NCBI GenBank assembly: GCA_017477245.1
Contig: JAFUWY010000020.1
Span: 62,001 to 126,000 of the forward strand
DNA: 64,000 nucleotides
DNA from: Bacteroidales bacterium
GTDB taxonomy: Bacteria; Bacteroidota; Bacteroidia; Bacteroidales; UBA932
Direction: 5' to 3'
The notes under the pieces were generated by a model. The model saw only the letters and a list, made by a program, of their open reading frames with translations, was not told the origin of the DNA and made no database searches. Positions 1 to 64,000 of this stretch are shown here, piece by piece. Position 1 is the first letter of the stretch; the number at the start of each line of letters is the position of its first letter. The translations under genes were made by a program, and so were the position numbers.

Positions 1-1
1 C

Positions 2-277
2 GGCGACGCCAACAACTTCTCCAAGTGGGTGGCTTCCCATCTCGAGTATCCTGAGATCGCCAAGGAGAACGGTGTGTCCGGCCGCGTCATGGTCCAGTTC
101 ACCGTCAACCCCAACGGCACCGTCTCCGACGTGAAGGTCCTCCGTGGTGTGGATCCTTCCCTCGACAAGGAGGCTGTCCGCGTGATCCAGAGCTCCCCGA
201 AGTGGACCCCCGGCAAGCAGCGCGACCGCGCCGTCAAGGTCACTTATCAGTTCCCTGTGATCTTCCAGCTGCGATAA
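2..277 (+). CDS. TonB C-terminal domain protein (5' end missing)
   Basis: The reading frame is open from the first bases of the window to TAA at 275-277, so the gene starts upstream. The visible 91 residues match the end of an energy-transducer TonB domain: FSKWV near the start, YPEIAKENGVSGRV, then VQFTVNPNGTVSDVKVLRG and the closing VTYQFPVIFQL strand. In the family this domain sits in the periplasm and contacts the TonB box of outer-membrane receptors. The N-terminal part (membrane anchor, or an M56-like portion) is not visible, so the exact subtype is open. An intrinsic terminator follows 21 bases after the stop. Confidence 0.9.
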   Translation, partial: GDANNFSKWVASHLEYPEIAKENGVSGRVMVQFTVNPNGTVSDVKVLRGVDPSLDKEAVRVIQSSPKWTPGKQRDRAVKVTYQFPVIFQLR

Positions 278-298
278 TCCAGCTATCACCAAACGAGA

Positions 299-327
299 GG
301 CCGTCCGTACGCGGATGGCCTTTTTTT
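299..327 (+). terminator. Intrinsic terminator after the TonB-domain gene
   Basis: GGCCGTCCG and CGGATGGCC pair as a 9-bp stem with one G-U pair around a short TACG-type loop (299-320), followed by seven T at 321-327. It lies between the TonB-domain gene and hflX and separates their transcription. Confidence 0.85.
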
Positions 328-339
328 GACGCTGACTGA

Positions 340-1524
340 ATGGAAAACAAGAGAGAAGAAAAAGCCGTATTCGTCGGAATCATCCGGCAGGACGACGACG
401 AACGCAAGATCTACGAATACCTGGACGAACTGCAGTTCCTGGCTGAGACAGCCGGCGCCGTGGGTGACCAGAAATTCGTCCAGCGGGTGGACCGCCCGGA
501 CAAGGCCACCTATATCCGCAGCGGCAAACTCAAGGAGATTGCCGACTACTGCGAGCAGAACTGCATCGACTATGTCATCTTCGACGACGAGCTGACCGGC
601 ATGCAACAGCGTAACATTGAGAAAGTTATCAAGACCGCTGCCGTCATCGACCGCACCAGCCTCATCCTCGAAATCTTCTCCCAGCGCGCCCAGACCGCCT
701 ATGCCAAGACGCAGGTGGAGCTGGCCCGGTACAACTACATGCTCCCCCGCCTCGCCGGCATGTGGACCCATCTGGAGCGCCAGCGCGGCGGCATGGGGAC
801 GCGCGGCGGCATGGGTGAGACCCAGATCGAAGTCGACCGCCGTATCGTGCGCGAACGCATCTCCAAACTCAAGGAAGACCTGAAGAAAATCGACAAGCAG
901 ATGGCCACCCAGCGCAGCAACCGCGGACAGCTGGTGCGCCTGTCGCTGGTGGGCTACACCAACGTGGGAAAATCCACGCTCATGAACCTGCTCTCCAAGT
1001 CGGACGTCTTCGCCGAGAACAAGCTGTTCGCCACGCTGGATACCACCGTCAGAAAGGTCGTAATCGGCAATGTACCGTTCCTGTTGAGCGACACGGTCGG
1101 ATTTATCCGCAAACTCCCTACGCAGCTCATAGAGGCCTTCAAAAGCACCCTGGACGAGGTGCGTGAGGCGGATATCCTCGTGCACGTCGTGGACATCTCC
1201 CATCCGGACTACGAGGAGCAGATGGAAGTCGTGGACAAGACGCTCAAGGACATCTCCGCCGCCGACAAGCCGGTCTACGTGGTCTTCAACAAGACCGACG
1301 CCTACAGCTACGAACCCTACGACGAGTTCTCACTGGAGCCCAAGACCGAGAAGAATTTCACCCTCGACGAGGTCAAATACAAGTGGATCAACGGCCGCAA
1401 GATCCCCTGCATCTTCATCTCGGCCATCAAGAAGGAGAATATCGAAAAACTCCGCGACGACATCTACAAGATGGTCGCGGAAATCCACGCCGGCCGCTAT
1501 CCCTTCAACAACTTCCTCTGGTAA
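340..1524 (+). CDS. hflX: GTPase HflX
   Basis: A 394-residue ribosome-associated GTPase of the HflX family, which in other bacteria splits stalled or hibernating ribosomes. The N-terminal HflX domain (about 1-145) is followed by the glycine-rich linker RGGMGTRGGMGETQIEVDRR at about 149-168. The G domain shows G1 GYTNVGKS at 205-212, G3 DTVG at 251-254 and G4 NKTD at 317-320. Length is typical. ATG 340 is the first start after the terminator. The 3' end is followed by a large hairpin and faces the convergent sdhB gene. Confidence 0.96.
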   Translation: MENKREEKAVFVGIIRQDDDERKIYEYLDELQFLAETAGAVGDQKFVQRVDRPDKATYIRSGKLKEIADYCEQNCIDYVIFDDELTGMQQRNIEKVIKTAAVIDRTSLILEIFSQRAQTAYAKTQVELARYNYMLPRLAGMWTHLERQRGGMGTRGGMGETQIEVDRRIVRERISKLKEDLKKIDKQMATQRSNRGQLVRLSLVGYTNVGKSTLMNLLSKSDVFAENKLFATLDTTVRKVVIGNVPFLLSDTVGFIRKLPTQLIEAFKSTLDEVREADILVHVVDISHPDYEEQMEVVDKTLKDISAADKPVYVVFNKTDAYSYEPYDEFSLEPKTEKNFTLDEVKYKWINGRKIPCIFISAIKKENIEKLRDDIYKMVAEIHAGRYPFNNFLW

Positions 1525-1533
1525 ACTTATTTC

Positions 1534-1621
1534 GTTTCCAAAAAGCAATATCTCCAGCATGCAATCGCTTCGCGACCCTACCCGGGCAAATGCATGCTGG
1601 AGATATTGCTTTTCTGGAAAC
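1534..1621. repeat. Large hairpin A with conserved loop (probable bidirectional terminator)
   Basis: Arms at 1534-1562 and 1592-1621 are complementary over 29 bp with one bulged base. The stem carries A-rich and T-rich edges on both sides, as expected of a bidirectional terminator between convergent hflX and sdhB. The 29-base loop at 1563-1591 is nearly the exact reverse complement of the loop in the neighbouring hairpin at 1671-1748, although the two stems are unrelated in sequence. Confidence 0.8.
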
Positions 1622-1670
1622 TTCTCTATAATATCTGTAATATAACAAATTATAAATCAAGGAGGATTAT

Positions 1671-1748
1671 AAAAAGTAAGTGTCCTCAGAACGCATTTGC
1701 CCGGGTAGGGTCGCGTAAGCGATTGCGTTCTGAGGGCACTTACTTTTT
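1671..1748. repeat. Large hairpin B with the same loop inverted (probable bidirectional terminator)
   Basis: Arms at 1671-1694 (AAAAAGTAAGTG start) and 1725-1748 (ending CACTTACTTTTT) form a 24-bp stem with one mismatch or wobble. The 30-base loop at 1695-1724 is the reverse complement of the hairpin A loop apart from one added T. It ends 14 bases before the sdhB stop codon, so it probably ends sdhB transcription. Confidence 0.8.
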
Positions 1749-1762
1749 AGATCCGATCCTGA

Positions 1763-2542
1763 TTAGTCCGAGAATTTGGCTTTCAGGAACTCGCGGTTCA
1801 GGCGCGCGATGTGAGAGACATTGATGCCCTTCGGGCACTCCATCTCGCAGGCACGCGTGTTCGTACAGTTGCCGAAGCCCAGCTCGTCCATCTTGGCCAC
1901 CATCGCCTTGGCGCGGCGATGCGCCTCGGGACGACCCTGAGGCAGCAGGGCGAGGGAACTCACGCGGGCAGCCACGAACAGCATCGCAGAACCGTTCTTA
2001 CAAGTGGCCACACAAGCGCCGCAACCCACGCAGGCCGCTGCATCCATGCTCTCCTCGGCCTGGTCGTGCGGGATCAGGATGTTGTTGGCATCCTGCGCCG
2101 AACCCGTGCGCACGGAAATGAAGCCGCCGGCCTGGAGGATCTTGTCAAAGGCGGAACGATCCACCACCAGGTCCTTGATGATCGGGAAACCCGCACTGCG
2201 CCAAGGCTCTACGGTGATCGTCGCTCCGTCCTTGAAGTGACGCATGAAGAGCTGGCAGGTAGTCACATGGTTGTCCGGACCATGGGCACGGCCGTCGATA
2301 TACAGGCCGCAGGCGCCGCAGATGCCCTCGCGGCAGTCGTGGTCGAACGACACGGGACCGCTGCTCTGGCAGCCGCGCTCCACCGCCACGGGGTCGCAAC
2401 CCTCGCGGATCAGCTGCTCATTGAGGATGTCGAGCATCTCCAGGAAGGAGGCGTCCTCCTCAATGCCGGCTATATGGTAGGTCTCGAAATGACCCGGGGT
2501 CTTGGCGTTCTTCTGACGCCAGATTTTCAGATTGAATTCCAT
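1763..2542 (-). CDS. sdhB: Fumarate reductase/succinate dehydrogenase iron-sulfur subunit
   Basis: A 259-residue electron-transfer subunit that carries electrons between the flavoprotein and the membrane quinone. Cysteine ligands are clear: C70, C75, C78 and C96 for the [2Fe-2S] cluster; [11 protein letters not shown] at 171-181 and C226, C232, C236 for the [4Fe-4S] and [3Fe-4S] clusters. The start lies 5 bases after sdhA, so the two are co-transcribed. In Bacteroides relatives the enzyme mainly reduces fumarate in anaerobic succinate formation; the direction cannot be read from sequence. No membrane anchor gene adjoins the pair. Confidence 0.96.
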
Positions 2543-2547
2543 CTCGC

Positions 2548-4494
2548 TTAGTCTTTGTAATTTCTCGTTTTCACCTCGATAAACTCGTACTTGAGCGGCT
2601 CCTTGTGGAGTTCGGGCTCGACATCCTCACCCTTGTACTCCCAGGCGGCTACGTACATGAAGTTGACGTCGTCACGCTTGGCCTCGCCTTCCTCGGTCTG
2701 GCTCTCCACACGGAAGTGGCCGCCGCAGGACTCGGTACGGTTGAGCGCGTCGCGCGCCATCAGTTCGCCGATATCGAAGAAATCCTCCAGGCGGAGGGCT
2801 TTCTCGAGCTCCTGGTTGAATTCGAACTGGGTGCCGGGAACATTGACATTTTCGTAGAATTCTTTCTTGAGGGCCTTGATTTCGGCAATGGCCTTCTTGA
2901 GGCCGGCCTCGTCGCGGGCCATGCCCACGTTGTCCCACATGATGTTGCCCAGACGCTTGTGGATGGAATCCACCGTCTCCTTGCCCTTGATGCTGAACAG
3001 GCGGTCGATACGGGCCTGGACGGCCTTCTCGGCAGCGTCGAACTCCGGCGTGCTGACGTCGGTCTTGGGCTCTGCGAACTTGTGGGAGAGATAGTCGCCG
3101 ATCGTGACGGGCAGGATGAAGTAGCCGTCGGCCAGGCCCTGCATCAGGGCCGAGGCGCCGAGGCGGTTGCCGCCGTGGTCGGAGAAGTTGGCCTCGCCGA
3201 TGGCGTACAGGCCGGGAACGGTGGTCTGGAGGTCGTAGTCGACCCAGATGCCGCCCATGGTGTAGTGGATGGCCGGATAGATCATCATCGGCTCCTCCCA
3301 AGGGGAGCTGGCCGTGATCTTCTCATACATCTCGAAGAGGTTGCCGTAGCGCTCGGCCACGCGCTGGTGGCCCAGGCGCTGGATGGCGTCGGCGAAGTCG
3401 AGGAACACGGCCTTGCCGGTCTCGTTGACGCCGAAGCCGGCGTCGCAGCGCTCCTTGGCGGCGCGGGAAGCGACGTCGCGGGGGACGAGGTTGCCGAAGG
3501 CAGGGTAGCGGCGCTCGAGATAGTAGTCACGGTCTTCCTCGGGGATCTGGGAAGCCTTGATCTCGTGCTTGCGGAGCTTCTCCACGTCTTCCTTCTTCTT
3601 CGGCACCCAGATGCGGCCGTCGTTGCGCAGGGACTCGGACATGAGGGTCAGCTTGCACTGCTGGTCGCCGTGGACCGGGATGCAGGTCGGGTGGATCTGC
3701 GCGAAGCAGGGATTGGCGAAGTAGGCACCCTTGCGGTAGCACTGCATGGCGGCCGATCCGTTGCTGTTCATGGCGTTGGTGGAGAGGAAATAGGTGTTGC
3801 CGTAGCCGCCGGTCGCGATCACGACGGCATGGGCACCGAAGCGCTCCAGTTCACCCGTGACAAGGTTGCGGGCGATGATGCCCTTGGCCTGCCCGTTCAC
3901 GATGACGAGGTCGAGCATCTCGTGGCGGGGATAGGACTTGACGGTGCCGGCCGCAATCTCCTTGTTCAGGGATGCATAGGCGCCGAGGAGGAGCTGCTGG
4001 CCGGTTTGGCCGCGGGCGTAGAACGTGCGGCTGACCTGCACGCCGCCGAAGGAGCGGTTGGCCAGGTATCCGCCGTACTCGCGGGCGAAAGGAATCCCCT
4101 GGGCCACGCACTGGTCGATGATCGAGGCGCTCACCTCGGCCAGACGGTAGACGTTGGCCTCGCGGGCACGGTAGTCGCCGCCCTTGATGGTGTCGTAGAA
4201 CAGACGGTAGACGGAGTCGTTGTCGTTCTGGTAGTTCTTGGCAGCGTTGATACCGCCCTGGGCCGCGATGGAGTGCGCCCGACGGGGGGTGTCGCTGATG
4301 CAGAAAATCTTGACATTGTAGCCCAGTTCGCCGAGGGAGGCGGCTGCGGAGGCGCCGCCGAGGCCGGTGCCGACCACGATGATCTCAAGTTTTCTCTTGT
4401 TGTTCGGACTCACGAGGCGGATTTCCGACTTGCGCCGGGTCCACTTGCTCTCAAGCGGTCCTGCAGGGATTTTAGAAATTAACTTGTCTGACAT
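2548..4494 (-). CDS. sdhA: Fumarate reductase/succinate dehydrogenase flavoprotein subunit
   Basis: A 648-residue catalytic subunit. The FAD-binding Rossmann motif VGTGLGG lies at about 41-47. H74 in [11 protein letters not shown] is the expected covalent flavin attachment histidine. Active-site blocks [20 protein letters not shown] and [10 protein letters not shown] are present. Length and block spacing fit the Wolinella/Bacteroides type that normally partners a diheme cytochrome b. Here the upstream neighbour is ruvB, 31 bases away, not a cytochrome b gene. sdhB follows directly. Confidence 0.96.
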
Positions 4495-4525
4495 TGTTAG
4501 GTGTTTGTATATATTGTTTCTTTTC

Positions 4526-5548
4526 TCAGAAGAGCGATCCGGAAGCGTTGTTCTGGTAGGGGTCCAGCCCCAGGTGGTGGTAGGAGAGTTCGGTGGCCAC
4601 GCGGCCGCGCTGCGTGCGCACGATGAATCCCTCCTTGATCAGGAACGGCTCGTAGACCTCCTCGTACGTGCCCTGGTCCTCTCCGATGGCGGTCGCCAGC
4701 GTGTTGGCGCCGACCGGGCCGCCCTTGAAAGTGGAGATGATGGTGCGGAGGATCTTGTTGTCGATGGCGTCCAGGCCGCGCTTGTCGATATTGAGCTTGT
4801 CCAGCGCGTAGCGGGCGATCTGCAGGTCGATGTGGCCGTCGCCCATCACCTGGGCGAAGTCGCGCACGCGGCGCAGCAGCGAATTGGCGATTCGCGGCGT
4901 GCCGCGGCTGCGCAGGGCGATCTCGCGGGCCGCCTCGGGCTCGATCTCTACCTGGAGGATGCCCGCGCTGCGGGTGACGATCCGGACCAGGTCGGCGGTA
5001 TCATAATATTCCAGCCCTTCGGTGATGCCGAAACGGGCGCGCAGCGGCGCCGTCAGCAGGCCGGCGCGCGTCGTCGCGCCCACGAGCGTGAAGGGGTTGA
5101 GCGAGATGCGCACGGACCGGGCGCCGGGGCCCTTGTCGATCATGATGTCGATGACGTAATCCTCCATGGCGGAGTAGAGATACTCCTCGACCTCGGGGGA
5201 GAGGCGGTGGATCTCGTCGATGAAGAGGACGTCGCCCGTCTCGAGCGAGGTCAGCAGGCCTGCCAGGTCGCCCGGGCGGTCCAGCACCGGGCCGGAAGTG
5301 ATCTTCATGTTGACCCCCATCTCGTTCGCGATGATATGGGCGAGCGTAGTCTTGCCCAGACCGGGAGGACCGTGGAACAAAGTGTGGTCCAGGGACTCCC
5401 CGCGCATCTTGGCGGCCTGGATATAGATCCGCAGGCGGGACACGATTTCACCTTGACCCGTGAAATCTTCCAACTCCTGCGGCCGGATAATTCCGTCTAA
5501 TTCCTTATCTTTGCCGTCGTTTGTATTATGAGGGTCGAAGTCTGGCAT
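4526..5548 (-). CDS. ruvB: Holliday junction branch migration ATPase RuvB
   Basis: A 340-residue AAA+ motor that drives branch migration with RuvA during recombination repair. Walker A GPPGLGKT is at 60-67, Walker B DEIH at 111-114, the sensor segment LVGATTRAG at 155-163 and the arginine-finger region LRARFG follows. The C-terminal winged helix includes QRTQRGR-like residues ([10 protein letters not shown]). ruvA and ruvC are not in the window. It heads the minus-strand set ruvB-sdhA-sdhB, with a promoter-like TATATTTG just upstream. Confidence 0.97.
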
Positions 5549-5570
5549 AAAGTCTGTGACAATCAGATTA

Positions 5571-5578
5571 CAAATATA
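5571..5578 (-). promoter_or_regulatory. Probable -7 element for ruvB
   Basis: TATATTTG on the minus strand matches the Bacteroidales -7 consensus TAnnTTTG and lies 22 bases before the ruvB start. No clear TTTG -33 box is seen at the usual distance, so the assignment rests on the -7 match and its position. Confidence 0.55.
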
Positions 5579-5804
5579 GTTCTTTTATTTTGAAAATTTG
5601 ATGTTTTATTATAGCGTGTTGAAATGTTGATAAATATTTTACCACGTTGAATATCAAAGCGATATACGAATAGAGTCAAGTTGAGAAGTATGTTGAAACC
5701 CTGTTTTTTCGCTTGTTGAAAAGATGCCGGCTGCCGGAATCAACATCCGAAGGGACGGTTTGCACAGGTTTTCAACAGGCTTTTGAACAGGTTTTGGAGA
5801 GCGG
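5579..5804. other. A/T-rich divergent intergenic region with TGTTGAAA/TGTTGATAA repeats
   Basis: Between divergent ruvB and mfd the sequence becomes A/T-rich and carries TGTTGATAA at 5625-5633 and again at 5806-5814 over the mfd start. Related TGTTGAAAC and TGTTGAAAA words lie at 5691 and 5714. An inverted pair TCAACATCCG / CGGATGTTGA lies at 5740-5749 and 5802-5811. Three near-tandem copies of ACAGGTTTT-like sequence occupy about 5764-5796. TTATCAACA, the complement of TGTTGATAA, resembles a DnaA box. It may equally be an operator region. Confidence 0.4.
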
Positions 5805-8800
5805 ATGTTGATAAGTTCAAAATCATCTGAAGCGCTGCGGGACAGGATGCGGTCCGGATCGGACGTGTTCTGTCGCGGGCTCTTTTTGTCTGCACGCTGG
5901 TTCGTGCTGAGCCAGGTGGCAGAGCAGGGGATGCACGTGGTGGTGCTGCCCAACCGGGAAGCGGCGGAGTACTGCGCCGCGGACCTGTATCACCTCGTCG
6001 AGGGGGACCGGGTATTCTTCCTCCCGGAGTCGGGCCGCAACGTGGAGCGGAGCAACTACAAATCCACGCTGGGCGTCCAGCGCACGGCCGCCATCGGCAA
6101 GATCCTCGGCCACGCCGGCGACCTGCTCCTGGTCGTCACCTATCCCGAAGCCCTCTCCGAGGAAATCCCTTCGGAGAATACGATCCGGGACGCCGTCCTG
6201 AAGGTGGAGGTAGGGAAGGAGTTGTCCCACGACCAGATCATCGGGGTACTCTCGTCCAAGGGTTTCGACCGGGTGGATTTCGTCTCCGCGCCGGGGCAGT
6301 ACGCCATCCGCGGATCCATCGTGGACATCTTCTCCTTCGCAGACAATTATCCCTACCGTATTTCCTTTTGGGGCAATGAGATAGAGTCTATCCATTCCTT
6401 CGACTGCAACACGCAGCTGTCGCGCGGGCAGGTGCAGCAGGCGGACATCGTCTCCGACGTGGTGAGCGAAGGGGCCGTGTCCGGGCAGCCGCTGACCGGG
6501 ATCTTCCCGGAAGGGACGCGCCTGTGGCTGGACTCTTCGGACATGTATTCGAAGGAGCCCTTCTTCAAGGACCTGGAGCCTTTCCGCAAGGTCTACATCG
6601 ACACGCCGCTGTCCTACGCCGGCGACGATGTCGTGGGGTTCCAGATTGCCCCGCAGCCAACCTTCAACAAGAATTTCGAACTCCTGACGGAGGATATCCG
6701 CAACCGGATCGAGACCGGCTATGACGTGTATATCTACGGGGAGAAGGAATCCCAGCTGGAGCGCGTCCGCTCCATCCTGTCGCAGAACGGGGGACTGATC
6801 CCCCAGTTCGTCTCCGGCAAGAACCTGCACAACGGTTTCATCGACCTGCAGGACCGCATCTGCTGCTACTCGGACCACGAGATTTTCGACCGTTTCCACC
6901 GGGTCAGCCTCCGCCGGACGGTGGAGAAGAGCGAGCAGCTCACCATCAACGACCTGAATTCCTTCAACATCGGGGACTACGTGGTCCATATCGACCACGG
7001 CGTGGGCATCTTCGGCGGACTGGTCCGGATGCGGGACGACTACGGCCGCCTCAAGGAAGTGGTCAAGATCACCTACAAGGACGGGGACGTGGTCTTCGTG
7101 TCCGTCCACGCCCTGCACAAGATCTCCCGTTTCCGCTCCAGGGAAGGGGAGGCGCCGCGGATCAACAAGCTCGGGTCCAAGACCTGGATCACGCTGAAAA
7201 CCAGCGCCAAGTCCAAGGTCAAGGACATTGCCAAGGACCTCATCCAACTCTACGCCAAGCGCCGGGCCTCGAAGGGCTTCGCCTTCTCGCCCGACACCTA
7301 CCTGCAGGAAGAGCTGGAATCCTCTTTCATGTACGAGGATACGCCCGACCAGGAGACGGCCACGGCGGCCGTCAAGCGGGACATGGAGGACAGCTGCCCG
7401 ATGGACCGGCTGGTCTGCGGCGACGTAGGGTTCGGCAAGACGGAGATCGCCGTCCGGGCGGCCTTCAAGGCCGTCACGGACAGCAAGCAGGTGGCCGTCC
7501 TCGTGCCGACGACCATCCTGGCGCTGCAGCACTACAACACCTTCTGCGGACGCCTGCAGAACCTCCCGTGCAACATCGACTATGTCAGCCGCCTGCGCAC
7601 GGCCAAGGAGATCGCGGACATCAAGAAGCGCCTCAAGGAGGGCAAGATAGATATCCTGATCGGTACGCACAAGATCCTCGGCAAGGAATTCGAATTCAAG
7701 GACCTGGGCCTGCTCATCATCGACGAAGAGCAGAAATTCGGCGTCTCCGCCAAGGAAAAGCTCCGCGAGATCAAGACTTCCGTGGACACGCTCACGCTGA
7801 CGGCCACGCCGATCCCGCGCACCCTGCAGTTCTCGCTGCTGGGCGCGCGCGACCTCAGCATCATCAACACGCCGCCGCCCAACCGCATCCCGGTGCAGAC
7901 GGAGATCATCCTCTTCGACGAGCGGGAGATCCGGAGCATCATCAACTACGAACTCAACCGCGGCGGGCAGGTCTTCTTCCTGCACAACAAGGTCGAGGAA
8001 CTCCCGGCCATCCACGACATCCTGCACCGGCTGATTCCGGACATGAAGATATGCGTCACGCACGGGAAGATGGAGTCCAAGGAACTGGAATCCAAGATGC
8101 TGGATTTCATCCGGGGAGACTACGACATGATGCTCTGCACGACCTTGATCGAGAACGGCCTGGACATTCCCAACGCCAACACGATCCTGATCAACCAGGC
8201 CCAGAACTTCGGCCTGAGCGACCTGCATCAGCTGCGGGGCCGCGTGGGACGCTCCAACAAGAAGGCCTTCTGCTACTTGATCGTCCCGCCGCTGGTCAGC
8301 ATCACCGAGGAAGCCCGCCGCCGGCTCAAGGCCATCGAGGAATTCTCCGATCTGGGCAGCGGGTTCAACATCGCGATGCAGGACCTGGACATCCGCGGCG
8401 CCGGCAACCTGCTGGGCGCCGAGCAGAGCGGATTCATCACGGACATGGGCTTCGAGACCTACCAGAAGATCCTGGCGGAAGCCATGGAGGAGCTGGGCGT
8501 GGAGACGGGCGTCATCGCCCGGAACGACCGGGGCAAGTTCGTGACGGACTGTACGATAGAGACGGACCAGCCGGCCCACATTCCGGACGACTACATTGAC
8601 GTGACCGCGGAGAAGATCCGCATCTACCGCACCATCGACGCGATGTCCTCCGACAAGGAGATCGACCGGTACGCATCGCAGCTCGCGGACCGCTTCGGCG
8701 CCCTGCCGCCCGAGCTGGACAACCTCTTCGAGGTGGTCAAGGTCCGCAACCTGGGCGCCGCCCTTGGCTTCGAGAAGGTCATCGTCAAGAACGGGCTGAT

Positions 8801-8987
8801 GATCGCCTTCTTCATCGCGAACCCGATGTCGCCCTACTATAAGTCGCAGGTGTTCGCGTCCATCCTGGAGAAGACAGCGGCGATGCCGCGCTACGAACTC
8901 AAGCAGACGGAAAACAAGCTCAAGATCGTGGTGCGGGGGGTCCCGACGCTCAAAGATGCGCACGCACTGTTGAGCAAGTTGCGATAA
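5805..8987 (+). CDS. mfd: Transcription-repair coupling factor Mfd
   Basis: A 1060-residue protein that displaces RNA polymerase stalled at DNA lesions and recruits UvrA. The UvrB-like N-terminal module covers about 1-370. The CarD-like RNA-polymerase interaction domain starts near 388 (NIGDYVVHIDHGVGIFGG). The translocase follows with Walker A GDVGFGKTE near 539, DEEQKFG near 639 and the QLRGRVGRS motif. The C-terminal TRCF domain is intact. The N-terminus is slightly shorter than in Bacteroides homologues, but ATG 5805 is the only good start after in-frame stops upstream. Confidence 0.96.
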   Translation: MLISSKSSEALRDRMRSGSDVFCRGLFLSARWFVLSQVAEQGMHVVVLPNREAAEYCAADLYHLVEGDRVFFLPESGRNVERSNYKSTLGVQRTAAIGKILGHAGDLLLVVTYPEALSEEIPSENTIRDAVLKVEVGKELSHDQIIGVLSSKGFDRVDFVSAPGQYAIRGSIVDIFSFADNYPYRISFWGNEIESIHSFDCNTQLSRGQVQQADIVSDVVSEGAVSGQPLTGIFPEGTRLWLDSSDMYSKEPFFKDLEPFRKVYIDTPLSYAGDDVVGFQIAPQPTFNKNFELLTEDIRNRIETGYDVYIYGEKESQLERVRSILSQNGGLIPQFVSGKNLHNGFIDLQDRICCYSDHEIFDRFHRVSLRRTVEKSEQLTINDLNSFNIGDYVVHIDHGVGIFGGLVRMRDDYGRLKEVVKITYKDGDVVFVSVHALHKISRFRSREGEAPRINKLGSKTWITLKTSAKSKVKDIAKDLIQLYAKRRASKGFAFSPDTYLQEELESSFMYEDTPDQETATAAVKRDMEDSCPMDRLVCGDVGFGKTEIAVRAAFKAVTDSKQVAVLVPTTILALQHYNTFCGRLQNLPCNIDYVSRLRTAKEIADIKKRLKEGKIDILIGTHKILGKEFEFKDLGLLIIDEEQKFGVSAKEKLREIKTSVDTLTLTATPIPRTLQFSLLGARDLSIINTPPPNRIPVQTEIILFDEREIRSIINYELNRGGQVFFLHNKVEELPAIHDILHRLIPDMKICVTHGKMESKELESKMLDFIRGDYDMMLCTTLIENGLDIPNANTILINQAQNFGLSDLHQLRGRVGRSNKKAFCYLIVPPLVSITEEARRRLKAIEEFSDLGSGFNIAMQDLDIRGAGNLLGAEQSGFITDMGFETYQKILAEAMEELGVETGVIARNDRGKFVTDCTIETDQPAHIPDDYIDVTAEKIRIYRTIDAMSSDKEIDRYASQLADRFGALPPELDNLFEVVKVRNLGAALGFEKVIVKNGLMIAFFIANPMSPYYKSQVFASILEKTAAMPRYELKQTENKLKIVVRGVPTLKDAHALLSKLR

Positions 8988-9000
8988 TTTTGTAAATTTG
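8969..9000 (+). promoter_or_regulatory. Probable promoter of the coaX run
   Basis: TAAATTTG at 8993-9000 matches the -7 consensus, and a TTG-containing box lies about 20 bases upstream (8970-8972). It overlaps the end of mfd and would start transcription a few bases before coaX, heading the coaX-to-PPIase gene run. Confidence 0.6.
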
Positions 9001-9013
9001 CAGGATTGCGACC

Positions 9014-9742
9014 ATGGCTTACCTATTAGTTGAAGCTGGAAATACCGCGCTGAAAGCCGCATGGGCCGAGGGGACGACCCTCGGCAAGACGTTCCGTTAC
9101 CAGGGCGAGAAGATGATGGACTATCTGCTCTCGCTGCTGGACCGGGAGCGGCCCGAAGTGCTCACGGTGGCTTCCGCCTACGGGGTTTCCCCGGAGGAGG
9201 AGGCGCTGCTGCGCGCCCGTTGCGGGCACCTGCTCATCCTGGACAGGGCCCACACCGGCCTGCTGCTGCGGCAGGACCTGCCGGAATACCTGTCCTTCGA
9301 CCGCGCCGCCGCCCTGGTGGCCGCGGGTTTCCTGTTCAAGGACAAGCCGGTGACGGTCTTCGACTTCGGCACCACGCTTACCGTGGATTTCCTGAGCCGG
9401 GAAGGGCGGTACCTGGGCGGAAATATCTCCCCGGGCTGCCGCACGCGCTTCAAGTCGCTGGAACGCTATTCCAAGTCGCTTCCGCTCGTGGATACGCCGG
9501 AGCGGATCACCCCGGAAGGCCATTCGATCCAGTCATCGATCGAGTCCGGCGTGATTTCGGGCATAATGTTTGAAATTGAAGGGTACACCAGGCTCCGACC
9601 GGAAAACATCGTGATTTTTACGGGTGGAGACGCAATTTATTTTGCCAAAAAGATGAAAAACTCCATATTTGTAGTTTGCAATCTGGTCTTGATGGGCCTG
9701 GCATTGATAACGGACGACTATGTCAAGAAGAATCTTAAATAA
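9014..9742 (+). CDS. coaX: Type III pantothenate kinase
   Basis: A 242-residue enzyme that phosphorylates pantothenate, the first step of coenzyme A synthesis; type III enzymes belong to the acetate kinase/hsc70 fold. Visible blocks are LLVEAGNTALK at about 4-14, FDFGTTLTVDF near 115, GGNISPG and FTGGDA near the end. The first phosphate-binding motif is usually D-x-G-N-T; here the aspartate position holds glutamate. The 3' end overlaps the next gene by 23 bases, which suggests coupled translation. Confidence 0.92.
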   Translation: MAYLLVEAGNTALKAAWAEGTTLGKTFRYQGEKMMDYLLSLLDRERPEVLTVASAYGVSPEEEALLRARCGHLLILDRAHTGLLLRQDLPEYLSFDRAAALVAAGFLFKDKPVTVFDFGTTLTVDFLSREGRYLGGNISPGCRTRFKSLERYSKSLPLVDTPERITPEGHSIQSSIESGVISGIMFEIEGYTRLRPENIVIFTGGDAIYFAKKMKNSIFVVCNLVLMGLALITDDYVKKNLK

Positions 9743-11039
9743 GATGCTGGCGGCGGCCGTGCTCGCCGTGTGCGCTGCTTTCAGCGCGCGCGGACAGGCT
9801 GCGGGCACCTTTACGCCTTATTCCATCTACGGTGTCGGCGACCTGAGCCAGCCGGGCACCGCGTACAACAAGACCATGGGCGGCGTCGGCGTGGCGCTGC
9901 GCAACAACGGATACATCAACGTCCTGAACCCCGCCTCCGTCACGGCACGGGACAGCATCACGTTCATGTCGGACTTCTCCCTGTACGGAGACAACAAGAT
10001 CTTCCATCAGGAGGGGATCAGGTCCGCGAGCAACACGTTCAACATCAACGACCTGGTGATGTCCTTCCCGCTCTGGCGCCACACGGCGATGATGGTGGGC
10101 ATCATGCCTTACTCCGACACCGGCTTCGGCTACAGCTTCAACTACACCGACCCCGACCTGATAGGCCACACCGGCAACATCACCTATTCGGCGGACGGCA
10201 CCGGCAGCCTCTACCGCGGCTTCGCCGCCTTCGGCTTCTCGCTGGGCCGCCACCTCTCGCTGGGCGCCCAGTGGAACTATTACTTCGGCAACATCGAGAA
10301 GACCTATTATACGACCTTCAACGATGCGTCGTACAACAGCATCCGCAACGGCACCTCGGCCAAGCTGACGGGCCATTCCCTCCGTGTCGGCATGCAGTAC
10401 GAGCAGCCGCTCGGACCCAAGCTCACGCTTGGGCTCGGCGCGACCTACAATACCCCGACCAAGCTCGGGGGCACGATGGAGAGTTCCCGCTTCTCGGCCG
10501 GCAGCGCCGCTTCCGACACGCTCTACTACAAGATGGACAACCTCGGCAAGGACGCCGTCGTCAAGCTTGCGGGCGAGATGGCCTTCGGCATCACCCTCAA
10601 GAATCCGGGACGCTGGATGGCCGAATTCGACTACAGCCGCGCCGACTGGACCAAGTGCGGCCTGGACGGTGCGCGGGGCTTCACGGCCAGCAAGGCTTTT
10701 GCCGCCACCGTGGCCGACGCCTACCGCTTCGGTTTCGAATTCATTCCTAACCGGAATGATATCAAATATATGCGTACGGTGGCCTACAGGGTCGGTGCGT
10801 ACCACAAAAACGACTACTTTTTGCTCGATGGCAAGAAAGTTGCAGCTACCGGCATAACACTGGGAGTCACCCTGCCGATCTACATCATGTACCTGGGAGG
10901 CTACAATGGAGTCACACTGGGCGTGGACTTCGGACAAAGGGGCTCCGTCTCCGGATCGATGATCCGCGAGCGCTACATCAACTTCTCGATAGGAGTTAAC
11001 CTCTACGACCACTGGTTCCAGAAGTTCCAGTATCAGTAA
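9720..11039 (+). CDS. Outer-membrane beta-barrel protein of the coaX-lptC run
   Basis: A 439-residue protein with an N-terminal signal peptide (MSRRILNKMLAAAVLAVCAAFSARGQA) cut after AxGQ-like residues. It then begins FTPYSIYGVGDL and MGGVGVALRNNGYINVLNPAS, typical of FadL/OmpP1-like barrels of Bacteroidota. Alternating hydrophobic and aromatic strands continue to the end. The same gene order (coaX, barrel, TPR, lptC, SurA-type isomerase) is known in other Bacteroidales, hinting at a role in envelope assembly. The substrate is unknown. The start overlaps coaX. Confidence 0.8.
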   Translation: MSRRILNKMLAAAVLAVCAAFSARGQAAGTFTPYSIYGVGDLSQPGTAYNKTMGGVGVALRNNGYINVLNPASVTARDSITFMSDFSLYGDNKIFHQEGIRSASNTFNINDLVMSFPLWRHTAMMVGIMPYSDTGFGYSFNYTDPDLIGHTGNITYSADGTGSLYRGFAAFGFSLGRHLSLGAQWNYYFGNIEKTYYTTFNDASYNSIRNGTSAKLTGHSLRVGMQYEQPLGPKLTLGLGATYNTPTKLGGTMESSRFSAGSAASDTLYYKMDNLGKDAVVKLAGEMAFGITLKNPGRWMAEFDYSRADWTKCGLDGARGFTASKAFAATVADAYRFGFEFIPNRNDIKYMRTVAYRVGAYHKNDYFLLDGKKVAATGITLGVTLPIYIMYLGGYNGVTLGVDFGQRGSVSGSMIRERYINFSIGVNLYDHWFQKFQYQ

Positions 11040-11070
11040 AAATAAAGAAACAAAATAACATTAAAGCGAT

Positions 11071-12393
11071 ATGAAAAAATTTACCCTTGTCATTCTGACC
11101 TTCGCCATGATGCTGGGCGGGACCAAACTTTCCGCGCAGGGCAAGTACGGCGCCGACAGCGCCCAGTGCGTCACGAATCTCTCCTTCTACTCGGAGTATT
11201 TCAAAGCCAAGAATTACAATGAGGCACTTCCCAGCTGGCGCAAGGCCTACCACCTCTGCCCGCCTACCGCGAGCCAGAACCTGTTGATCAACGGTACGAC
11301 CCTGCTCCGCCAGCTGATCAACAAGAATGCGAACAACGCTACCTATCGCGAAGCCCTGGTGGACTCCCTGCTGACCATCCATGACATCCGCGCCCAATAC
11401 TATCCGGCCAACGCCGTCACGGCGCTGAACAACAAGGGCCAGGACCTCTTCAACTACGTGAAGAACAATCCCAAAAAGCTCTATGACGGCTTTGAGGGCA
11501 TCATCACCGCCAACCAGGAGAAGGTCCGTCCGACCATCCTGCTCTTCGACCTGCAGGCTGCCATCGACCTCTACCAGAACGGAGGCATCGATGCCGAGAC
11601 CGTGATCAACGCCTACCAGCGCAACAGCGACATCCTCGAGAAGATCAATCCGGCCAACGACGCCGACAAGGAGCAGGTGGCCAGCGTCAAGAACGACATG
11701 GGCAGCCTCTTCGCTTCCAGCAAGGTCGCGAGCTGCGAGAGCCTCATCGAACTCTACACCCCGCGCCTGGCCGCCGATCCGGACAACCTCCAGCTCGCCC
11801 AGAGCATCGTGAAGACGATGAGCATGACCGAGGGTTGCGACGACAACGACCTCTTCCTGAACGCCGTCACCACGATGAACAAGCTGGATCCTTCCGCCAA
11901 CTCCGCCTACTATCTGTACCGTCTCCACGGTGCCCGCGGCAACGTCAAGGAAGCTATCGTCTACATGGAGAACGCCCTCGCCAGCAGCGATGTCGAGGAT
12001 TCCCGCAAGGCCGACTGGACCTACGAACTCGCCACGTTCTGCTTCAAGAACGGTGAGAGCGCCCGCGCCTTCGAGTACGCCTCCAAGGTGGCCGCCGAGA
12101 ACGAGAACCTGGCCGGCAAGGCCTACTTCCTCATCGGCAACATCTGGGGCAGCACCCGCTGCGGTGGCGACGAGATCACCCGCCGCGCCCCGTACTGGGT
12201 CGCTTGCGACTACATGAACAAGGCCAAGGCCGCCGATCCGACCCTGACGGACGAGGCCAACCGCTACATCAGCCAGTACAGCGTGTACTTCCCGGAGACC
12301 GCCGAGGCCTTCATGTATGACATCACCCGCGGCCAGTCCTACACGGTCGTCTGCGGCGGCATGCGCGCCACGACCACGGTCCGCACCCGTTAA
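11071..12393 (+). CDS. Exported TPR-repeat protein
   Basis: A 440-residue protein with a signal peptide (MKKFTLVILTFAMMLGGTKLSAQG). Helical TPR-like segments follow, such as YSEYFKAKNYNEALPSWRKAYHLCP near 34-58, AYYLYRLHGARGNVKEAIVYMENAL and AFEYASKVAAENENLAGKAYFLIG. It sits between the barrel gene and lptC, so a periplasmic scaffold role in outer-membrane or lipopolysaccharide assembly is plausible. No enzyme motif is seen. Confidence 0.82.
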   Translation: MKKFTLVILTFAMMLGGTKLSAQGKYGADSAQCVTNLSFYSEYFKAKNYNEALPSWRKAYHLCPPTASQNLLINGTTLLRQLINKNANNATYREALVDSLLTIHDIRAQYYPANAVTALNNKGQDLFNYVKNNPKKLYDGFEGIITANQEKVRPTILLFDLQAAIDLYQNGGIDAETVINAYQRNSDILEKINPANDADKEQVASVKNDMGSLFASSKVASCESLIELYTPRLAADPDNLQLAQSIVKTMSMTEGCDDNDLFLNAVTTMNKLDPSANSAYYLYRLHGARGNVKEAIVYMENALASSDVEDSRKADWTYELATFCFKNGESARAFEYASKVAAENENLAGKAYFLIGNIWGSTRCGGDEITRRAPYWVACDYMNKAKAADPTLTDEANRYISQYSVYFPETAEAFMYDITRGQSYTVVCGGMRATTTVRTR

Positions 12394-12394
12394 T

Positions 12395-13027
12395 TTGAAC
12401 ATTCGCAGGAATATTTCCGGCATGCTGGCAACCACGGCCGTGGTTGCCAGCATTGTCGTTTCCTGCAAGAGCCAGATAGGGGAGGCCGACCGGCTGGACC
12501 TGAGCAAGACGCCGACCCAGCGCACCTATGACATGTTCGCCGTCCAGACGCGCAACGGGCTGGTCGCGATGCGGCTCGAGTCCGACCTGATGGAGCACTA
12601 TGACACGGACACGGCCTCGTTCGACTCCTTCCCGCACGGCATCTCCGTGTACGGGTACAACGAGGAGGGCCTGCTGGAGTCGGTCATCGTGGCCGACGAC
12701 GCCCGGCACATCGTGCCCAAGGCCCGGGACAAGGACGAGATATGGGAAGCATTCGGCAACGTCATCCTGCACAACGTGATCGAGCAGGAGACGATGGAGA
12801 CCGACACGGTCTACTGGGACCAGGTGAAGCGGGAAGTCTATACGGACTGCTATGTCAAGCTGTATTCCCGGCAGGGCTTCCTGCAGGGCTTCGGGATGCG
12901 CTCCGACGACCATGTGCGCAACTCCATCCTCTACCGTCCTTTCGACGGCTATGGGGTGGTGGTACAGGATAGTACGGCGGTAATCATTGATTCTGTGAAT
13001 TTTATTGGGCCGTTTCCAAAAAAATGA
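12395..13027 (+). CDS. lptC: LPS export lipoprotein LptC
   Basis: About 210 residues. The core matches LptC, the periplasmic bridge that passes lipopolysaccharide from LptBFG to LptA: QRTYDMFAVQTRNGLVAMRLES, YDTDTASFDSFPHGISVYGYNEEG, then the beta-jellyroll. TTG 12395, directly after the TPR gene's stop, gives a proper lipoprotein signal (NIRRN, hydrophobic stretch, lipobox VVSC). ATG 12422 would lose the positively charged n-region, so TTG is preferred but not proven. Bacteroidota LptC are often lipoproteins, unlike the E. coli form. Confidence 0.85.
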   Translation: MNIRRNISGMLATTAVVASIVVSCKSQIGEADRLDLSKTPTQRTYDMFAVQTRNGLVAMRLESDLMEHYDTDTASFDSFPHGISVYGYNEEGLLESVIVADDARHIVPKARDKDEIWEAFGNVILHNVIEQETMETDTVYWDQVKREVYTDCYVKLYSRQGFLQGFGMRSDDHVRNSILYRPFDGYGVVVQDSTAVIIDSVNFIGPFPKK

Positions 13028-13072
13028 CTAAATTCGCAGCCCCTTATCGGAAAATTTAAAAAATAAATAATC

Positions 13073-15148
13073 ATGGCGGTACTTGAAAAAATACGCGTTA
13101 AGTTTGGCCTCGTGATCTCGATCATCATCGCGCTGGCCCTTCTGTCTTTCATTATCGACCCGGGCACGCTCGAGTCTGCACTCAACACGATGTCTTCCAA
13201 ATACGACGTCGGACAGATTGCAGGCAAGAACATTTCCTACACGGATTTTCAGTCGGACATCGACCGCTACACGGCCATCAACGAACTGATGTCCGGCACC
13301 GTCCGCGACGAGCAGACCCAGCAGCAGATCCGCAACGCCGCCTGGCAGGAACTCCTTGACAAGTACATGTTTGTCAAGAACGCCAGGGAAGCGGGCATCA
13401 CCGTCGGCCAGGATGAGATGGTCGCCCTGATGGGCGGCGAATACGTCTCCCCGGCCATCGCCCAGAACCCCCTTTTCATGGACGAGACGGGCAACTTCTC
13501 CGCCGACCGGCTCAAGGCCTTCATCTCGGAGGTCGACAGCGACGAGAGCGGCCGCCTGCGCACCTACTGGAACTATGTCCAGAACACCGTCCACAACCAG
13601 CAGTTCTACGCCAAGTACGGTTCGCTGTTCAACGCCAGCGGCATGGACAATGCCTTGCAGCTCGCCCAGGCGATCCAGGAAGGCAACACCACGGCCGACG
13701 TGGACTATGTCCTCGCGCTCTACCCGGTGGTCCCCGACAGCACCATCACCGTGAGCTCCACCGAGATCCGCGACTACTACAAGAAGCACAAGGAGTTCTT
13801 CAAGCAGCGCGCCAACCGCGAGATCGAGTACGTCGTGTACGAAGTGGTCCCGTCCGCTGCTGACGTCGCCGCCGCGAGCGAGGAGATGACGAACCTCTAC
13901 GAGGAGTTCGCCACCACCGACAACATGCGCTCCTTCCTGTCCAAGAATTCCGACCAGGCGCTCAGTACCTACTGGTACAAGGACGGCGAACTCAGCACCG
14001 TCAACCGCGAGATCAACGACCAGATCTTCGGCGGCGCCAAGATCACCCCGGTCGTGACCGCCGGCAACTCCTTCTACGCCGCCCGCGAGATGGACAGCCG
14101 CATGATCCCGGATTCCGCCTTCGTCAAGCACATCCTTCTCCAGGACGAGAAGGCTGCCCACACAGCTGACAGCCTTGTCAACGTCATCAAGAAGGGTGGC
14201 AACTTCTCCAACCTCGTCGCCGCTTACTCCGTCGACCAGGCTTCCGCCGCCGACGGCGAGCTCGGCAGCATCGGCTGGATGACCCAGACCTACATGATCC
14301 CGGGCTTCGAGGGTGTCTTCGAGGCCAAGGTGGGCGAGCCGTTCGTGCTCACCACCCAGTACGGCACCCATGTCGTGCTCGTGAGCCAGAAGACCAAGCC
14401 GGTGGCCAAGAAGCAGGTCGCCATCCTCGCGAAGACCGCCCTGGCCAGCAAGGAGACCTTCAACAACTACTATTCCCAGGCCAACACCTTCGCTACCCTC
14501 GCCGGCGGCACCTACGAAGGCTACAAGAAGGCCCTGGATTCCACCAAGGTCTATTCCCACCCGGCCACCATCACCGAGGCGACCGCCAACTACGGCGCCA
14601 TCGACAACGCCAAGGAAGTGACCCGCTGGGCTTTCGACGCCAAGGTCGGCAAGGCCTCCAACATCATCACCGTCGACAACAACTACTTCTTCGTGGTGGC
14701 CCTCAAGGAGGCCAACAAGGAGGGTTACGCCTCGGTCGAGAAGGTGGCTTCCCAGATCCAGGACCGTCTGTACTCCCAGAAGATGCAGGAGACGAAGACC
14801 AAGGAGCTGGCCGACAAGATCGCCGGCTGCAAGACCATCGAAGAGGTGGCCGAGCGCCTCGGCGTGCAGGTTGAGCACCGCGACGCCATGTCGCTGGGCT
14901 CCTCCAGCGTCGAGCCGGCGCTCATCGGTGCCGTCGCTTCCGCCAAGGAAGGCGAGCTCTACGGCCCCGTGGCCGGCATGATGGGCTCCTACATCGTCAG
15001 CGTGAGCAACCGCGAGACCGGTTCCTTCTACACCGAGGACGACGCCAAGAACCTCTCCGCTCAGAAGGCCCAGTACCTCTCGCAGCTGATCCTCGCCGTG
15101 ATGCAGGATTACGACAATGTCAAGGACAACAGAGACCGTTTCTTCTAG
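13073..15148 (+). CDS. Membrane-anchored peptidyl-prolyl isomerase (SurA/PpiD type)
   Basis: A 691-residue periplasmic folding factor. One N-terminal membrane helix (about 11-28, VKFGLVISIIIALALLSFII) is followed by a SurA N-like helical domain. A parvulin domain lies at about 345-440 (FVKHILLQDEKAAHTADSL, GELGSIGWMTQ, PGFEGVFEAKVGEP, YGTHVVLVSQ). A second partial parvulin-like region may lie near 570-680. Overall layout resembles PpiD. It closes the coaX run, 45 bases after lptC, and is followed by a terminator. Confidence 0.9.
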   Translation: MAVLEKIRVKFGLVISIIIALALLSFIIDPGTLESALNTMSSKYDVGQIAGKNISYTDFQSDIDRYTAINELMSGTVRDEQTQQQIRNAAWQELLDKYMFVKNAREAGITVGQDEMVALMGGEYVSPAIAQNPLFMDETGNFSADRLKAFISEVDSDESGRLRTYWNYVQNTVHNQQFYAKYGSLFNASGMDNALQLAQAIQEGNTTADVDYVLALYPVVPDSTITVSSTEIRDYYKKHKEFFKQRANREIEYVVYEVVPSAADVAAASEEMTNLYEEFATTDNMRSFLSKNSDQALSTYWYKDGELSTVNREINDQIFGGAKITPVVTAGNSFYAAREMDSRMIPDSAFVKHILLQDEKAAHTADSLVNVIKKGGNFSNLVAAYSVDQASAADGELGSIGWMTQTYMIPGFEGVFEAKVGEPFVLTTQYGTHVVLVSQKTKPVAKKQVAILAKTALASKETFNNYYSQANTFATLAGGTYEGYKKALDSTKVYSHPATITEATANYGAIDNAKEVTRWAFDAKVGKASNIITVDNNYFFVVALKEANKEGYASVEKVASQIQDRLYSQKMQETKTKELADKIAGCKTIEEVAERLGVQVEHRDAMSLGSSSVEPALIGAVASAKEGELYGPVAGMMGSYIVSVSNRETGSFYTEDDAKNLSAQKAQYLSQLILAVMQDYDNVKDNRDRFF

Positions 15149-15179
15149 TCTCTCCGCTCTGAATAGAGTACTAGAAAAA

Positions 15180-15204
15180 GGCCCGCAAGTCGCGGGTCTT
15201 TTTT
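15180..15204. terminator. Bidirectional terminator between convergent genes
   Basis: GGCCCGC (15180-15186) pairs with GCGGGTC (15192-15198) with one G-U, then six T. The left side is A-rich (AGAAAAAG), so it can also serve the minus-strand lipoprotein gene whose stop codon is at 15203-15205. Confidence 0.8.
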
Positions 15205-16459
15205 ATTTACTGTCAGTGAGGCGGCGGATGCGGGGGTCGGCGAGGTGTTCGGTGGCGTCGCAGAAAAGGAGGCGGGAGTCGGACAGGTCCAAAGCGGAGA
15301 GCCAGGCGAAGTCCGCGTCCGTCAGGACCACCGGACGGTAGCCGGCATCGGTGCCGTGCTCCAGGGCGTACTGCAGGCGCAGGATATCTTCGGCAGTGCA
15401 CATCGCCCGCAGGACATCCCCCTTGAGCAGGACCTCCGAGAGGTCGCGCTGCAGGGGAGTCAGCGCGGTGTCGGCGTCGAGCCGGGCGCGCAGCGCAGCG
15501 TAGCGCCGCTCCACGCGCGCTGAGAACTCCGCCCCCGTGCGCACGCCCCGGAAGAGGTCCGGGGCAGAGAGGTCCAGCCGATACGCCGGAAATTGCCCGT
15601 ATTGGGCATTTACGGCCGCGTAGGCGCCTTCATAGCGGATGTGCGGGACCTCGGCTTCCTGCAGGTCCAGACGCTGGATCGTGAGGAAACGGCTGTTGGG
15701 GACCCAATAGATATCGGCCGTCTCGCCCGGCTTCGTCCAGCACGAAACCTGGCTCGTGCCGATGCCCAGCGAGATCCGCGCTGCCGACGTGTGTGTCTGC
15801 TTGAACCGGACTTCGGCCACGCCGTCGCGGTCGAAAAAGACCGGCAGCTGCCGGACCACGCCCGGCCGGCGGCCCTCCACCAGGACGTCTCCGGAGATAG
15901 TCTCCGTCCAGGGTCCTTCCACCGGGAGGTGGATGCGGATCGTCGTGGTGCCGGGCTCCCGCGAAGCAGCGGGCAGGCGGTCCTCCGCCGGATTCCCGTC
16001 CGCGCCCGCGGCGATCTGTACCGGGCGCCCTGTCAGGTCGATGCCGAGCATCTGGAACGCACCCGTGGATTCTCCCTCCAGGAAGTCGCATCGCACGGCC
16101 TGCGCCGGCAGCGGGTCGAAGAACAGGCGGAACGCCACCCATCCTTCGCCCGGCGTCTCCGCCTCCCGGATGTATTTGTGGGTCCCCGGCACGATCCCTT
16201 CGGCGCCGTGCAGTGCGCAGCGCCGCCCGTCGGCATACAGGAACGACAGCGAGTCGATGGTGATCCACCAGCCCGGCCGGTAGTAGCCCCGCAGCGACAG
16301 GACCGTCGCCGTGTCGGTCCGCTCCACGCGGAGCAGCTCCAGGGACAGGGAATTGCGGTAGGCGTAGTAAGGGTAGTCCACCGCGGCGGGCAGCTGCGGC
16401 CGGCAGGCGCCCAGCAGCCCCGCCAGGGTCATCAGGAGAAGGATCCGCCCGCGCGCCAT
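15203..16459 (-). CDS. Uncharacterised lipoprotein next to an M56 peptidase
   Basis: A 418-residue protein not recognised as a known family. It has a lipoprotein signal with lipobox LLGAC (C19). The N-terminal half looks beta-rich (YYRPGWWITIDSLSFLYADG, IRIHLPVEGPWTETISGDV) and the C-terminal 110 residues look helical. No catalytic motif stands out. The N-terminal half recalls the domains preceding thioredoxin modules in Bacteroidota lipoproteins, but no CxxC is present. It starts 3 bases after the M56 gene and is surely co-transcribed with it, suggesting a joint envelope-stress or proteolysis role. Confidence 0.75.
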   Translation of the reverse strand: MARGRILLLMTLAGLLGACRPQLPAAVDYPYYAYRNSLSLELLRVERTDTATVLSLRGYYRPGWWITIDSLSFLYADGRRCALHGAEGIVPGTHKYIREAETPGEGWVAFRLFFDPLPAQAVRCDFLEGESTGAFQMLGIDLTGRPVQIAAGADGNPAEDRLPAASREPGTTTIRIHLPVEGPWTETISGDVLVEGRRPGVVRQLPVFFDRDGVAEVRFKQTHTSAARISLGIGTSQVSCWTKPGETADIYWVPNSRFLTIQRLDLQEAEVPHIRYEGAYAAVNAQYGQFPAYRLDLSAPDLFRGVRTGAEFSARVERRYAALRARLDADTALTPLQRDLSEVLLKGDVLRAMCTAEDILRLQYALEHGTDAGYRPVVLTDADFAWLSALDLSDSRLLFCDATEHLADPRIRRLTDSK

Positions 16460-16462
16460 GGC

Positions 16463-17719
16463 CTATTTCCAACCGAAATCCAGGGGAAGGATGAACTCGA
16501 CCGGCACGGCGCGGCCTTCCTGCACGCCGGCGCGCCAGAACGGCGAACGGGTCAGCAGGGTCATCACGGCCGCTTCCTGCGCGGGCGTGAGCCGGTCGGT
16601 GAGGATCTGCGCGGAATCCAGGCAGCCGGATGCGGTGAGGACGATCCGCACGGGCACCAGCCCGCGGACATCGTCCAGGTCGTGCAGGGAGAAGGAGGAG
16701 AGGACATAGTCCTTCGCGATCCGCTCCAGGGTCTGTCCGTAGTATTCGACGATGCGCGTGCCGGGCTTGATGTCCGTCTGTGCGTACGGCACGGCCCGGG
16801 CTTCGGCCGGCGCCGCGATCCGGGCGTCCGCCGGGGCCGCTGCGTACAGGAAATCCGTCTGCGTGCGCGCCGTCGCGAGCAGCGAGAGCGCCGCCAGCGA
16901 CAGGACATACAGCGCGCGCAGGGCGCGCAGCGCCGGCGAGCGGCGACGCCGCATCATGGCGATGCGCGAGCCCAGCGGTTCGCCACCATACGGCGAGCCG
17001 ACTGCGAATCCGCGTGCGGCCGCCGCGCGGCCGATGAGCGAAAGCTGATAGGCCTGCCGGTCCACGCCGGACGCTAGCACGGCCGTATCGGCCTCGTATT
17101 CATGCAGGGTCCTGAGGTCCCGGCGCAGCGCCCAGGCGGCGGGATTGAACCACTGGAAGGCGGTGATCACGGTCAGGAGGAGGTCCTCCTCTGCGTGGCC
17201 GGCGCGCACGTGCGCCTGCTCGTGCGCGAGGATCTCCGGGCATCCGCGCTCCCAGTCGGCGCGCGGGATGACGATGCGGTGCATCCAGCTGAACGGCGCC
17301 CCGGCGTGGTCGGAGACCACGATCCGGCGCCCGTCTGCGCTGCCGACGCGTTCGCCGGCCAGCACGATGCGCAAGGCGCTGGCGGCGCCGACCAGCCAGC
17401 GCAGCAGCACGGCAGCGACGCCGGCCAGGTAGATTCCGACCAGTACGGCGGGCCACCAGGGCGCCGCCGCAGACACCTGCTCCAGCGTCTGCCGGGCGCC
17501 CCCTTCCAGGGCCTGGAAAGCCGCTTCGCGCGGCTCCACGGCCACCGTCCGGTGCAGGGTGACCACACACGCCGGCAGCACGCAGCAGAGCACGGCGCCG
17601 CCCGCGAGCACGCACCGGCCCAGCCGGTGGAACGTCTCGCGGGCGAGCAGCACCCGCCAGCCTGCATACAGAAGCGCCAGCAGGACAGCCGCTTTCAGTG
17701 TGTAGATCAGCAGACCCAT
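16463..17719 (-). CDS. M56 family (BlaR1-like) membrane peptidase with TonB-like C-terminus
   Basis: About 418 residues. N-terminal membrane helices (MGLLIYTLKAAVLLALLYAG and more) precede the zinc motif HEQAH at about 166-170 and EYEAD at 207-211, both typical of M56 peptidases. A further helix (ALYVLSLAALSLLATA) leads to a C-terminal periplasmic part with a TonB C-like fold (VPVRIVLTASGCLDSAQI, AVPVEFILPLDF). An upstream in-frame start at 17749 exists, but a -7 promoter element at 17725-17732 would lie inside it, so ATG 17719 is chosen. No BlaI gene adjoins; the only BlaI-like gene is about 8 kb away. Confidence 0.88.
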   Translation of the reverse strand: MGLLIYTLKAAVLLALLYAGWRVLLARETFHRLGRCVLAGGAVLCCVLPACVVTLHRTVAVEPREAAFQALEGGARQTLEQVSAAAPWWPAVLVGIYLAGVAAVLLRWLVGAASALRIVLAGERVGSADGRRIVVSDHAGAPFSWMHRIVIPRADWERGCPEILAHEQAHVRAGHAEEDLLLTVITAFQWFNPAAWALRRDLRTLHEYEADTAVLASGVDRQAYQLSLIGRAAAARGFAVGSPYGGEPLGSRIAMMRRRRSPALRALRALYVLSLAALSLLATARTQTDFLYAAAPADARIAAPAEARAVPYAQTDIKPGTRIVEYYGQTLERIAKDYVLSSFSLHDLDDVRGLVPVRIVLTASGCLDSAQILTDRLTPAQEAAVMTLLTRSPFWRAGVQEGRAVPVEFILPLDFGWK

Positions 17720-17724
17720 TTGCA

Positions 17725-17732
17725 CAAATATA
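17725..17732 (-). promoter_or_regulatory. Probable -7 element for the M56 gene (near-leaderless)
   Basis: TATATTTG on the minus strand ends 6 bases before ATG 17719, which would make a transcript with almost no leader. It supports the shorter start of the M56 protein. Confidence 0.5.
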
Positions 17733-17761
17733 ATCAACTTTTCACGCACTGCGGGCGGATT

Positions 17762-17793
17762 TTTGCATTTTAGGGTGACTTTTCGTAGCTTTG
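17762..17793 (+). promoter_or_regulatory. Promoter of the beta-galactosidase gene
   Basis: TTTG at 17762-17765, 20 bases, then TAGCTTTG at 17786-17793: an exact match to the Bacteroidales -33/-7 pattern. The expected start site near 17800 leaves a leader of about 20 bases before ATG 17822. Confidence 0.8.
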
Positions 17794-17821
17794 GATAGAG
17801 AATTACCTGTTATTATCCGAT

Positions 17822-20653
17822 ATGAAGCGTTTCCTTTGTATTTCCCTCCTCCTTGCCTCCGTGTGGGCCGCGAACGCCCAGCAGACCGAGGTCCGTTATC
17901 TTTCCGGCACGGGGCCGGATGATGCCGTGCTGTGGGATTTCTGGGTCTCCGACGGGATGAATGCCCGCAAATGGAGCCAGATCGCCGTCCCCTCCTGCTG
18001 GGAGCAGCAGGGATTCGGCGGCTACACCTACGGCCGCTATTACATCTATGACCGCGACTCCGAGAAGGCCTGGCGCGACTACCGCGAGCACGCCTTCACC
18101 GAAGAATACGGCATCTACCGCCGCCGTTTCGACGTGCCCCGCTCCTGGAGCGGCAAGCAGGTGCGTCTCGTCTTCGAGGGCGTGATGACGGACGCCGAGG
18201 TCAAGGTCAACGGCGTCCGCGCCGGGGCGATGCACCAAGGCAGCTTCTACCGTTTCTCCTATGATATCAGCAATCTGGTCAAATACGGCCGGGAGAACCA
18301 GATCGAGGTGACCGTGCACAAGCAGTCGGCCGACGAGTCGGTCAACGCCGCGGAGCGCCGGGCCGACTGGTGGCTCTTCGGCGGCATCTACCGGCCCGTG
18401 TACCTGGAGGCCCTTCCGGAGCGCCATATCGCGCAGGTGGCCCTCGACGCACGAGCCGACGGTGCCCTGCGCGCCGACCTCCGCTTCGCCGGTCTCAAGG
18501 GTGCCGAGCGGCTCGAGATGAGCCTCGAGGAGATCCCCTCCGGGAAGGAGATCGGCACCAAGACCTTCAGCCTGGACGGGCAGGAAGCGCAGAGCCTTTC
18601 CACCAACTGGCCTGTGGTGAAACCCTGGGACCCGGAGCACCCGAACCGCTACAAGCTGAGCCTGCGCCTGCTCTCCGGGGACGGCAAGGTCCTCCACCAG
18701 ACCGAGGAGCGCATCGGCTTCCGGACCCTGGAGTTCCGTCCGCAGGACGGCCTCTACCTCAATGGGGTCAAGCTTCTGGTCAAGGGCACCAACCGCCACT
18801 GCTTCGACCCGCGCACCGGCCGCACCCTCAGCCGGGAGACCAGCCTGAAGGACGCGAAGCTCATCAAGGCGATGAACATGAACGCCGTGCGTTCGCACTA
18901 TCCGCCGGACACCCATTTCCTGGAGGCCTGCGACTCCCTGGGCCTGATGTATATCGATGAGCTGGCCGGCTGGCAGAACTCCTACAGCGACGAAGTCGCG
19001 GCCCGCCTGCTGCCCGAGATGATCGCGCGCGACGTCAACCACCCGTGCGTCATCCTGTGGAGCAACGGCAACGAAGGCGGATGGAACACCTCCATCGACA
19101 AGGACTTCGCCAAATACGATCCCCAAAAGCGTCACGTGATCCACCCCTGGGCCGATTTCGACGGGCTGGACACCCGCCACTATCCCAACGCGGCGGACAA
19201 TACCTACCGCCAGGAGCGGGGACAGAAGGTCTTCATGCCGACGGAATTCCTGCACGGCCTCTACGACCGCGGCCACGGCGCCGGCCTGGACGGCCTGTGG
19301 GAGAAGTTCCGGCGCAGCCCGCTCTTCGCCGGCGGCTTCCTCTGGGCCTACGTGGACGAGGCGCTGCTGCGCACCGATACCGGCAAGCTGGACACCTACG
19401 GCCCCAACGCGCCGGACGGCATCGTGAGCGCGGACCGGCAGCCGGAGGGCAGTTTCTACACTGTCCGCCAGGTTTGGTCGCCCATCCAGGTGAAGCCCTT
19501 CGTGGCGAATGCCAATTTCACGGGCAAGTTCCTGGTGGAGAATGGTTTCCTGTTCTCCATGCTCAATGAGAACAGGATGCGCTGGCGGGTCCTGAGCCTG
19601 CCGCCGGATGCCTCGCAGGCTCCCGCCGTGCTCGAAGCCGGGTCCGTGCGGCTGCCCGCCATCGGCCCCGGCGAGACGGGTCTGGCGCACTTCGAGATCT
19701 CCGCCAACTACTACCACGGCGACATCCTCGAACTCGAGGCCTACAGCGCCGCGGGCGATACGCTCTGCACCTGGACGTTCCCCATCAAGAACACGGCGGA
19801 ATACTACGCGGACCATGCGCCTACACGCTCCCATGCGGGCAAGGCGTCCGTCTCGCAGGCGGCTGACGGCACTTACGTGCTCTCCGCCGCCGGCGCGACC
19901 GCCCGGATCAGCGCCAAGGACGGCACCCTGACCGAGCTCCGCAGGGGCGGCAAGACCCTCCCGCTGCGCAACGGTCCCGTGGCCGTCGGCATGCAGATGC
20001 AGCTGCGCGACGCCCACATGCGCATGCAGGGCGACACGGCCGTCCTGGCCCTCAAGTACGACGGCGCGGCCGACTCGCTCCTCTGGAAGATGACGCCGGA
20101 CGGCCGCCTGGGCCTGGATGCACTCGTGCTCAACTACCGCACGGACAATCAGTTCCGGGGGAGTGCCATCGACCGTGAGGTCCGCAACCTCGGCTTCTCG
20201 TTCGACTTCCCCGAAGAGCAGCTCAGCGGCATCCGCTACCTGGGCCGCGGCCCCTACCGCGTGTGGAAGAACCGCCTCAAGGGTCCGAACTACAACATCT
20301 GGGAGAAGACCAAGAACAACACCGTGACGGGCGAGTACTACGAGCCCCTCGTCTATCCTGAATTCAAGGGCTATTTCGCCGACCTCTACTGGGTGTCGCT
20401 CCTCTCCGAGGACGCCAGCCCCGTGACGGTGCACACCGAGACGGACGGCCTGTTCCTGCGTGTGCTCACCCCCGAGGAGCCGCGCGACAAGGAGGGCCGC
20501 GGCAACTCCTGGCCCGCCTTCCCGACCGGCGACATCTCCTTCCTGCTGGACATCCCCGCGGTCAACTCCCAGGGCACGGACGGCGGCACCGCCTCCGTCA
20601 AGATGAACAAAGGTGACGAAGGCTACCACATCCGCCTCTGGTTCGACTTCTGA
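17822..20653 (+). CDS. Secreted glycoside hydrolase family 2 beta-galactosidase
   Basis: A 943-residue LacZ-type enzyme with a signal peptide (MKRFLCISLLLASVWAANAQ), so it acts in the periplasm or outside. The order is GH2 sugar-binding domain (about 50-215), Ig-like domain, TIM barrel (about 310-600) and a C-terminal beta-sandwich. The acid/base E418 lies in ILWSNGNEGG and the nucleophile E475 in FMPTEFLHG. The block YYIYDRDSEKAW fits beta-galactosidases, but other GH2 activities on plant or host glycans are possible. It has its own promoter and terminator and no SusC/SusD partner nearby. Confidence 0.9.
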   Translation: MKRFLCISLLLASVWAANAQQTEVRYLSGTGPDDAVLWDFWVSDGMNARKWSQIAVPSCWEQQGFGGYTYGRYYIYDRDSEKAWRDYREHAFTEEYGIYRRRFDVPRSWSGKQVRLVFEGVMTDAEVKVNGVRAGAMHQGSFYRFSYDISNLVKYGRENQIEVTVHKQSADESVNAAERRADWWLFGGIYRPVYLEALPERHIAQVALDARADGALRADLRFAGLKGAERLEMSLEEIPSGKEIGTKTFSLDGQEAQSLSTNWPVVKPWDPEHPNRYKLSLRLLSGDGKVLHQTEERIGFRTLEFRPQDGLYLNGVKLLVKGTNRHCFDPRTGRTLSRETSLKDAKLIKAMNMNAVRSHYPPDTHFLEACDSLGLMYIDELAGWQNSYSDEVAARLLPEMIARDVNHPCVILWSNGNEGGWNTSIDKDFAKYDPQKRHVIHPWADFDGLDTRHYPNAADNTYRQERGQKVFMPTEFLHGLYDRGHGAGLDGLWEKFRRSPLFAGGFLWAYVDEALLRTDTGKLDTYGPNAPDGIVSADRQPEGSFYTVRQVWSPIQVKPFVANANFTGKFLVENGFLFSMLNENRMRWRVLSLPPDASQAPAVLEAGSVRLPAIGPGETGLAHFEISANYYHGDILELEAYSAAGDTLCTWTFPIKNTAEYYADHAPTRSHAGKASVSQAADGTYVLSAAGATARISAKDGTLTELRRGGKTLPLRNGPVAVGMQMQLRDAHMRMQGDTAVLALKYDGAADSLLWKMTPDGRLGLDALVLNYRTDNQFRGSAIDREVRNLGFSFDFPEEQLSGIRYLGRGPYRVWKNRLKGPNYNIWEKTKNNTVTGEYYEPLVYPEFKGYFADLYWVSLLSEDASPVTVHTETDGLFLRVLTPEEPRDKEGRGNSWPAFPTGDISFLLDIPAVNSQGTDGGTASVKMNKGDEGYHIRLWFDF

Positions 20654-20705
20654 TCCGCAATCCTCCCGGGCTCAGACTCCTGGCCCTTGGTCCCAGGTCC
20701 TTGAC

Positions 20706-20783
20706 CCTGACCTGAGCCAGGCCTGACTCTGCCCCTGCCCCTGGTCCTGACCTGAGCCAGGCCTGACTCTGCCCCTGCCCCTG
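20706..20783. repeat. Two tandem 40-bp units
   Basis: A 40-base unit starting CCTGACCTGAGCCAGGCC occurs at 20706-20745 and almost entirely again at 20746-20783. It sits between the beta-galactosidase stop and a terminator-like hairpin, so it forms part of that gene's 3' untranslated region. Confidence 0.85.
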
Positions 20784-20790
20784 ACCCCAA

Positions 20791-20821
20791 ACCGGCCTGC
20801 ACACCCCGCAGGCCGGTCTTT
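20791..20821 (+). terminator. Probable terminator of the beta-galactosidase transcript
   Basis: ACCGGCCTGC (20791-20800) and GCAGGCCGGT (20808-20817) form a perfect 10-bp stem with a 7-base loop, followed by CTTT. The T tract is short, so efficiency is uncertain. Confidence 0.6.
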
Positions 20822-20860
20822 GCGTGCTACCCCCATCCGCTCGGCAGCACCATCGACGGA

Positions 20861-21078
20861 GTGGGAAACAGCCACACCCAACAGAAGCGCTCTGTGGCAC
20901 ATCCATGTTTCCCACAGGCCCAAATTGGAGCCATGGGAAACACCCACCCCCATCAGAAGCCTCTGGAGCCACGTCCCTTGTTTCCCACCGGCCGAAAACA
21001 GTACCATGGGAAACACCCACCCCCATCAAAAGCCCCTAGGGCCACGTCTCTTGTTTCCCACCGCCTCGAACAATCATC
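20861..21078. repeat. Three tandem units of about 73 bp with internal dyad
   Basis: Units start with TGGGAAACA-type sequence at 20861, 20933 and 21006 (spacing 72 and 73). Each carries CACCCACCCCCATCA-like and GCCACGTC-like segments and a reverse complement TGTTTCCCA, so every unit can fold back on itself. Units 2 and 3 are nearly identical; unit 1 is more diverged. No credible coding sequence is seen. Confidence 0.85.
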
Positions 21079-21090
21079 TTCTGACACCAC

Positions 21091-21345
21091 CAGGGGCCCA
21101 GAACCCCCTCTCCGCCCCTGGTAACGTCTTTTCCGTGCTCCCAGGGGCGCCAGAACGCTTCTTTGCCCCCGGCAACCGGTTTTCTTTGTTGCCAAGGGCG
21201 CCAGGACCCTTCTCCGCCCCTGGTAACGTCTTTTCTGTGCTGCCAGGGGCACCAGAACCCATTTCTGCCCCTGGTAACTATTTTTCTTTGTTGCGAGGGG
21301 CGCTGGGGACTCTCTCTGCCCCTGGTGGCCACTTTTCTTTTTCTC
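21091..21345. repeat. 51-bp minisatellite, block 1 (five units)
   Basis: Units begin with (C/G)A(G/A)GGGC at 21091, 21142, 21193, 21244 and 21295, exactly 51 bases apart. Each reads roughly CAGGGGCNCCAGNACCC, then a TCTGCCCCTGGTAAC-like part and a T-rich tail. Alternate units resemble each other more than neighbours do (TTTGTTGCC versus GTGCTGCC tails), so the true unit may be a 102-bp dimer. Fifty-one bases is 17 codons, so all frames stay open by periodicity alone; this is not proof of a gene. Confidence 0.9.
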
Positions 21346-21400
21346 GAAGCCGCCGTGAAGGGAAAGTCGGGATGGAAAGCTGGGTGTGAAGATAACCGCC

Positions 21401-21655
21401 GCTGGAGGCGCCGGGATCCCTCTCTGCCTCTGGTAGTCTTTTCCTTGCTGCCAAGGGCACCGAGCCCCTTCTCCGCCCCGGGGAACGTCTTTTCTGTGCT
21501 GCCAGGGGCACCAGGACCCATTTCTGCCCCCGGCAACTGTTTTTCTTTGTTACCAAGGGCGCCAGGACCCTTCTCCGCCCCGGGGAACGTCTTTTCTGTG
21601 CTGCCAGGGGCACCGGGATGCTTCTGTGCCCCTGGTAGCCGGATTCTCCAACCGC
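21401..21655. repeat. 51-bp minisatellite, block 2 (five units)
   Basis: Further units start near 21401 and at 21452, 21503, 21554 and 21605, again 51 bases apart. They share the dimer pattern of block 1, and the interruption of about 55 bases (21346-21400) is unrelated sequence. On the minus strand the blocks would encode 17-residue repeats such as PGAEKGPGALGNKEK within an open frame of about 260 codons (21036-21818) that starts only with TTG. I do not call it a gene. Confidence 0.9.
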
Positions 21656-21700
21656 TAAAGTGCTGGAGACCGAAAAAGAAACCTGAGAGGACTGATGAGC

Positions 21701-21786
21701 GTGCACAACGTCCGAAAAAAAAGGAGGTTATGAACGAAAACGGCCAAAAACGTGCATAACGTCCGGAGGATTGGGACGTTGTGCAC
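21701..21786. repeat. Three copies of GTGCAYAACGTCC, the last inverted
   Basis: GTGCACAACGTCC at 21701-21713, GTGCATAACGTCC at 21752-21764 and the reverse complement GGACGTTGTGCAC at 21774-21786. The last two can pair over 13 bp with one mismatch. Related GACGTTGTGC-like sequence flanks the 74-bp elements near 43790 and 44995. Confidence 0.75.
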
Positions 21787-22246
21787 GGCACGACAACGAG
21801 TCCGTCAGCAGAGTACAAAGACAGAGACTATCGGAGAGAACTTGCTGGAGGATAGGATAGACTAGGTTAGGATAAGATATGGCCTTCATCCAGGCCGAAG
21901 GTTAGGTGGCGTCAAGCCGGATTTCCGTCCTTTACGGCTCGACCTGTCATTATGATGGGGGATCGAGCCGGATTCAGGCCTTTTCCGGCTCGACTTCTTT
22001 ACCTCGTATACTGCCACCGGGCAAGCGGGGCCGCCGGGAGCTCCCAAGGCTCCCGGCGAGCCGCGCTAACCGTCGCGCAGGGTTATGCGCGGCGGTGGTG
22101 CACCATCACATCCCGCCATCCAAGGATTACACACCAAAAAGTCTCGCCGCAGGGAACAGCCGCGCCGCGTATCGCGCGGCTGTGATTCGCCCGCATCGCA
22201 TATTCTATCTCTTCTCCTTGCCGCAAATGGCGTGAGGCATAAAACG
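21787..22246. other. Gene-free stretch with hairpins and degenerate repeats
   Basis: No credible gene is seen. CGAGCCGGA (21964-21972) pairs with TCCGGCTCG (21984-21992), and a weaker version precedes it at about 21914-21941. The segment 22049-22095, GCTCCCGGCGAGCC and the following G/C-rich part, recurs at 22400-22446 with scattered differences. A third partial copy of its first 12 bases is at 22337-22348. The area looks like decayed repeat material. Confidence 0.6.
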
Positions 22247-22384
22247 TTGATACTCAACAATAATCGAAAAACGGGGTACTCGTTTTGAGCACCCCGTTTT
22301 TACGTTTTTATTGATATTCAATCTATTAGTCATCACGCTCCCGGCGAGAGAGGATGGCGTGAGGTATAAAACACTGATATTCAA
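22247..22384. repeat. Two 63/64-bp units bounded by TTGATANTCAA words
   Basis: TTGATACTCAA at 22247, TTGATATTCAA at 22311 and CTGATATTCAA at 22374 are 64 and 63 bases apart, the same spacing and boundary style as the 74-bp elements found between lipoprotein genes further on. The interior differs: the first unit holds an 11-bp stem (AAAAACGGGGT 22267-22277 with ACCCCGTTTTT 22291-22301) and the second a TCACGC/GCGTGA hairpin. Confidence 0.6.
22267..22301. terminator. Terminator-like hairpin in the gene-free region
   Basis: A perfect 11-bp stem with A-tract on one side and five T on the other, so it could work in both directions. There is no obvious upstream gene for it on the plus strand. Confidence 0.5.
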
Positions 22385-22572
22385 TCCGTTAATCATCACG
22401 CTCCCGGCGAGCCGTGCTCACCGCCGCGCCAGGGTATGCGTGGCGGCCCGGGAGCGAAATGGGTGGAGGCCCCGGAACGAGACAAGAGAAGGACCGGAAT
22501 CCTGACGGGCGTTGATCCGGGATTGTCGGAGGGCATCGTGGGGAAAAGAAAGAATAAACCGGATATTTTCTG

Positions 22573-22580
22573 TATCTTTA
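22573..22580 (+). promoter_or_regulatory. Possible -7 element for the HTH regulator gene
   Basis: TATCTTTA differs from TAnnTTTG only at the last base and lies 7 bases before ATG 22588, which would make a nearly leaderless transcript. A TTTG -33 box is not evident. Confidence 0.4.
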
Positions 22581-22587
22581 CTTCCGT

Positions 22588-23799
22588 ATGCGCGTCCGAG
22601 AAATCATCCTGTCCTTACCGGTCCTGCTGCTGGCGGTCCTGCTGGCGGTTTCCGCCTGCAGCCCCGCCCGGGAGCCGGCCGGAGAGACGCGGAATGATGA
22701 TCTCATCACGCTGTCGCAGCATTATTTCTCGAACGGACAGATGCGCCAGTATCAGGAGATCCGGGAGTCGCTGCAAACCCACTGGGACGCACTTTCGGAC
22801 CGGCAGAAGAGCCGCAGTCTGTCCGTTTCCTTGCAGGAGAGCCTTGCGGAAGGGGATTCGGTGCTCCTGGCGCAGCAGGCGGAGACCTACCGGGCCCTGG
22901 CGCCGGCGTCCGAGACGGACTGGTTCCTGCTTTCCCGGGTGTATGAGTCTCTTGGAGAACCGGACCTGACGCTGGAGGCGCTGGACCGGGTGCACCGCCG
23001 GCACCTTCCCCTCGAGGATCAGCTCGACTTCCTGCGCCGCCTGTTCCGCACGGAATCCACCCTGGACCTGACGGCCCGGCAGCAGCGCACGTACCGGCAG
23101 TATGTCCGGACCTCTGCGCGGAAAGCCATCCTGGACCGGACGCCCGGCGCACGGGATGCCGCGGACGAGGCGCAGATCCGCCGCGAACGTTTCCTCCGGG
23201 GTCGCTGGCGGGTGCTCTGGGCGGCCGTCATCCTGACGATGGCGGCAGCTTCGGCCGCAGGCTTCCGGGGGCTCCGCCGCAGAAGCCGCCGGACCCAGGA
23301 GACGCTGGTCCGCCAGATCGAAACGAAAGAACAGGAGGCCGCCCGGGCCCGTGAGGAAGCGGAGCAATGGAAACGCCTGCTGCAGCGCGGACAAGTCCCT
23401 GCGGAGGTGAAAGCGCTGATCTCCGAGCGGGTCGAGGTTCTGAACCGCTACGCGCTCCAGAAACTCTCCCGGCAGGACACGCGCGCCGCCGCTGCGCTCG
23501 AGCAGAGCCTTTCCCACGCCGACCGGGAGCAGTTCGTGAGGGACCTGCGCCTGCAGTTCCGCTACCTCCATCCGGACCTGACGGCCTTCCTCGAAGAGCA
23601 CGGCCTGACAGAACAGGAAATGACCTGTTGCACCCTGCTCCTGCTCGGCTCCCAGACCAAGGAGATCTCGGCGCAGACGGGCCTGTCCGTGCAGCGCTGC
23701 TACAACATCTTCAACGCCGTCCGCCGCAAACTCGGCCTGCGGGAGGACCGCCGGACGCTCTATACGATCCTCTCGGAGCGGATCCTGGCGGGGGAATAG
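22588..23799 (+). CDS. Membrane-anchored lipoprotein-like HTH transcription regulator
   Basis: A 403-residue protein of the Bacteroidota class that joins an exported helical domain to a cytoplasmic DNA-binding end. It has an N-terminal signal with lipobox-like AVSAC (C25), a helical TPR-like part to about 200, one membrane helix near 212-228 (VLWAAVILTMAAASAAG), a coiled coil (QIETKEQEAARAREEAEQW) and a C-terminal LuxR-like HTH (LTEQEMTCCTLLLLGSQTKEISAQTGLSVQRCYNI). It stands just upstream of the first propeller lipoprotein, so it may sense envelope signals and control it. The same architecture recurs at 56301-57970. Confidence 0.82.
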   Translation: MRVREIILSLPVLLLAVLLAVSACSPAREPAGETRNDDLITLSQHYFSNGQMRQYQEIRESLQTHWDALSDRQKSRSLSVSLQESLAEGDSVLLAQQAETYRALAPASETDWFLLSRVYESLGEPDLTLEALDRVHRRHLPLEDQLDFLRRLFRTESTLDLTARQQRTYRQYVRTSARKAILDRTPGARDAADEAQIRRERFLRGRWRVLWAAVILTMAAASAAGFRGLRRRSRRTQETLVRQIETKEQEAARAREEAEQWKRLLQRGQVPAEVKALISERVEVLNRYALQKLSRQDTRAAAALEQSLSHADREQFVRDLRLQFRYLHPDLTAFLEEHGLTEQEMTCCTLLLLGSQTKEISAQTGLSVQRCYNIFNAVRRKLGLREDRRTLYTILSERILAGE

Positions 23800-23956
23800 G
23801 GAAAAAGATTTACCGTTTTCGGACGGAAAAGGGCTCATTTTGCGGCAAATTACAGTATAAATAATTGAAATATAGTTAATTAAAAGCGGTAAATCTTGTT
23901 TGTCCGGCCTTCGGGCTTTTCTTTCTATCATTGCGGCCGGAAAAACAAATACGCAC

Positions 23957-25033
23957 ATGAAAACGACAAGAATCTCTCTCTCTTTCCTGCTGGCCATCCT
24001 GAGCCCGGTGGCCCTTTGCCTGTTGTCCGCCTGCCGGCACGACCCGGATGCCGCCGGGGCGGAATACACCTTGGACCTGACGGCCTCCGTGCCGGTGCGG
24101 TCCCTCAAAACGGATTTTGACCTGTCCCGCCTAGGCCGCTTCGAGGGCCCGTTCGAAGTCGACACCCTGTTCCGCAGTGCCTACTTCTGCCCGTTCGACG
24201 GACAGTCCCTGCTGATGTGCGCCGACAACCAGGTCTTCCGCGTGGGCGTACCGGACGGGAAGATCCTCGCCACCTACGGCCGCCCCGGCCGGGGCCCCAT
24301 GGAATATACCACAGTAGGTACCATGGACCGGATGCAGGGGGAGGTGTTCATTACGGACCATCGTGTCGGAAAAGAACTTGTCTTCGATCTGGAAGGACGG
24401 CCCCTGCGGTCGCTGGAGCTCGAAAAACTCACCCTGCAGAATCCGGTCGCGCCGGGAAAGTTCTTCCGGGGATATCCGAACGGGCACAAGAAGGGCTGCC
24501 TGTATGAGATCGTGGATGAAGAAGGGACCGTGTACAGAACCTCCCGGATTCCGCCGGTCGAGGCGAAGAACCCGATTGTCCAGCTGAACGGATGCCTCAA
24601 GATGGAAGGCAGGAATGTCATCCAGCCCCAGCTGAACTACGACTACTATACTGTCACGGAGACAGAGGAATCGCACTGGATCCATGTGCATACCGGTCAG
24701 TACGCGCAGCCGTTGGAGGTCCTATGGGACCTGGAACTCAAGCGATTGGAGGGGGACAAGTATATCAGCCGGGAGGACTTCCGCGTCATCGTGTCGGGCG
24801 GCCTGGCGTTCGTCCGCTATTTCATGGGTGGACTCCATGAGGTCATCTATGATCTGAAGACCGGCAAGATCCTGTTCAATATCAAGATCACGAGCGAGGA
24901 AGATCCGATCCTGGGCCTGCCGGTGGAGCACGGGGGGAAGACCTGGTACGTCTGGCCGGTCTATTCGGATGAGCATTTCCTGATCTGCTCGGATCTCTAC
25001 GACGAGCATTTCTGGCTATTTACCAAGGAATGA
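23957..25033 (+). CDS. Six-bladed beta-propeller lipoprotein (BF3164-like), paralogue A
   Basis: A 358-residue outer-envelope lipoprotein: lipobox LLSAC (C26), then a propeller with the family motif GRPGRGPMEY at 108-117. This G-R-x-G-R-G-P-x-E-Y block marks eleven of the twelve paralogues in the window. Other repeats read as blade strands (FRVGVPDGKILATYG, HEVIYDLKTGKILFN). Function of the family is unknown. ATG 23957 is chosen because it gives a clean signal peptide (MKTTRISLSFLLAIL); an upstream in-frame start adds an implausible extension. It follows the HTH regulator by 157 bases. Confidence 0.85.
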   Translation: MKTTRISLSFLLAILSPVALCLLSACRHDPDAAGAEYTLDLTASVPVRSLKTDFDLSRLGRFEGPFEVDTLFRSAYFCPFDGQSLLMCADNQVFRVGVPDGKILATYGRPGRGPMEYTTVGTMDRMQGEVFITDHRVGKELVFDLEGRPLRSLELEKLTLQNPVAPGKFFRGYPNGHKKGCLYEIVDEEGTVYRTSRIPPVEAKNPIVQLNGCLKMEGRNVIQPQLNYDYYTVTETEESHWIHVHTGQYAQPLEVLWDLELKRLEGDKYISREDFRVIVSGGLAFVRYFMGGLHEVIYDLKTGKILFNIKITSEEDPILGLPVEHGGKTWYVWPVYSDEHFLICSDLYDEHFWLFTKE

Positions 25034-25042
25034 CAGATAAAT

Positions 25043-25083
25043 AAACGAAGAACTTCGTTTGTCGGAAAGATTCATTATATTTG
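25043..25083 (+). promoter_or_regulatory. Promoter and dyad operator ahead of the BlaI-type repressor
   Basis: A perfect inverted repeat AAACGAAG-AA-CTTCGTTT spans 25043-25060, and TATATTTG, a -7 element, lies at 25076-25083. The dyad covers the expected -33 region, so a bound dimer would block RNA polymerase. Autoregulation by the BlaI-type protein is the natural guess. A second hairpin, CATCGGG/CCCGATG (25088-25108), lies in the leader. Confidence 0.6.
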
Positions 25084-25110
25084 TAAACATCGGGATAAAT
25101 GCCCGATGAA

Positions 25111-25488
25111 ATGAATATGAGAAGACTGACCAACAAGGAGCTGGAGATCATGACGCTCTTCTGGCACCATCCCGGCGGGCAGTTCGTCAAGGACCTCCAC
25201 GAATTCTACGACGAGCCCAAACCGCACATCAACACCATTTCCTCGCAGGTGCGCACCCTCGAGAAGGACGGCTTCCTGCGCCACAAGTCCTATGGCGGAA
25301 GCCACCAGTATTTCCCGGTGCTCAGCGAGAAGCAGTACCGCAAGGAGTTCCTGACGGGGTTTGTGCGGAACTTCTTCGGCAATTCCTACCGCGAGGTGGT
25401 GAGTTCGTTCGTACACGACGACAAGATCACGGTGGACGAACTGGAGGACCTCATCCGGCAGGTCCGGGAAGCCGAGGAGCAGAAATAA
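25111..25488 (+). CDS. BlaI/MecI-type transcriptional repressor
   Basis: About 125 residues. The winged-helix core of the BlaI family is clear: RRLTNKELEIMTLFWHHPGGQ, then the recognition part (INTISSQVRTLEKDGFLRHKSYGG) and a C-terminal dimerisation helix region ending ELEDLIRQVREAEEQK. Starts at 25099, 25111 and 25117 are possible; 25099 falls in the loop of a leader hairpin, and 25111 gives the usual family N-terminus. Classical BlaI pairs with a BlaR1 M56 sensor; none is adjacent. The gene heads the run propeller B, TolC-like protein, adaptor and two RND pumps, so it probably controls them. Confidence 0.88.
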   Translation: MNMRRLTNKELEIMTLFWHHPGGQFVKDLHEFYDEPKPHINTISSQVRTLEKDGFLRHKSYGGSHQYFPVLSEKQYRKEFLTGFVRNFFGNSYREVVSSFVHDDKITVDELEDLIRQVREAEEQK

Positions 25489-25545
25489 TCCCGCGGACAT
25501 GTAACTTTCCGGACAAAATCACGTCTGATAATTGAGGAACTGAAT

Positions 25546-26643
25546 ATGAAGTCGAAATCCATCATACTGCTGGGCCTCCTGCTGGCGGCCTGTGCGCCCA
25601 AGGGACCGGAGGGCGCCGTCACGGTGCCGGACAAGATGGCGCCGGATGCCCTGCTGCCGCACGTCCGTTCGGTCGAGCTGATCCCGTTGGAGACGCGGGA
25701 GGAGTCCCTGCTGGCGCTCAATGACCTGTATCCCGCCTCGGACGGCTATATCGCCGTGGACCGGCGCAATAACCGGCTGCTGCATTTCGCGGCGGACGGG
25801 CGCTTCCTCAATACCGTCGGCATGCGCGGTCGCGGCCCGCAGGAATACGGGGACCTTGCGACCCTGCAGGTCCAGGACGGCCTGGTGCGGGTGTTCTCCT
25901 TCCGGACAAAGCGGCTGACAACCTTCCGCGAAGACGGAACCTTCGTCAGCCAGGAGGAGCTCCCGGAGAGCGCGATGCACTGGTTGACCGTGCCCGAGGG
26001 GAGCCTGTTGTACATGGGTTATTATACGCCGGGGACCGCCCTGCTCAAGCTGCTGCGCCCGGACGGCACGCAGGAAGAACTGGTGCCCAGGCCCGTGCAG
26101 GACCTCATCGTGACCATCGGCGGCACGGTGTTCTCCGCCAACGGCGGGGACGTCTTTTTCTTCCCGGACTGGGCGCAGGAGGTATATCGCTACCGGGACG
26201 GGGCCGTCGAGCCCCGGCTGAAGATGGATTTCGGTCCGGAGGGGATCGGGGACGAGGTCTATGGCGCGGCGGACGTCAGTGAAGCCGTGAGAGAGAAGAT
26301 GAGAACCGGTTTCTCCTACGTGTACCGGTACTTCGAAAGCGACCGGATGCGGCTGGTGATCTGCTCACACGAGCGTCAGCCGGAAAGGAACGGTCAGGTG
26401 GAAAGCATAAGCAAGTGCGGTCTGTTCCTAAACGGGAAATGGATCTGGTTCGGACAGACGGAGGACGACCTGATCCACTGGAGGATCCTGTACCTGGAGG
26501 ACGATGCGCTCGTGTGCAGCGCCCCGCCGTCGGACCTGCTGGAGCTGGATCCGGCCTTGCGGGAAAAGCTGGCGGACCCGTCCGTACTGGAAGGTCTCTC
26601 CGAGGAGGACAACGACGTCATCGTGAAGATTCATTTGAAATAA
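25546..26643 (+). CDS. Six-bladed beta-propeller lipoprotein (BF3164-like), paralogue B
   Basis: A 365-residue lipoprotein with lipobox LLAAC (C16) and motif GMRGRGPQEY at 92-101. It belongs to the same subgroup as paralogues J and L: they share LLLAAC(A/G)PKG near the N-terminus, the RS(I/V)(D/E)L(I/V)PLET block and the closing (V/A)KxHLK. It lies between the BlaI-type repressor (57 bases) and the TolC-like gene (9 bases), so it is part of the efflux operon. That position suggests a role tied to sensing or handling the pump's substrate; this is inference. Confidence 0.86.
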   Translation: MKSKSIILLGLLLAACAPKGPEGAVTVPDKMAPDALLPHVRSVELIPLETREESLLALNDLYPASDGYIAVDRRNNRLLHFAADGRFLNTVGMRGRGPQEYGDLATLQVQDGLVRVFSFRTKRLTTFREDGTFVSQEELPESAMHWLTVPEGSLLYMGYYTPGTALLKLLRPDGTQEELVPRPVQDLIVTIGGTVFSANGGDVFFFPDWAQEVYRYRDGAVEPRLKMDFGPEGIGDEVYGAADVSEAVREKMRTGFSYVYRYFESDRMRLVICSHERQPERNGQVESISKCGLFLNGKWIWFGQTEDDLIHWRILYLEDDALVCSAPPSDLLELDPALREKLADPSVLEGLSEEDNDVIVKIHLK

Positions 26644-26652
26644 CAGGGAAAG

Positions 26653-28134
26653 ATGCAGAATACGATCAAGAAGCGAATCCTTATCCTGTCGGCGGGGCTG
26701 CTGGGGCTGTGCGCCGGGGCGGCGGCGCAGCCGATGACGCTCGAAGAGGTCATCGGCGAGGCGCGGACGCAGTCCGTGCAGGCGCTGCAGGCGCGCGCCG
26801 CCTTCGTGTCCGACTACTGGGCCTGGCGCTCCTACCAGGCGAGCCGCCTGCCCTCGCTGTCGCTCTACGGCACCGTGGGCGGCTTCGACCGGTCCCTGCG
26901 CCTGCTGCAGGACCCCCAGTCGGGCGACCTGCTCTACACCTCCAACTACAACATGGAGAACAGCCTGGGCCTGCGCGCCCGCCAGAACGTCACGTTCACG
27001 GGCGGCACACTCTCGCTCTATACGGACCTCACCCGCATCGACCAGTTCCGCTCGGGCGGCACCACCTGGTACGCCCAGCCCGTGACGCTCTCCTACAGCC
27101 AGCCCCTCTTCGCCTACAACCGCTTCAAGTGGGACAAGCTCATCTCCCCGAAGCAGTACGAGAAGGCCAAGCGGACCTACCTCGAGTCGATGGAAGACGT
27201 GACCCTGCGTGCCGTGGACCGCTTCTTCGGCGTGATGGAGGCGCAGAAGCTCTACGACGTGGCCCGCACCAACTACGACAACACCAGCCGCCTGCTGGAC
27301 ATCGCGCGCGAGCGCCTGTCGCTGGGCTCGGTCAAGCGCGACGAATACCTCCAGCTGGAGCTCCGCATGCTCTCCGACAGCATCGCCGTCAACGAGAACT
27401 ACGTCGCGCTGCGCGAAGCCCGGATGCAGCTCAATTCGCTGCTGGGCCTGGACGAGACCCGCGAGGTGCAGACCGTCCTGGAGGAGGACCTCCCGGCCGT
27501 GCTGATGGACTACGACCTGGTGCTGCGCAAGGCCTCCGAGAACTCGTCCTTCAACCTCACCAACGACATCAACGTCCTCAATGCCGACGCCGCCATCGCC
27601 CAGGCGAAGGCCGAGCGCGGCATCACGATGCAGCTCAACGCCCGCTTCGGTCTCTCCAAGACGGCGCCGGAGCTGCAGGGCGTCTACCGCGACCTGCTCG
27701 ACCAGGAGGTCGTGGGCCTGACCTTCACCGTGCCGATCCTGGACTGGGGCGAGGGCCGGGGCCGCGTCAAGAAGGCCGAGGCGGCCGCCGAGGTCGTCAA
27801 GGCCCAGGTCGCGCAGGCCGAGAACGACAAGCGCATCAGCCTCTACACGGCCGTGGGCCAGTTCAACAACCAGCGGCAGCTGTGCGACGTGTCGCGCCGC
27901 GCCGCCGCCATCGCCCAGGAGCGCTATACCCTGGTGATGGACAAGTTCCGCAGCGGCACCGCCAGCGTGACGGACCTCAACACCGCCCGCACCGAGAGCG
28001 ACAACGCCACCCAGAAGTATGTCCGCGACATCGCGAGCTTCTGGAACTACTACTACACGCTCCGCAAGCTCACGCTCTATGACTTCCTCGCCGGAGACGA
28101 CCTGGAGGTCGATTACGAAGAAATGACACAGTAA
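26653..28134 (+). CDS. TolC-family outer-membrane efflux channel
   Basis: A 493-residue protein with a signal peptide cut near AGAAAQ. The two repeated OEP halves are visible: MTLEEVIGEARTQSVQALQAR at the start of the first, long helices such as NTSRLLDIARERLSLGSVKRDEYLQLELRMLSDS, and the second with GLTFTVPILDWGEGRGRVKKAEAAAE. It forms the outer-membrane exit duct for the adaptor and RND pumps encoded directly downstream (1-base gap to the adaptor gene). Confidence 0.92.
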   Translation: MQNTIKKRILILSAGLLGLCAGAAAQPMTLEEVIGEARTQSVQALQARAAFVSDYWAWRSYQASRLPSLSLYGTVGGFDRSLRLLQDPQSGDLLYTSNYNMENSLGLRARQNVTFTGGTLSLYTDLTRIDQFRSGGTTWYAQPVTLSYSQPLFAYNRFKWDKLISPKQYEKAKRTYLESMEDVTLRAVDRFFGVMEAQKLYDVARTNYDNTSRLLDIARERLSLGSVKRDEYLQLELRMLSDSIAVNENYVALREARMQLNSLLGLDETREVQTVLEEDLPAVLMDYDLVLRKASENSSFNLTNDINVLNADAAIAQAKAERGITMQLNARFGLSKTAPELQGVYRDLLDQEVVGLTFTVPILDWGEGRGRVKKAEAAAEVVKAQVAQAENDKRISLYTAVGQFNNQRQLCDVSRRAAAIAQERYTLVMDKFRSGTASVTDLNTARTESDNATQKYVRDIASFWNYYYTLRKLTLYDFLAGDDLEVDYEEMTQ

Positions 28135-28135
28135 T

Positions 28136-29212
28136 ATGACACTGAAGAAGATAGCCTGGGCGGTCCTGTGCGCCGCCCTCTGCCTGGCCGGCTGCAAGCA
28201 GAAGCCGGCGGCGGACCCCGAAGACGCGTCCAAGTTCGCCTACGCCCCCGAAGTCAACGAGGTGGAGGTGATTACGCTCCAGCGCCAGACCTTCCCGATG
28301 CAGCTCGTGGCCAACGGCAAGCTGTCCGCGGCCCAGCGCAGCGCGCTGTATTTCCGCGAGAGCGGGCAGCTGGTCGAGGTGCCGGTGCAGAACGGCTCCG
28401 CCGTGGCGCGCGGCGCGGTGCTCGCGCGCCTCGACGACACCGAGCAGCGCGCGGCCCTGGAGACGGCGCGCATCGACCTGGAGCGCACCCGCCTGGAGTT
28501 CTACGACGTGCTGGCCGGACTGGGCTATGCCGCCCGCGACACGGCCTCGGTCCCTGCCGAGGTGCTGGACCTCGCCGGCATCCGCTCCGGCTACACCGCC
28601 GCGCGGGGCAGCTACGCCAAGGCGCAGCGCGCCCTGGACGGGACCGTGCTGCGCGCGCCGTTCGCCGGCAAGGTGGCCGACCTCACCCTCAAGAAATGGG
28701 ACCGGACGGGGTCCGACCCTTTCTGCACCCTGATCTCCGACGGCACGTATGACGTGGCCTTCTCCGCCCTGGAGTCGGAGTACGGCTTCCTCGAGCGCGG
28801 CCAGGCCGTGCGCGTGACGCCGTTCGGCTCCGAGACCACGGTTGCCGGCCGCATCAAGACCATCAACCCGACCATCGACAAGAACGGCCAGATCGCCGTC
28901 ACGGCCACCATTCCCGGCGGCCGCGGCCTGCTGGACGGCATGAACGTCAAGGTGGTCGTGGACCGCAACGAGCCGCGCCAGCTGGTGGTGCCCAAGAGCG
29001 CCGTGGTGATCCGCGACGGACTGGAGGTCCTCTTCCGCTACAGGGACGGCAAGGCCGAATGGGTCTACGTCCACACGCTCCGCGCCAACAGCGAGAGCTA
29101 CGCCGTCACGGCCAACACCGACCGCGGCGCCACGCTCGAAGAGGGCGACCAGGTCATCGTCTCGGGCAACCTCAACCTCGCCGACGGCTCCCGCGTCGTC
29201 GTCAAGCAGTAG
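28136..29212 (+). CDS. Efflux adaptor lipoprotein (HlyD/MFP family)
   Basis: A 358-residue periplasmic adaptor of an RND tripartite pump. Lipobox CLAGC (C20) anchors it. The lipoyl halves are visible: ESGQLVEVPVQNGSAVARGAVLARLDD and GTVLRAPFAGKVADLTLKKWDRTG, separated by an alpha-hairpin. A beta-barrel part (FSALESEYGFLERGQAVRVTPFG) and a membrane-proximal domain (VPKSAVVIRDGLEVLFRY) follow. It is tightly packed between the channel and first pump genes. Confidence 0.93.
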   Translation: MTLKKIAWAVLCAALCLAGCKQKPAADPEDASKFAYAPEVNEVEVITLQRQTFPMQLVANGKLSAAQRSALYFRESGQLVEVPVQNGSAVARGAVLARLDDTEQRAALETARIDLERTRLEFYDVLAGLGYAARDTASVPAEVLDLAGIRSGYTAARGSYAKAQRALDGTVLRAPFAGKVADLTLKKWDRTGSDPFCTLISDGTYDVAFSALESEYGFLERGQAVRVTPFGSETTVAGRIKTINPTIDKNGQIAVTATIPGGRGLLDGMNVKVVVDRNEPRQLVVPKSAVVIRDGLEVLFRYRDGKAEWVYVHTLRANSESYAVTANTDRGATLEEGDQVIVSGNLNLADGSRVVVKQ

Positions 29213-29218
29213 CGCCCT

Positions 29219-32200
29219 ATGCTAGGCAAGCTCCTGGACCGTCCCGTCTCCGTCACGATGATCCTGCTGGTCTTCGTGGTGCTGGGGTTCGTGGGCATCG
29301 GCCGCCTGCCGGTGTCGCTGATCCCGGACGTGGACATCCCGTATGTGACCATCCAGGCGTCCGCGCCCGAGATGTCGGCGCGCGAGCTCAACGACGCGGT
29401 CGTCTCGCCGCTGCGCCAGCGCCTCGTGCAGATCGCCCACCTCAAGGACATCCGCTCCGAGGCGCGGGACGGCAGCGCCACGATGACCCTCTCCTTCGAG
29501 GAAGGGCAGGACATCGACTACTACTACATCGAGGTCAACGAGAACATCGACCGGGCGATGGGGTCCCTGCCCCGCATCGACCGTCCCAAGGTCTTCAAGG
29601 CCAGCGCGACGGACATCCCGGCGTTCTATATCAACATGACGCTCCGCGAGGAAGGAGGCAACTTCCTGAGGATGAGCGAATTCGCGGAAGACGTGATCGC
29701 CCGGCGCATCGAGCAGCTGCCCGAGGTGGCGATGGTGGACCTGAGCGGCACGGTGGACCGCGAGATCCTCGTGATCCCCGACCAGGAAGCGCTTGCGCGC
29801 CTGGGCCTGTCGATGAGCCAGTTCGAGCAGAGCGTCTCGGCCGCCAACGTCAACCTCTCCAACCTCACCATCCGCGACGGCGAATACCACTACAACGTCA
29901 AGTTCCACTCCTTCGCCACTTCGCGCGAGGACATCGGCAACGTCTACTTCAAGGTCGGGGAGCGCGTGCTGCAGGTCAAGGACGTGGCCTCGGTGGAGGA
30001 GCGCGAGGCGCCGCGCACCGGCCTGGCGCGCAGCGACGGGCGCGACGCGGTGACCCTCGCCGTGATCAAGCAGGGGGAGGCCCGCATGTCCGACCTCAAG
30101 AAGGGCATCGCGGAGCAGCTGGACCACTTCCGCCGGGATTATCCCCAGATGGAATTCTCGATGTCCCGCGACCAGACCGAGCTGCTGGACTACTCGATCC
30201 GCAACCTGCTGCTCAACATCCTGATGGCCATCCTGCTGGACATTGTGGTGATCTTCTTCTTCATGAAGGACTTCCGCTCGCCGGTGCTGGTGGCCCTGAC
30301 GATCCCGGTGTCGCTGATCATCTCTTTCTTCGTCTTCTTCGCGATCGGCCTGTCCATCAACATCATCTCCCTGTCCGGCCTGTTGCTGGGCGTGGGCATG
30401 ATGGTGGACAACACCATCGTGCTCACCGACAACATCACGGCGCGCTGGCAGCGGGGCGAAGCCCTGCGCAGCGCCGTCATCGAGGGCACCAAGGAGGTGC
30501 GCGGGGCGATGCTGAGCTCGGTCCTCACGACCTGCGCCGTGTTCATCCCGCTGATCTTCCTCAACGGCCTGGCGGGCCAGCTCTTCTACGACCAGGCCAT
30601 CGCCGTGACCACGGTCCTGCTGGTCTCCTACGCCGTGACGGTGATCGTGCTCCCGGTCTACTACTGGGCGCTGTACAAGAAACTTCCGGCCTTCCGGCCG
30701 AGCGCGTTCCTGGCGAAGATCCGCGTCGACGGGGCCATGCGCTGGTATGACCGCACGGTCTCCTGGTGCCTCTCGCACAAGTGGATCGGCTGGGCGCTGC
30801 CGGTCTTCTGCGCCGCGCTCACGGCCGTGTGCGTGTGGGGGATGCGCAAGGAGAAGCTCCCGCCGATCACCTACACCGACGCCATCCTCAAGATCGACTG
30901 GAACGAACACATCACCCTGGACGAGAACCGCGCGCGCATCATCGCGCTGGAGGACGCGGCTTCCGCCGCACAGACCACCGCCCTCGTCGGCGTCCAGCAG
31001 TTCGTGCTGAGCCACAGCGAGGACCAGGCGATGAGCGAGGCCTCGCTCTACGTGAGCTGCGGCAGCGCCCGCGAGCTCGCGGCGCTCCAGGAGCGCCTCT
31101 CGGCGCAGCTGCGGGAGCGCTACCCGGCGGCGATCCTGTCGTGGGGTTCCTCGGGGAACATTTTCGAGATGGTCTTCGCGGAGCGCGAACCCCAGCTGCT
31201 GGTGCGCCTGCGTCCGGACACCGACGAAGGGCTGACCGTCGGCGGGGTCCGGGAGGCGCTGGGCGCGCTGCGCACCGCGCTCCCGGGCGTGCAGGTCGAC
31301 GAGATCCCCCTCAAGCAGGACGTCCTGTACGTGTCCGACCCGGAGCGCATGGCGCTCTACGGGGTCGGATTCAACGACCTGGTCGCCGTGCTGCGCAACG
31401 CGCTCAACGGCAACCGCCTCTTCGAGATCGTCCAGGGCGCCCGGTCCGTGCCCGTCGTGCTGGGCACGGACGCCGAGGAGCTGTCCCGGATCCTGGCGCG
31501 CGCCACGGTCTCCGTGCCCGACGCGGAGCGGCCGGGCGGACGCACGGAGATCCCGGCCGCGGCGCTGATGCGCCAGACCTTCGAGCAGGATTTCAAGACG
31601 CTCGTCTCCGGCGACGACGGGGCCTATTATCCCGTGGAGCTGGACCTGCCGGCGCGGCAGGTGCCGGCCGCGATGACGGCCGTCCGCAGCGCCCTGCGCA
31701 GCGACGGCCGCTTCGACGCGGCCTTCACGGGCGCCTGGTTCTCCAACCGGGAGATGATCCGCCAGATGCTGCTGGTGCTGCTGGTGGCCCTGGCGCTGCT
31801 GTTCCTGATCCTCGCCTCGCAGTTCGAGTCGCTCGTGCAGCCGTTCATCATCCTGTCGGAAGTGGTGATCGACATCGCCGTGTCGCTGGCGTTCCTGTGG
31901 CTCGTGGGGGTGAGCATCAACATGATGTCGCTGATCGGCCTGATCGTGATCACGGGTATCGTGATCAACGACTCCATCCTCAAGATCGACACGATCAACC
32001 GCCTCGTCCGGGCCGGCTGGGAGGTCGAGGCGGCCGTCCATGAGGCCGGCCACCGCCGCCTCAAGGCCATCCTGATGACCTCGCTCACGACGATCCTTGC
32101 CGTGGCACCCTTCCTGTCGCGCGGCAACATGGGCGCCGACCTGCAGTTCCCGATGGCCCTCGTGGTCATCGTGGGCATGTCGGCCGGCACGCTCGTCAGC

Positions 32201-32254
32201 CTCTTCTACGTCCCGACGGTCTACGCCGCCATCTACCACAAGCGCACGCGCTGA
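29219..32254 (+). CDS. RND efflux transporter permease, first of a pair
   Basis: A 1011-residue inner-membrane pump. N-terminal helix ILLVFVVLGFVGIGRLPVSLIPDVDIP, two large periplasmic loops and twelve expected membrane helices are seen. The TM4 proton-relay region reads GVGMMVDNTIVLTDNI, with the aspartate-asparagine pair usual in this branch in place of AcrB's two aspartates. It overlaps the second pump gene by one base (TGATG), so the two are co-translated and may form a hetero-oligomer. The substrate cannot be read from sequence. Confidence 0.93.
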   Translation: MLGKLLDRPVSVTMILLVFVVLGFVGIGRLPVSLIPDVDIPYVTIQASAPEMSARELNDAVVSPLRQRLVQIAHLKDIRSEARDGSATMTLSFEEGQDIDYYYIEVNENIDRAMGSLPRIDRPKVFKASATDIPAFYINMTLREEGGNFLRMSEFAEDVIARRIEQLPEVAMVDLSGTVDREILVIPDQEALARLGLSMSQFEQSVSAANVNLSNLTIRDGEYHYNVKFHSFATSREDIGNVYFKVGERVLQVKDVASVEEREAPRTGLARSDGRDAVTLAVIKQGEARMSDLKKGIAEQLDHFRRDYPQMEFSMSRDQTELLDYSIRNLLLNILMAILLDIVVIFFFMKDFRSPVLVALTIPVSLIISFFVFFAIGLSINIISLSGLLLGVGMMVDNTIVLTDNITARWQRGEALRSAVIEGTKEVRGAMLSSVLTTCAVFIPLIFLNGLAGQLFYDQAIAVTTVLLVSYAVTVIVLPVYYWALYKKLPAFRPSAFLAKIRVDGAMRWYDRTVSWCLSHKWIGWALPVFCAALTAVCVWGMRKEKLPPITYTDAILKIDWNEHITLDENRARIIALEDAASAAQTTALVGVQQFVLSHSEDQAMSEASLYVSCGSARELAALQERLSAQLRERYPAAILSWGSSGNIFEMVFAEREPQLLVRLRPDTDEGLTVGGVREALGALRTALPGVQVDEIPLKQDVLYVSDPERMALYGVGFNDLVAVLRNALNGNRLFEIVQGARSVPVVLGTDAEELSRILARATVSVPDAERPGGRTEIPAAALMRQTFEQDFKTLVSGDDGAYYPVELDLPARQVPAAMTAVRSALRSDGRFDAAFTGAWFSNREMIRQMLLVLLVALALLFLILASQFESLVQPFIILSEVVIDIAVSLAFLWLVGVSINMMSLIGLIVITGIVINDSILKIDTINRLVRAGWEVEAAVHEAGHRRLKAILMTSLTTILAVAPFLSRGNMGADLQFPMALVVIVGMSAGTLVSLFYVPTVYAAIYHKRTR

Positions 32255-35200
32255 TGGCGGAGCGGCGGGGCATATCGTCGTTCTCGGTGCTGCTGCTCAT
32301 GGCGGTGGCGGCCGTGATCGGCATCGCCTGCTTCCCGCGGCTGAAGGTGCAGTATACCCCTTCCGCCGCGACGAGCAACATCACCGTCAGCTTCAGCTAC
32401 CCCGGCGCCTCGGCGCGCATCGTGGAGGCGGAGGTGACCTCCAAGCTGGAGGGCGCGCTCTCGACGATCCGCGCCGTGGAGGCCACGAGCAGCATCTCGC
32501 GCGACGGCAGCGGCTCCGTGACCGTGCGCGCCGCCCGCCGCGCCGACCTGCAGGCCGTCCGCTTCGAGGTGGCCTCGCAGATCCGCAACATCTACTCCAA
32601 GCTGCCGGAAGGCTGCTCCTACCCCTCCATCTCGCTGAATGCGCGGGGCGAGAAGACCCAGACCGCCATCACCTACAGCATCCGCAGTGCGCTGCCCTCC
32701 CAGGAGATCGCCGATTTCGTGGAGCGGGAGCTGCTCTATCCGCTCTCCATCGTGGAGGGGGTGAGCAGCGTGAGCTTCTACGGACAGACGCCCTTCGAGT
32801 GGGTCATCACCTTCGACGCCGACAAGGCCGCCGCGAGCGGCATCACGGCGTCCCAGATCCGCTCGGCCTTCGCCAATTACTACGCGGAGCAGGTCGTCGG
32901 CGTGACGCAGACCGGCGGCCAGGCCTACGGCGTGCGGCTGCGCAGCGCCGGGGCCGACACCGGCGCGGAGCAGCGGCGGATGGCGGAGATCCCCGTGGCG
33001 CGGGTGGACGGGCGCGTGGTGCACCTGGGCGACCTCGCGACCTTCCGCTACCAGGAGGCGCTGCCGGGGTCGTACTACCGCGTCAACGGACTCAACGTGC
33101 TGACCCTGTCGGTGGAGGTGTCGGCCGACGCCAACCTGCTCGGGGTGGTGGAGGATGTGAAGGAGCGCCTCTCCGAGCTCCAGAAGGGATTCCCGGAGGA
33201 GATCGGCATTTCCGTGACCTACGATTATTCGGAGTACATCTCCGACGAGCTGGACAAGATCTATTTCCGCACGCTTCTCTGCCTGCTGATCCTGCTGGTG
33301 TTCGTGTTCGTGATGGCGCGCTCGTGGCGCTACATGCTGGTGATCGCCATCACGCTGGCGGTCAACCTGCTCATCTCGGTCGCGCTGTACTTCTTCCTGG
33401 GGCTGCAGATCCATATCTACACGCTCGCGGGCGTGACCGTGTCGCTGGGCATCATCATCGACAACAGCATCGTGATGATCGACCACTACGCGCGCTGCGG
33501 CGACCGGCGGGTGTTCCCCTCGCTGCTCTGCGCCGTGATGACCACGGTCGCGGCGCTGCTCGTGATCCTGCTGATGCCCGAGCAGGAGAAGGCCAACCTG
33601 ACGGATTTCATCTGGGTGATCGTGATCAACCTCAGCGTGTCGCTGCTGGTCGCCTACCTGTTCGTGCCGGCGCTGCTGGATTATTTCCCGGTGCCGGTGG
33701 CGGGGGCGGCGGCGCGCACGCCGCGGCGGCTGCGCCGCCTGTCGCGCCGCCGCGCCGCCTACGGCCGCTACATCGGCTGGGGCCTGCGCCACCGCTGGGT
33801 GTACTGGGTGGTGCTGGTGGCCCTGTTCGGCATCCCGACCTGCCTGCTGCCCAGCAAGTTCGGCAAGGAGCAGCAGGGCGTCCCGCTCAAGAAATACGAG
33901 GTGGTGCTCAACAAGATCGTGGGCTGGCGGCCCTATGCCGACAACAAGAGCACGGTGGACAAGATCCTCAGTTCCACCTTCGGCCTGTTCCACAAGGCGA
34001 TGAGCCGCTCGGACTTCTACCGCGAGCCGGCCCGCCCGCAGCTGAGCATCCGGGCGGGCATGCCCGAGGGCTGCACCGTCCAACAGCTCGACGAGGTGAT
34101 GCGCAGCATGGAGAACTACCTGGCGCACTTCGACGAGATCGACGTGTTCGAGACCCGCATCACTTCCTACAGCAACGGCTCGATCACGGTCTGGTTCAAG
34201 CCCGAATACGAAGGCACCTGGCTGCCTTCGCGCATCAAGGGGGACGTCATCTCGATGGCCACCAATTTCGGCGGGGCCAACTGGAGCGTCACCGGCATCG
34301 ACGACAGTTATTTCAACAACAACATCCGCACGGACAGCAAGTCCAACACCATCAACCTGACGGGCTACAACTACGACGAGCTCGCCGGCTACGCCGAGCG
34401 GCTGATCGAGCGGCTCAAGACCAACCGCCGCGTCTCCGAGCCCGAGATCTGGGGCTCGGAATACAGCGACCGTCCCCGGACGGAATTCAACCTGCGCTAT
34501 GATTTCGAGGCGCTGAGCGCCCGGGGCATCAGTCCCTACGCCTATTACGCGGCGCTCCAGTCGCCGCTCTACGACGCGACCCTGCGCACCCTCCCGTACG
34601 ACGGGAAATACGTCCGCGTGCGCCTCGTCTCCTCGGCCAAGGACGAGCTGGACCTCTGGCACATCGACAACTCGGCCGTGAGCGTGGACGCGGACCACAA
34701 GGTGAAGCTCTCCGAGACGGGCAGCATCTCCAAGGACCGCACGGGCCTGCCGATCCGCAAGGAGAACCAGTCCTACGCCCTGTCGGTGCGCTTCAACTTC
34801 ATCGGCTCCTACCAGCTGTCCAACAAGCTGATCAACGAGACCGTGGACTGGATGAACGCCGAGGTGCTCCCGATCGGCTTCCGCTGCGACAACGGCCGGA
34901 GCGGGTGGTTCTACAACGCCAAGCAGAAGTACACCTGGCTGATCCTGCTGGTGATCGCGATCATCTTCGTGATCTGCGCGATCCACTTCAACTCGCTGCG
35001 CCTGCCGCTGGCGATCATCCTGATGATCCCGCTGTCGTTCGTGGGGCTGTTTCTCGCCTTCGGCGTGAGCGATTTCACCTTCGACAAGGGCGGCTTCGCG
35101 GCTTTCGTGATGCTCTGCGGCATCACGGTCAACGCCGGGATCTACCTCATCTCCGAGTGGCTGGCAGAGGCCCGTCATCCCCGTCGTCCCCGGGACGGCC

Positions 35201-35568
35201 AGGAGGCCCTTCCCGCCTGGCTCCGGGCCTTCGACCACAAGGTCCAGCCCATCTCCCTGACCATCCTCTCCACGGTCCTGGGCCTCATCCCGTTCCTTTT
35301 CGACGGCCCGTCGGAAGTCTTCTGGTTCGCCTTCGCCATCGGCACCATCGCGGGCCTGCTCTTCTCGATCCTCGCGCTGCTCTTCTACCTCCCGGTCTTC
35401 GTGCTGCCGCGTCCTCCGCGGGCGAAGAGGCCTCGCCGGAAAAATCTTTCTTCCCGGCTCCCGGAGCCCCTCCCGACGGGCCTTGATGCGGAGGCTTTTT
35501 CTGCGAGGGTTGATAATCAGGAAGTTACAAATCAACCTTCGGAAGAATCGCCGAAGGTTAAAACGTAA
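32254..35568 (+). CDS. RND efflux transporter permease, second of a pair
   Basis: A 1104-residue RND pump unlike the first: N-terminal helix FSVLLLMAVAAVIGIACFPRL, TM4 region LGIIIDNSIVMIDHY, and a long second periplasmic part. An insertion rich in charged residues (RTPRRLRRLSRRRAAYGRY) sits in the cytoplasmic loop. The last about twenty residues (VDNQEVTNQPSEESPKVKT) are encoded by a 74-bp intergenic repeat element, which supplies the stop codon; the native C-terminus probably ended earlier, near the basic PRPPRAKRPRRK tail. It closes the pump operon. Confidence 0.9.
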   Translation: MAERRGISSFSVLLLMAVAAVIGIACFPRLKVQYTPSAATSNITVSFSYPGASARIVEAEVTSKLEGALSTIRAVEATSSISRDGSGSVTVRAARRADLQAVRFEVASQIRNIYSKLPEGCSYPSISLNARGEKTQTAITYSIRSALPSQEIADFVERELLYPLSIVEGVSSVSFYGQTPFEWVITFDADKAAASGITASQIRSAFANYYAEQVVGVTQTGGQAYGVRLRSAGADTGAEQRRMAEIPVARVDGRVVHLGDLATFRYQEALPGSYYRVNGLNVLTLSVEVSADANLLGVVEDVKERLSELQKGFPEEIGISVTYDYSEYISDELDKIYFRTLLCLLILLVFVFVMARSWRYMLVIAITLAVNLLISVALYFFLGLQIHIYTLAGVTVSLGIIIDNSIVMIDHYARCGDRRVFPSLLCAVMTTVAALLVILLMPEQEKANLTDFIWVIVINLSVSLLVAYLFVPALLDYFPVPVAGAAARTPRRLRRLSRRRAAYGRYIGWGLRHRWVYWVVLVALFGIPTCLLPSKFGKEQQGVPLKKYEVVLNKIVGWRPYADNKSTVDKILSSTFGLFHKAMSRSDFYREPARPQLSIRAGMPEGCTVQQLDEVMRSMENYLAHFDEIDVFETRITSYSNGSITVWFKPEYEGTWLPSRIKGDVISMATNFGGANWSVTGIDDSYFNNNIRTDSKSNTINLTGYNYDELAGYAERLIERLKTNRRVSEPEIWGSEYSDRPRTEFNLRYDFEALSARGISPYAYYAALQSPLYDATLRTLPYDGKYVRVRLVSSAKDELDLWHIDNSAVSVDADHKVKLSETGSISKDRTGLPIRKENQSYALSVRFNFIGSYQLSNKLINETVDWMNAEVLPIGFRCDNGRSGWFYNAKQKYTWLILLVIAIIFVICAIHFNSLRLPLAIILMIPLSFVGLFLAFGVSDFTFDKGGFAAFVMLCGITVNAGIYLISEWLAEARHPRRPRDGQEALPAWLRAFDHKVQPISLTILSTVLGLIPFLFDGPSEVFWFAFAIGTIAGLLFSILALLFYLPVFVLPRPPRAKRPRRKNLSSRLPEPLPTGLDAEAFSARVDNQEVTNQPSEESPKVKT

Positions 35569-35583
35569 GTAATTGATAATCAA
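35510..35583 (+). repeat. 74-bp TTGATAATCA element, copy 1
   Basis: TTGATAATCAG at 35510 and TTGATAATCAA at 35573 bound a hairpin AACCTTCGG/CCGAAGGTT with an outer TTAC/GTAA pairing. The first 59 bases lie inside the second RND gene and encode its last residues. The following lipoprotein starts 10 bases after the element. Confidence 0.9.
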
Positions 35584-35593
35584 TATAACAAAA

Positions 35594-36730
35594 ATGAAAA
35601 CAAAAATGAAAACAAAGGGAATCCTGCTGACCTTCTGCCTCGCGGCGCTGTGCGCCTGCGGCGGCCCGTCGTCCGTTCGGACGGTCGACGTGGCGGCCGC
35701 CGCCCCGGCGGACCTGGAAGAAGTCGCCGCCGGATGGGAGCTGCTCCCGCTCGACGAGAGCGAGACGCCGCTGGGAAGCGTGTCGATGGTGAAACGTTAC
35801 GGGGACAAGACCTTCGTGGGCTGCCGTCGGGATCACCGGTTTTTCATGTATGAAGGGACCACGCTCGCCGGCGTGCTGAGTGCCTACGGCCGCGGGCCGG
35901 GCGAGTATATGGATATGGAGGATTTCGCTTTCCGCGAAGCGACTTCCGAGCTGCTGGTCAACGACCGGAGTCTCCCGGGCTTCCGGATCTACAAAGTGCC
36001 GGAGATGACCTGGGTCCGGGATGAGAAACACGATTTCCAGGTGGGGAGTTTCGAGACCGTGGATGCAACCCACAGCCTGTTCAGCCTTGAGCCCGATGAA
36101 GAAGATGTAGCCGTTGGCGGGCAGGTGCAGGTCTGGGACCACCAGGCCGGCACGCCGTCCGACCAATGGGAGACTTCTTTCGTGGAGGCCCTGACCATGA
36201 CGGAGCAGTCTATGTCGCGGGAGCCCGGCGGGGCGATGCTTTTCGGCCTCACGGGACCGAAGACCCGGATCATGCGGGTCGGAGCCAAGGGCTTCGAACA
36301 GGTGGCTGAAGTAGCCCTGGTGCCGGACGCCTTCGGTCCGGCCGTGTGGGAGGAGAAGGATTTCGAGACCCTGGTGGAAGCGTGGAGCGCGGTGATGGAG
36401 AAGGGCCAGAACGTGGCCGTCGGTGCCTTTGCTCCGCAGGTGAACGGCGAGAAGGTGGCCTTCTGGTACAATACGGGCTATTCTTCCCGGTTCCCGTTCC
36501 GCCTGGCGGTGTCCTCTCCGGAGGGAGGCAAGGCCTATTCCGAAGTGCGGGTTGAGGGTTATCCCGAGCCGCTGCAGATCGTCGGGACGGGCGAGGGCCA
36601 GTGGTGCACGGTGCTGCAGCCCGGCTTGCTGGAGGATGTCCCCTCGCCGAAGGGACAGTTGTATCCGCGCCTGCGCGAACTCGCTGCGCAGGGCGTCGAG
36701 ACCGTCCTGCTCTTCTGGTCGGCGGTGTAG
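35594..36730 (+). CDS. Propeller lipoprotein, paralogue C
   Basis: A 378-residue lipoprotein with lipobox LCAC (C22) and the motif GRGPGEY at 99-105. It lacks the GRxG part before the motif and stands apart from the two main subgroups in sequence. Two nearby ATG codons (35594 and 35606) give MKTKMKTKG; the start inside the repeat element (TTG 35573) is rejected. It is the first of ten paralogues after the efflux operon. Confidence 0.82.
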   Translation: MKTKMKTKGILLTFCLAALCACGGPSSVRTVDVAAAAPADLEEVAAGWELLPLDESETPLGSVSMVKRYGDKTFVGCRRDHRFFMYEGTTLAGVLSAYGRGPGEYMDMEDFAFREATSELLVNDRSLPGFRIYKVPEMTWVRDEKHDFQVGSFETVDATHSLFSLEPDEEDVAVGGQVQVWDHQAGTPSDQWETSFVEALTMTEQSMSREPGGAMLFGLTGPKTRIMRVGAKGFEQVAEVALVPDAFGPAVWEEKDFETLVEAWSAVMEKGQNVAVGAFAPQVNGEKVAFWYNTGYSSRFPFRLAVSSPEGGKAYSEVRVEGYPEPLQIVGTGEGQWCTVLQPGLLEDVPSPKGQLYPRLRELAAQGVETVLLFWSAV

Positions 36731-36796
36731 GCTCCGGTGCCTGCCGCCCGCCCCGAGAGGTACATGCGTCCCGTATGGACCGCCACTGGATGATAG

Positions 36797-36870
36797 CTGA
36801 TAATCAGGAGGTTACAAATTAACCTTCGGCAAAATAACCGATAGTTAAAATGTAAATTATTGATAATCAA
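36797..36870 (+). repeat. 74-bp TTGATAATCA element, copy 2
   Basis: CTGATAATCAG at 36797 and TTGATAATCAA at 36860, 63 bases apart as in every copy. The inner stem is weaker here (AACCTTCGG with CCGATAGTT). Flanking GATAGCT occurs just before and just after the element. Confidence 0.9.
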
Positions 36871-36881
36871 CGATAGCTAGA

Positions 36882-37991
36882 ATGAGAAACAAGGGACTAA
36901 TTTTGCAGACTAGCTGCCTGGCCCAGCTGGCCCTGGCCCTGGCGCTGCTGCCCGGCTGCCGCCGGGGCGACGCGGACGGGTTCGTGACCAAGGGTCCCGA
37001 CGGGGCGGTCACGCTCGCCGTCGGCGCGACGGCCGACCTGACGGAGCCGGTGACGGAGTTCCGGCTGGAGGATTATTACGATCCTGTCGGCGAAATCCTT
37101 CCTGACGATGAGGACCCCCGGACGTTCATGACCTCCATGGAGTTCTTCCATGCCGACGACGAGACCGTCCTGGTGCAATCCCGGGACCGAGTTGTGCGCC
37201 TGTCGCTGAAGGACGGTTCGTTCATCTGCGAGTATGGACGCAAGGGGCGCGGCCCCGGGGAGTATACCCAGCCGCTGCTGTGCTTTGTCCAGGACGGAGA
37301 GGTCTATGTCAACGACATCATGAGCCGGTGCCACGTCTATGCGCTCGAAGACGGGCGCCTGCTGCGGGAGTTCCCGCTCTTCGAGAAGAACAGCCAGTTC
37401 AGCATCTATGCCCCGCTGGACAAGGACCACGGGATCGTGTGTTATTCTTCGCTGTCCGGCAAAGACCACCTGTATGACGTGGTCGACGGGACCCGGCAGG
37501 TGGTCCGCGAGAGCGAACTGCCCCTGGAACCCCACCAAAGCGGCCAGGGAGCGGTCCGTGTTGGGTTCGCCCGTCGGATGGACGGAAAGCTGTACGTTCC
37601 GTACGAAGAACCGGACCTGGTCCTGTATCAGGTCTCCGCTGGGAAAGAAACGCCCGGGTTCCGGATGGACAAGGGGTCATACACGCCTTATTCCTCCACC
37701 GGCGACCACTGGCTGATTGAAGACGAATGGATGTCTTTCGGCCCGTTCTTTTACGTGACCCTCCGGCGCAAGGGTGGCCCTTCCGCCATCGCCGTCTATG
37801 ACCTCAAGCGCCGGGCGCTGGCGCTGTACAAGGCCGCCGTCGATGCGGAATCTTACCGCACGTACGGCCTTCCCTACACCCGCGACGGGCAGACCCTCTA
37901 TCTCATCCCGGATTTCGGCGACCGGGAGGTGCTGGTCTGCCATGACCTCGCTGCGCCGGACAACCATTACTGCTTCCGCCTGAAGAAGTAG
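36882..37991 (+). CDS. Propeller lipoprotein, paralogue D (subgroup I)
   Basis: A 369-residue lipoprotein with lipobox LLPGC (C26) and motif GRKGRGPGEY at 119-128. Residues 31-68 (ADGFVTKGPDGAVTLAVGAT and what follows) are almost the same as in paralogues F and H, and the identity extends to the DNA. The C-terminus DNHYCFRLKK is shared in form with F, G and H. The middle of the protein is much less conserved, so the gene looks mosaic. Confidence 0.86.
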   Translation: MRNKGLILQTSCLAQLALALALLPGCRRGDADGFVTKGPDGAVTLAVGATADLTEPVTEFRLEDYYDPVGEILPDDEDPRTFMTSMEFFHADDETVLVQSRDRVVRLSLKDGSFICEYGRKGRGPGEYTQPLLCFVQDGEVYVNDIMSRCHVYALEDGRLLREFPLFEKNSQFSIYAPLDKDHGIVCYSSLSGKDHLYDVVDGTRQVVRESELPLEPHQSGQGAVRVGFARRMDGKLYVPYEEPDLVLYQVSAGKETPGFRMDKGSYTPYSSTGDHWLIEDEWMSFGPFFYVTLRRKGGPSAIAVYDLKRRALALYKAAVDAESYRTYGLPYTRDGQTLYLIPDFGDREVLVCHDLAAPDNHYCFRLKK

Positions 37992-38012
37992 TCGAACAGG
38001 AGCACGGCGCTA

Positions 38013-38086
38013 TTGATAATCAATTAGTTATGAATCAACCTTCGGTAAAAGGCCCGAAAGTAAAATTGTAAATCGCTGATAATCAA
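38013..38086 (+). repeat. 74-bp TTGATAATCA element, copy 3
   Basis: TTGATAATCAA at 38013 and CTGATAATCAA at 38076. The last A is also the first base of the ATG of paralogue E, so the element directly abuts the coding sequence. The inner hairpin is AACCTTCGG/CCGAAAGT. Confidence 0.9.
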
Positions 38087-39171
38087 TGCGTGTTGGTTTT
38101 GTGAAATCTTTCGGCATCCTCGCCGTGGCGCTGCTCCTGGCAGCCTGCGCCCCGAAGGAGGGGGAATTCGCCGAGCCGCGTTTCCGCAAGGTCGAGCATC
38201 GGGATTTCACCATCCTGGGCGAGGAGCTGATGCTCTCGGTCGTGGGCGGCGAGGCCGCGTGGCGGGACCACCTGATCCTGCTGTCGGACGACATGGCCAC
38301 CAGAAACAACATCCACATCTACAGCAAACGCACGGGAGCCTGGGAACTGAGTGCGCTTCCGGTCGGACGGGCAGCCGGGGAGATCACGCTTGCCACGGAC
38401 ATCCAGGTGATGGGGGATACCTTGTATGTGTTCGACAACAATCCGCCCCGCCTGAAAAAGTATCTGCTGCCGGCGCTTCTGGCCCGGGAACCGATGTCGG
38501 AAGTCTTTCTGGGAGAAATCCCGATGAGCGATCGGAGCATGCATTGGGCCGCCGTCGCCCCGGACCGGATGGTCGTGGTGTCCACCCTGTCTCCGGTGGA
38601 CGGACCGGACCATGCGCCGCGGATCCTGTGGACCGGGCCGGACGGTCCGGTCGCCACGTATGATGCCTATCCGTACGAGGACAGAAAGCTCATCTGGAAC
38701 CAGTATTCCACGGCCTACCCATATTTCGCCCTGTCTCCGGACGGCAGCAAACTTGTCCTGTCGACCTCCTGGGGCAGTACCGTGGAGCTGTTCCGCCTCT
38801 CGGACGGGGAGATTGTCCGGGAGCACTGCCTGTATTGGGTCGATCCCGAATTCGTCCAGGGCAAGCCCGCAGCAACGTCCCGCGTAGGTACGTCCCGGAT
38901 CCTGGCAACGGACAGCGGATTCATTACGGCCTTTTATAGCAGGGAAAAGGATTTTGATTCCGGGAGGTACGCTTGCGACCGCATTGCTTTCTTTGACTGG
39001 GAAGGCCGGGGCCTCCGCTGTATCCAGCTCAGCGGATACAGCGCCACCCCCATCAGCTACGACGAGCAGGAGGGCACGCTCCTTGCGCTGCTCTGGGATG
39101 GGGATGGCACGATGTGCTTCGGTAAATTGGCTGTCAAAACGAAGGCTGATAATCAGAAGGTTACGAATTAA
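38086..39171 (+). CDS. Divergent propeller-like lipoprotein, paralogue E
   Basis: A 361-residue lipoprotein with lipobox LLAAC (C21). It is the only member lacking the GRGPxEY motif; the matching position reads VGRAAGEITLATD. Blade-like strands remain (YVFDNNPPRLKKYLLP, LVLSTSWGSTVELFRLSDGE). It may be a distant TolB-like propeller. The start ATG 38086 is formed at the edge of element copy 3, and the last eight residues (ADNQKVTN) plus stop are encoded by element copy 4. Confidence 0.78.
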   Translation: MRVGFVKSFGILAVALLLAACAPKEGEFAEPRFRKVEHRDFTILGEELMLSVVGGEAAWRDHLILLSDDMATRNNIHIYSKRTGAWELSALPVGRAAGEITLATDIQVMGDTLYVFDNNPPRLKKYLLPALLAREPMSEVFLGEIPMSDRSMHWAAVAPDRMVVVSTLSPVDGPDHAPRILWTGPDGPVATYDAYPYEDRKLIWNQYSTAYPYFALSPDGSKLVLSTSWGSTVELFRLSDGEIVREHCLYWVDPEFVQGKPAATSRVGTSRILATDSGFITAFYSREKDFDSGRYACDRIAFFDWEGRGLRCIQLSGYSATPISYDEQEGTLLALLWDGDGTMCFGKLAVKTKADNQKVTN

Positions 39172-39219
39172 CCTTCGGAAGAATCCCCGAAAGTTAAATC
39201 ATAAATCACTGATAATCAA
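39146..39219 (+). repeat. 74-bp TTGATAATCA element, copy 4
   Basis: CTGATAATCAG at 39146 and CTGATAATCAA at 39209. It overlaps the end of paralogue E (supplying its TAA stop) and its last base begins the ATG of paralogue F. It therefore forms the entire junction between two genes. Confidence 0.9.
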
Positions 39220-40313
39220 TGAGGATAAAGACAGGTTCAGTTCTCGTCGTAATCATCTCACTCTGCTGCCTGCTGCCCGGCTGCCGCCGGGGCGGCGCGG
39301 ACGGGTTCGTGACCAGGGGCCCCGACGGGGTGGTCACGCTCGCCGTCGGGGCGACGGCCGACCTTCAGGAGCCGGTCTGGGATTTCCGGTTGGAGGCGTA
39401 TTACGAACCGATTGGGGAGATCCTGCCGTCTGACGATCCGCGGACGTTCATGACCTCTATGATTTTTGCGTATTACGATTCGGAGTCGGTGCTGGCTTTT
39501 TCTCCCGACGGTCCGGGCCGGGTGATCCGGATTTCGCTCAAGGACGGATCATTCCTGGGTGAATTCGGTCGTTCGGGACGCGGGCCGGGAGAGTATGTGA
39601 CTCCGCTCTTTGTGTTCGCAAAAGACGGTGAGGTCTGTGTGAATGACATGCGGAGCATCTGCCATGTCTACTCAGCGGCAGACGGATCCTGGCTCCGGGA
39701 CATGCCCTTGGAAGAAGAAACCGTCCTGTTCAGCAATTATACCCCGCTGGGAGACGGCCTCGGCATTGTCTGCCATTCCTCCATGTCTGGAAATCCCCGG
39801 TTGTTCGATATCGTGGACGCTTCCGGACGGATTGTCCGTGAGGGCAAGCTTTCGGGCGATGGGCAGAGAACTTCTCTCGAAGAGGGGATTGCGGTGCGCT
39901 ACATCCGGCAGACGGGAGATGGTTATGGCTTGTTAACCAGCGACACAGGCGGGATGTACCGTATTACAGCAGAAGGAGCGTCGCCTTGGCTTAGCTTCGA
40001 TCCGGGGCATTATTCCCTGACGGGGAAGGACCGGATCGTGGTGTCGCAAATCTTCGAAAGCGGACGGTTTGTTTTTCTTTCCATCCAGGTCTTGGACAAC
40101 TATCGTCAGGCCGTGTATGATGTGCAGTCGGGCCGTCTGGTCTTTTGCTCCGCGGTCGACTTGTCGGAAGGGGATGTGGTTGTGCCGGGTTTCCCTTATT
40201 CGCGGGGAGGGGAGAGCGTGACGCTGGCCCCGTATCTGGCTTACGGCGGTCTGCTGATCTGCCGGGATGTCCTCGCGGAGGATCATTTCTACTGCTTCCG
40301 CAGGAAAGAATAA
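39219..40313 (+). CDS. Propeller lipoprotein, paralogue F (subgroup I)
   Basis: A 364-residue lipoprotein with lipobox LLPGC (C22) and motif GRSGRGPGEY at 117-126. The 5' end of the gene, about 39270-39370, matches D and H at DNA level (GCGGACGGGTTCGTGACC onward), while the rest is lower in G+C and diverged. The C-terminus DHFYCFRRKE is the subgroup I signature. Confidence 0.86.
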   Translation: MRIKTGSVLVVIISLCCLLPGCRRGGADGFVTRGPDGVVTLAVGATADLQEPVWDFRLEAYYEPIGEILPSDDPRTFMTSMIFAYYDSESVLAFSPDGPGRVIRISLKDGSFLGEFGRSGRGPGEYVTPLFVFAKDGEVCVNDMRSICHVYSAADGSWLRDMPLEEETVLFSNYTPLGDGLGIVCHSSMSGNPRLFDIVDASGRIVREGKLSGDGQRTSLEEGIAVRYIRQTGDGYGLLTSDTGGMYRITAEGASPWLSFDPGHYSLTGKDRIVVSQIFESGRFVFLSIQVLDNYRQAVYDVQSGRLVFCSAVDLSEGDVVVPGFPYSRGGESVTLAPYLAYGGLLICRDVLAEDHFYCFRRKE

Positions 40314-40364
40314 TCTGTGACGGGCAAAAAAGAAAAATTTAGTTCACACTCAAGATTTTTTTCA

Positions 40365-40372
40365 TATCTTTG
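40365..40372 (+). promoter_or_regulatory. Probable -7 element for paralogue G
   Basis: TATCTTTG matches the -7 consensus and lies 5 bases before ATG 40378, giving a nearly leaderless transcript. The preceding stretch is A/T-rich. The -33 box is not obvious. This is the one lipoprotein junction in the array with a clear promoter and no repeat element. Confidence 0.6.
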
Positions 40373-40377
40373 CCAAT

Positions 40378-41475
40378 ATGAACGCACATAATTATTTGAC
40401 TGTTCTTGTCTTGGCCCTGGCGCTGCTGCCCGGCTGCCGCCGGGACGGCGCGGACGCGCTGGTCAGCCGGGAGTCCGGCGGGCTGGTCCGGGTCGAGATC
40501 GAGGCGATGGCGGAATGGACGGAACCGGTGGCGGAATTCGATCTGGCCAGGAGGTTCCAGCCTGTCGGGGAATTCCGGCTTGGAGACACGCGGGAGAATT
40601 ATATCGACGGCCCGAAGGAGTTTAAGTACTATGATGCCGGGTCGGTCCTGGTCAGCGGCCTGGACCGCGTCCTGCGTGTTTCGGTCATCGACGGGACTCC
40701 CTTGCAGGAGTATGGCCGGAAAGGCCGGGGTCCCGGAGAGTTCGTGCAAGTGGAATCGTGTTTCGGCCAGGCTGACCGGGTCTATGTCACGGATACAGGC
40801 AGCCAGGTACATGTCTATGAAGCGGACGGGACGTCCGTGAAGGATTTCCTGCTGCTTGTTCCCGCCGTCCAATTCTGCGAACTGGCCCCGCTCGGCGGAG
40901 AGGCTTATCTGCTGAATTACTCTTCGCTCTCCGGGAAAGACCGTTATTTCGATGTCGTAGATGCCGGAATGAAGCTTGTCCGGCAAGGTTCCCTGCATCC
41001 GGACGATTCGGACCTGAAAAAGGGGGCAATCCGTCCGGGCGCCTCTCTGCGTTTTGACGACCGGGATTGCGTGATGTCGGGCGATACGCTTTACCGCGTG
41101 ACGCCGCAGAAGGACCGCCCGTATTGGTATTTCGCGAAGAAGAAAACGAAGGGAATCCACTTTGAGAAGATGTCCAATTGGTTTTTTGTCCAGGCGAGCA
41201 CGGCCAGCCATGATTTCCGGATGGTGGTGGATGTCAGGACAGGTACCCCGGTATTCTATGCCCCGTTGAAGAAAACGTCCATGACAGTCGCCACGCAGCG
41301 CGGACCCGTCACGGTTCCCTCGACAGATCCGGAAGACCGGGCCCGTTTCGGAATCCCCTATGTTCGCGATGGGGAAGAAAGGCACATTTGGCCGGTCCTG
41401 GCGGACCGGGACCTGCTGATCTGCAATGACTGCCAGGAGACGGATTACTACTACTGCTTCCACCTGAAGAAATAG
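40378..41475 (+). CDS. Propeller lipoprotein, paralogue G (subgroup I)
   Basis: A 365-residue lipoprotein with lipobox LLPGC (C20) and motif GRKGRGPGEF at 113-122. The signal and lipobox DNA (TTGGCCCTGGCGCTGCTGCC and on) is the same as in D and I, but the shared ADGFVTKGPDG stretch is replaced by ADALVSRESGG. The C-terminus DYYYCFHLKK fits subgroup I. Confidence 0.86.
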   Translation: MNAHNYLTVLVLALALLPGCRRDGADALVSRESGGLVRVEIEAMAEWTEPVAEFDLARRFQPVGEFRLGDTRENYIDGPKEFKYYDAGSVLVSGLDRVLRVSVIDGTPLQEYGRKGRGPGEFVQVESCFGQADRVYVTDTGSQVHVYEADGTSVKDFLLLVPAVQFCELAPLGGEAYLLNYSSLSGKDRYFDVVDAGMKLVRQGSLHPDDSDLKKGAIRPGASLRFDDRDCVMSGDTLYRVTPQKDRPYWYFAKKKTKGIHFEKMSNWFFVQASTASHDFRMVVDVRTGTPVFYAPLKKTSMTVATQRGPVTVPSTDPEDRARFGIPYVRDGEERHIWPVLADRDLLICNDCQETDYYYCFHLKK

Positions 41476-41531
41476 TTGCAGGAAGAGAGGTTGCCGTTTT
41501 TGCAGGGTACTGATTGTTTGGAAGATACGAA

Positions 41532-41561
41532 TTTGCTCCGGGGAATTATCCCTAGAGCAAA
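41532..41561 (+). promoter_or_regulatory. Hairpin/dyad upstream of paralogue H
   Basis: TTTGCTC (41532-41538) pairs with GAGCAAA (41555-41561), with an inner GGG/CCC. A near copy precedes paralogue L at 46234-46265, together with shared TGCCGTTTTTG upstream. It lies 24 bases before ATG 41586 and may be a leader hairpin, operator or terminator. Confidence 0.55.
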
Positions 41562-41585
41562 AACAGAAAGAGTTGAGAAAGAGAT

Positions 41586-42686
41586 ATGAGAACGACTCAA
41601 ACCAACAACCGGCAGACAGGCCGACCCGGCGCCGTGCTGCTGTCGCTGCTCGCCGCGGCCCTGCTTGCCGCGTGCGGCGCGGACGGGTTCGTGACCAAGG
41701 GCCCCGACGGGGCGGTCACGCTCGCCGTCGGGGCGACGGCCGACCTGACGGAGCCGGTGACGGATTTCCGGCTGGAGGACTACTACGAACCGGTTGGGGA
41801 GATCCTCCCCTCCGATGATCCGCGGACCTTCATGCGTGGAATGAATTTCGCGTACTATGATGCGAATACGGTCTTGGCTTATTCCGGAGATCGCGTGATT
41901 CGGTTATCGCTCGCTGACGGTTCTTTTCAAGGGGAGTACGGCCACAAAGGAAGAGGTCCCGGAGAATATACGATGGTACTTTCTGCCTTTGTCAGGGACG
42001 GCAGGGTATACGTAAATGACATCATGAGTACCTATCACGTATATGAGGGCGTCGACGGTCATCATCTCCAAGACGTCCCATTATTTGACAAGGCACAGCA
42101 GTTCTGCGCCCTCTATCCGCTGGAAGGAGATTATTCGATGATCCTGTATGCCTCCACGGCTGGGAAAAAACAGGTTTTCGATATTATTGACGGTTCCGGG
42201 AACCTGGTCCGTGAGAGCTCTCTGCAAGACGACAACGAAGAGATTGCCCAACGAGGAGGAATCCGGATAGGGTACAGCATCCCGTTGGGCGAGGGCTGGG
42301 GTGTTCCGTCAGACCGCGACAGGACGCTTTATCGTATCTTGCCAGAGCGGGATATTCCATGGGTCAGATTCGACTATGGTCGTTACTCTCCGACCGATTC
42401 TCCTCTGATGGTTTTGGAACGATTCAGTGTGTCCGGACCCTTTTTCTTGGCGAGCTTATATGGCGAATCAAGTTCTTTTCGTGCCGTCTATGATCTGCAG
42501 CGCTGCCGTTTGCTTTTTGTTACAGAAAATTTGAGCGATGATACGAGAGTGGAGCGTGCCGGCATTCCGTATGAACTTGACGGGCAGACACTTTTCCTCT
42601 GGCCCGAATTTGCCGCCCGCGACCTGTTGATCTGCCGGAATGTCCACACTGCGGACAACTACTACTGCTTCCGATTGAAGAAATAG
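41586..42686 (+). CDS. Propeller lipoprotein, paralogue H (subgroup I)
   Basis: A 366-residue lipoprotein with lipobox LLAAC (C30) and motif GHKGRGPGEY at 119-128. From GCGGACGGG at 41679 to about 41830 the DNA is nearly that of paralogue D and very G+C-rich; after about 41840 it becomes clearly poorer in G+C and diverged. Its lipobox segment differs from D, F, G and I. The C-terminus is DNYYCFRLKK. The stop is 2 bases before the next start. Confidence 0.86.
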   Translation: MRTTQTNNRQTGRPGAVLLSLLAAALLAACGADGFVTKGPDGAVTLAVGATADLTEPVTDFRLEDYYEPVGEILPSDDPRTFMRGMNFAYYDANTVLAYSGDRVIRLSLADGSFQGEYGHKGRGPGEYTMVLSAFVRDGRVYVNDIMSTYHVYEGVDGHHLQDVPLFDKAQQFCALYPLEGDYSMILYASTAGKKQVFDIIDGSGNLVRESSLQDDNEEIAQRGGIRIGYSIPLGEGWGVPSDRDRTLYRILPERDIPWVRFDYGRYSPTDSPLMVLERFSVSGPFFLASLYGESSSFRAVYDLQRCRLLFVTENLSDDTRVERAGIPYELDGQTLFLWPEFAARDLLICRNVHTADNYYCFRLKK

Positions 42687-42688
42687 TC

Positions 42689-43774
42689 ATGAAAACGATT
42701 GGAAATCTTGTTTGGTTCGTTCTGGCCCTGGCGCTGCTGCCCGGCTGCCGCCGGGGCGGCGCGGACATCCTGGCGCTGGACTTGGCGGAGCTTGCCGATG
42801 CTGAGTACCAGACGGCGTGGACCCTGGACCAGGCTATCCGGGCGGTAGATCTTTTCGAACTGGCTCCGGACCGGCCGCTGGGTTATTCCCCGATGTCAGG
42901 CTACGACGGCAGGAACCTGTTGCTTCGTCTGCAGGATACCCTTGCCATGGTCGGACCGGACGGACGCGTCGTTTCTTCTTTTTCCCGGAAGGGGCGGGGG
43001 CCGCAGGAGTATATATCCGCGAATCCGTTCCTGGACCCTGCAGGACGCATCCTGGTGCTGGATACCGGCCGGAAGCGCGCGCTGACCTATCTGCAGGACG
43101 GAACGTTCGTGTCGGTGCAGGAAGATGTGTATGCGTATGATATCCATCTCTTTCCGGACGGAAGCCGGGCGGTGATGGCGCTTCCGCACGAACAGAAGGG
43201 AGCGAATCCGGCCTTTTCGGTCCTGGGCCCGGACGGGTCTGTCCGCTACGCGGCCCCGGCCCATCCGGAGGACCATACGCTGTTTTCCTATCATGCCGGG
43301 CATTTCCAAGCCGGGACGGCCGGCTCTTGCTATTTCAGGCGGGACGACCTGGATACGCTCTACCGCCTCCGGCCGGACCGGATGGAGGCGGTCGCTGCTT
43401 TCCTCAAGCCGCCCAAGCCGACGGAGACCCCGGTGCGCCAGCATGCGGACGGGTCGGTTTTCATAGGCAAAAGCGTCGGCCGTTTCGAGGACCGGAACAG
43501 CTTCGTGCTGGCCGACCTGTTGTTCTATGCTTTTATGGATCGGGAGAAGTCCGGGGACCATTACCTGGTGTACGATCTGCAGACCGGATCCTTGTTATAC
43601 CATGGCGCCGAGCCGCCGACCTTGGATGTCAACGACTGGGAGATCCACCTGTGGCCGAACTTCGTACACGGACAGGATGCCTGGTGCCAGCTGGGGCGTT
43701 TTGACACCTCGAAGATCCTGCCCAGCTTCTCCCGCGACAGCAACGAAGCCTTTGTGCATGTGCGTGCCCGGTGA
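42689..43774 (+). CDS. Propeller lipoprotein, paralogue I
   Basis: A 361-residue lipoprotein with lipobox LLPGC (C20) and motif RKGRGPQEY at 100-108. Its first 26 residues (VLALALLPGCRRGGAD) are encoded by DNA the same as in D, F and G, but all the rest belongs to a different branch (DILALDLAELADAEYQT). It starts 2 bases after paralogue H, so the two are translated from one message. Confidence 0.85.
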   Translation: MKTIGNLVWFVLALALLPGCRRGGADILALDLAELADAEYQTAWTLDQAIRAVDLFELAPDRPLGYSPMSGYDGRNLLLRLQDTLAMVGPDGRVVSSFSRKGRGPQEYISANPFLDPAGRILVLDTGRKRALTYLQDGTFVSVQEDVYAYDIHLFPDGSRAVMALPHEQKGANPAFSVLGPDGSVRYAAPAHPEDHTLFSYHAGHFQAGTAGSCYFRRDDLDTLYRLRPDRMEAVAAFLKPPKPTETPVRQHADGSVFIGKSVGRFEDRNSFVLADLLFYAFMDREKSGDHYLVYDLQTGSLLYHGAEPPTLDVNDWEIHLWPNFVHGQDAWCQLGRFDTSKILPSFSRDSNEAFVHVRAR

Positions 43775-43800
43775 AAGGTGACGACGTTGTGCTGCAGGTG

Positions 43801-43874
43801 TTGATAATCAGATAATTACAAATTAACCTTCGGCAAAATCCCCGAGAGTTAAATTATAAAGTATTGATAATCAA
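43801..43874 (+). repeat. 74-bp TTGATAATCA element, copy 5
   Basis: TTGATAATCAG at 43801 and TTGATAATCAA at 43864. The upstream 25 bases (ACGACGTTGTGCTGCAGG) resemble those before copy 6, so similarity between copies 5 and 6 extends beyond the element. The hairpin is AACCTTCGG/CCGAGAGTT. Confidence 0.9.
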
Positions 43875-43881
43875 TCATCGA

Positions 43882-44985
43882 ATGAAAAGAGTTTGCTGTT
43901 TGTTCGCGGCGTCGCTGCTGCTCGCCGCATGCGGCCCGAAGGGCGCGCCGGGCGTGGTGCCGGTGCCGGAGAAGATTTCGGCGGAGGCGCTCGAGCCGCT
44001 GGTGCGCTCGATCGACCTGGTCCCGCTGGAGACGCACGGGGATGATTTCCTCGGAGAGCAGACAGTATTATATTTAGCAGATGGTAAGTATCTTCTCAAG
44101 GACCCGGGCAACCGGAACCTGTTCTTGTATGGCCCGGACGGGAAGTTCCTGAATCGCATCGGCCGGGTCGGCCGGGGTCCGGGGGAATACCATAGCCTGA
44201 TGAATGCGCTGTATGCCAACGGACGAGTCCATGTGTATCAGGGTCGTTCCGACATGCTGGTCTATCGTCCGGACGGTACGCTCGAGAAGGCGGTGACGCT
44301 CCCGTCCGAAGGGGGAAATGCCTTTTATCCGCTGAAGGACGGCTGGCTGAACTATGTCGGATTCGCGTATACCGGCGATGACATGATCCAGTGGGTCCGG
44401 GAGGGGCAGGAACCCGTATCGCTGCTCCGGAAGCCGGGGCAGGCCCCCGTCGCACTGATGCAGGAGCGGCCCTTCTCGGAGCACGCGGGACGCATTTTCA
44501 TGCCCATCGCCTGGAGCGATGACGTCTATGCTTTCGCGGACGGGAAGGCGGAAATGTGGCTGGACCTGGACTTCGGCCGCTACACGATCGGAGACGAGTT
44601 CTTTGGCGGGAACCTGGATGCGGCGATGCGGATCCTGCAGACCCGCTACGGCACGCTGACCGCTTATTGGGAGAATGACCGGATGCGGGTTGTCGAAGCC
44701 TCGCGCGTGGAGAAGAAGGAAGGCAAGCCGTCTCCCGAACGGGAATGCCTCTACGGCCTCTTCCTTCATGGGAAATGGAATTGGGTGAGCGCCGGCGGCC
44801 CCAATGAGGCTCTGTTTGCCTTCAGCGTCGCCGGCATCGACGGCGACGCGCTGGTGTGCCTGCTGGATCCGCTGCTGCTCAAGGAGATGGACCCGGCCCT
44901 CAAGGCGAAAATCTCCAACCCGCAGGTGATCGATACCTTCGACGAATACAGCAACTACGTCGTTGCGAAACTGCATCTGAAGTAA
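43882..44985 (+). CDS. Propeller lipoprotein, paralogue J (subgroup II)
   Basis: A 367-residue lipoprotein with lipobox LLAAC (C17) and motif GRVGRGPGEY at 94-103. Residues 12-58 (LLLAACGPKGAPGVV... LVPLETHGDDFLG) and the last about 45 (LLDPLLLKEMDPALKAKISN ... VVAKLHLK) are nearly those of paralogue L; the middle differs more. ATG 43882 is chosen; the in-frame TTG at 43864 lies in the repeat element. Confidence 0.87.
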   Translation: MKRVCCLFAASLLLAACGPKGAPGVVPVPEKISAEALEPLVRSIDLVPLETHGDDFLGEQTVLYLADGKYLLKDPGNRNLFLYGPDGKFLNRIGRVGRGPGEYHSLMNALYANGRVHVYQGRSDMLVYRPDGTLEKAVTLPSEGGNAFYPLKDGWLNYVGFAYTGDDMIQWVREGQEPVSLLRKPGQAPVALMQERPFSEHAGRIFMPIAWSDDVYAFADGKAEMWLDLDFGRYTIGDEFFGGNLDAAMRILQTRYGTLTAYWENDRMRVVEASRVEKKEGKPSPERECLYGLFLHGKWNWVSAGGPNEALFAFSVAGIDGDALVCLLDPLLLKEMDPALKAKISNPQVIDTFDEYSNYVVAKLHLK

Positions 44986-45010
44986 GGACGACGGCGTTGT
45001 GTTGCGGGCG

Positions 45011-45084
45011 TTGATAATCAGGAAGTTACAAATTAACTTTCGGAAGAACCGCCGAAGGTTAAAATATAAGTGATTGATAATCAG
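45011..45084 (+). repeat. 74-bp TTGATAATCA element, copy 6
   Basis: TTGATAATCAG at 45011 and TTGATAATCAG at 45074. The hairpin is AACTTTCGG/CCGAAGGTT. The following TATAACAAAAATGAAAAC is shared with the sequence after copy 1, so copies 1 and 6 share downstream flanks up to the start codon. Confidence 0.9.
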
Positions 45085-45094
45085 TATAACAAAA

Positions 45095-46174
45095 ATGAAA
45101 ACAACAATGAAAACAACTCTTGCAAGCCTTGTTCTTCCCTGGATGCTGGTGTCTGCTGCCTTGGTCTCCTGCAGCCGCCCGGCGGCGGAACCGTCGGTGA
45201 TCCGCATGGCGGAGCTGAAGGAGGCGCCGATGCCCCAGGCGGGGCTGCCGTGCTTCTCGTCCGTGGAGCAGTTCCTGCTGGACCGGGAGCCGAACGACGC
45301 GTCCATAGCGCTCCCGGAGAAGGTTGTCGTGGCTGGGGAGCGGATATATATCCTGGGATATAGCGGGGACATGCGTCTAGCGTATGTCTCTGAATATGAC
45401 CACGAAGGCCGCGCGGTCCGGATGATGGGCCGCCGGGGTCGGGGACCGGGCGAATACGCCCGGGCGCAGGACTTCGTCGTGGGCCCGGAGGGAGACTGCC
45501 GGATCCTGCTGGTGGACCGGGGCGAGGCGATGCTGTACCATTACGGCCCGGACGGGACGTTCCTCGGAAAGGCTTCTCCGGCAGGGCCGGATCCGGTGTC
45601 CCCGTATTATCTGGCCGCCCTTCCCTCCGGCGAACTGCTCGTGGGGACGACCCTCTGGGACGAATCCGCGTGGAAGGACTACCGGGTGGTGGTCTGCGAC
45701 ACCTTGCTGCAGGCCCGCAGCGGGATGATTCCGGATCCTCACAACCTGGATCCGAATTTCGCGTTCTCGAACGTGGGGATCTGCGACACCGGGGAGGACT
45801 TCCAATACATCGTGCCGATGGAGGATTGCGTACACCGCTTCGACCGGGCGGGGAATGACATCGGCTCGGTGCGCATCGATTTCGGGCCCGCCGCGCTCAC
45901 GGATGACATCCGCATCGACGTGGAGCCCCATCTCGATGAGCTGAAGGAGAAGAGTTTCCTGTTCAACGCCGCCTACGTGGACGAGGCCTGGCTGTTCGGT
46001 TCGCTGCAGGAGAAAGGCAAGCATCGGAGCTTCGCCGTGGACCGCGCCGCCGGGGTGCGGTATGCGACTGACGATCTCTACGGGTGGTTCCAAGGCGTCT
46101 GGGACGGCCGCGCCGTCTGGCTCAAGGACACCGAGGACGGCTGGCAACTGACCCTTTGCACGCTGCGGCGCTAA
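45095..46174 (+). CDS. Propeller lipoprotein, paralogue K
   Basis: A 359-residue lipoprotein with lipobox LVSC (C26) and motif GRRGRGPGEY at 112-121. Apart from the motif it is not close to the two main subgroups. A second ATG at 45107 is possible. The 5' leader is copied from the same source as that of paralogue C (AACAAAAATGAAAACA), although the mature proteins differ. Confidence 0.85.
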   Translation: MKTTMKTTLASLVLPWMLVSAALVSCSRPAAEPSVIRMAELKEAPMPQAGLPCFSSVEQFLLDREPNDASIALPEKVVVAGERIYILGYSGDMRLAYVSEYDHEGRAVRMMGRRGRGPGEYARAQDFVVGPEGDCRILLVDRGEAMLYHYGPDGTFLGKASPAGPDPVSPYYLAALPSGELLVGTTLWDESAWKDYRVVVCDTLLQARSGMIPDPHNLDPNFAFSNVGICDTGEDFQYIVPMEDCVHRFDRAGNDIGSVRIDFGPAALTDDIRIDVEPHLDELKEKSFLFNAAYVDEAWLFGSLQEKGKHRSFAVDRAAGVRYATDDLYGWFQGVWDGRAVWLKDTEDGWQLTLCTLRR

Positions 46175-46233
46175 GCGCCTGGCGCGTCGCGGGCTGCCGT
46201 TTTTGTAAGTGCTTGATCGACAAAGAAATAGTA

Positions 46234-46265
46234 TTTTGCTCCGGGGAAATAGTCCCGGAGCAAAA
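46234..46265 (+). promoter_or_regulatory. Hairpin/dyad upstream of paralogue L
   Basis: A perfect 12-bp stem TTTTGCTCCGGG / CCCGGAGCAAAA with an 8-base loop. A weaker copy lies before paralogue H (41532-41561). TATTTTG at 46232 overlaps the left arm and resembles a -7 element, so the dyad could be an operator or the first structure of the leader. ATG 46293 follows 27 bases later. Confidence 0.55.
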
Positions 46266-46292
46266 ATAGAAACAGTTGATAGTAAGTCAGAT

Positions 46293-47426
46293 ATGAAAAC
46301 AGCACAGATTCAATTCCGTTGTTTGGCGGGACTGGCCGGCGCCGCGGCGTCGCTGCTGCTCGCCGCGTGCGGCCCGAAGGGCGCGCCGGGCGTGGTGACG
46401 GTGCCGGAGAATATCTCGCAGGATGCGCTCGAGCCGCTGGTGCGCTCGATCGACCTGGTCCCGCTGGAGACGCACGGGGATGATTTCCTCGGGCAGGGGA
46501 CCTTCCTGATTCCTGCGGACGAGAAGTATCTGCTCGTGGACGAGGGGAACAGGAAACAGCACCTGTACGGCCCGGACGGGAAGTTCCTGAACCGGATCGG
46601 GCGGGAAGGCCGGGGCCCGGAGGAGTACCACATGCTCTTCAACGTGCTGTACACGGGCGGACGGGTTTATGTCTATCAGAATGGATCGGACCTGCTGGTC
46701 TATCGCCAGGACGGCTCGTTCGAGAAGAAACTGAACTTGCCCGCCGAAGGTTGCAACGCTTTCTTCCCGCTGGAGGACGGTTATCTGGCCTATATCGGCT
46801 ATGTCGGTCCGGGTGATGACATGATCCAGTGGATCCCGGAAGGGCAGGAACCCGTGTCGCTGGTCCCGAAGCGGGGGCCGTTACCCTTCCCAATGATGCA
46901 GCAGCGGCCTTTCTCGGAGTATGGGGGACGCATCTTCATGCCGGATGCCATGGGAGAGCAGGTCTATGCCTTCGCTGATGGGAAGGCGGAGACCTGGCTG
47001 AACCTGGATTTCGGCCGCTTCACGGCTGGGGAAGAGCTCTTCAGCGGCGACGTGGATGCGGCTTTCCGGATCCTGGAGACCCGCCATGCGAATGTCGGCG
47101 CCTATTGGGAGAACGAGCGGATGCGGGTCGTCGAGGCACAGCGGTCGGAGAAGAAAGACGACAGTTCGCCTTTCCCCGACCGGGAGATTATCTACGGGCT
47201 CTTCCTCCACGGGAAATGGAACTGGGTGAACACCGGCGACATCGGTGCCACGCCGTTCGCCCACAGCGTCTCCGGCCTTGACGGCGACGCGCTGGTCTGC
47301 CTGCTGGACCCGCTGCTGCTCAAGGAGATGGACCCGGCCCTCCGGGCGAAAATCTCCAATCCGCAGGTCCTCGACACGTTGGATGAGAACAGCAATTTCG
47401 TCGTCGCGAAACTGCATCTGAAATAA
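46293..47426 (+). CDS. Propeller lipoprotein, paralogue L (subgroup II)
   Basis: A 377-residue lipoprotein with lipobox LLAAC (C26) and motif GREGRGPEEY at 103-112. It is the closest relative of J, with nearly identical segments at both ends (GPKGAPGVV..., LLDPLLLKEMDPAL). ATG 46293 gives a normal signal peptide; earlier in-frame starts are in the repeated leader. It is the last of the array and is followed by a strong terminator. Confidence 0.87.
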   Translation: MKTAQIQFRCLAGLAGAAASLLLAACGPKGAPGVVTVPENISQDALEPLVRSIDLVPLETHGDDFLGQGTFLIPADEKYLLVDEGNRKQHLYGPDGKFLNRIGREGRGPEEYHMLFNVLYTGGRVYVYQNGSDLLVYRQDGSFEKKLNLPAEGCNAFFPLEDGYLAYIGYVGPGDDMIQWIPEGQEPVSLVPKRGPLPFPMMQQRPFSEYGGRIFMPDAMGEQVYAFADGKAETWLNLDFGRFTAGEELFSGDVDAAFRILETRHANVGAYWENERMRVVEAQRSEKKDDSSPFPDREIIYGLFLHGKWNWVNTGDIGATPFAHSVSGLDGDALVCLLDPLLLKEMDPALRAKISNPQVLDTLDENSNFVVAKLHLK

Positions 47427-47428
47427 AA

Positions 47429-47465
47429 AAGAACGGCCAGCGTCCCGAAGGACCTGGCCGTTCTT
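47429..47465. terminator. Bidirectional terminator between paralogue L and galK
   Basis: AAGAACGGCCAG (47429-47440) and CTGGCCGTTCTT (47454-47465) form a perfect 12-bp stem. The A-rich left edge and T-rich right edge let it serve both convergent genes. Confidence 0.85.
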
Positions 47466-47484
47466 CCTGGATCCCGCAGGGCGC

Positions 47485-48639
47485 CTAGAGCTTGCGGGCG
47501 CCGTCGGAGATGACGACGTCGTAGACCTTCGGGGCGTGGCCGAACTTGGCGGTGAATTCCGCCACGGCGGTGTCCACGAAGTCCTTGTAGAGCTCCTTCT
47601 TGACGAGGTTGATGGTGCAGCCGCCGAAGCCGCCGCCCATCACGCGGGAGCCGGAGACGTCCATCTTGCGGGCGAGCTTGTTGAGGAAGTCGAGCTCCTC
47701 GCAGCTCACCTCGTAGAGCTTGGACATGCCGAAGTGGGTCTGGTACATCATCTCGCCGGCGGTCTCGTAGTCGCCGCGCTCCAGGGCGTCGCAGAAGTCG
47801 AGCACGCGCTGGACCTCGCCGATGACGTACTCCGCGCGGAGGAAGTCCTCCTCGGGGATGTCGGCGCGGACCTCCTCGAGCCACACGCGCTTGGCGTCGC
47901 TGAGGGTTTCGACCTCGGGATGGAGCTTGCGCATCGCGGCCGCTGCGTTCTCGCAGGAGGCGCGCCGCTTGTTGTAGGCGGAGGAGGCGAGCTCATGCTT
48001 GACGCAGGAGTCAATCAGCACAAGCTTGTAGCCGGCGGCTTCCGGATCGAAGGGGAAGTATTTGTACTCCAGGGTCTTGCAATTGAGGCGGATGAGGTTG
48101 CCCTTCTTGCCGAAGCAGGAGGCGAACTGGTCCATGATGCCGCAATTGACCCCGCAGTAGTTGTGCTCGGTGCTCTGGCCGATCTTGGCGAGCTCGAACT
48201 TGTCGATACCGTTCTGGAAGAGGTCGTTGAGCGCGAATGCGAAGCAGCTCTCGAGGGCCGCGGAGGAGCTCAGGCCGGCGCCGAGGGGCACGTCGCCCGC
48301 GAAGACGGCGTCGAAGCCCTCGACCTTGCCGCCGCGCTTGATGGTCTCGCGGCACACGCCGAAGACGTAGCGGGCCCAGGCCTCGGCGGGCTTGTCCTCC
48401 TCGTTCAGGCCGAAGGACGTCGCGGCGTCGTAGTCCAGGGAGTAGAGGTTGACCTTGGCGGTGCCGTTGAGCTTGATCTCGGCCATGATGCCTTTGTCGA
48501 TGGCGCCCGGGAAGACATAACCGCCGTTGTAGTCGGTATGCTCACCGATGAGGTTGACGCGTCCGGCGGACGCATACATGGCGCCGCCTTCGCCGTAGAG
48601 GGCGAGGAATTTCTCGTGGATTCTGGTCTTCATTTCCAT
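47485..48639 (-). CDS. galK: Galactokinase
   Basis: A 384-residue GHMP kinase that makes galactose-1-phosphate from galactose and ATP. The galactokinase signature GRVNLIGEHTDYNGG is near the N-terminus, the phosphate loop GAGLSSSAALE is in the middle, and GGGFGGCTI is near the C-terminus. An earlier TTG would extend it by nine residues, but ATG 48639 gives the usual family length. galT, galE and galM are not nearby; substrate could come from the beta-galactosidase at 17.8 kb. Confidence 0.95.
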   Translation of the reverse strand: MEMKTRIHEKFLALYGEGGAMYASAGRVNLIGEHTDYNGGYVFPGAIDKGIMAEIKLNGTAKVNLYSLDYDAATSFGLNEEDKPAEAWARYVFGVCRETIKRGGKVEGFDAVFAGDVPLGAGLSSSAALESCFAFALNDLFQNGIDKFELAKIGQSTEHNYCGVNCGIMDQFASCFGKKGNLIRLNCKTLEYKYFPFDPEAAGYKLVLIDSCVKHELASSAYNKRRASCENAAAAMRKLHPEVETLSDAKRVWLEEVRADIPEEDFLRAEYVIGEVQRVLDFCDALERGDYETAGEMMYQTHFGMSKLYEVSCEELDFLNKLARKMDVSGSRVMGGGFGGCTINLVKKELYKDFVDTAVAEFTAKFGHAPKVYDVVISDGARKL

Positions 48640-48679
48640 AATTATGTGATTGTATGAGTTATCCAATTCAAGGCAATCA

Positions 48680-48687
48680 CAAATGTA
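48680..48687 (-). promoter_or_regulatory. Probable -7 element for galK
   Basis: TACATTTG on the minus strand fits TAnnTTTG and lies 40 bases before galK ATG 48639. It sits directly after the stop codon of the upstream nuclease-like gene, so galK can be expressed on its own. Confidence 0.55.
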
Positions 48688-49659
48688 TCAAAAATAAACG
48701 ACAATGACAATAGGCAGGTGGTCGCTCAGGCCGCCGCGGTAGCGGGGGCCGGCGAAGGTCCGGCGGGGCTTCTGGCCGCCGAACGCCGCGTCGGCCTCCA
48801 GCAGCGCCGGATCGGCGAAGACCTCCTCCCGCACCCGGGCGAAGCCCTCGGCGAAATGCCCGTCGATCTTCTCCCACCGGCCGTTGTACTTCAGCGTCCC
48901 GCGGTGGCCGCTTGCGTCATTCCGGGCTTGACCCGGAACCTCCTCCCACAGATCCTCATTGAAATCCCCCACCGACAGGATCCGTCGCACCCCGGCCCCG
49001 CGCAGCGAGTCGGTCAGTGCGGCGAGCCGCCCGAGCGCGAGCGAGCGCCGCTCCGCCTTGCCGCCGATCTGCGAGGGGTGGTGGTTGACCAGCACGGCGA
49101 GGCTGTCGAACTCCGCCAGCAGGATGTCGCGCGTCGCCATCACGCCCCCGGCGCTGTCGGGGACGTGCTTGGGCACGGCGGCGCGCAGCGGCAGCGTGGA
49201 GCGCCGCGCCAGCAGCGCGCAGTCGATCCCCCGGTGGTCCGGGGAGTCGAAGTGCACGATCCGGTAGTCGAGCTTGCGCAGGAGCGTCCGGCTGACCAGC
49301 TGCCGCAGCACGAAGGCATTCTCCACCTCGGCGAAGCCGACCGCGTCGGGCAGCCGCCCGTAGCGGTCCGCGATGCGTAGCAGGGTCTTGGCGATGCCGT
49401 CGCACTTGGCGTAGAACCGGCCCGCCGTCCAGTACTGCGGCTTGCCGTCGGAGTGATAGTCGAAGAAATTCTCCACGTTCCAGAAAATGAACAGCAAGGA
49501 ATCCTGCGGATTCCCGGAGGTTTTCACCCCCTGCACCCCCTCGAGGGGGATGGCCGGATGATCGCTGACGCGATCCGGCAGGCACGGAGGCAACACCATC
49601 CAAGTGCGGGCAGAGAACCCGGCAAACAAAAGAAGAAGAATCATCATAGTCCGTTTCAT
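48688..49659 (-). CDS. Exported endonuclease/exonuclease/phosphatase-fold protein
   Basis: A 323-residue protein with an N-terminal signal-like segment (MKRTMMILLLLFAGFSART). Fold motifs are in order: FWNVENFFD, VGFAEVEN, DHRGIDCALLAR, VNHHPSQIGG, SVGDFNED and the catalytic end GLSDHLPIV. These fit a metal-dependent phosphoesterase acting in the periplasm; the substrate (nucleic acid or phosphorylated small molecule) is not clear. A palindromic repeat encodes VPGQARNDA in frame, between GDFNEDLWEE and GTLKYNGRWEKIDG, and looks like an insertion tolerated in a surface loop. Confidence 0.88.
   Translation of the reverse strand: MKRTMMILLLLFAGFSARTWMVLPPCLPDRVSDHPAIPLEGVQGVKTSGNPQDSLLFIFWNVENFFDYHSDGKPQYWTAGRFYAKCDGIAKTLLRIADRYGRLPDAVGFAEVENAFVLRQLVSRTLLRKLDYRIVHFDSPDHRGIDCALLARRSTLPLRAAVPKHVPDSAGGVMATRDILLAEFDSLAVLVNHHPSQIGGKAERRSLALGRLAALTDSLRGAGVRRILSVGDFNEDLWEEVPGQARNDASGHRGTLKYNGRWEKIDGHFAEGFARVREEVFADPALLEADAAFGGQKPRRTFAGPRYRGGLSDHLPIVIVVYF
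48916..48939 (-). repeat. Palindromic dispersed repeat inside a coding sequence
   Basis: TTCCGGG (48920-48926), loop CTTGA, CCCGGAA (48932-48938), in the context GTCATTCCGGGCTTGACC. This GTCATTCCGGG palindrome is a type of dispersed repeat seen in many bacterial genomes. Here it is in frame within the endonuclease/phosphatase-fold gene. Confidence 0.75.
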
Positions 49660-49683
49660 TCTGCGAATATGGCGAAAATTGCG

Positions 49684-49691
49684 TAAATTTG
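49684..49691 (+). promoter_or_regulatory. Probable -7 element for ychF
   Basis: TAAATTTG matches the consensus and lies 21 bases before ATG 49713. Its divergent neighbour is the nuclease-like gene starting at 49659. Confidence 0.65.
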
Positions 49692-49712
49692 CGCCACCAA
49701 AAAGAAAGAAAC

Positions 49713-50808
<1,096 letters not shown>

Positions 50809-50816
<8 letters not shown>

Positions 50817-51393
50817 CTTAACAATAGAGTGCTCCAAGTGCGGAGCGAGACATACCCTGGAGGTGCCGCAGAGCGTCAACGCCGCGGCCGACCCCGAACT
50901 CAAGGAGCGGGTGCGCAGCGGCGCGCTCTTCACCTGGAGCTGCCCGCACTGCGGCACGCTCAACCTCCTCAATTTCCCCTTCCTCTACCACGACCCGTCG
51001 GAGCACCTGATGATTGTGCTCTCTGAGACGCCGCTGGGTGCCGAGGGCGTGCCCGAGGGCTACACCGGCCGCCAGGTGCGCACGCCCGGCGACCTGATCG
51101 AGAAAGTCAAGATCTTCGACGCCGGCCTGAACGACCTGCTGGTGGAGATGTGCAAGTTCGTGACCTGCCAGGAGTTGAAGAAGGAAGTGCCGATGCGCTT
51201 CGTCCGGCTGGACGGCGCGGACGGCGAGATGACCTTCACCTATCCCGAGGGGGGCGAGATGCAGCTCGTCGCCGTCGGGTTCAATGTCTACGAAGATTGC
51301 GCCGGCATCCTGCGGCGCAACCCCCACATCCGTGAGTCGGTCACCGGCCTCGCCACGATCGACCAGGCCTGGCTCTCGCAGTTCTTCCGGTAA
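50809..51393 (+). CDS. CpXC-domain protein
   Basis: A 194-residue protein with two zinc-ribbon-like pairs near the N-terminus: CSKCGARH and, after about 35 residues, CPHCGTLN. This spacing and the following NFPFLYHDPSEHLMIVL block match the CpXC domain found in small bacterial proteins of unknown function. The start overlaps the end of ychF by 8 bases, so translation is coupled. A 74-bp repeat element follows the stop. Confidence 0.82.
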
Positions 51394-51403
51394 AAGACAG
51401 GGC

Positions 51404-51477
51404 TTGATTATCAGACAATTATGATTTAACCTTCGGAGAAATATCCGAAGGATAATTTGTAAGTCGTTGATTATCAA
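51404..51477 (-). repeat. 74-bp TTGATAATCA element, copy 7 (inverted)
   Basis: TTGATTATCAG at 51404 and TTGATTATCAA at 51467, 63 bases apart. Read on the minus strand it gives TTGATAATCAA, TTACAAATTA and the TCCTTCGG/CCGAAGG hairpin, matching the other copies, so this one is inverted. Its edge supplies the TGA stop of uxuA, so here too the element sits at the 3' end of a gene in the gene's own direction. Confidence 0.85.
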
Positions 51478-52655
51478 CAATCCTTTGCTCGGGTCCTTTG
51501 GCGCACGGCGGCCATCATCCCTTCGACCTGCCCCAGGGCGAGCATGCGCCCGTGGAAGGAGTATCCCGGGTTGTAGCCGATCCGCTCGTCGCCGAGCATC
51601 GTCTTGCCGTGGTCCACGCGCATCGGCAGGGGCCGTCCCTCGGCCTCGAAGATGCGCACCAGCTCCACGAGGTCGGCGCGCCCGGCGGTGTGCGGCGCCT
51701 CGACGAAGTCGCCGCCCGGCAGCACGTCGCACGAGCGCAGGTGCACGAAGTGCGTGCGCGGCGCGAATTCGCGGGCCATCGCCACGACGTCGTTGTGCGC
51801 GCCCGCGGAGAGGGAGCCGGCGCAGAAGGTCAGCCCGTTGTGCCAGTCGTCCACCGCGCCGAGCAGCCAGCGGATGTCGTCGGCGTCGCAGCAGAGGCGC
51901 GGCATGCCGAAGACGGGCATCGGCGGGTCGTCGGGGTGGATGCACAGGCGCATGTCCCACTGCCGGCAGACCGGCATCACGGCCTCGAGGAAGTACCGGA
52001 GGTTCTCGCGCAGCTGCGCCTTCGTCATCCCGGCGTACGGCGCCATCAGGGCGCGGAATTTCTCCACTGGCGAGCCGCCCCCGCCCAGCGGGCCGTTGAT
52101 GAAGCCCTGGGTCTTGGTGATGATCGTGTCGATGATCTGCGCGCGGTCGGCGTCCGTGGCCGTGCGGTCCAGCGCCTCCACTTTCTCCACCACCTCCGGC
52201 GGGAAATCCTCCGCTGCGCCTTCGCGCGCGAGGATCTTGATGTCGAACCAGGCGAAGCGGACGTAGTCGAAATACAGCGAGAGCGTCCCGTCCGGCATCG
52301 GGCGCTCCAGGTCGGTGCGCACCCAGTCGATCACGGGCATGAAGTTGTAGCAGACGGTGTGGATGCCGCAGCGGCCAAGGTTCTCAAGACTATGTATATA
52401 ATTTGCTATCAGCGCGTCCCGGTCGGGACCCGCGTATTTGATCTGCTCGCTGACCGGCAGGCTCTCCACCACCGACCAGCGCAGGCCGGCGGCTTCGATC
52501 CGCTCCTTCGCGGCGCGGATCTCCGCCTCGGGCCACAACTCTCCCGGGGCATATTGGTGCAGGGCGGTGACGACTCCTTCGACGCCGATCTGGCGCATCA
52601 TTTCCAACGTGACTTTGTCGGAGGGGCCGAACCACCTCCAGGTTTTCTCCATCAT
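51474..52655 (-). CDS. uxuA: Mannonate dehydratase
   Basis: About 393 residues. The enzyme removes water from D-mannonate to give 2-keto-3-deoxygluconate in the hexuronate pathway. The N-terminus MEKTWRWFGPSDKVTLEMMRQIGVEGVVTALHQ is diagnostic. Metal-site blocks include CIHPDDPP, CAGSLSAGAHNDV, HLRSCDVLPGGDF and MRVDHGKTM. Two adjacent ATG codons (52655, 52652) are possible. The stop codon comes from repeat element copy 7. It fits with the GH115 and GH43 genes near 60 kb, whose glucuronate product could feed this pathway. Confidence 0.95.
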   Translation of the reverse strand: MMEKTWRWFGPSDKVTLEMMRQIGVEGVVTALHQYAPGELWPEAEIRAAKERIEAAGLRWSVVESLPVSEQIKYAGPDRDALIANYIHSLENLGRCGIHTVCYNFMPVIDWVRTDLERPMPDGTLSLYFDYVRFAWFDIKILAREGAAEDFPPEVVEKVEALDRTATDADRAQIIDTIITKTQGFINGPLGGGGSPVEKFRALMAPYAGMTKAQLRENLRYFLEAVMPVCRQWDMRLCIHPDDPPMPVFGMPRLCCDADDIRWLLGAVDDWHNGLTFCAGSLSAGAHNDVVAMAREFAPRTHFVHLRSCDVLPGGDFVEAPHTAGRADLVELVRIFEAEGRPLPMRVDHGKTMLGDERIGYNPGYSFHGRMLALGQVEGMMAAVRQRTRAKDC

Positions 52656-52699
52656 GGTCAAAAGGTTTATTACTAAAGACAAAGTTAGAAAAAATACCT

Positions 52700-52707
52700 A
52701 TCTTTGC
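52700..52707 (+). promoter_or_regulatory. Probable -7 element for the YeiH-type gene
   Basis: TATCTTTG lies 30 bases before ATG 52738 in the A/T-rich gap between divergent uxuA and this gene. The -33 match is weak. Confidence 0.6.
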
Positions 52708-52737
52708 AGACTGAAAATGTACCAAAACCTGTAGATA

Positions 52738-54093
52738 ATGGCAAACAACAAGAACCTGTCCAAGCTTTGGAAGACCGAAGATTGGCTGGCCGTCTGGATC
52801 GGATTCATCGTGATCGCAATCGGTTGCGTGGCGGTGCTGACCGGAGCCTTTGATTTCTCTGCGTTGACGTTCAAGACCTGGACCTGGGGCGAGAGCCTGA
52901 CCGACGCCCAGATGGCCAAGGTCGTCCCCCTGGGCCAGCAGTTCGCCTCCGGCGCCTTCTGGGGCAAGATGCTGCGCACGGTCCTCGTGCTCGGCGTGCT
53001 CTTCACCTGCGGCGTCGCGCTGCTCGGCGAGAAGGTTAAGAAGTTTGTCCCCGCCTTCCTGTGCGTGTTCGTGCTGGCGGTCATCGTCCGCCTGATCAGT
53101 GCCGAATTCACCCTCAACCGCTACCTCGAGTGGGCCTTCTGGGCACTCATCGTGGGCATGCTGGTCTCCAATACGGTCGGGACCCCGGCGTGGCTCAAGC
53201 CCGCCGTGCGGACCGAGTTCTACATCAAGACGGGCCTGGTGATCATGGGCTTCTCCGTGCTCTTCTCCAACATCGCGAAGTTCGGCCTCTACGGCCTGGG
53301 CATCGCGTGGATCGTGACCCCGGTCGTGATCCTGTTCATGTGGTGGTTCGGCACGCGCGTGCTCAAGATGGACAACAAGCCGCTGGTCATCACGATGGCC
53401 TCCGCGACGAGCGTCTGCGGTACGTCCGCGGCCATCGCCACGGGCGCGGCCTCCAACTGCAAGAAGGATGACCTCACGATGACCATCTCCATCTCCATCA
53501 TCTTCACGGTCCTGATGATGGCCCTCGAGCCGATCATCATCCGCTGGACGGGCATGTCCCCGATCATGGGCGGCGCGCTCATCGGCGGCACGGTGGACTC
53601 CACCGGCGCCGTGGCCGTGGCCGGCTCCGTGCTCGGCGGCGAGGCCGAGCAGGCCGCCGTGCTCGTCAAGATGATCCAGAACATCCTCATCGGCTTCATC
53701 GCCTTCTTCGTGGCGCTCTTCTTCGCGACGAGCGTCAACCGCGAGAAGGGCCAGAAGGTCGGTGCCGGCGAGATCTGGAACCGCTTCCCGAAGTTCATCA
53801 TCGGCTTCTTCATCGCCTCGCTCGTGGCCTCCTTCATCATCCAGCCGCTCGCCGGCGCGGACCAGGTCAAGGCCATCAACGGCGTGCTCGACCAGTATAA
53901 GAACTGGGCCTTCGTGCTGGCCTTCGTCAGCATCGGCCTGGACACCAATTTCCGGGATCTCGCGAAGCAGATGCAGGGCGGCAAGCCGCTCTGGCTCTAC
54001 CTGGTGGGGCAGACCTTCAACATCGCCCTGACCTTCTTCGCCGTCTGGCTGCTGCTCAGCGGCGTGATCTTCCCGATCCCGCACCTTTCCTAA
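52738..54093 (+). CDS. YeiH-type putative sulfate exporter family membrane protein
   Basis: A 451-residue integral membrane protein with about ten helices. Family signatures include VGTPAWLKPAVRTEFYIKTG, MASATSVCGTSAAIATGAA and MGGALIGGTVDSTGAVAVAGS. Members (UPF0324/YeiH) are called putative sulfate exporters but the substrate is poorly established. An N-terminal amphipathic portion and longer first loop (KTWTWGESLTDAQMAKVV) are larger than in E. coli YeiH. A small membrane protein gene follows 6 bases later. Confidence 0.85.
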   Translation: MANNKNLSKLWKTEDWLAVWIGFIVIAIGCVAVLTGAFDFSALTFKTWTWGESLTDAQMAKVVPLGQQFASGAFWGKMLRTVLVLGVLFTCGVALLGEKVKKFVPAFLCVFVLAVIVRLISAEFTLNRYLEWAFWALIVGMLVSNTVGTPAWLKPAVRTEFYIKTGLVIMGFSVLFSNIAKFGLYGLGIAWIVTPVVILFMWWFGTRVLKMDNKPLVITMASATSVCGTSAAIATGAASNCKKDDLTMTISISIIFTVLMMALEPIIIRWTGMSPIMGGALIGGTVDSTGAVAVAGSVLGGEAEQAAVLVKMIQNILIGFIAFFVALFFATSVNREKGQKVGAGEIWNRFPKFIIGFFIASLVASFIIQPLAGADQVKAINGVLDQYKNWAFVLAFVSIGLDTNFRDLAKQMQGGKPLWLYLVGQTFNIALTFFAVWLLLSGVIFPIPHLS

Positions 54094-54099
54094 GCGGAA

Positions 54100-54378
54100 A
54101 TGCGCAAATCCGGACGCGCGGCACGGGTGGCCCTGCTCGTAGTGGGCGGGGCCATCCTGGCCGCGGCCGTCTATATCATGGTGCACCGGATCGGGCTCAA
54201 CCCCGAGCTGGACTTCGGCGCCGGTGCCTACTACTACGCCGACATCCCCGACTACGAGCACCGGCTGAACTGGGACACCTACCAGGCGCAGCTCCCGTAC
54301 TGGGTCTACGTCGTGCTTTTCCTGCTCTGGGGCGCCCTGATGTACTGGCTCTGGACCCGCATGGACCGGCGGAAGTAG
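54100..54378 (+). CDS. Small two-helix membrane protein
   Basis: 92 residues with a basic start (MRKSGRAAR), a first membrane helix (VALLVVGGAILAAAVYIMV), a polar exposed loop rich in tyrosine and aspartate, and a second helix (WVYVVLFLLWGALMYWLW) before a basic tail. It is not recognised as a family. The 6-base spacing from the YeiH-type gene suggests an accessory subunit, but this is inference. Confidence 0.72.
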   Translation: MRKSGRAARVALLVVGGAILAAAVYIMVHRIGLNPELDFGAGAYYYADIPDYEHRLNWDTYQAQLPYWVYVVLFLLWGALMYWLWTRMDRRK

Positions 54379-54415
54379 CACTTGTGAGATTGGCATAGAA
54401 ATTGGTACCCCTATG

Positions 54416-54448
54416 CTCGCTCCCGACTTCGGAAGCGAGTAATTTTTT
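54416..54448 (+). terminator. Terminator after the YeiH-type operon
   Basis: CTCGCT (54416-54421) and AGCGAG (54434-54439), extended inward by CCGA/TCGG across one mismatch, then TAATTTTTT. It lies just ahead of the cysteine hydrolase gene at 54458. Confidence 0.75.
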
Positions 54449-54457
54449 ATCAAGCAA

Positions 54458-55009
54458 ATGGAGAAACTCAATCATCCCGCCATCCTGGTCGTTGACATGC
54501 TCAACGACTTCGTGACCGGCGTCATCGGCTGCGACCGCGCCGTCGGTATCGTCCCTGCCACCGCCCGCCTGCTGGCGGCCGCCCGCGAGAAGGGCGTTCC
54601 TGTCGTCTACTGCAATGATTGCCACCTCCCCGGCATCGACCGCGAGCTCCAGATCTGGGGCGACCACGCCATCAAGGGCACGCCCGGCGCCGAGGTGATC
54701 CCCGAGCTCACGCCGCAACCCTGCGATTTCGTGGTGCCGAAGCGCCGCTACAGCGGTTTCTTCCAGACCGACCTGGACATCCTGCTCAAGGAGCTGGGTG
54801 TCAAGACCGTGGTCATCACGGGCCTGCACACGCACATGTGCTGCCGCCACACTTCCGCCGACGCCTATTGCCTCGGCTACGACGTGGTCGTCGCCAAGGA
54901 AGCGACCAATTCCTTCACTGAAGAAGACTATCTCGGCGGCCTGGCCTACCTGAAGACCTGCTACGGCGCTGACGCCTACACCAACGACGAACTCATCGCC
55001 GCCTTCTAG
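54458..55009 (+). CDS. Isochorismatase-like cysteine hydrolase
   Basis: A 183-residue enzyme of the nicotinamidase/isochorismatase fold. The expected triad is visible: D13 in ILVVDMLNDF, K95 in VVPKRRYSGF and C128 in TGLHTHMCCRHTSADA. The length fits small nicotinamidase-related hydrolases, though the substrate is not certain. It stands alone between two terminators. Confidence 0.9.
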   Translation: MEKLNHPAILVVDMLNDFVTGVIGCDRAVGIVPATARLLAAAREKGVPVVYCNDCHLPGIDRELQIWGDHAIKGTPGAEVIPELTPQPCDFVVPKRRYSGFFQTDLDILLKELGVKTVVITGLHTHMCCRHTSADAYCLGYDVVVAKEATNSFTEEDYLGGLAYLKTCYGADAYTNDELIAAF

Positions 55010-55034
55010 AAAACTGCTGACGGCAAGCATAATC

Positions 55035-55065
55035 AACGGGGATCGCATCACGCGGTCCCCGTTTT
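55035..55065 (+). terminator. Terminator hairpin, left copy of a 29-bp repeat
   Basis: AACGGGGATCGC (55035-55046), loop ATCAC, GCGGTCCCCGTT (55052-55063) with one G-U pair, then TTAT. The identical 29 bases recur at 59005-59033, on the far side of the lower-G+C segment. Confidence 0.85.
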
Positions 55066-55113
55066 ATGTATTGACAGGCCTTCCCGATATTATTTAAAGT
55101 TAAATAATTATAA

Positions 55114-55145
55114 TTTGAATAATTGAAAATAAAATAATATTTTTG
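55114..55145 (+). promoter_or_regulatory. Promoter of the AAA ATPase operon
   Basis: TTTG at 55114-55117, 20 bases, TATTTTTG at 55138-55145: a full match to the Bacteroidales promoter, in strongly A/T-rich DNA. The start site would fall a few bases before ATG 55159. Confidence 0.8.
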
Positions 55146-55158
55146 CGTTGATTAACAA

Positions 55159-56304
55159 ATGAATATGAAACCAAACAATCCTTTCATCATCACCAGCGAG
55201 TACCTCGGATCGGCCTATTTCTGCGACCGGGAGTTCGAAACGAAAGTCCTGACCGACAATATCCTGAACGGCAGGAACACGGTCCTGGTCTCCGACCGCA
55301 GGATGGGCAAGTCCGGCCTGATCGCCCACGCTTTTGACCAGGCGGCCGTCCGGGATACTTTCCGCACCTTCTCCGTGGACCTATACGCGACCACGTCCCT
55401 GTCCGAAATGGTGTTCCTGCTGGCCAAGGAAATCATCGGTCCCCTCAAAAGTCACGGAAAGAAGGCGCTGGAAGGGTTTTGGTCCGTCGTCAAGTCCCTG
55501 CGGCCTGGCTTCAAGCTGGATGCGGTTTCGGGACAGTTCGTCTTCGACCTGGCCCTGGGAGAGATCCGCCTCCCGCAGGAGTCCCTGAAGGAGATCTTCC
55601 AGTATCTGGAAAGCAGCAGGACGCCCTGCATCGTGGCGATGGATGAGTTCCAGCAGATAGCGGAATACCCCGAGGGCAACGTCATCGAACTGCTCCGGGG
55701 CTATGTGCAGAAGTGCAAGCACACCGGGTTCGTGTTTGCCGGAAGCAAGCGCCGTATGATGGAGAAGTTGTTCAACAGCCCCTCCGAGCCGTTTTACATG
55801 AGCTGCTCCCCGCTTTACCTGGAGGCCATCCCCCAGGAAGCGTACCTCCGGTTCGCCTCCCGTCATTTCAATGAAGCCGGGAAACGAATCTCCCACGAGG
55901 CTTTCCGCCGCATCTATGGTTTGTTTGAAGGCCATACCTGGTATGTCCAGCGTATGTTGAATGAACTCTATGCCTGGACGCCGCCGGGAGATGCCGCCAC
56001 GGAAGATTTTGTCCAGCCCGTTCTGGACCACCTTCTCAAACTGGGGGCCCGCGCATTCAAGGAACAGTTGTCCACGATGGCGGAAAGTCAGAAACGGCTC
56101 TTGATCGCCGTGGCCAGGGAAGGAAAGGTCCCGGGTGTCACCTCGTACGCATTCTGCAAAAAACACGCACTCAAAAGCCCCAGCACGGCACAAAGCGCAA
56201 TACGTTCGCTGTACGAAAAGGAACTTGTTACACGGGACGGGACGGTCTATTCCGTCACCAACCGGCTGTTCGGTCTTTGGTTGCGAAACGAGTACGGAGA
56301 ATGA
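55159..56304 (+). CDS. AAA/STAND-like ATP-binding protein with winged helix
   Basis: A 381-residue protein of the archaeal-ATPase-like group that is common in Bacteroidota and of unknown role. The P-loop reads VSDRRMGKSG at 44-53, lacking the first glycine of the classic motif but with the GKS core. Walker B is IVAMDEFQQI at 158-167. A sensor-like VFAGSKRRMM follows, and the last about 70 residues (SQKRLLIAVAREGKV ... SLYEKELVTRDGTVYSVTN) form a winged helix. Its stop overlaps the start of the next gene (ATGA), so it is coupled to the TPR-HTH regulator. Confidence 0.85.
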   Translation: MNMKPNNPFIITSEYLGSAYFCDREFETKVLTDNILNGRNTVLVSDRRMGKSGLIAHAFDQAAVRDTFRTFSVDLYATTSLSEMVFLLAKEIIGPLKSHGKKALEGFWSVVKSLRPGFKLDAVSGQFVFDLALGEIRLPQESLKEIFQYLESSRTPCIVAMDEFQQIAEYPEGNVIELLRGYVQKCKHTGFVFAGSKRRMMEKLFNSPSEPFYMSCSPLYLEAIPQEAYLRFASRHFNEAGKRISHEAFRRIYGLFEGHTWYVQRMLNELYAWTPPGDAATEDFVQPVLDHLLKLGARAFKEQLSTMAESQKRLLIAVAREGKVPGVTSYAFCKKHALKSPSTAQSAIRSLYEKELVTRDGTVYSVTNRLFGLWLRNEYGE

Positions 56305-57062
56305 TGAAAACAATTATTCAAGAAGTCGGGGTTATGCTGGCGGTGTTCTCCCTGGCCGCATGCGGCCCGGCGCCGTGCCGCCGCGTGGCGGCGACCCTCG
56401 ACGAGGTGGAGTCCTACATCAATGAGCGGCCGGACAGCGCCCTGGCGGTGCTCCGCGCCCTGGACAGCACGGCCGTGTACCGCGGCCCCGCCCAGCGCGC
56501 CCGCGCCTCCCTGCTGCACACGATGGCGCTGGACAAGTGCTATATTGACCTTCAGACAGACAGCATCATTGCTCCTGCCGTAGTCTGGTATAGCTGGCAT
56601 GGCTCCCCAGATGAGAGATTGAAGACGCTTTATTATCTCGGGCGCCTCCAGTATAATGCCAAAGACTATCAACAGGCCATCGTTACCTACACGGAGGCCC
56701 TTGCCGTGACGGAAAAGGCAAAAGATTCGAAATACACCGGCTTTGTCAACCAGGCTATCGCCGACACCTATTCCGTAACCTATCAAGAGAAAGAAGCGCT
56801 TCCCTATCTGGACCTGGCGTATGATTCTTTCCTCCAAATACCAGATTCTTCTCTGGCAAAACGAACGCTTTACAAAAAGGCTCTATGTTTGACAGATCTG
56901 CGGATGTGGGCGCAGGCGAAGAGATTGTATCAAATACTTCTGTCCGCCCCGCAGGAATTGAAGATCTTGTGTCAAGAATCAAGGCCGCATATGGTCTGCT
57001 TCTTATCCAATATGATTATCAGAAGACGAAGGAAGCGAAAGATCTCTTTCTCGAATGTTTGA
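56301..57062 (+). CDS. TPR-HTH membrane regulator, N-terminal part (frameshifted)
   Basis: The first part of a protein of the same design as the regulator at 22588: lipobox LAAC (C21-C22 region), then VESYINERPDSALAVLRALDS, typical of this Bacteroidota family, and TPR helices up to about residue 220 (LRMWAQAKRLYQILLSAP). After about 56960 the frame yields unrelated residues and ends at 57062, while the natural continuation is in the frame one base earlier. A single missing base near 56955-56990 explains this; a sequencing error is possible. The first about 250 bases are G+C-rich and the remainder is A/T-rich. Confidence 0.7.
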   Translation: MMKTIIQEVGVMLAVFSLAACGPAPCRRVAATLDEVESYINERPDSALAVLRALDSTAVYRGPAQRARASLLHTMALDKCYIDLQTDSIIAPAVVWYSWHGSPDERLKTLYYLGRLQYNAKDYQQAIVTYTEALAVTEKAKDSKYTGFVNQAIADTYSVTYQEKEALPYLDLAYDSFLQIPDSSLAKRTLYKKALCLTDLRMWAQAKRLYQILLSAPQELKILCQESRPHMVCFLSNMIIRRRRKRKISFSNV

Positions 57063-57970
57063 GCGAAGCCGGCACGCTTTATTCTGTAAATAATTGGGCG
57101 GCATATGCTTTATGCCTGTTCAGAGAAGGGGATTTCTGGCAATCAAACAGTATCCTTGATCAATTGGAACAATTGTATCCGGATAATAAAAGAATTGATT
57201 ACTGGCGAAGTATTATAGCACAAGAAAGCGGAGACCATAATACCGCATACTCCTTATATCGCTCCTCTATGGAATATCAAGATTCTTTATTGAGAATTCA
57301 GTTGGAACACTCAACTATGCTTGCTCAGAAGAGTTATTTTGAGAATCGGGCCATTGCAGGAGAGCAGTCGGCAAAAAAGAGGGCGGATATGCTATGGATA
57401 AGCAGTTTTCTATTTACCTTACTTGTTTTTCTTTCATTAGTGTACTTTCGATATCGGACTAGGAGAGCGCAGCACGAGCAAGCCCGGCTTCAGCAAACAA
57501 TCGATACGATTAGCCACATCGTTGATAATTTGACTTTTGAAAAGAATGCACTTCAACAGCAGTATAACGCACTGTTCCATGATTATTATAACACGCTCGG
57601 CAAGATTTGTGCAGATTATGAGGAGGGGAAACTCGATAAAGCAAATGCGTCAGATCGTGCGATTTTGCGGCGGTTGGATCGGATTATTTCCGATTTCACG
57701 GGGAATACGAATAACCGACAGGAGTTTGAAAACATCCTGAACCGTCATTTAAACAACATTATGGCTGATTTCAAGCGAGATTTCCCGAAGATGAAACAAC
57801 AGCGGTATACTCTTGCCGGATATTTATTTGCCGGGATAGATATGCCAACAATCAGCGTGCTGATGGGAATAGATATGGACGTCCTGTATTCTCGAAAATA
57901 CAGGATGAAAAACGAGATTGCTTCTTCAGCCGTATTGAATAAGAATACATATTTAAGATTCTTCCGTTAA
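56885..57970 (+). CDS. TPR-HTH membrane regulator, C-terminal part (frameshifted)
   Basis: The continuation of the upstream fragment. From about 56970 it gives TPR-like helices (LVSRIKAAYGLLLIQYDYQKTKEAKDLFLECL and on), one membrane helix (MLWISSFLFTLLVFLSLVYF), a coiled coil (ARLQQTIDTISHIVDNL) and a C-terminal HTH (QRYTLAGYLFAGIDMPTISVLMGIDMDVLYSRKYRMKNEI). Joined with the first part it makes about 555 residues, the usual size. The ATG at 56885 is probably not a real start. DNA is clearly less G+C-rich than the core genes. Confidence 0.7.
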   Translation: MFDRSADVGAGEEIVSNTSVRPAGIEDLVSRIKAAYGLLLIQYDYQKTKEAKDLFLECLSEAGTLYSVNNWAAYALCLFREGDFWQSNSILDQLEQLYPDNKRIDYWRSIIAQESGDHNTAYSLYRSSMEYQDSLLRIQLEHSTMLAQKSYFENRAIAGEQSAKKRADMLWISSFLFTLLVFLSLVYFRYRTRRAQHEQARLQQTIDTISHIVDNLTFEKNALQQQYNALFHDYYNTLGKICADYEEGKLDKANASDRAILRRLDRIISDFTGNTNNRQEFENILNRHLNNIMADFKRDFPKMKQQRYTLAGYLFAGIDMPTISVLMGIDMDVLYSRKYRMKNEIASSAVLNKNTYLRFFR

Positions 57971-58088
57971 TCGTCAGATTTATTATTTGAGGATACTTGT
58001 AATTGGTTTTATAAATAGCTAATAACCAACATAATATAGAGGCGGAGTAAGACTTTCTTGCGTCAGATATCAATGATGGTTTTCCAGA

Positions 58089-58096
58089 TATCTTTG
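58089..58096 (+). promoter_or_regulatory. Probable -7 element before the small ORF and barrel gene
   Basis: TATCTTTG matches the consensus, 24 bases before ATG 58121. A -33 TTTG is not clear at the right distance. Confidence 0.55.
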
Positions 58097-58120
58097 TGCT
58101 GTTTAAAAAACACAAAAGTC

Positions 58121-58318
58121 ATGAAAAAAGTCATTTATTATCTGGGGCGGCGCTTGGGGACATGGTCGTATGGGGATACGAACCTAAAAGAAGTTAAAAT
58201 GTCCATAGGACAACAGTGGGGAGGAGGCATTCCGGACCTTATTGGCGGCCAATATATGTATAAGGCACTGGATGACAATAATAATTTCGGCGCTTTACGT
58301 GTTGGAACCGCTTTTTGA
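58121..58318 (+). CDS. Small ORF, possibly an outer-membrane barrel remnant
   Basis: 65 residues (MKKVIYYLGRRLGTWSYGD ... FGALRVGTAF). No signal peptide is visible. The end RVGTAF, a beta-strand closing in phenylalanine, resembles the last strand of outer-membrane barrels, as does the next gene's end (FRIGYVF). It has a good -7 element and start, so it may be expressed, or it may be a decayed copy of a barrel gene. I do not recognise it. Confidence 0.4.
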   Translation: MKKVIYYLGRRLGTWSYGDTNLKEVKMSIGQQWGGGIPDLIGGQYMYKALDDNNNFGALRVGTAF

Positions 58319-58345
58319 AAAGATATAGATACATATAATAGGACG

Positions 58346-58939
58346 ATGAAAAGAATTCTTTTATTATCCCTTTTGTTTTTTGCCTTTTCTGGAAGCGGAT
58401 GGGCGCAAGACAAGCCTTCGACGAAGGTGGCAACAGGCTCCTTAAGAGGAGAGGTGTTTCTTGGCATAGGGGCTCCGGTCTACAAACTTGGTGCGATACG
58501 AAATCAGCCGCGGTATATGATAGGCGCCGAGTTGCGATATACTATGTCTCAAGGAAGTTGGGATTTGGGGGTGGGTTCCCGCGTGGGGGCTTTCGAACGA
58601 AAGTATTCAGAGGGACATCCGCTATATGTTTCTTCTGAGCATTATTTCGTTGTGGATAAGAATTTCTATCTCAATCATGATCTATGTTTTTTTGCAGGAA
58701 TAGAAGCTGGTATATCCGTCTCTTATGACACGTCCTACTATAATTCTAGGGCAAATCCATATGGTTTTCCTGGGGTCGTAGCTGACACGCACGCTTTTTA
58801 TGTCGCAAAAAGAGTTTCCCCGTTTATTGCGCCGCGGATTGGCATAGAGGTCTGGAATCATTTGCGTTGCTCGTTGACGTTTGATGTATGCGACAAAGGA
58901 AACAGCAACTTCAATTTCCGAATAGGATATGTATTTTAA
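58346..58939 (+). CDS. Outer-membrane beta-barrel protein
   Basis: A 197-residue protein with a signal peptide (MKRILLLSLLFFAFSGSGWAQ), alternating aromatic strands (RYMIGAELRYTMSQGSWDLG, YFVVDKNFYLNHDLCFFAG) and the terminal FRIGYVF. This fits a small eight-stranded barrel. The DNA is A/T-rich relative to the core. It is the last gene before the right-hand 29-bp hairpin and lies in the same low-G+C segment as the regulator. Confidence 0.75.
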   Translation: MKRILLLSLLFFAFSGSGWAQDKPSTKVATGSLRGEVFLGIGAPVYKLGAIRNQPRYMIGAELRYTMSQGSWDLGVGSRVGAFERKYSEGHPLYVSSEHYFVVDKNFYLNHDLCFFAGIEAGISVSYDTSYYNSRANPYGFPGVVADTHAFYVAKRVSPFIAPRIGIEVWNHLRCSLTFDVCDKGNSNFNFRIGYVF

Positions 58940-59004
58940 CAAGGAATCCGGGACACGTTCCTTATCCTGCAGCGTGGATGGAAGCGGCTCGGATGTCCGT
59001 GAAA

Positions 59005-59033
59005 AACGGGGATCGCATCACGCGGTCCCCGTT
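59005..59033. terminator. Terminator hairpin, right copy of the 29-bp repeat
   Basis: Identical in 29 bases to 55035-55063, including the loop. Followed by CCGGTTTTAG, with an A-tract on the left. It can end the barrel transcript and, on the minus strand, the GH43 transcript. Confidence 0.8.
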
Positions 59034-59055
59034 CCGGTTTTAGTACAGTTATTGT

Positions 59056-60069
59056 TTATTCGCTGGGCTCGGCGGGTTTGTCAAGCCCCTTGATGGCCAC
59101 GATGGTGCCGTCGCGACGGTAGGAGAGCTTGCAGACCTTGAGGCTGCGCAGGCGGTTGATACCGTTCGAGGGAACGCTGTCGTGGTGGAAAAGGTACCAG
59201 CTGCGGCCGTACTTGACGATCGAGTGGTGCGTGGTCCAGCCGAAGACCGGCGTCAGGATGACGCCCTTGTAGGTAAACGGCCCGTACGGGTTGTCACCGA
59301 TGGCGTAGCAGATCCGGTGGGTGTCGCCGGTGGAATAGCTGAAGTAGTATTTGCCGTTGTGCTTGTGCATCCAGCTGGCCTCGAAGAAGCGGCGCTTGTT
59401 GTCTTCGACCTTGATGGGGGTGCCGTCCTCATCCAGCAGGACGACCGGTTTGGGCTCCTCGGCGAACTGGAGCATGTCCTTGCCGAGCTTCACCACGCGG
59501 GCCGGGATGGCCGGTTCCCCGTCGGCGGGGTAGGAGGTGCCGCAGTCCTTCGCGAGGTTGTCCTCGTAACGCTGGAGCTGGCCGCCCCAGATGCCGCCGA
59601 AGTACATGTAGTACTCGTCATCGTCGTCGTGCAGGACGGCGTAGTCGATGGAGTAGCTGCCGCGGATGGGGTCCGGCTGGGCGACGAAGGGACCGGTGGG
59701 CGAGTCGGAGATGGCCACGCCGCAGCGGAAGATGTCGGTCTTGTCCTTGGCCGGGAAATACATATAGTAACGGCCGTCACGGCCTTTCACGACGTCGTTG
59801 TCCCACAGCTGGCGGCGGGCCCAGGGCACGTCCTTGATGTCCAGGACGTTGCCCCAGTCCTTGACGGGCGAGCTCATCGGGTCGGGCCCTTCGAGGGAGA
59901 GGACGTGGTAGTCCTTCATGTCGTACTCTCTGCCGAAATCGTCGTCCGGAGCGGCGGACTCCCAGTCGTGGGAGGGATAGATGTAGAGCTTGCCGTCGAA
60001 CACGTGCACGGACGGGTCGGCCATATAGTCCTCGGGGAAGAGGTAGCGTTTCTGAACTTTCTTTGCCAT
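59056..60069 (-). CDS. Glycoside hydrolase family 43-like enzyme
   Basis: A 337-residue five-bladed GH43 protein without a signal peptide, so probably cytoplasmic. The expected triad can be placed: base D18 in YMADPSVHVFDGKLYIYPSHDWE, D142 in YSIDYAVLHDDD and acid E230 in FFEASWMHKHNGKYYFSYSTGD. These fit beta-xylosidase or alpha-arabinofuranosidase branches. It is the last gene of a minus-strand operon with the symporter and GH115 genes. Confidence 0.92.
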   Translation of the reverse strand: MAKKVQKRYLFPEDYMADPSVHVFDGKLYIYPSHDWESAAPDDDFGREYDMKDYHVLSLEGPDPMSSPVKDWGNVLDIKDVPWARRQLWDNDVVKGRDGRYYMYFPAKDKTDIFRCGVAISDSPTGPFVAQPDPIRGSYSIDYAVLHDDDDEYYMYFGGIWGGQLQRYEDNLAKDCGTSYPADGEPAIPARVVKLGKDMLQFAEEPKPVVLLDEDGTPIKVEDNKRRFFEASWMHKHNGKYYFSYSTGDTHRICYAIGDNPYGPFTYKGVILTPVFGWTTHHSIVKYGRSWYLFHHDSVPSNGINRLRSLKVCKLSYRRDGTIVAIKGLDKPAEPSE

Positions 60070-60085
60070 AATCAGTGGTTGTTGG

Positions 60086-60106
60086 ATCCCCGGTCGCGCC
60101 GGGGAT
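60086..60106. repeat. Palindrome between the symporter and GH43 genes
   Basis: ATCCCCGG (60086-60093), loop TCGCG, CCGGGGAT (60099-60106), followed by GACG. This GATCCCCGGT...CCGGGGATGACG form is similar to dispersed palindromes seen in other genomes, and in style to the one at 48916-48939. Confidence 0.7.
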
Positions 60107-60117
60107 GACGTTAAAAA

Positions 60118-61551
60118 CTATTCTGCCAGGTGACGGGCTTCGATTTCCTGGTTGATCTGGTCCATACGCTCGTCGCTGAGTTCGTACTTGCTGATGATGA
60201 AGATGGCGAGGACCAGCAGCAGGGCCGGGATCACGCACACGAGCCAGAGGATGCCCTGCTCGGCGAGCGGCGTCTGCTGCGCGGCGTCGGCGTTGAAGCC
60301 GACCCAGGCGAGCACCAGGCCGGGCACCACGCCGCCGAGGGCCATGCCGGCCTTGAAGAAGATGCCCGTGAGGGCGTTGACGATGCCGGCGATGCGCCGG
60401 CCGGTGGTGTATTCGCCGTAGGAGATGACTTCCGGAACGAGCGCCCACATGTAGCCCGTCGCAGTGATGATGCCCGTGGACTTGACGAACTGGGCGATGC
60501 ACAGGAGCACGAAGTTGTCCTTGGTGGCGGGGATGGACACGAAGGTGTACATCAGGGCCATGCCGAGGATGGCGACGCCGAGGAAGAGGTAGAACATGCC
60601 CTTCTTGCCGATCCTGCGCTTGATGGCGGGTACCAGCGGCAGGAAGATGAAGGCCGGGATGGTGCCGAGCCACATGAACAGGGTGGTCAGCAGCGGGGTG
60701 GCGCCCACGTTGTAGGACATGAAATAGGCGTCGGCCGCGTTGCCCACGCTCGTCATCGCGAAGGCGGTGACGAAGAAGAAGGCCAGCACGCGCAGCGGCC
60801 GGTTGCGCACGAACTCCATCCACAGGTCGCTGACCTTGACGTTGGCGGCCTCCTTCTCGTCCATGACGACCTTCTCCTTGCACTGCGTGAAGCAGAAGAC
60901 GAGCAGGGCCATGCCCACGAGGGCGAAGAGGGTCATGGTGATGAACCAGGCCGGGGCGGCTTCGGGCGTGTTGTACACGGCGACCTCCTTGCCGGTGGCG
61001 GGGTCGAGCACCTTCGGGGCGAAGATGGCGATGATCAGCGGCAGGGACTTGACGCACAGGGCGCCGAGGTTGGCCATGAACATGCGGGTGGACGTGAGGA
61101 TGGTGATCTCGTCGGTGTCGCGCGTGAGCGAAGCGTTGAGCGCGCCGTAGGGGACGTTGACGAGCGTGTAGCACATCGACATGCCCACGTAGGTGATGTA
61201 GGCGTAGAGGAGCGAGCCGCTGAATCCGTTCCAGAAACAGAGGATCGCGAGGCCGACGAGCGGGATGCCGCCCAGGATCAGCCAGGAGCGGTACTTGCCC
61301 CATCTGGGGTTGCCCTTGTCCACGATGGTGCCGACGACCGGGTCCCAGAGCACGTCCACGAGGCGCACGATCAGGAACATCACGGCCGCGGCCCCGGGCT
61401 TGAGCCCGAAGACGTTGGTGTAGTAGAAGAGCAGCCAGATGCTGATGGTCTGGTAGATCAGGTTCTGCGCCATGTCGCCGGCGCCGAACCCGATGCGCTG
61501 CATCCAGGAGAGTTTGTAGAAGCCTCTGGCTTCGGAAGCGTTGTTCGCCAT
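60118..61551 (-). CDS. GPH-family sugar:cation symporter (MFS)
   Basis: A 477-residue inner-membrane transporter with twelve expected helices. The MelB-type signatures are present: FGAGDMAQNLIYQTISIWLLFYYT near the start and VRLVDVLWDPVVGTIVDKGNPRWGKYR in the first loop, with the cation-site aspartates. Given the neighbouring GH115 and GH43 genes it probably imports xylo-oligosaccharides or glucuronate-bearing oligomers, but this is inference. It starts 15 bases after the GH115 gene. Confidence 0.93.
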   Translation of the reverse strand: MANNASEARGFYKLSWMQRIGFGAGDMAQNLIYQTISIWLLFYYTNVFGLKPGAAAVMFLIVRLVDVLWDPVVGTIVDKGNPRWGKYRSWLILGGIPLVGLAILCFWNGFSGSLLYAYITYVGMSMCYTLVNVPYGALNASLTRDTDEITILTSTRMFMANLGALCVKSLPLIIAIFAPKVLDPATGKEVAVYNTPEAAPAWFITMTLFALVGMALLVFCFTQCKEKVVMDEKEAANVKVSDLWMEFVRNRPLRVLAFFFVTAFAMTSVGNAADAYFMSYNVGATPLLTTLFMWLGTIPAFIFLPLVPAIKRRIGKKGMFYLFLGVAILGMALMYTFVSIPATKDNFVLLCIAQFVKSTGIITATGYMWALVPEVISYGEYTTGRRIAGIVNALTGIFFKAGMALGGVVPGLVLAWVGFNADAAQQTPLAEQGILWLVCVIPALLLVLAIFIISKYELSDERMDQINQEIEARHLAE

Positions 61552-61566
61552 AAGGGATATGAGTTA

Positions 61567-64000
61567 TCAGTTGGTGCCGGTGCGTGTGGCGGGGGATTCC
61601 TCGCCGAAGAGGAACTGCGGGGTGTAGCCGCCGTAGTCCAGGACGATCTTCTCAAAGACGATGCCGGGGTCGAGCGGGCGCAGGACGAGCTCCGTCCAGC
61701 CGCCCGCGGCGGGCAGCTCGGAGACCGTCTCCACGACGCGGCGCGCCACGGTGGGGTAGTAGACGGAATAGATGTTCTGCGGGTCCTCGTTGAGGCGGGC
61801 GTTGAAATGCTGGGTCTGCGCGCTGCCGCCGAGCGCTACCTCGTAGCGGTGGCCCGTGTTGTTGAAGGCCAGGGTGGATTTGGTGACCACGTGCACCTTG
61901 ACGCCGGTCGTGCCCGCAGGCAGCTCGACCCGGTAGCGCAGCGCGCCCCCTTCCGCCGGCAGCGTGTAGGGCATCAGGGCCACGCCGCTGCGCGTGCGGC
62001 CCAGGCCGGGGATGACGGTCCAGCGGGTGCCGGCCGGCGCCTGCGCGGCGGCCCAGTGCTCCGCCTCGATGGCGGTGTAGCCGCGCGGGTCGGCCGCGAA
62101 GGAGAATCCGCCCGGCGCCGCGTCCCCGATCCGCCTGACCTCGGGCAGGCGGTCGGCGGGGAAGTTGTCGTTCCAGGTGGTGTAGCCGATGTGTTTCTGG
62201 GTCATCATGCCGTCCCACTTGCCGCCGGACATCTCCTTGTTGTATTGCGCGCAGAGGGCCGCGTCGCGCGCGAAGCAGCGCTCCACGCGGTCCGCCCAGC
62301 GGTCTGCGTCAGGGTCGCCCCGGTCGTAGAGCGCGTGGTTCATCGCCTGGGCGTAGTACATCTCGTAGAGGTTGGAGAGGGCCTGGACCGGGAAGAGGAT
62401 GAGCTGGCGGTAGGCGTCGCGCGCCTCCGGGGCGATGGCGAGGAACTGCCGCAGCGCCTCGGCCTCCAGCCGCGCGAAGTCGTCGCAGACGCGGCGGAAC
62501 TCCCCGGAAGCGAGGTCGTAGGTGGTGCGGTCCATCATCTCGGCGGTGGTGCGTCCGCTGTATCTGCCCAGCAGGTCGAGGATCCGCGCCGCCTCGTCGG
62601 CCTGGTCGTCGCCGAAGGCGGTGGCGCAGAAGGCGCGGGTGTGGCCGGAGAGGTTCGAGGCCGTGAAGGCCTCCGGCCGGCGGGCCATGGCGAGGAAGAA
62701 GTCGATCGGGTATTCCATCGGCTTGAGATCGCCGACATTGAGCACCCAGAGCCGGTCCACGCCGTAGGCGTACGTCAGCTGCAGCTGCTCCCACATGTTC
62801 TCTACCGGCGTGACGTTGAGCCACTTGGAGTTGCGCGGCGCGCCGACGTAGTCCACGTGGTAGTAGATGCCCCAGCCGCCCCGGCGCGAGCGCTCGGCGG
62901 CGGTGGGGAGCTTGCGCACGTCGCCCCAGTTGTCGTCGCTCAGCAGGATGGTCACGTCGTCGGGCACGCGCAGGCCGAGGTCGTAGTACTGCTGGACCTC
63001 CTTGTAGAGGGCCCATACCTGCGGACGCTCCTCCGCGGGCTTGCCCGTGACCCGGCGGATGATCCTGCGCTGGTTGCGGATGATGGTCTCGAGCAGGCCG
63101 ATGTAGCGGGCTTCCTGGCCTTCCTGGCCCAGCGCTTCGTCGCCGTCGCCGCGCATGCCGATGGTGATCAGGTCCTCGGTGTCCCGGGCGCGCTCGACGC
63201 CTTCGGTGAAGAAGCGGTCCAGGACCTTGCGGTTGGCGGTGTAGTCCCAGGGGCCGTCTGCGCCGCCCCGGCGGACCCACTCCTGGTGGTTGCGCGCCAT
63301 GGGTTCATGGTGCGAGGTGCCCATGATGATGCCCATCTCGCGCGCCGTCCGGCTGTTGTCCGGGTCGTCGGCGTAGAAGGCCCAGCCCCACATCGCAGGC
63401 CACAGGAAGTTGGCGCGCAGGCGGAGCAGCAGCTCGAACACGCGGGCGTAGAAGCGGTGGTCGCCGTAGTCGGTGCCGTAGGTGTTCCTGACCCACGAGG
63501 TCAGGCAGGGCGCCTCGTCGTTGAGGAAGATCCCCCGGTAGCGGACGGCCGGCGAGCCGGTCCGGTACGTGCCGGGGGCGAGGGAGAGGTCCTCCCGGTG
63601 CCGCACCGGCACGTCCGCCCAGTCGTACCAGGGCGAGACGCCGATCTGTTCGGAGATCTCGTAGAGGCCGTAGATGGTGCCGCGCAGGTCGGAGCCCGCG
63701 ATGACGAGGGCGTCCGTGTAGCCCGGCACCGCCGGGCCGAGGGTGGAAATGAGATAGCTTTCGAATTGCCCCTGCAGGGGCGAGAGGTCGATGAGGCCGT
63801 CCGCCGCGAGCCGGCGGATCAGCGGGCTGTCCGCCGATCCGGCCAGGATGGCGCGCTGTCCGGCAGCCGCTGCCTGCGTGCCGCAGACGCGGCCGAAGTC
63901 CTCTCGCAGGGTCGCCGCGGCGATCTGGATCCCCCGGGCGTCGGCGGGGTCCGTGACCACGGCGGCGGGGACGCCCCGCTCGATGAGCGGGAACCGGCCC
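61567..64000 (-). CDS. Glycoside hydrolase family 115 protein (N-terminus beyond window)
   Basis: The frame is open to the window edge (the last codons give GRFPLIERGVPAAVVTDP), so the start is outside. At least 811 residues are present. Family blocks are seen: an N-terminal domain (GSDLRGTIYGLYEISEQIGVSPWYDWADVPV), then RYRGIFLNDEAPCLTSW, FLWPAMWGWAFYADD, GIIMGTSHHEPMARN, ITIGMRGDGDEA and LLSDDNWGDVRKLP. GH115 enzymes remove 4-O-methyl-glucuronate from xylan. A C-terminal beta domain follows. It heads the operon with the symporter and GH43 genes. Confidence 0.94.
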   Translation of the reverse strand, partial: GRFPLIERGVPAAVVTDPADARGIQIAAATLREDFGRVCGTQAAAAGQRAILAGSADSPLIRRLAADGLIDLSPLQGQFESYLISTLGPAVPGYTDALVIAGSDLRGTIYGLYEISEQIGVSPWYDWADVPVRHREDLSLAPGTYRTGSPAVRYRGIFLNDEAPCLTSWVRNTYGTDYGDHRFYARVFELLLRLRANFLWPAMWGWAFYADDPDNSRTAREMGIIMGTSHHEPMARNHQEWVRRGGADGPWDYTANRKVLDRFFTEGVERARDTEDLITIGMRGDGDEALGQEGQEARYIGLLETIIRNQRRIIRRVTGKPAEERPQVWALYKEVQQYYDLGLRVPDDVTILLSDDNWGDVRKLPTAAERSRRGGWGIYYHVDYVGAPRNSKWLNVTPVENMWEQLQLTYAYGVDRLWVLNVGDLKPMEYPIDFFLAMARRPEAFTASNLSGHTRAFCATAFGDDQADEAARILDLLGRYSGRTTAEMMDRTTYDLASGEFRRVCDDFARLEAEALRQFLAIAPEARDAYRQLILFPVQALSNLYEMYYAQAMNHALYDRGDPDADRWADRVERCFARDAALCAQYNKEMSGGKWDGMMTQKHIGYTTWNDNFPADRLPEVRRIGDAAPGGFSFAADPRGYTAIEAEHWAAAQAPAGTRWTVIPGLGRTRSGVALMPYTLPAEGGALRYRVELPAGTTGVKVHVVTKSTLAFNNTGHRYEVALGGSAQTQHFNARLNEDPQNIYSVYYPTVARRVVETVSELPAAGGWTELVLRPLDPGIVFEKIVLDYGGYTPQFLFGEESPATRTGTN

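What the first reader, a model, noticed from the sequence alone, without database searches (positions are those of the whole stretch)
23957..47426. Twelve propeller lipoproteins arrayed around a two-pump efflux operon
Twelve BF3164-like lipoprotein genes lie on one strand, ten of them consecutive after the TolC-like, adaptor and two RND genes, and paralogue B is inside the pump operon behind a BlaI-type repressor. Eleven carry GRGPxE(Y/F). The density suggests a variable set of surface or periplasmic ligand-binding proteins working with one export system. In Bacteroides, similar propeller genes have been noted near small secreted peptides; none is evident here. Function is inference.
Basis: partly seen in the sequence, partly recalled or inferred. 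Interest (0 to 1): 0.75.

Follow-up and report, generated by a model that had tools for sequence, protein, structure and literature searches.

The report
Propeller lipoprotein array with dedicated pump
A bacterium related to ruminant-gut species carries twelve lipoproteins around one export pump; in its relatives such lipoproteins often sit beside tiny, very variable secreted peptides, which suggests the row is a collection of partner or protection proteins for such peptides.

Summary
Observation confirmed: twelve lipoprotein genes (12/12 lipobox, 11/12 GRGPxE[YF]) lie on one strand around BlaI, TolC, adaptor and two RND genes. Eleven are mutually homologous; the twelfth (38086) belongs to a second, TolB_like propeller class.

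The pump link holds in relatives. In 121 genomes of the genus, 16 of 18 with the second RND gene have such propellers, against 5 of 103 without it. Of 36 pump loci with both 10-kb flanks, 34 hold propellers.

In relatives these loci hold NVEALA-type peptides (leader alike within a genome, hypervariable Cys-rich core), mostly abutting a propeller gene. Across genomes peptide cores, far more than leaders, track the adjacent propeller. Confident peptide hits occur in 12 of 18 pump-positive and 0 of 103 pump-negative genomes; a dedicated S26 signal peptidase in 10 and 0. The window's genome has three peptide-propeller pairs on another contig. None of the window's 12 propellers has one: an orphan array.

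Best reading (0.45): an inducible protection bank of peptide-binding propellers plus efflux pump. Rivals: peptide export/maturation, peptide sensing, peptide-independent efflux. No description of this system was found in the paper searches made.

The parts
15203..16459 (-). putative lipoprotein X, partner of the BlaR1-like gene
   Evidence: 60% identical to the gene that in relative G008 lies between BlaR1-like and BlaI in the pump locus; no Pfam match
16463..17719 (-). BlaR1-like M56 sensor
   Evidence: PF05569 41.6 bits, cut-off 31; 59% identical to the M56 gene of the G008 pump locus
22588..23799 (+). membrane protein with a weak LuxR-type C-terminal helix-turn-helix, directly upstream of the first propeller; role unknown
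   Evidence: GerE 16.5 bits, below cut-off 23.5
23957..25033 (+). propeller lipoprotein 1
   Evidence: GRGPMEY; leave-one-out E=2.3e-33
25043..25060 (.). perfect inverted repeat AAACGAAG-AA-CTTCGTTT in front of blaI; candidate operator
   Evidence: no other site in the window with up to 3 mismatches; function inferred
25099..25488 (+). BlaI/MecI-type repressor
   Evidence: PF03965 83.7 bits
25546..26643 (+). propeller lipoprotein 2, head of the pump genes
   Evidence: PF17170 75.3 bits
26653..28134 (+). TolC-like outer-membrane channel
   Evidence: PF02321
28136..29212 (+). periplasmic adaptor (HlyD/AcrA type)
   Evidence: PF13437
29219..32254 (+). RND permease 1
   Evidence: PF00873 506.8 bits
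32254..35568 (+). RND permease 2, the marker used for the pump in relatives
   Evidence: PF00873 362.3 bits
35594..36730 (+). propeller lipoprotein 3, first after the pump
   Evidence: PF17170 28.1 bits
36882..37991 (+). propeller lipoprotein 4; 87% identical to a copy on contig C35
38086..39171 (+). propeller lipoprotein 5, TolB_like class, lacks GRGPxE[YF]
39219..40313 (+). propeller lipoprotein 6
40378..41475 (+). propeller lipoprotein 7
41586..42686 (+). propeller lipoprotein 8
42689..43774 (+). propeller lipoprotein 9
43864..44985 (+). propeller lipoprotein 10
   Evidence: PF17170 60.5 bits
45074..46174 (+). propeller lipoprotein 11
   Evidence: PF17170 41.5 bits
46293..47426 (+). propeller lipoprotein 12
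   Evidence: PF17170 63.8 bits

Best explanation
The locus is the pump-and-propeller part of a Bacteroidales system built on Cys-rich secreted peptides of the NVEALA type. SHOWN by sequence: the pump and the propellers go together; in relatives propellers are often encoded directly after such a peptide gene, and peptide cores and adjacent propellers vary together; the window's twelve have no peptide of their own; the genome has three peptide-propeller pairs, F13 (Wzy/TPR) and an S26 signal peptidase elsewhere. INFERRED: each propeller lipoprotein sits on the periplasmic side of the outer membrane and binds one or a few peptide cores; the tripartite RND pump throws the bound or free peptide out of the periplasm; a BlaR1/BlaI pair switches the pump genes on under attack; the array without peptides is a bank of protection proteins against peptides made by neighbours. 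In principle it works like lantibiotic immunity (a binding lipoprotein plus a pump), multiplied into an orphan array.
For: Pump and propeller co-occurrence 16/18 vs 5/103, Fisher 8e-14. 34 of 36 fully flanked pump loci hold propellers, 92 in about 720 kb of flank; 30 of 43 have one within 2 kb upstream of the TolC gene. Control in 8 genomes: 1 of 21 other RND genes has an A1 hit within 10 kb, against 9 of 9 RND2 loci (counted by hand). Peptides: confident hits (E<=1e-5) in 12 of 18 RND2+ and 0 of 103 RND2- genomes (Fisher). 69 of 77 peptide ORFs have a propeller within 1.5 kb downstream on the same strand, most abutting (duplicates included). Core-propeller tracking: 13 cross-genome comparisons with similar cores have mean propeller similarity 0.36 against 0.042 background; 0 of 1000 within-genome shuffles reach it. 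Orphan state: 0 of 12. Pump with propellers but no peptide found in the stretches examined of G008, G081, G083, G126, which also lack the S26-type and F13 genes. BlaR1-X-BlaI-propeller-pump contiguous in G008. Four RND systems are upregulated when a Bacteroidales strain meets the peptide toxin bacteroidetocin A (passage of PMC8546649).
Against: No toxicity of NVEALA peptides is known to me or was found; immunity is an analogy. Linked variation of neighbouring genes follows partly from physical linkage alone. RND2+ genomes without NVEALA hits are not all peptide-free: G016 and G058 have other Cys-rich small secreted peptides upstream of propellers. Peptide-freeness of G008, G081, G083, G126 was judged on fetched stretches, and genome-wide only with the NVEALA profile, whose candidates were scored to a cap (one weak G081 hit, E=0.0019, in a 289-aa frame). 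5 of 103 RND2- genomes have propellers; 2 of 36 fully flanked loci (L093, L096) have none. Propeller paralogues are under purifying selection (pN/pS 0.25-0.41 in the one close pair), with no sign of the diversifying selection an arms race might leave. The operator and co-expression are untested.
Confidence: 0.45

Rival explanations
1. Export and maturation: the RND pump secretes the cell's own peptides after the S26 peptidase cuts the leader; propellers are periplasmic escorts that hand each peptide to the pump.
For: S26-type (10 of 10 genomes), F13 (10 of 11) and confident NVEALA hits (12 of 12) lie in RND2+ genomes. In L039, L043, L057, L061 and L065 a peptide-propeller pair stands directly upstream of the TolC gene. 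NVEALA resembles an AxA signal-peptidase site (eye judgement).
Against: Pump and propellers persist where no peptide, S26-type or F13 gene was found (G008, G081, G083, G126). The window's propellers outnumber the genome's known peptides (12 here, 3 peptides). BlaR1/BlaI control fits response to stress better than secretion.
Confidence: 0.25
2. Sensing: the propellers are receptors for peptide signals and the array widens the range of signals read; the pump clears or releases the signal.
For: Conserved leader and hypervariable core resemble signal peptides as well as toxins. A putative membrane helix-turn-helix protein lies directly upstream of propeller 1.
Against: That regulator was not found at any other pump locus examined (no LUXR match outside the window). 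No kinase or transducer recurs in the family clustering.
Confidence: 0.13
3. Peptide-independent efflux: the propellers bind other ligands, such as small molecules or bile-like compounds, and feed a generic multidrug pump; peptide genes are passengers.
For: In distant loci (L098, L108, L111, L112) propellers flank the pump but the NVEALA profile finds no peptide.
Against: Peptide genes are beside propellers far above control: 67 of 255 propellers against 8 of 272 other genes. L088, L100, L107, L114 and L115 show other Cys-rich small secreted peptides in the same place.
Confidence: 0.12
4. No joint function: a tandem expansion of a common Bacteroidales lipoprotein family that happened beside a pump.
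For: The array contains local tandem copies and is highly diverged.
Against: The association recurs in many genomes and at 36-39% RND2 identity.
Confidence: 0.05

Closest known systems
NVEALA peptides (Pfam PF14055)
   Same: Relatives' peptides match it, some over the cut-off (4 of 121 genomes); same N-[VIL]-E-A-L core motif and Cys-rich tail
   Different: The window's own array has none; the three peptides on own contig C38 reach at best 20.9 bits, below the cut-off of 27. Pfam gives no function in the entry shown
DUF5128 / TolB_like 6-bladed propeller lipoproteins (PF17170, PF15869)
   Same: 5 of 12 over the DUF5128 cut-off; peptide-paired propellers of relatives fall in both families
   Different: 7 of 12 below any cut-off; organisation as an orphan array on an RND pump operon
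Lantibiotic immunity, LanI lipoprotein plus LanFEG pump (recalled)
   Same: Working principle proposed: binding lipoprotein plus efflux, beside peptide genes
   Different: Gram-negative, RND instead of ABC pump, propeller lipoproteins, array of twelve; function not shown
Acquired interbacterial defence arrays of orphan immunity genes in Bacteroidales (abstract starts only, e.g. PMC10470768, PMC12247911)
   Same: Consecutive orphan partner genes without the cognate effector
   Different: Those protect against type VI effectors; here the proposed targets are secreted peptides and a pump is included
Bacteroidetocins (passages of PMC6671954, PMC8546649)
   Same: Small, Cys-containing secreted peptides of Bacteroidetes
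   Different: They have a GG leader, an ABC transporter/peptidase and no immunity protein according to those passages; here the leader motif is NVEAL-type, an S26 peptidase and propellers accompany them
MdtABC-type tripartite RND pump with two permeases
   Same: TolC, adaptor and two RND genes; MdtB is the best PDB match of both permeases
   Different: About 1104-aa RND2 with its own lineage; propellers in the operon

Membership tests
NHL-type 6-bladed propeller lipoproteins | profile similarity to solved NHL propellers | tested here: met
   TRIM71 E=5.5e-26, 4raa E=3e-12, with a profile of all 12; individually 38086 is an outlier
NHL-type 6-bladed propeller lipoproteins | six blades in a model | not testable with these tools
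NHL-type 6-bladed propeller lipoproteins | lipobox | tested here: met
   12 of 12
PF17170 DUF5128 | score over Pfam's cut-off | tested here: inconclusive
   5 of 12 over 22.9 bits
NVEALA peptide-propeller system | peptide gene directly upstream of the propeller | tested here: not met
   0 of 12 in the window; 3 pairs on own contig C38. The window array is therefore filed as an orphan relative of the system, not as a full member
NVEALA peptide-propeller system | RND2-type pump | tested here: met
   confident NVEALA hits (E<=1e-5) in 12 genomes, all 12 RND2+
RND tripartite pump | OEP, adaptor and ACR_tran genes in order | tested here: met
BlaR1/BlaI regulation | Penicillinase_R repressor and M56 sensor | tested here: met
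   split in the window, contiguous in G008
BlaR1/BlaI regulation | BlaI binds an operator at the pump genes | not testable with these tools
   candidate dyad 25043-25060 only
Peptide immunity (LanI/LanFEG-like) | protects the cell from a peptide toxin | not testable with these tools
   needs an experiment
Bacteroidetocin | GG leader and ABC transporter/peptidase in the locus | not tested
   no formal scan; the leaders of the 58 peptides end in NVEAL-type motifs
Surface-exposed Bacteroidota lipoprotein | acidic export signal after the Cys | tested here: not met
   none of 12 by eye against the consensus given in passages of PMC5080379

The most novel reading that the evidence does not exclude
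A previously undescribed Bacteroidota system in which hypervariable disulfide-rich peptides are each matched by a dedicated beta-propeller lipoprotein that binds the peptide core, served by a dedicated two-permease RND pump, S26 peptidase and Wzy/TPR protein; orphan propeller arrays such as this one are inherited banks of protection (or recognition) against other strains' peptides.
Probability: 0.35. Interest if true: 0.85.

Novelty: new variant of a known kind. Interest (0 to 1): 0.7.

Why it matters
It would give a role to two large Bacteroidota families without an assigned function in the libraries used (DUF5128/TolB_like propellers and NVEALA peptides) and name a pump, a peptidase and a regulator that go with them. 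It makes a concrete question testable: does each propeller bind the peptide core beside it, and do orphan arrays protect against foreign peptides? If so, Bacteroidales have a peptide-versus-binding-lipoprotein competition system organised like the known orphan immunity arrays but with a different protein architecture and a pump.

Tried and rejected
First pattern search for GRGPxE was mis-written (missing the x codon) and its zero means nothing. I first took TIGR04149 for the NVEALA model from memory; papers (passages of PMC8939145 and PMC4573289) and the NCBIfam scan (no match for three peptides) show it is a different precursor family, and the idea was dropped. Positive selection on propellers: rejected for the one close pair; the divergent middle (aa 181-300) of 36882 against its C35 copy has raised synonymous as well as replacement change (pS 0.44 against 0.06-0.08 in the flanks, pN/pS about 0.4), which points to segment exchange. 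'Six pump-positive genomes without peptides' was weakened after one search found other Cys-rich peptides in G016 and G058; four remain, judged on fetched stretches. A sensing role through the LuxR-like gene was not pursued further, because no such gene recurred. Script failures: one search stopped on an empty sequence and was rewritten; one search failed on coordinates and was not repeated.

In one search, four of the 13 comparisons concern a single pair of propellers, because two peptides share one propeller in each of two genomes. Fisher tests treat genomes as independent, which relatives are not.
Full report
WHAT IS THERE. All twelve have a lipobox; 11 of 12 have GRGPxE[YF]. Leave-one-out profiles recover 11 of 12 at E<=5.5e-13; 38086 fails (E=0.47) and instead matches propellers of a second class, several of which are peptide-paired in relatives and match or resemble Pfam TolB_like. 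The family profile matches NHL propellers in the PDB. The locus lies between ordinary chromosomal genes: a glycosyl hydrolase family 2 gene upstream and a galactokinase-like gene downstream.

THE PUMP ASSOCIATION IS CONSERVED. The second RND gene (RND2) was used as marker. In a sample of 121 genomes of the same genus (unnamed; several are ruminant-gut Bacteroidales MAGs by matching contigs) RND2 occurs in 18 and A1-profile propellers in 21; 16 have both, 2 only RND2 (G055, G083, in both of which a broader profile still finds propellers near the pump), 5 only propellers (Fisher 8e-14). In 80 RND2 loci from genome contigs (best 80 of 109) 55 have a propeller in the stretch held; of 36 with both 10-kb flanks 34 do, with 92 propellers in about 720 kb, and in 30 of 43 with enough sequence a propeller lies within 2 kb upstream of the TolC gene on the same strand. 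These reach RND2 identities of 36-39% in records titled Prolixibacter, Sunxiuqinia, Draconibacterium, Cyclobacteriaceae and Aquimarina. Control: in 8 genomes, 1 of 21 other RND genes has an A1 hit within 10 kb (G000:C5), against 9 of 9 RND2 loci (hand count).

COPY NUMBER VARIES. Closest relatives: G081 has four propellers directly after RND2, G008 none after but three before. In the tree of 227 propellers the window's twelve fall into several lineages; all four G081 genes have window counterparts; 36882, 39219, 40378, 41586 and a copy on contig C35 form one family, and 25546, 43864, 46209 another. So the array is a mosaic of several lineages with local duplications.

PEPTIDES. In relatives, clustering of neighbours showed recurrent extra genes: an S26 signal peptidase (PF10502), a Wzy_C/TPR membrane protein F13 (PF04932), and F16, judged thioredoxin-like by eye from its CxxC (no Pfam match). 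Pfam NVEALA peptides (10 of 121 genomes at E<=0.01, 4 over cut-off) lie among the propellers. An own profile finds confident hits (E<=1e-5) in 12 of 121 genomes, all 12 RND2+; 8 further genomes have only weak hits (7 of them RND2-). The S26 type at E<=1e-50 is in 10 of 121, all RND2+; F13 in 11 of 121, 10 RND2+. The peptides have a hydrophobic leader ending in N-[VIL]-E-A-L-type motifs and a tail of median 45 residues with 8.6% Cys against 2.0% in the propellers (58 peptides). Leaders are alike within a locus (mean similarity 0.43 against 0.25 between), tails are not (0.12 against 0.10).

PAIRING. 69 of 77 peptide ORFs have a propeller within 1.5 kb downstream on the same strand, most overlapping or abutting (with duplicate loci). 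Among 58 unique pairs from 25 loci, cross-genome similarity of tails goes with similarity of the adjacent propellers (rank correlation 0.18, leaders 0.07); 13 comparisons with tail similarity above 0.35 have mean propeller similarity 0.36 against 0.042, never reached in 1000 within-genome shuffles (largest 0.20), and in 11 of 13 the propellers are mutual best cross-genome matches. Four of the 13 share one propeller pair. Linkage alone predicts part of this; what it does not predict is that leaders, in the same gene as the tails, hardly follow. A motif-free test (small ORF, hydrophobic start, at least two Cys) finds such a peptide upstream of 67 of 255 propellers and of 8 of 272 other genes; it also shows non-NVEALA peptides in G016, G058 and distant loci.

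THE WINDOW IS AN ORPHAN ARRAY. No peptide precedes any of its twelve propellers by profile, by eye on relaxed ORFs or by the motif-free test (0 of 12; against 33 of 102 in the other genus loci examined, p=0.013). The genome does make the system elsewhere: contig C38 carries three NVEALA-like peptides each followed by a propeller, with F16-, F13- and transglutaminase-like (eye judgement) neighbours; F13 and S26 genes also start contigs C7 and C29. Peptide presence changes at least five times on the RND2 tree of 20 rows, no more clustered than shuffled labels (G016 and G058 were counted there as without peptides).

REGULATION AND PLACE. In G008 the order is BlaR1-like, lipoprotein X, BlaI, propeller, TolC, adaptor, RND1, RND2 on one strand. 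The window keeps orthologues of BlaR1 (59% identical) and X (60%) 7-10 kb upstream on the other strand. A perfect 8+8 inverted repeat lies in front of blaI at 25043-25060 and nowhere else in the window. None of the twelve mature N-termini has an acidic export signal like those in PMC5080379 (passages), so the periplasmic side is likelier.

MECHANISM. The simplest reading that covers orphan array, pump, stress-type regulator and pump loci without peptides is protection: propellers bind peptide cores and the pump removes them. Export is the main rival, because producer genes and pump go together. Which one holds is not decided by sequence.

LITERATURE. 'NVEALA' occurs in no paper of the library. 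DUF5128, PF17170, DUF4934 and PF16288 occur in none; the PF14055 hits are in malaria papers, unrelated. Combined searches showed nothing on this system, but one search listed 20 of 93 and 8 of 16 papers, and subscription journals and most preprints are not held.

Noticed in passing
window 20660-21640: About 1 kb of tandem repeats (units of 40, 73 and 51/102 bases) inside a 1.9-kb gap without a predicted gene between the GH2 gene and 22588.
   Followed up: partly
window 35502-35615, 36789-36902, 39138-39251, 43793-43906, 45003-45116: A 114-base repeat (61-91% identity to the first copy) stands in the gaps of the array; its first copy runs into the 3' end of RND2 and so encodes the tail of that protein. 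A 19-base core has 7 matches in the window, none expected.
   Followed up: partly
window 36882-37991 and G000 C35:37393-38493 (L158): Two copies 87% identical with nearly unchanged ends but a diverged middle (aa 181-300, pS 0.44 against 0.06-0.08), as expected from segment exchange between paralogues.
   Followed up: yes
L058/L069 and L062/L070: In two MAGs RND2 is broken by contig ends at about the same residue (500-518); assembly repeat or real breakpoint unknown.
   Followed up: no
window 56277-57970: A gene like the BT3442 family appears in two overlapping frames, while relatives G058 and G113 have about 520-aa homologues near their propellers.
   Followed up: no
window 29219-35568: In the MdtB alignments both permeases keep the first Asp of the TM4 pair (second is Asn) and have no Lys at the TM10 position where MdtB has Lys; what this means for proton coupling is open.
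   Followed up: no
G116 C19 and C30: One genome with two RND2 pump loci, both with propellers and peptides.
   Followed up: partly
G000 C5:50089-53127 and C5:62271: Another RND gene of the own genome lies 9 kb from a propeller related to 42689.
   Followed up: no
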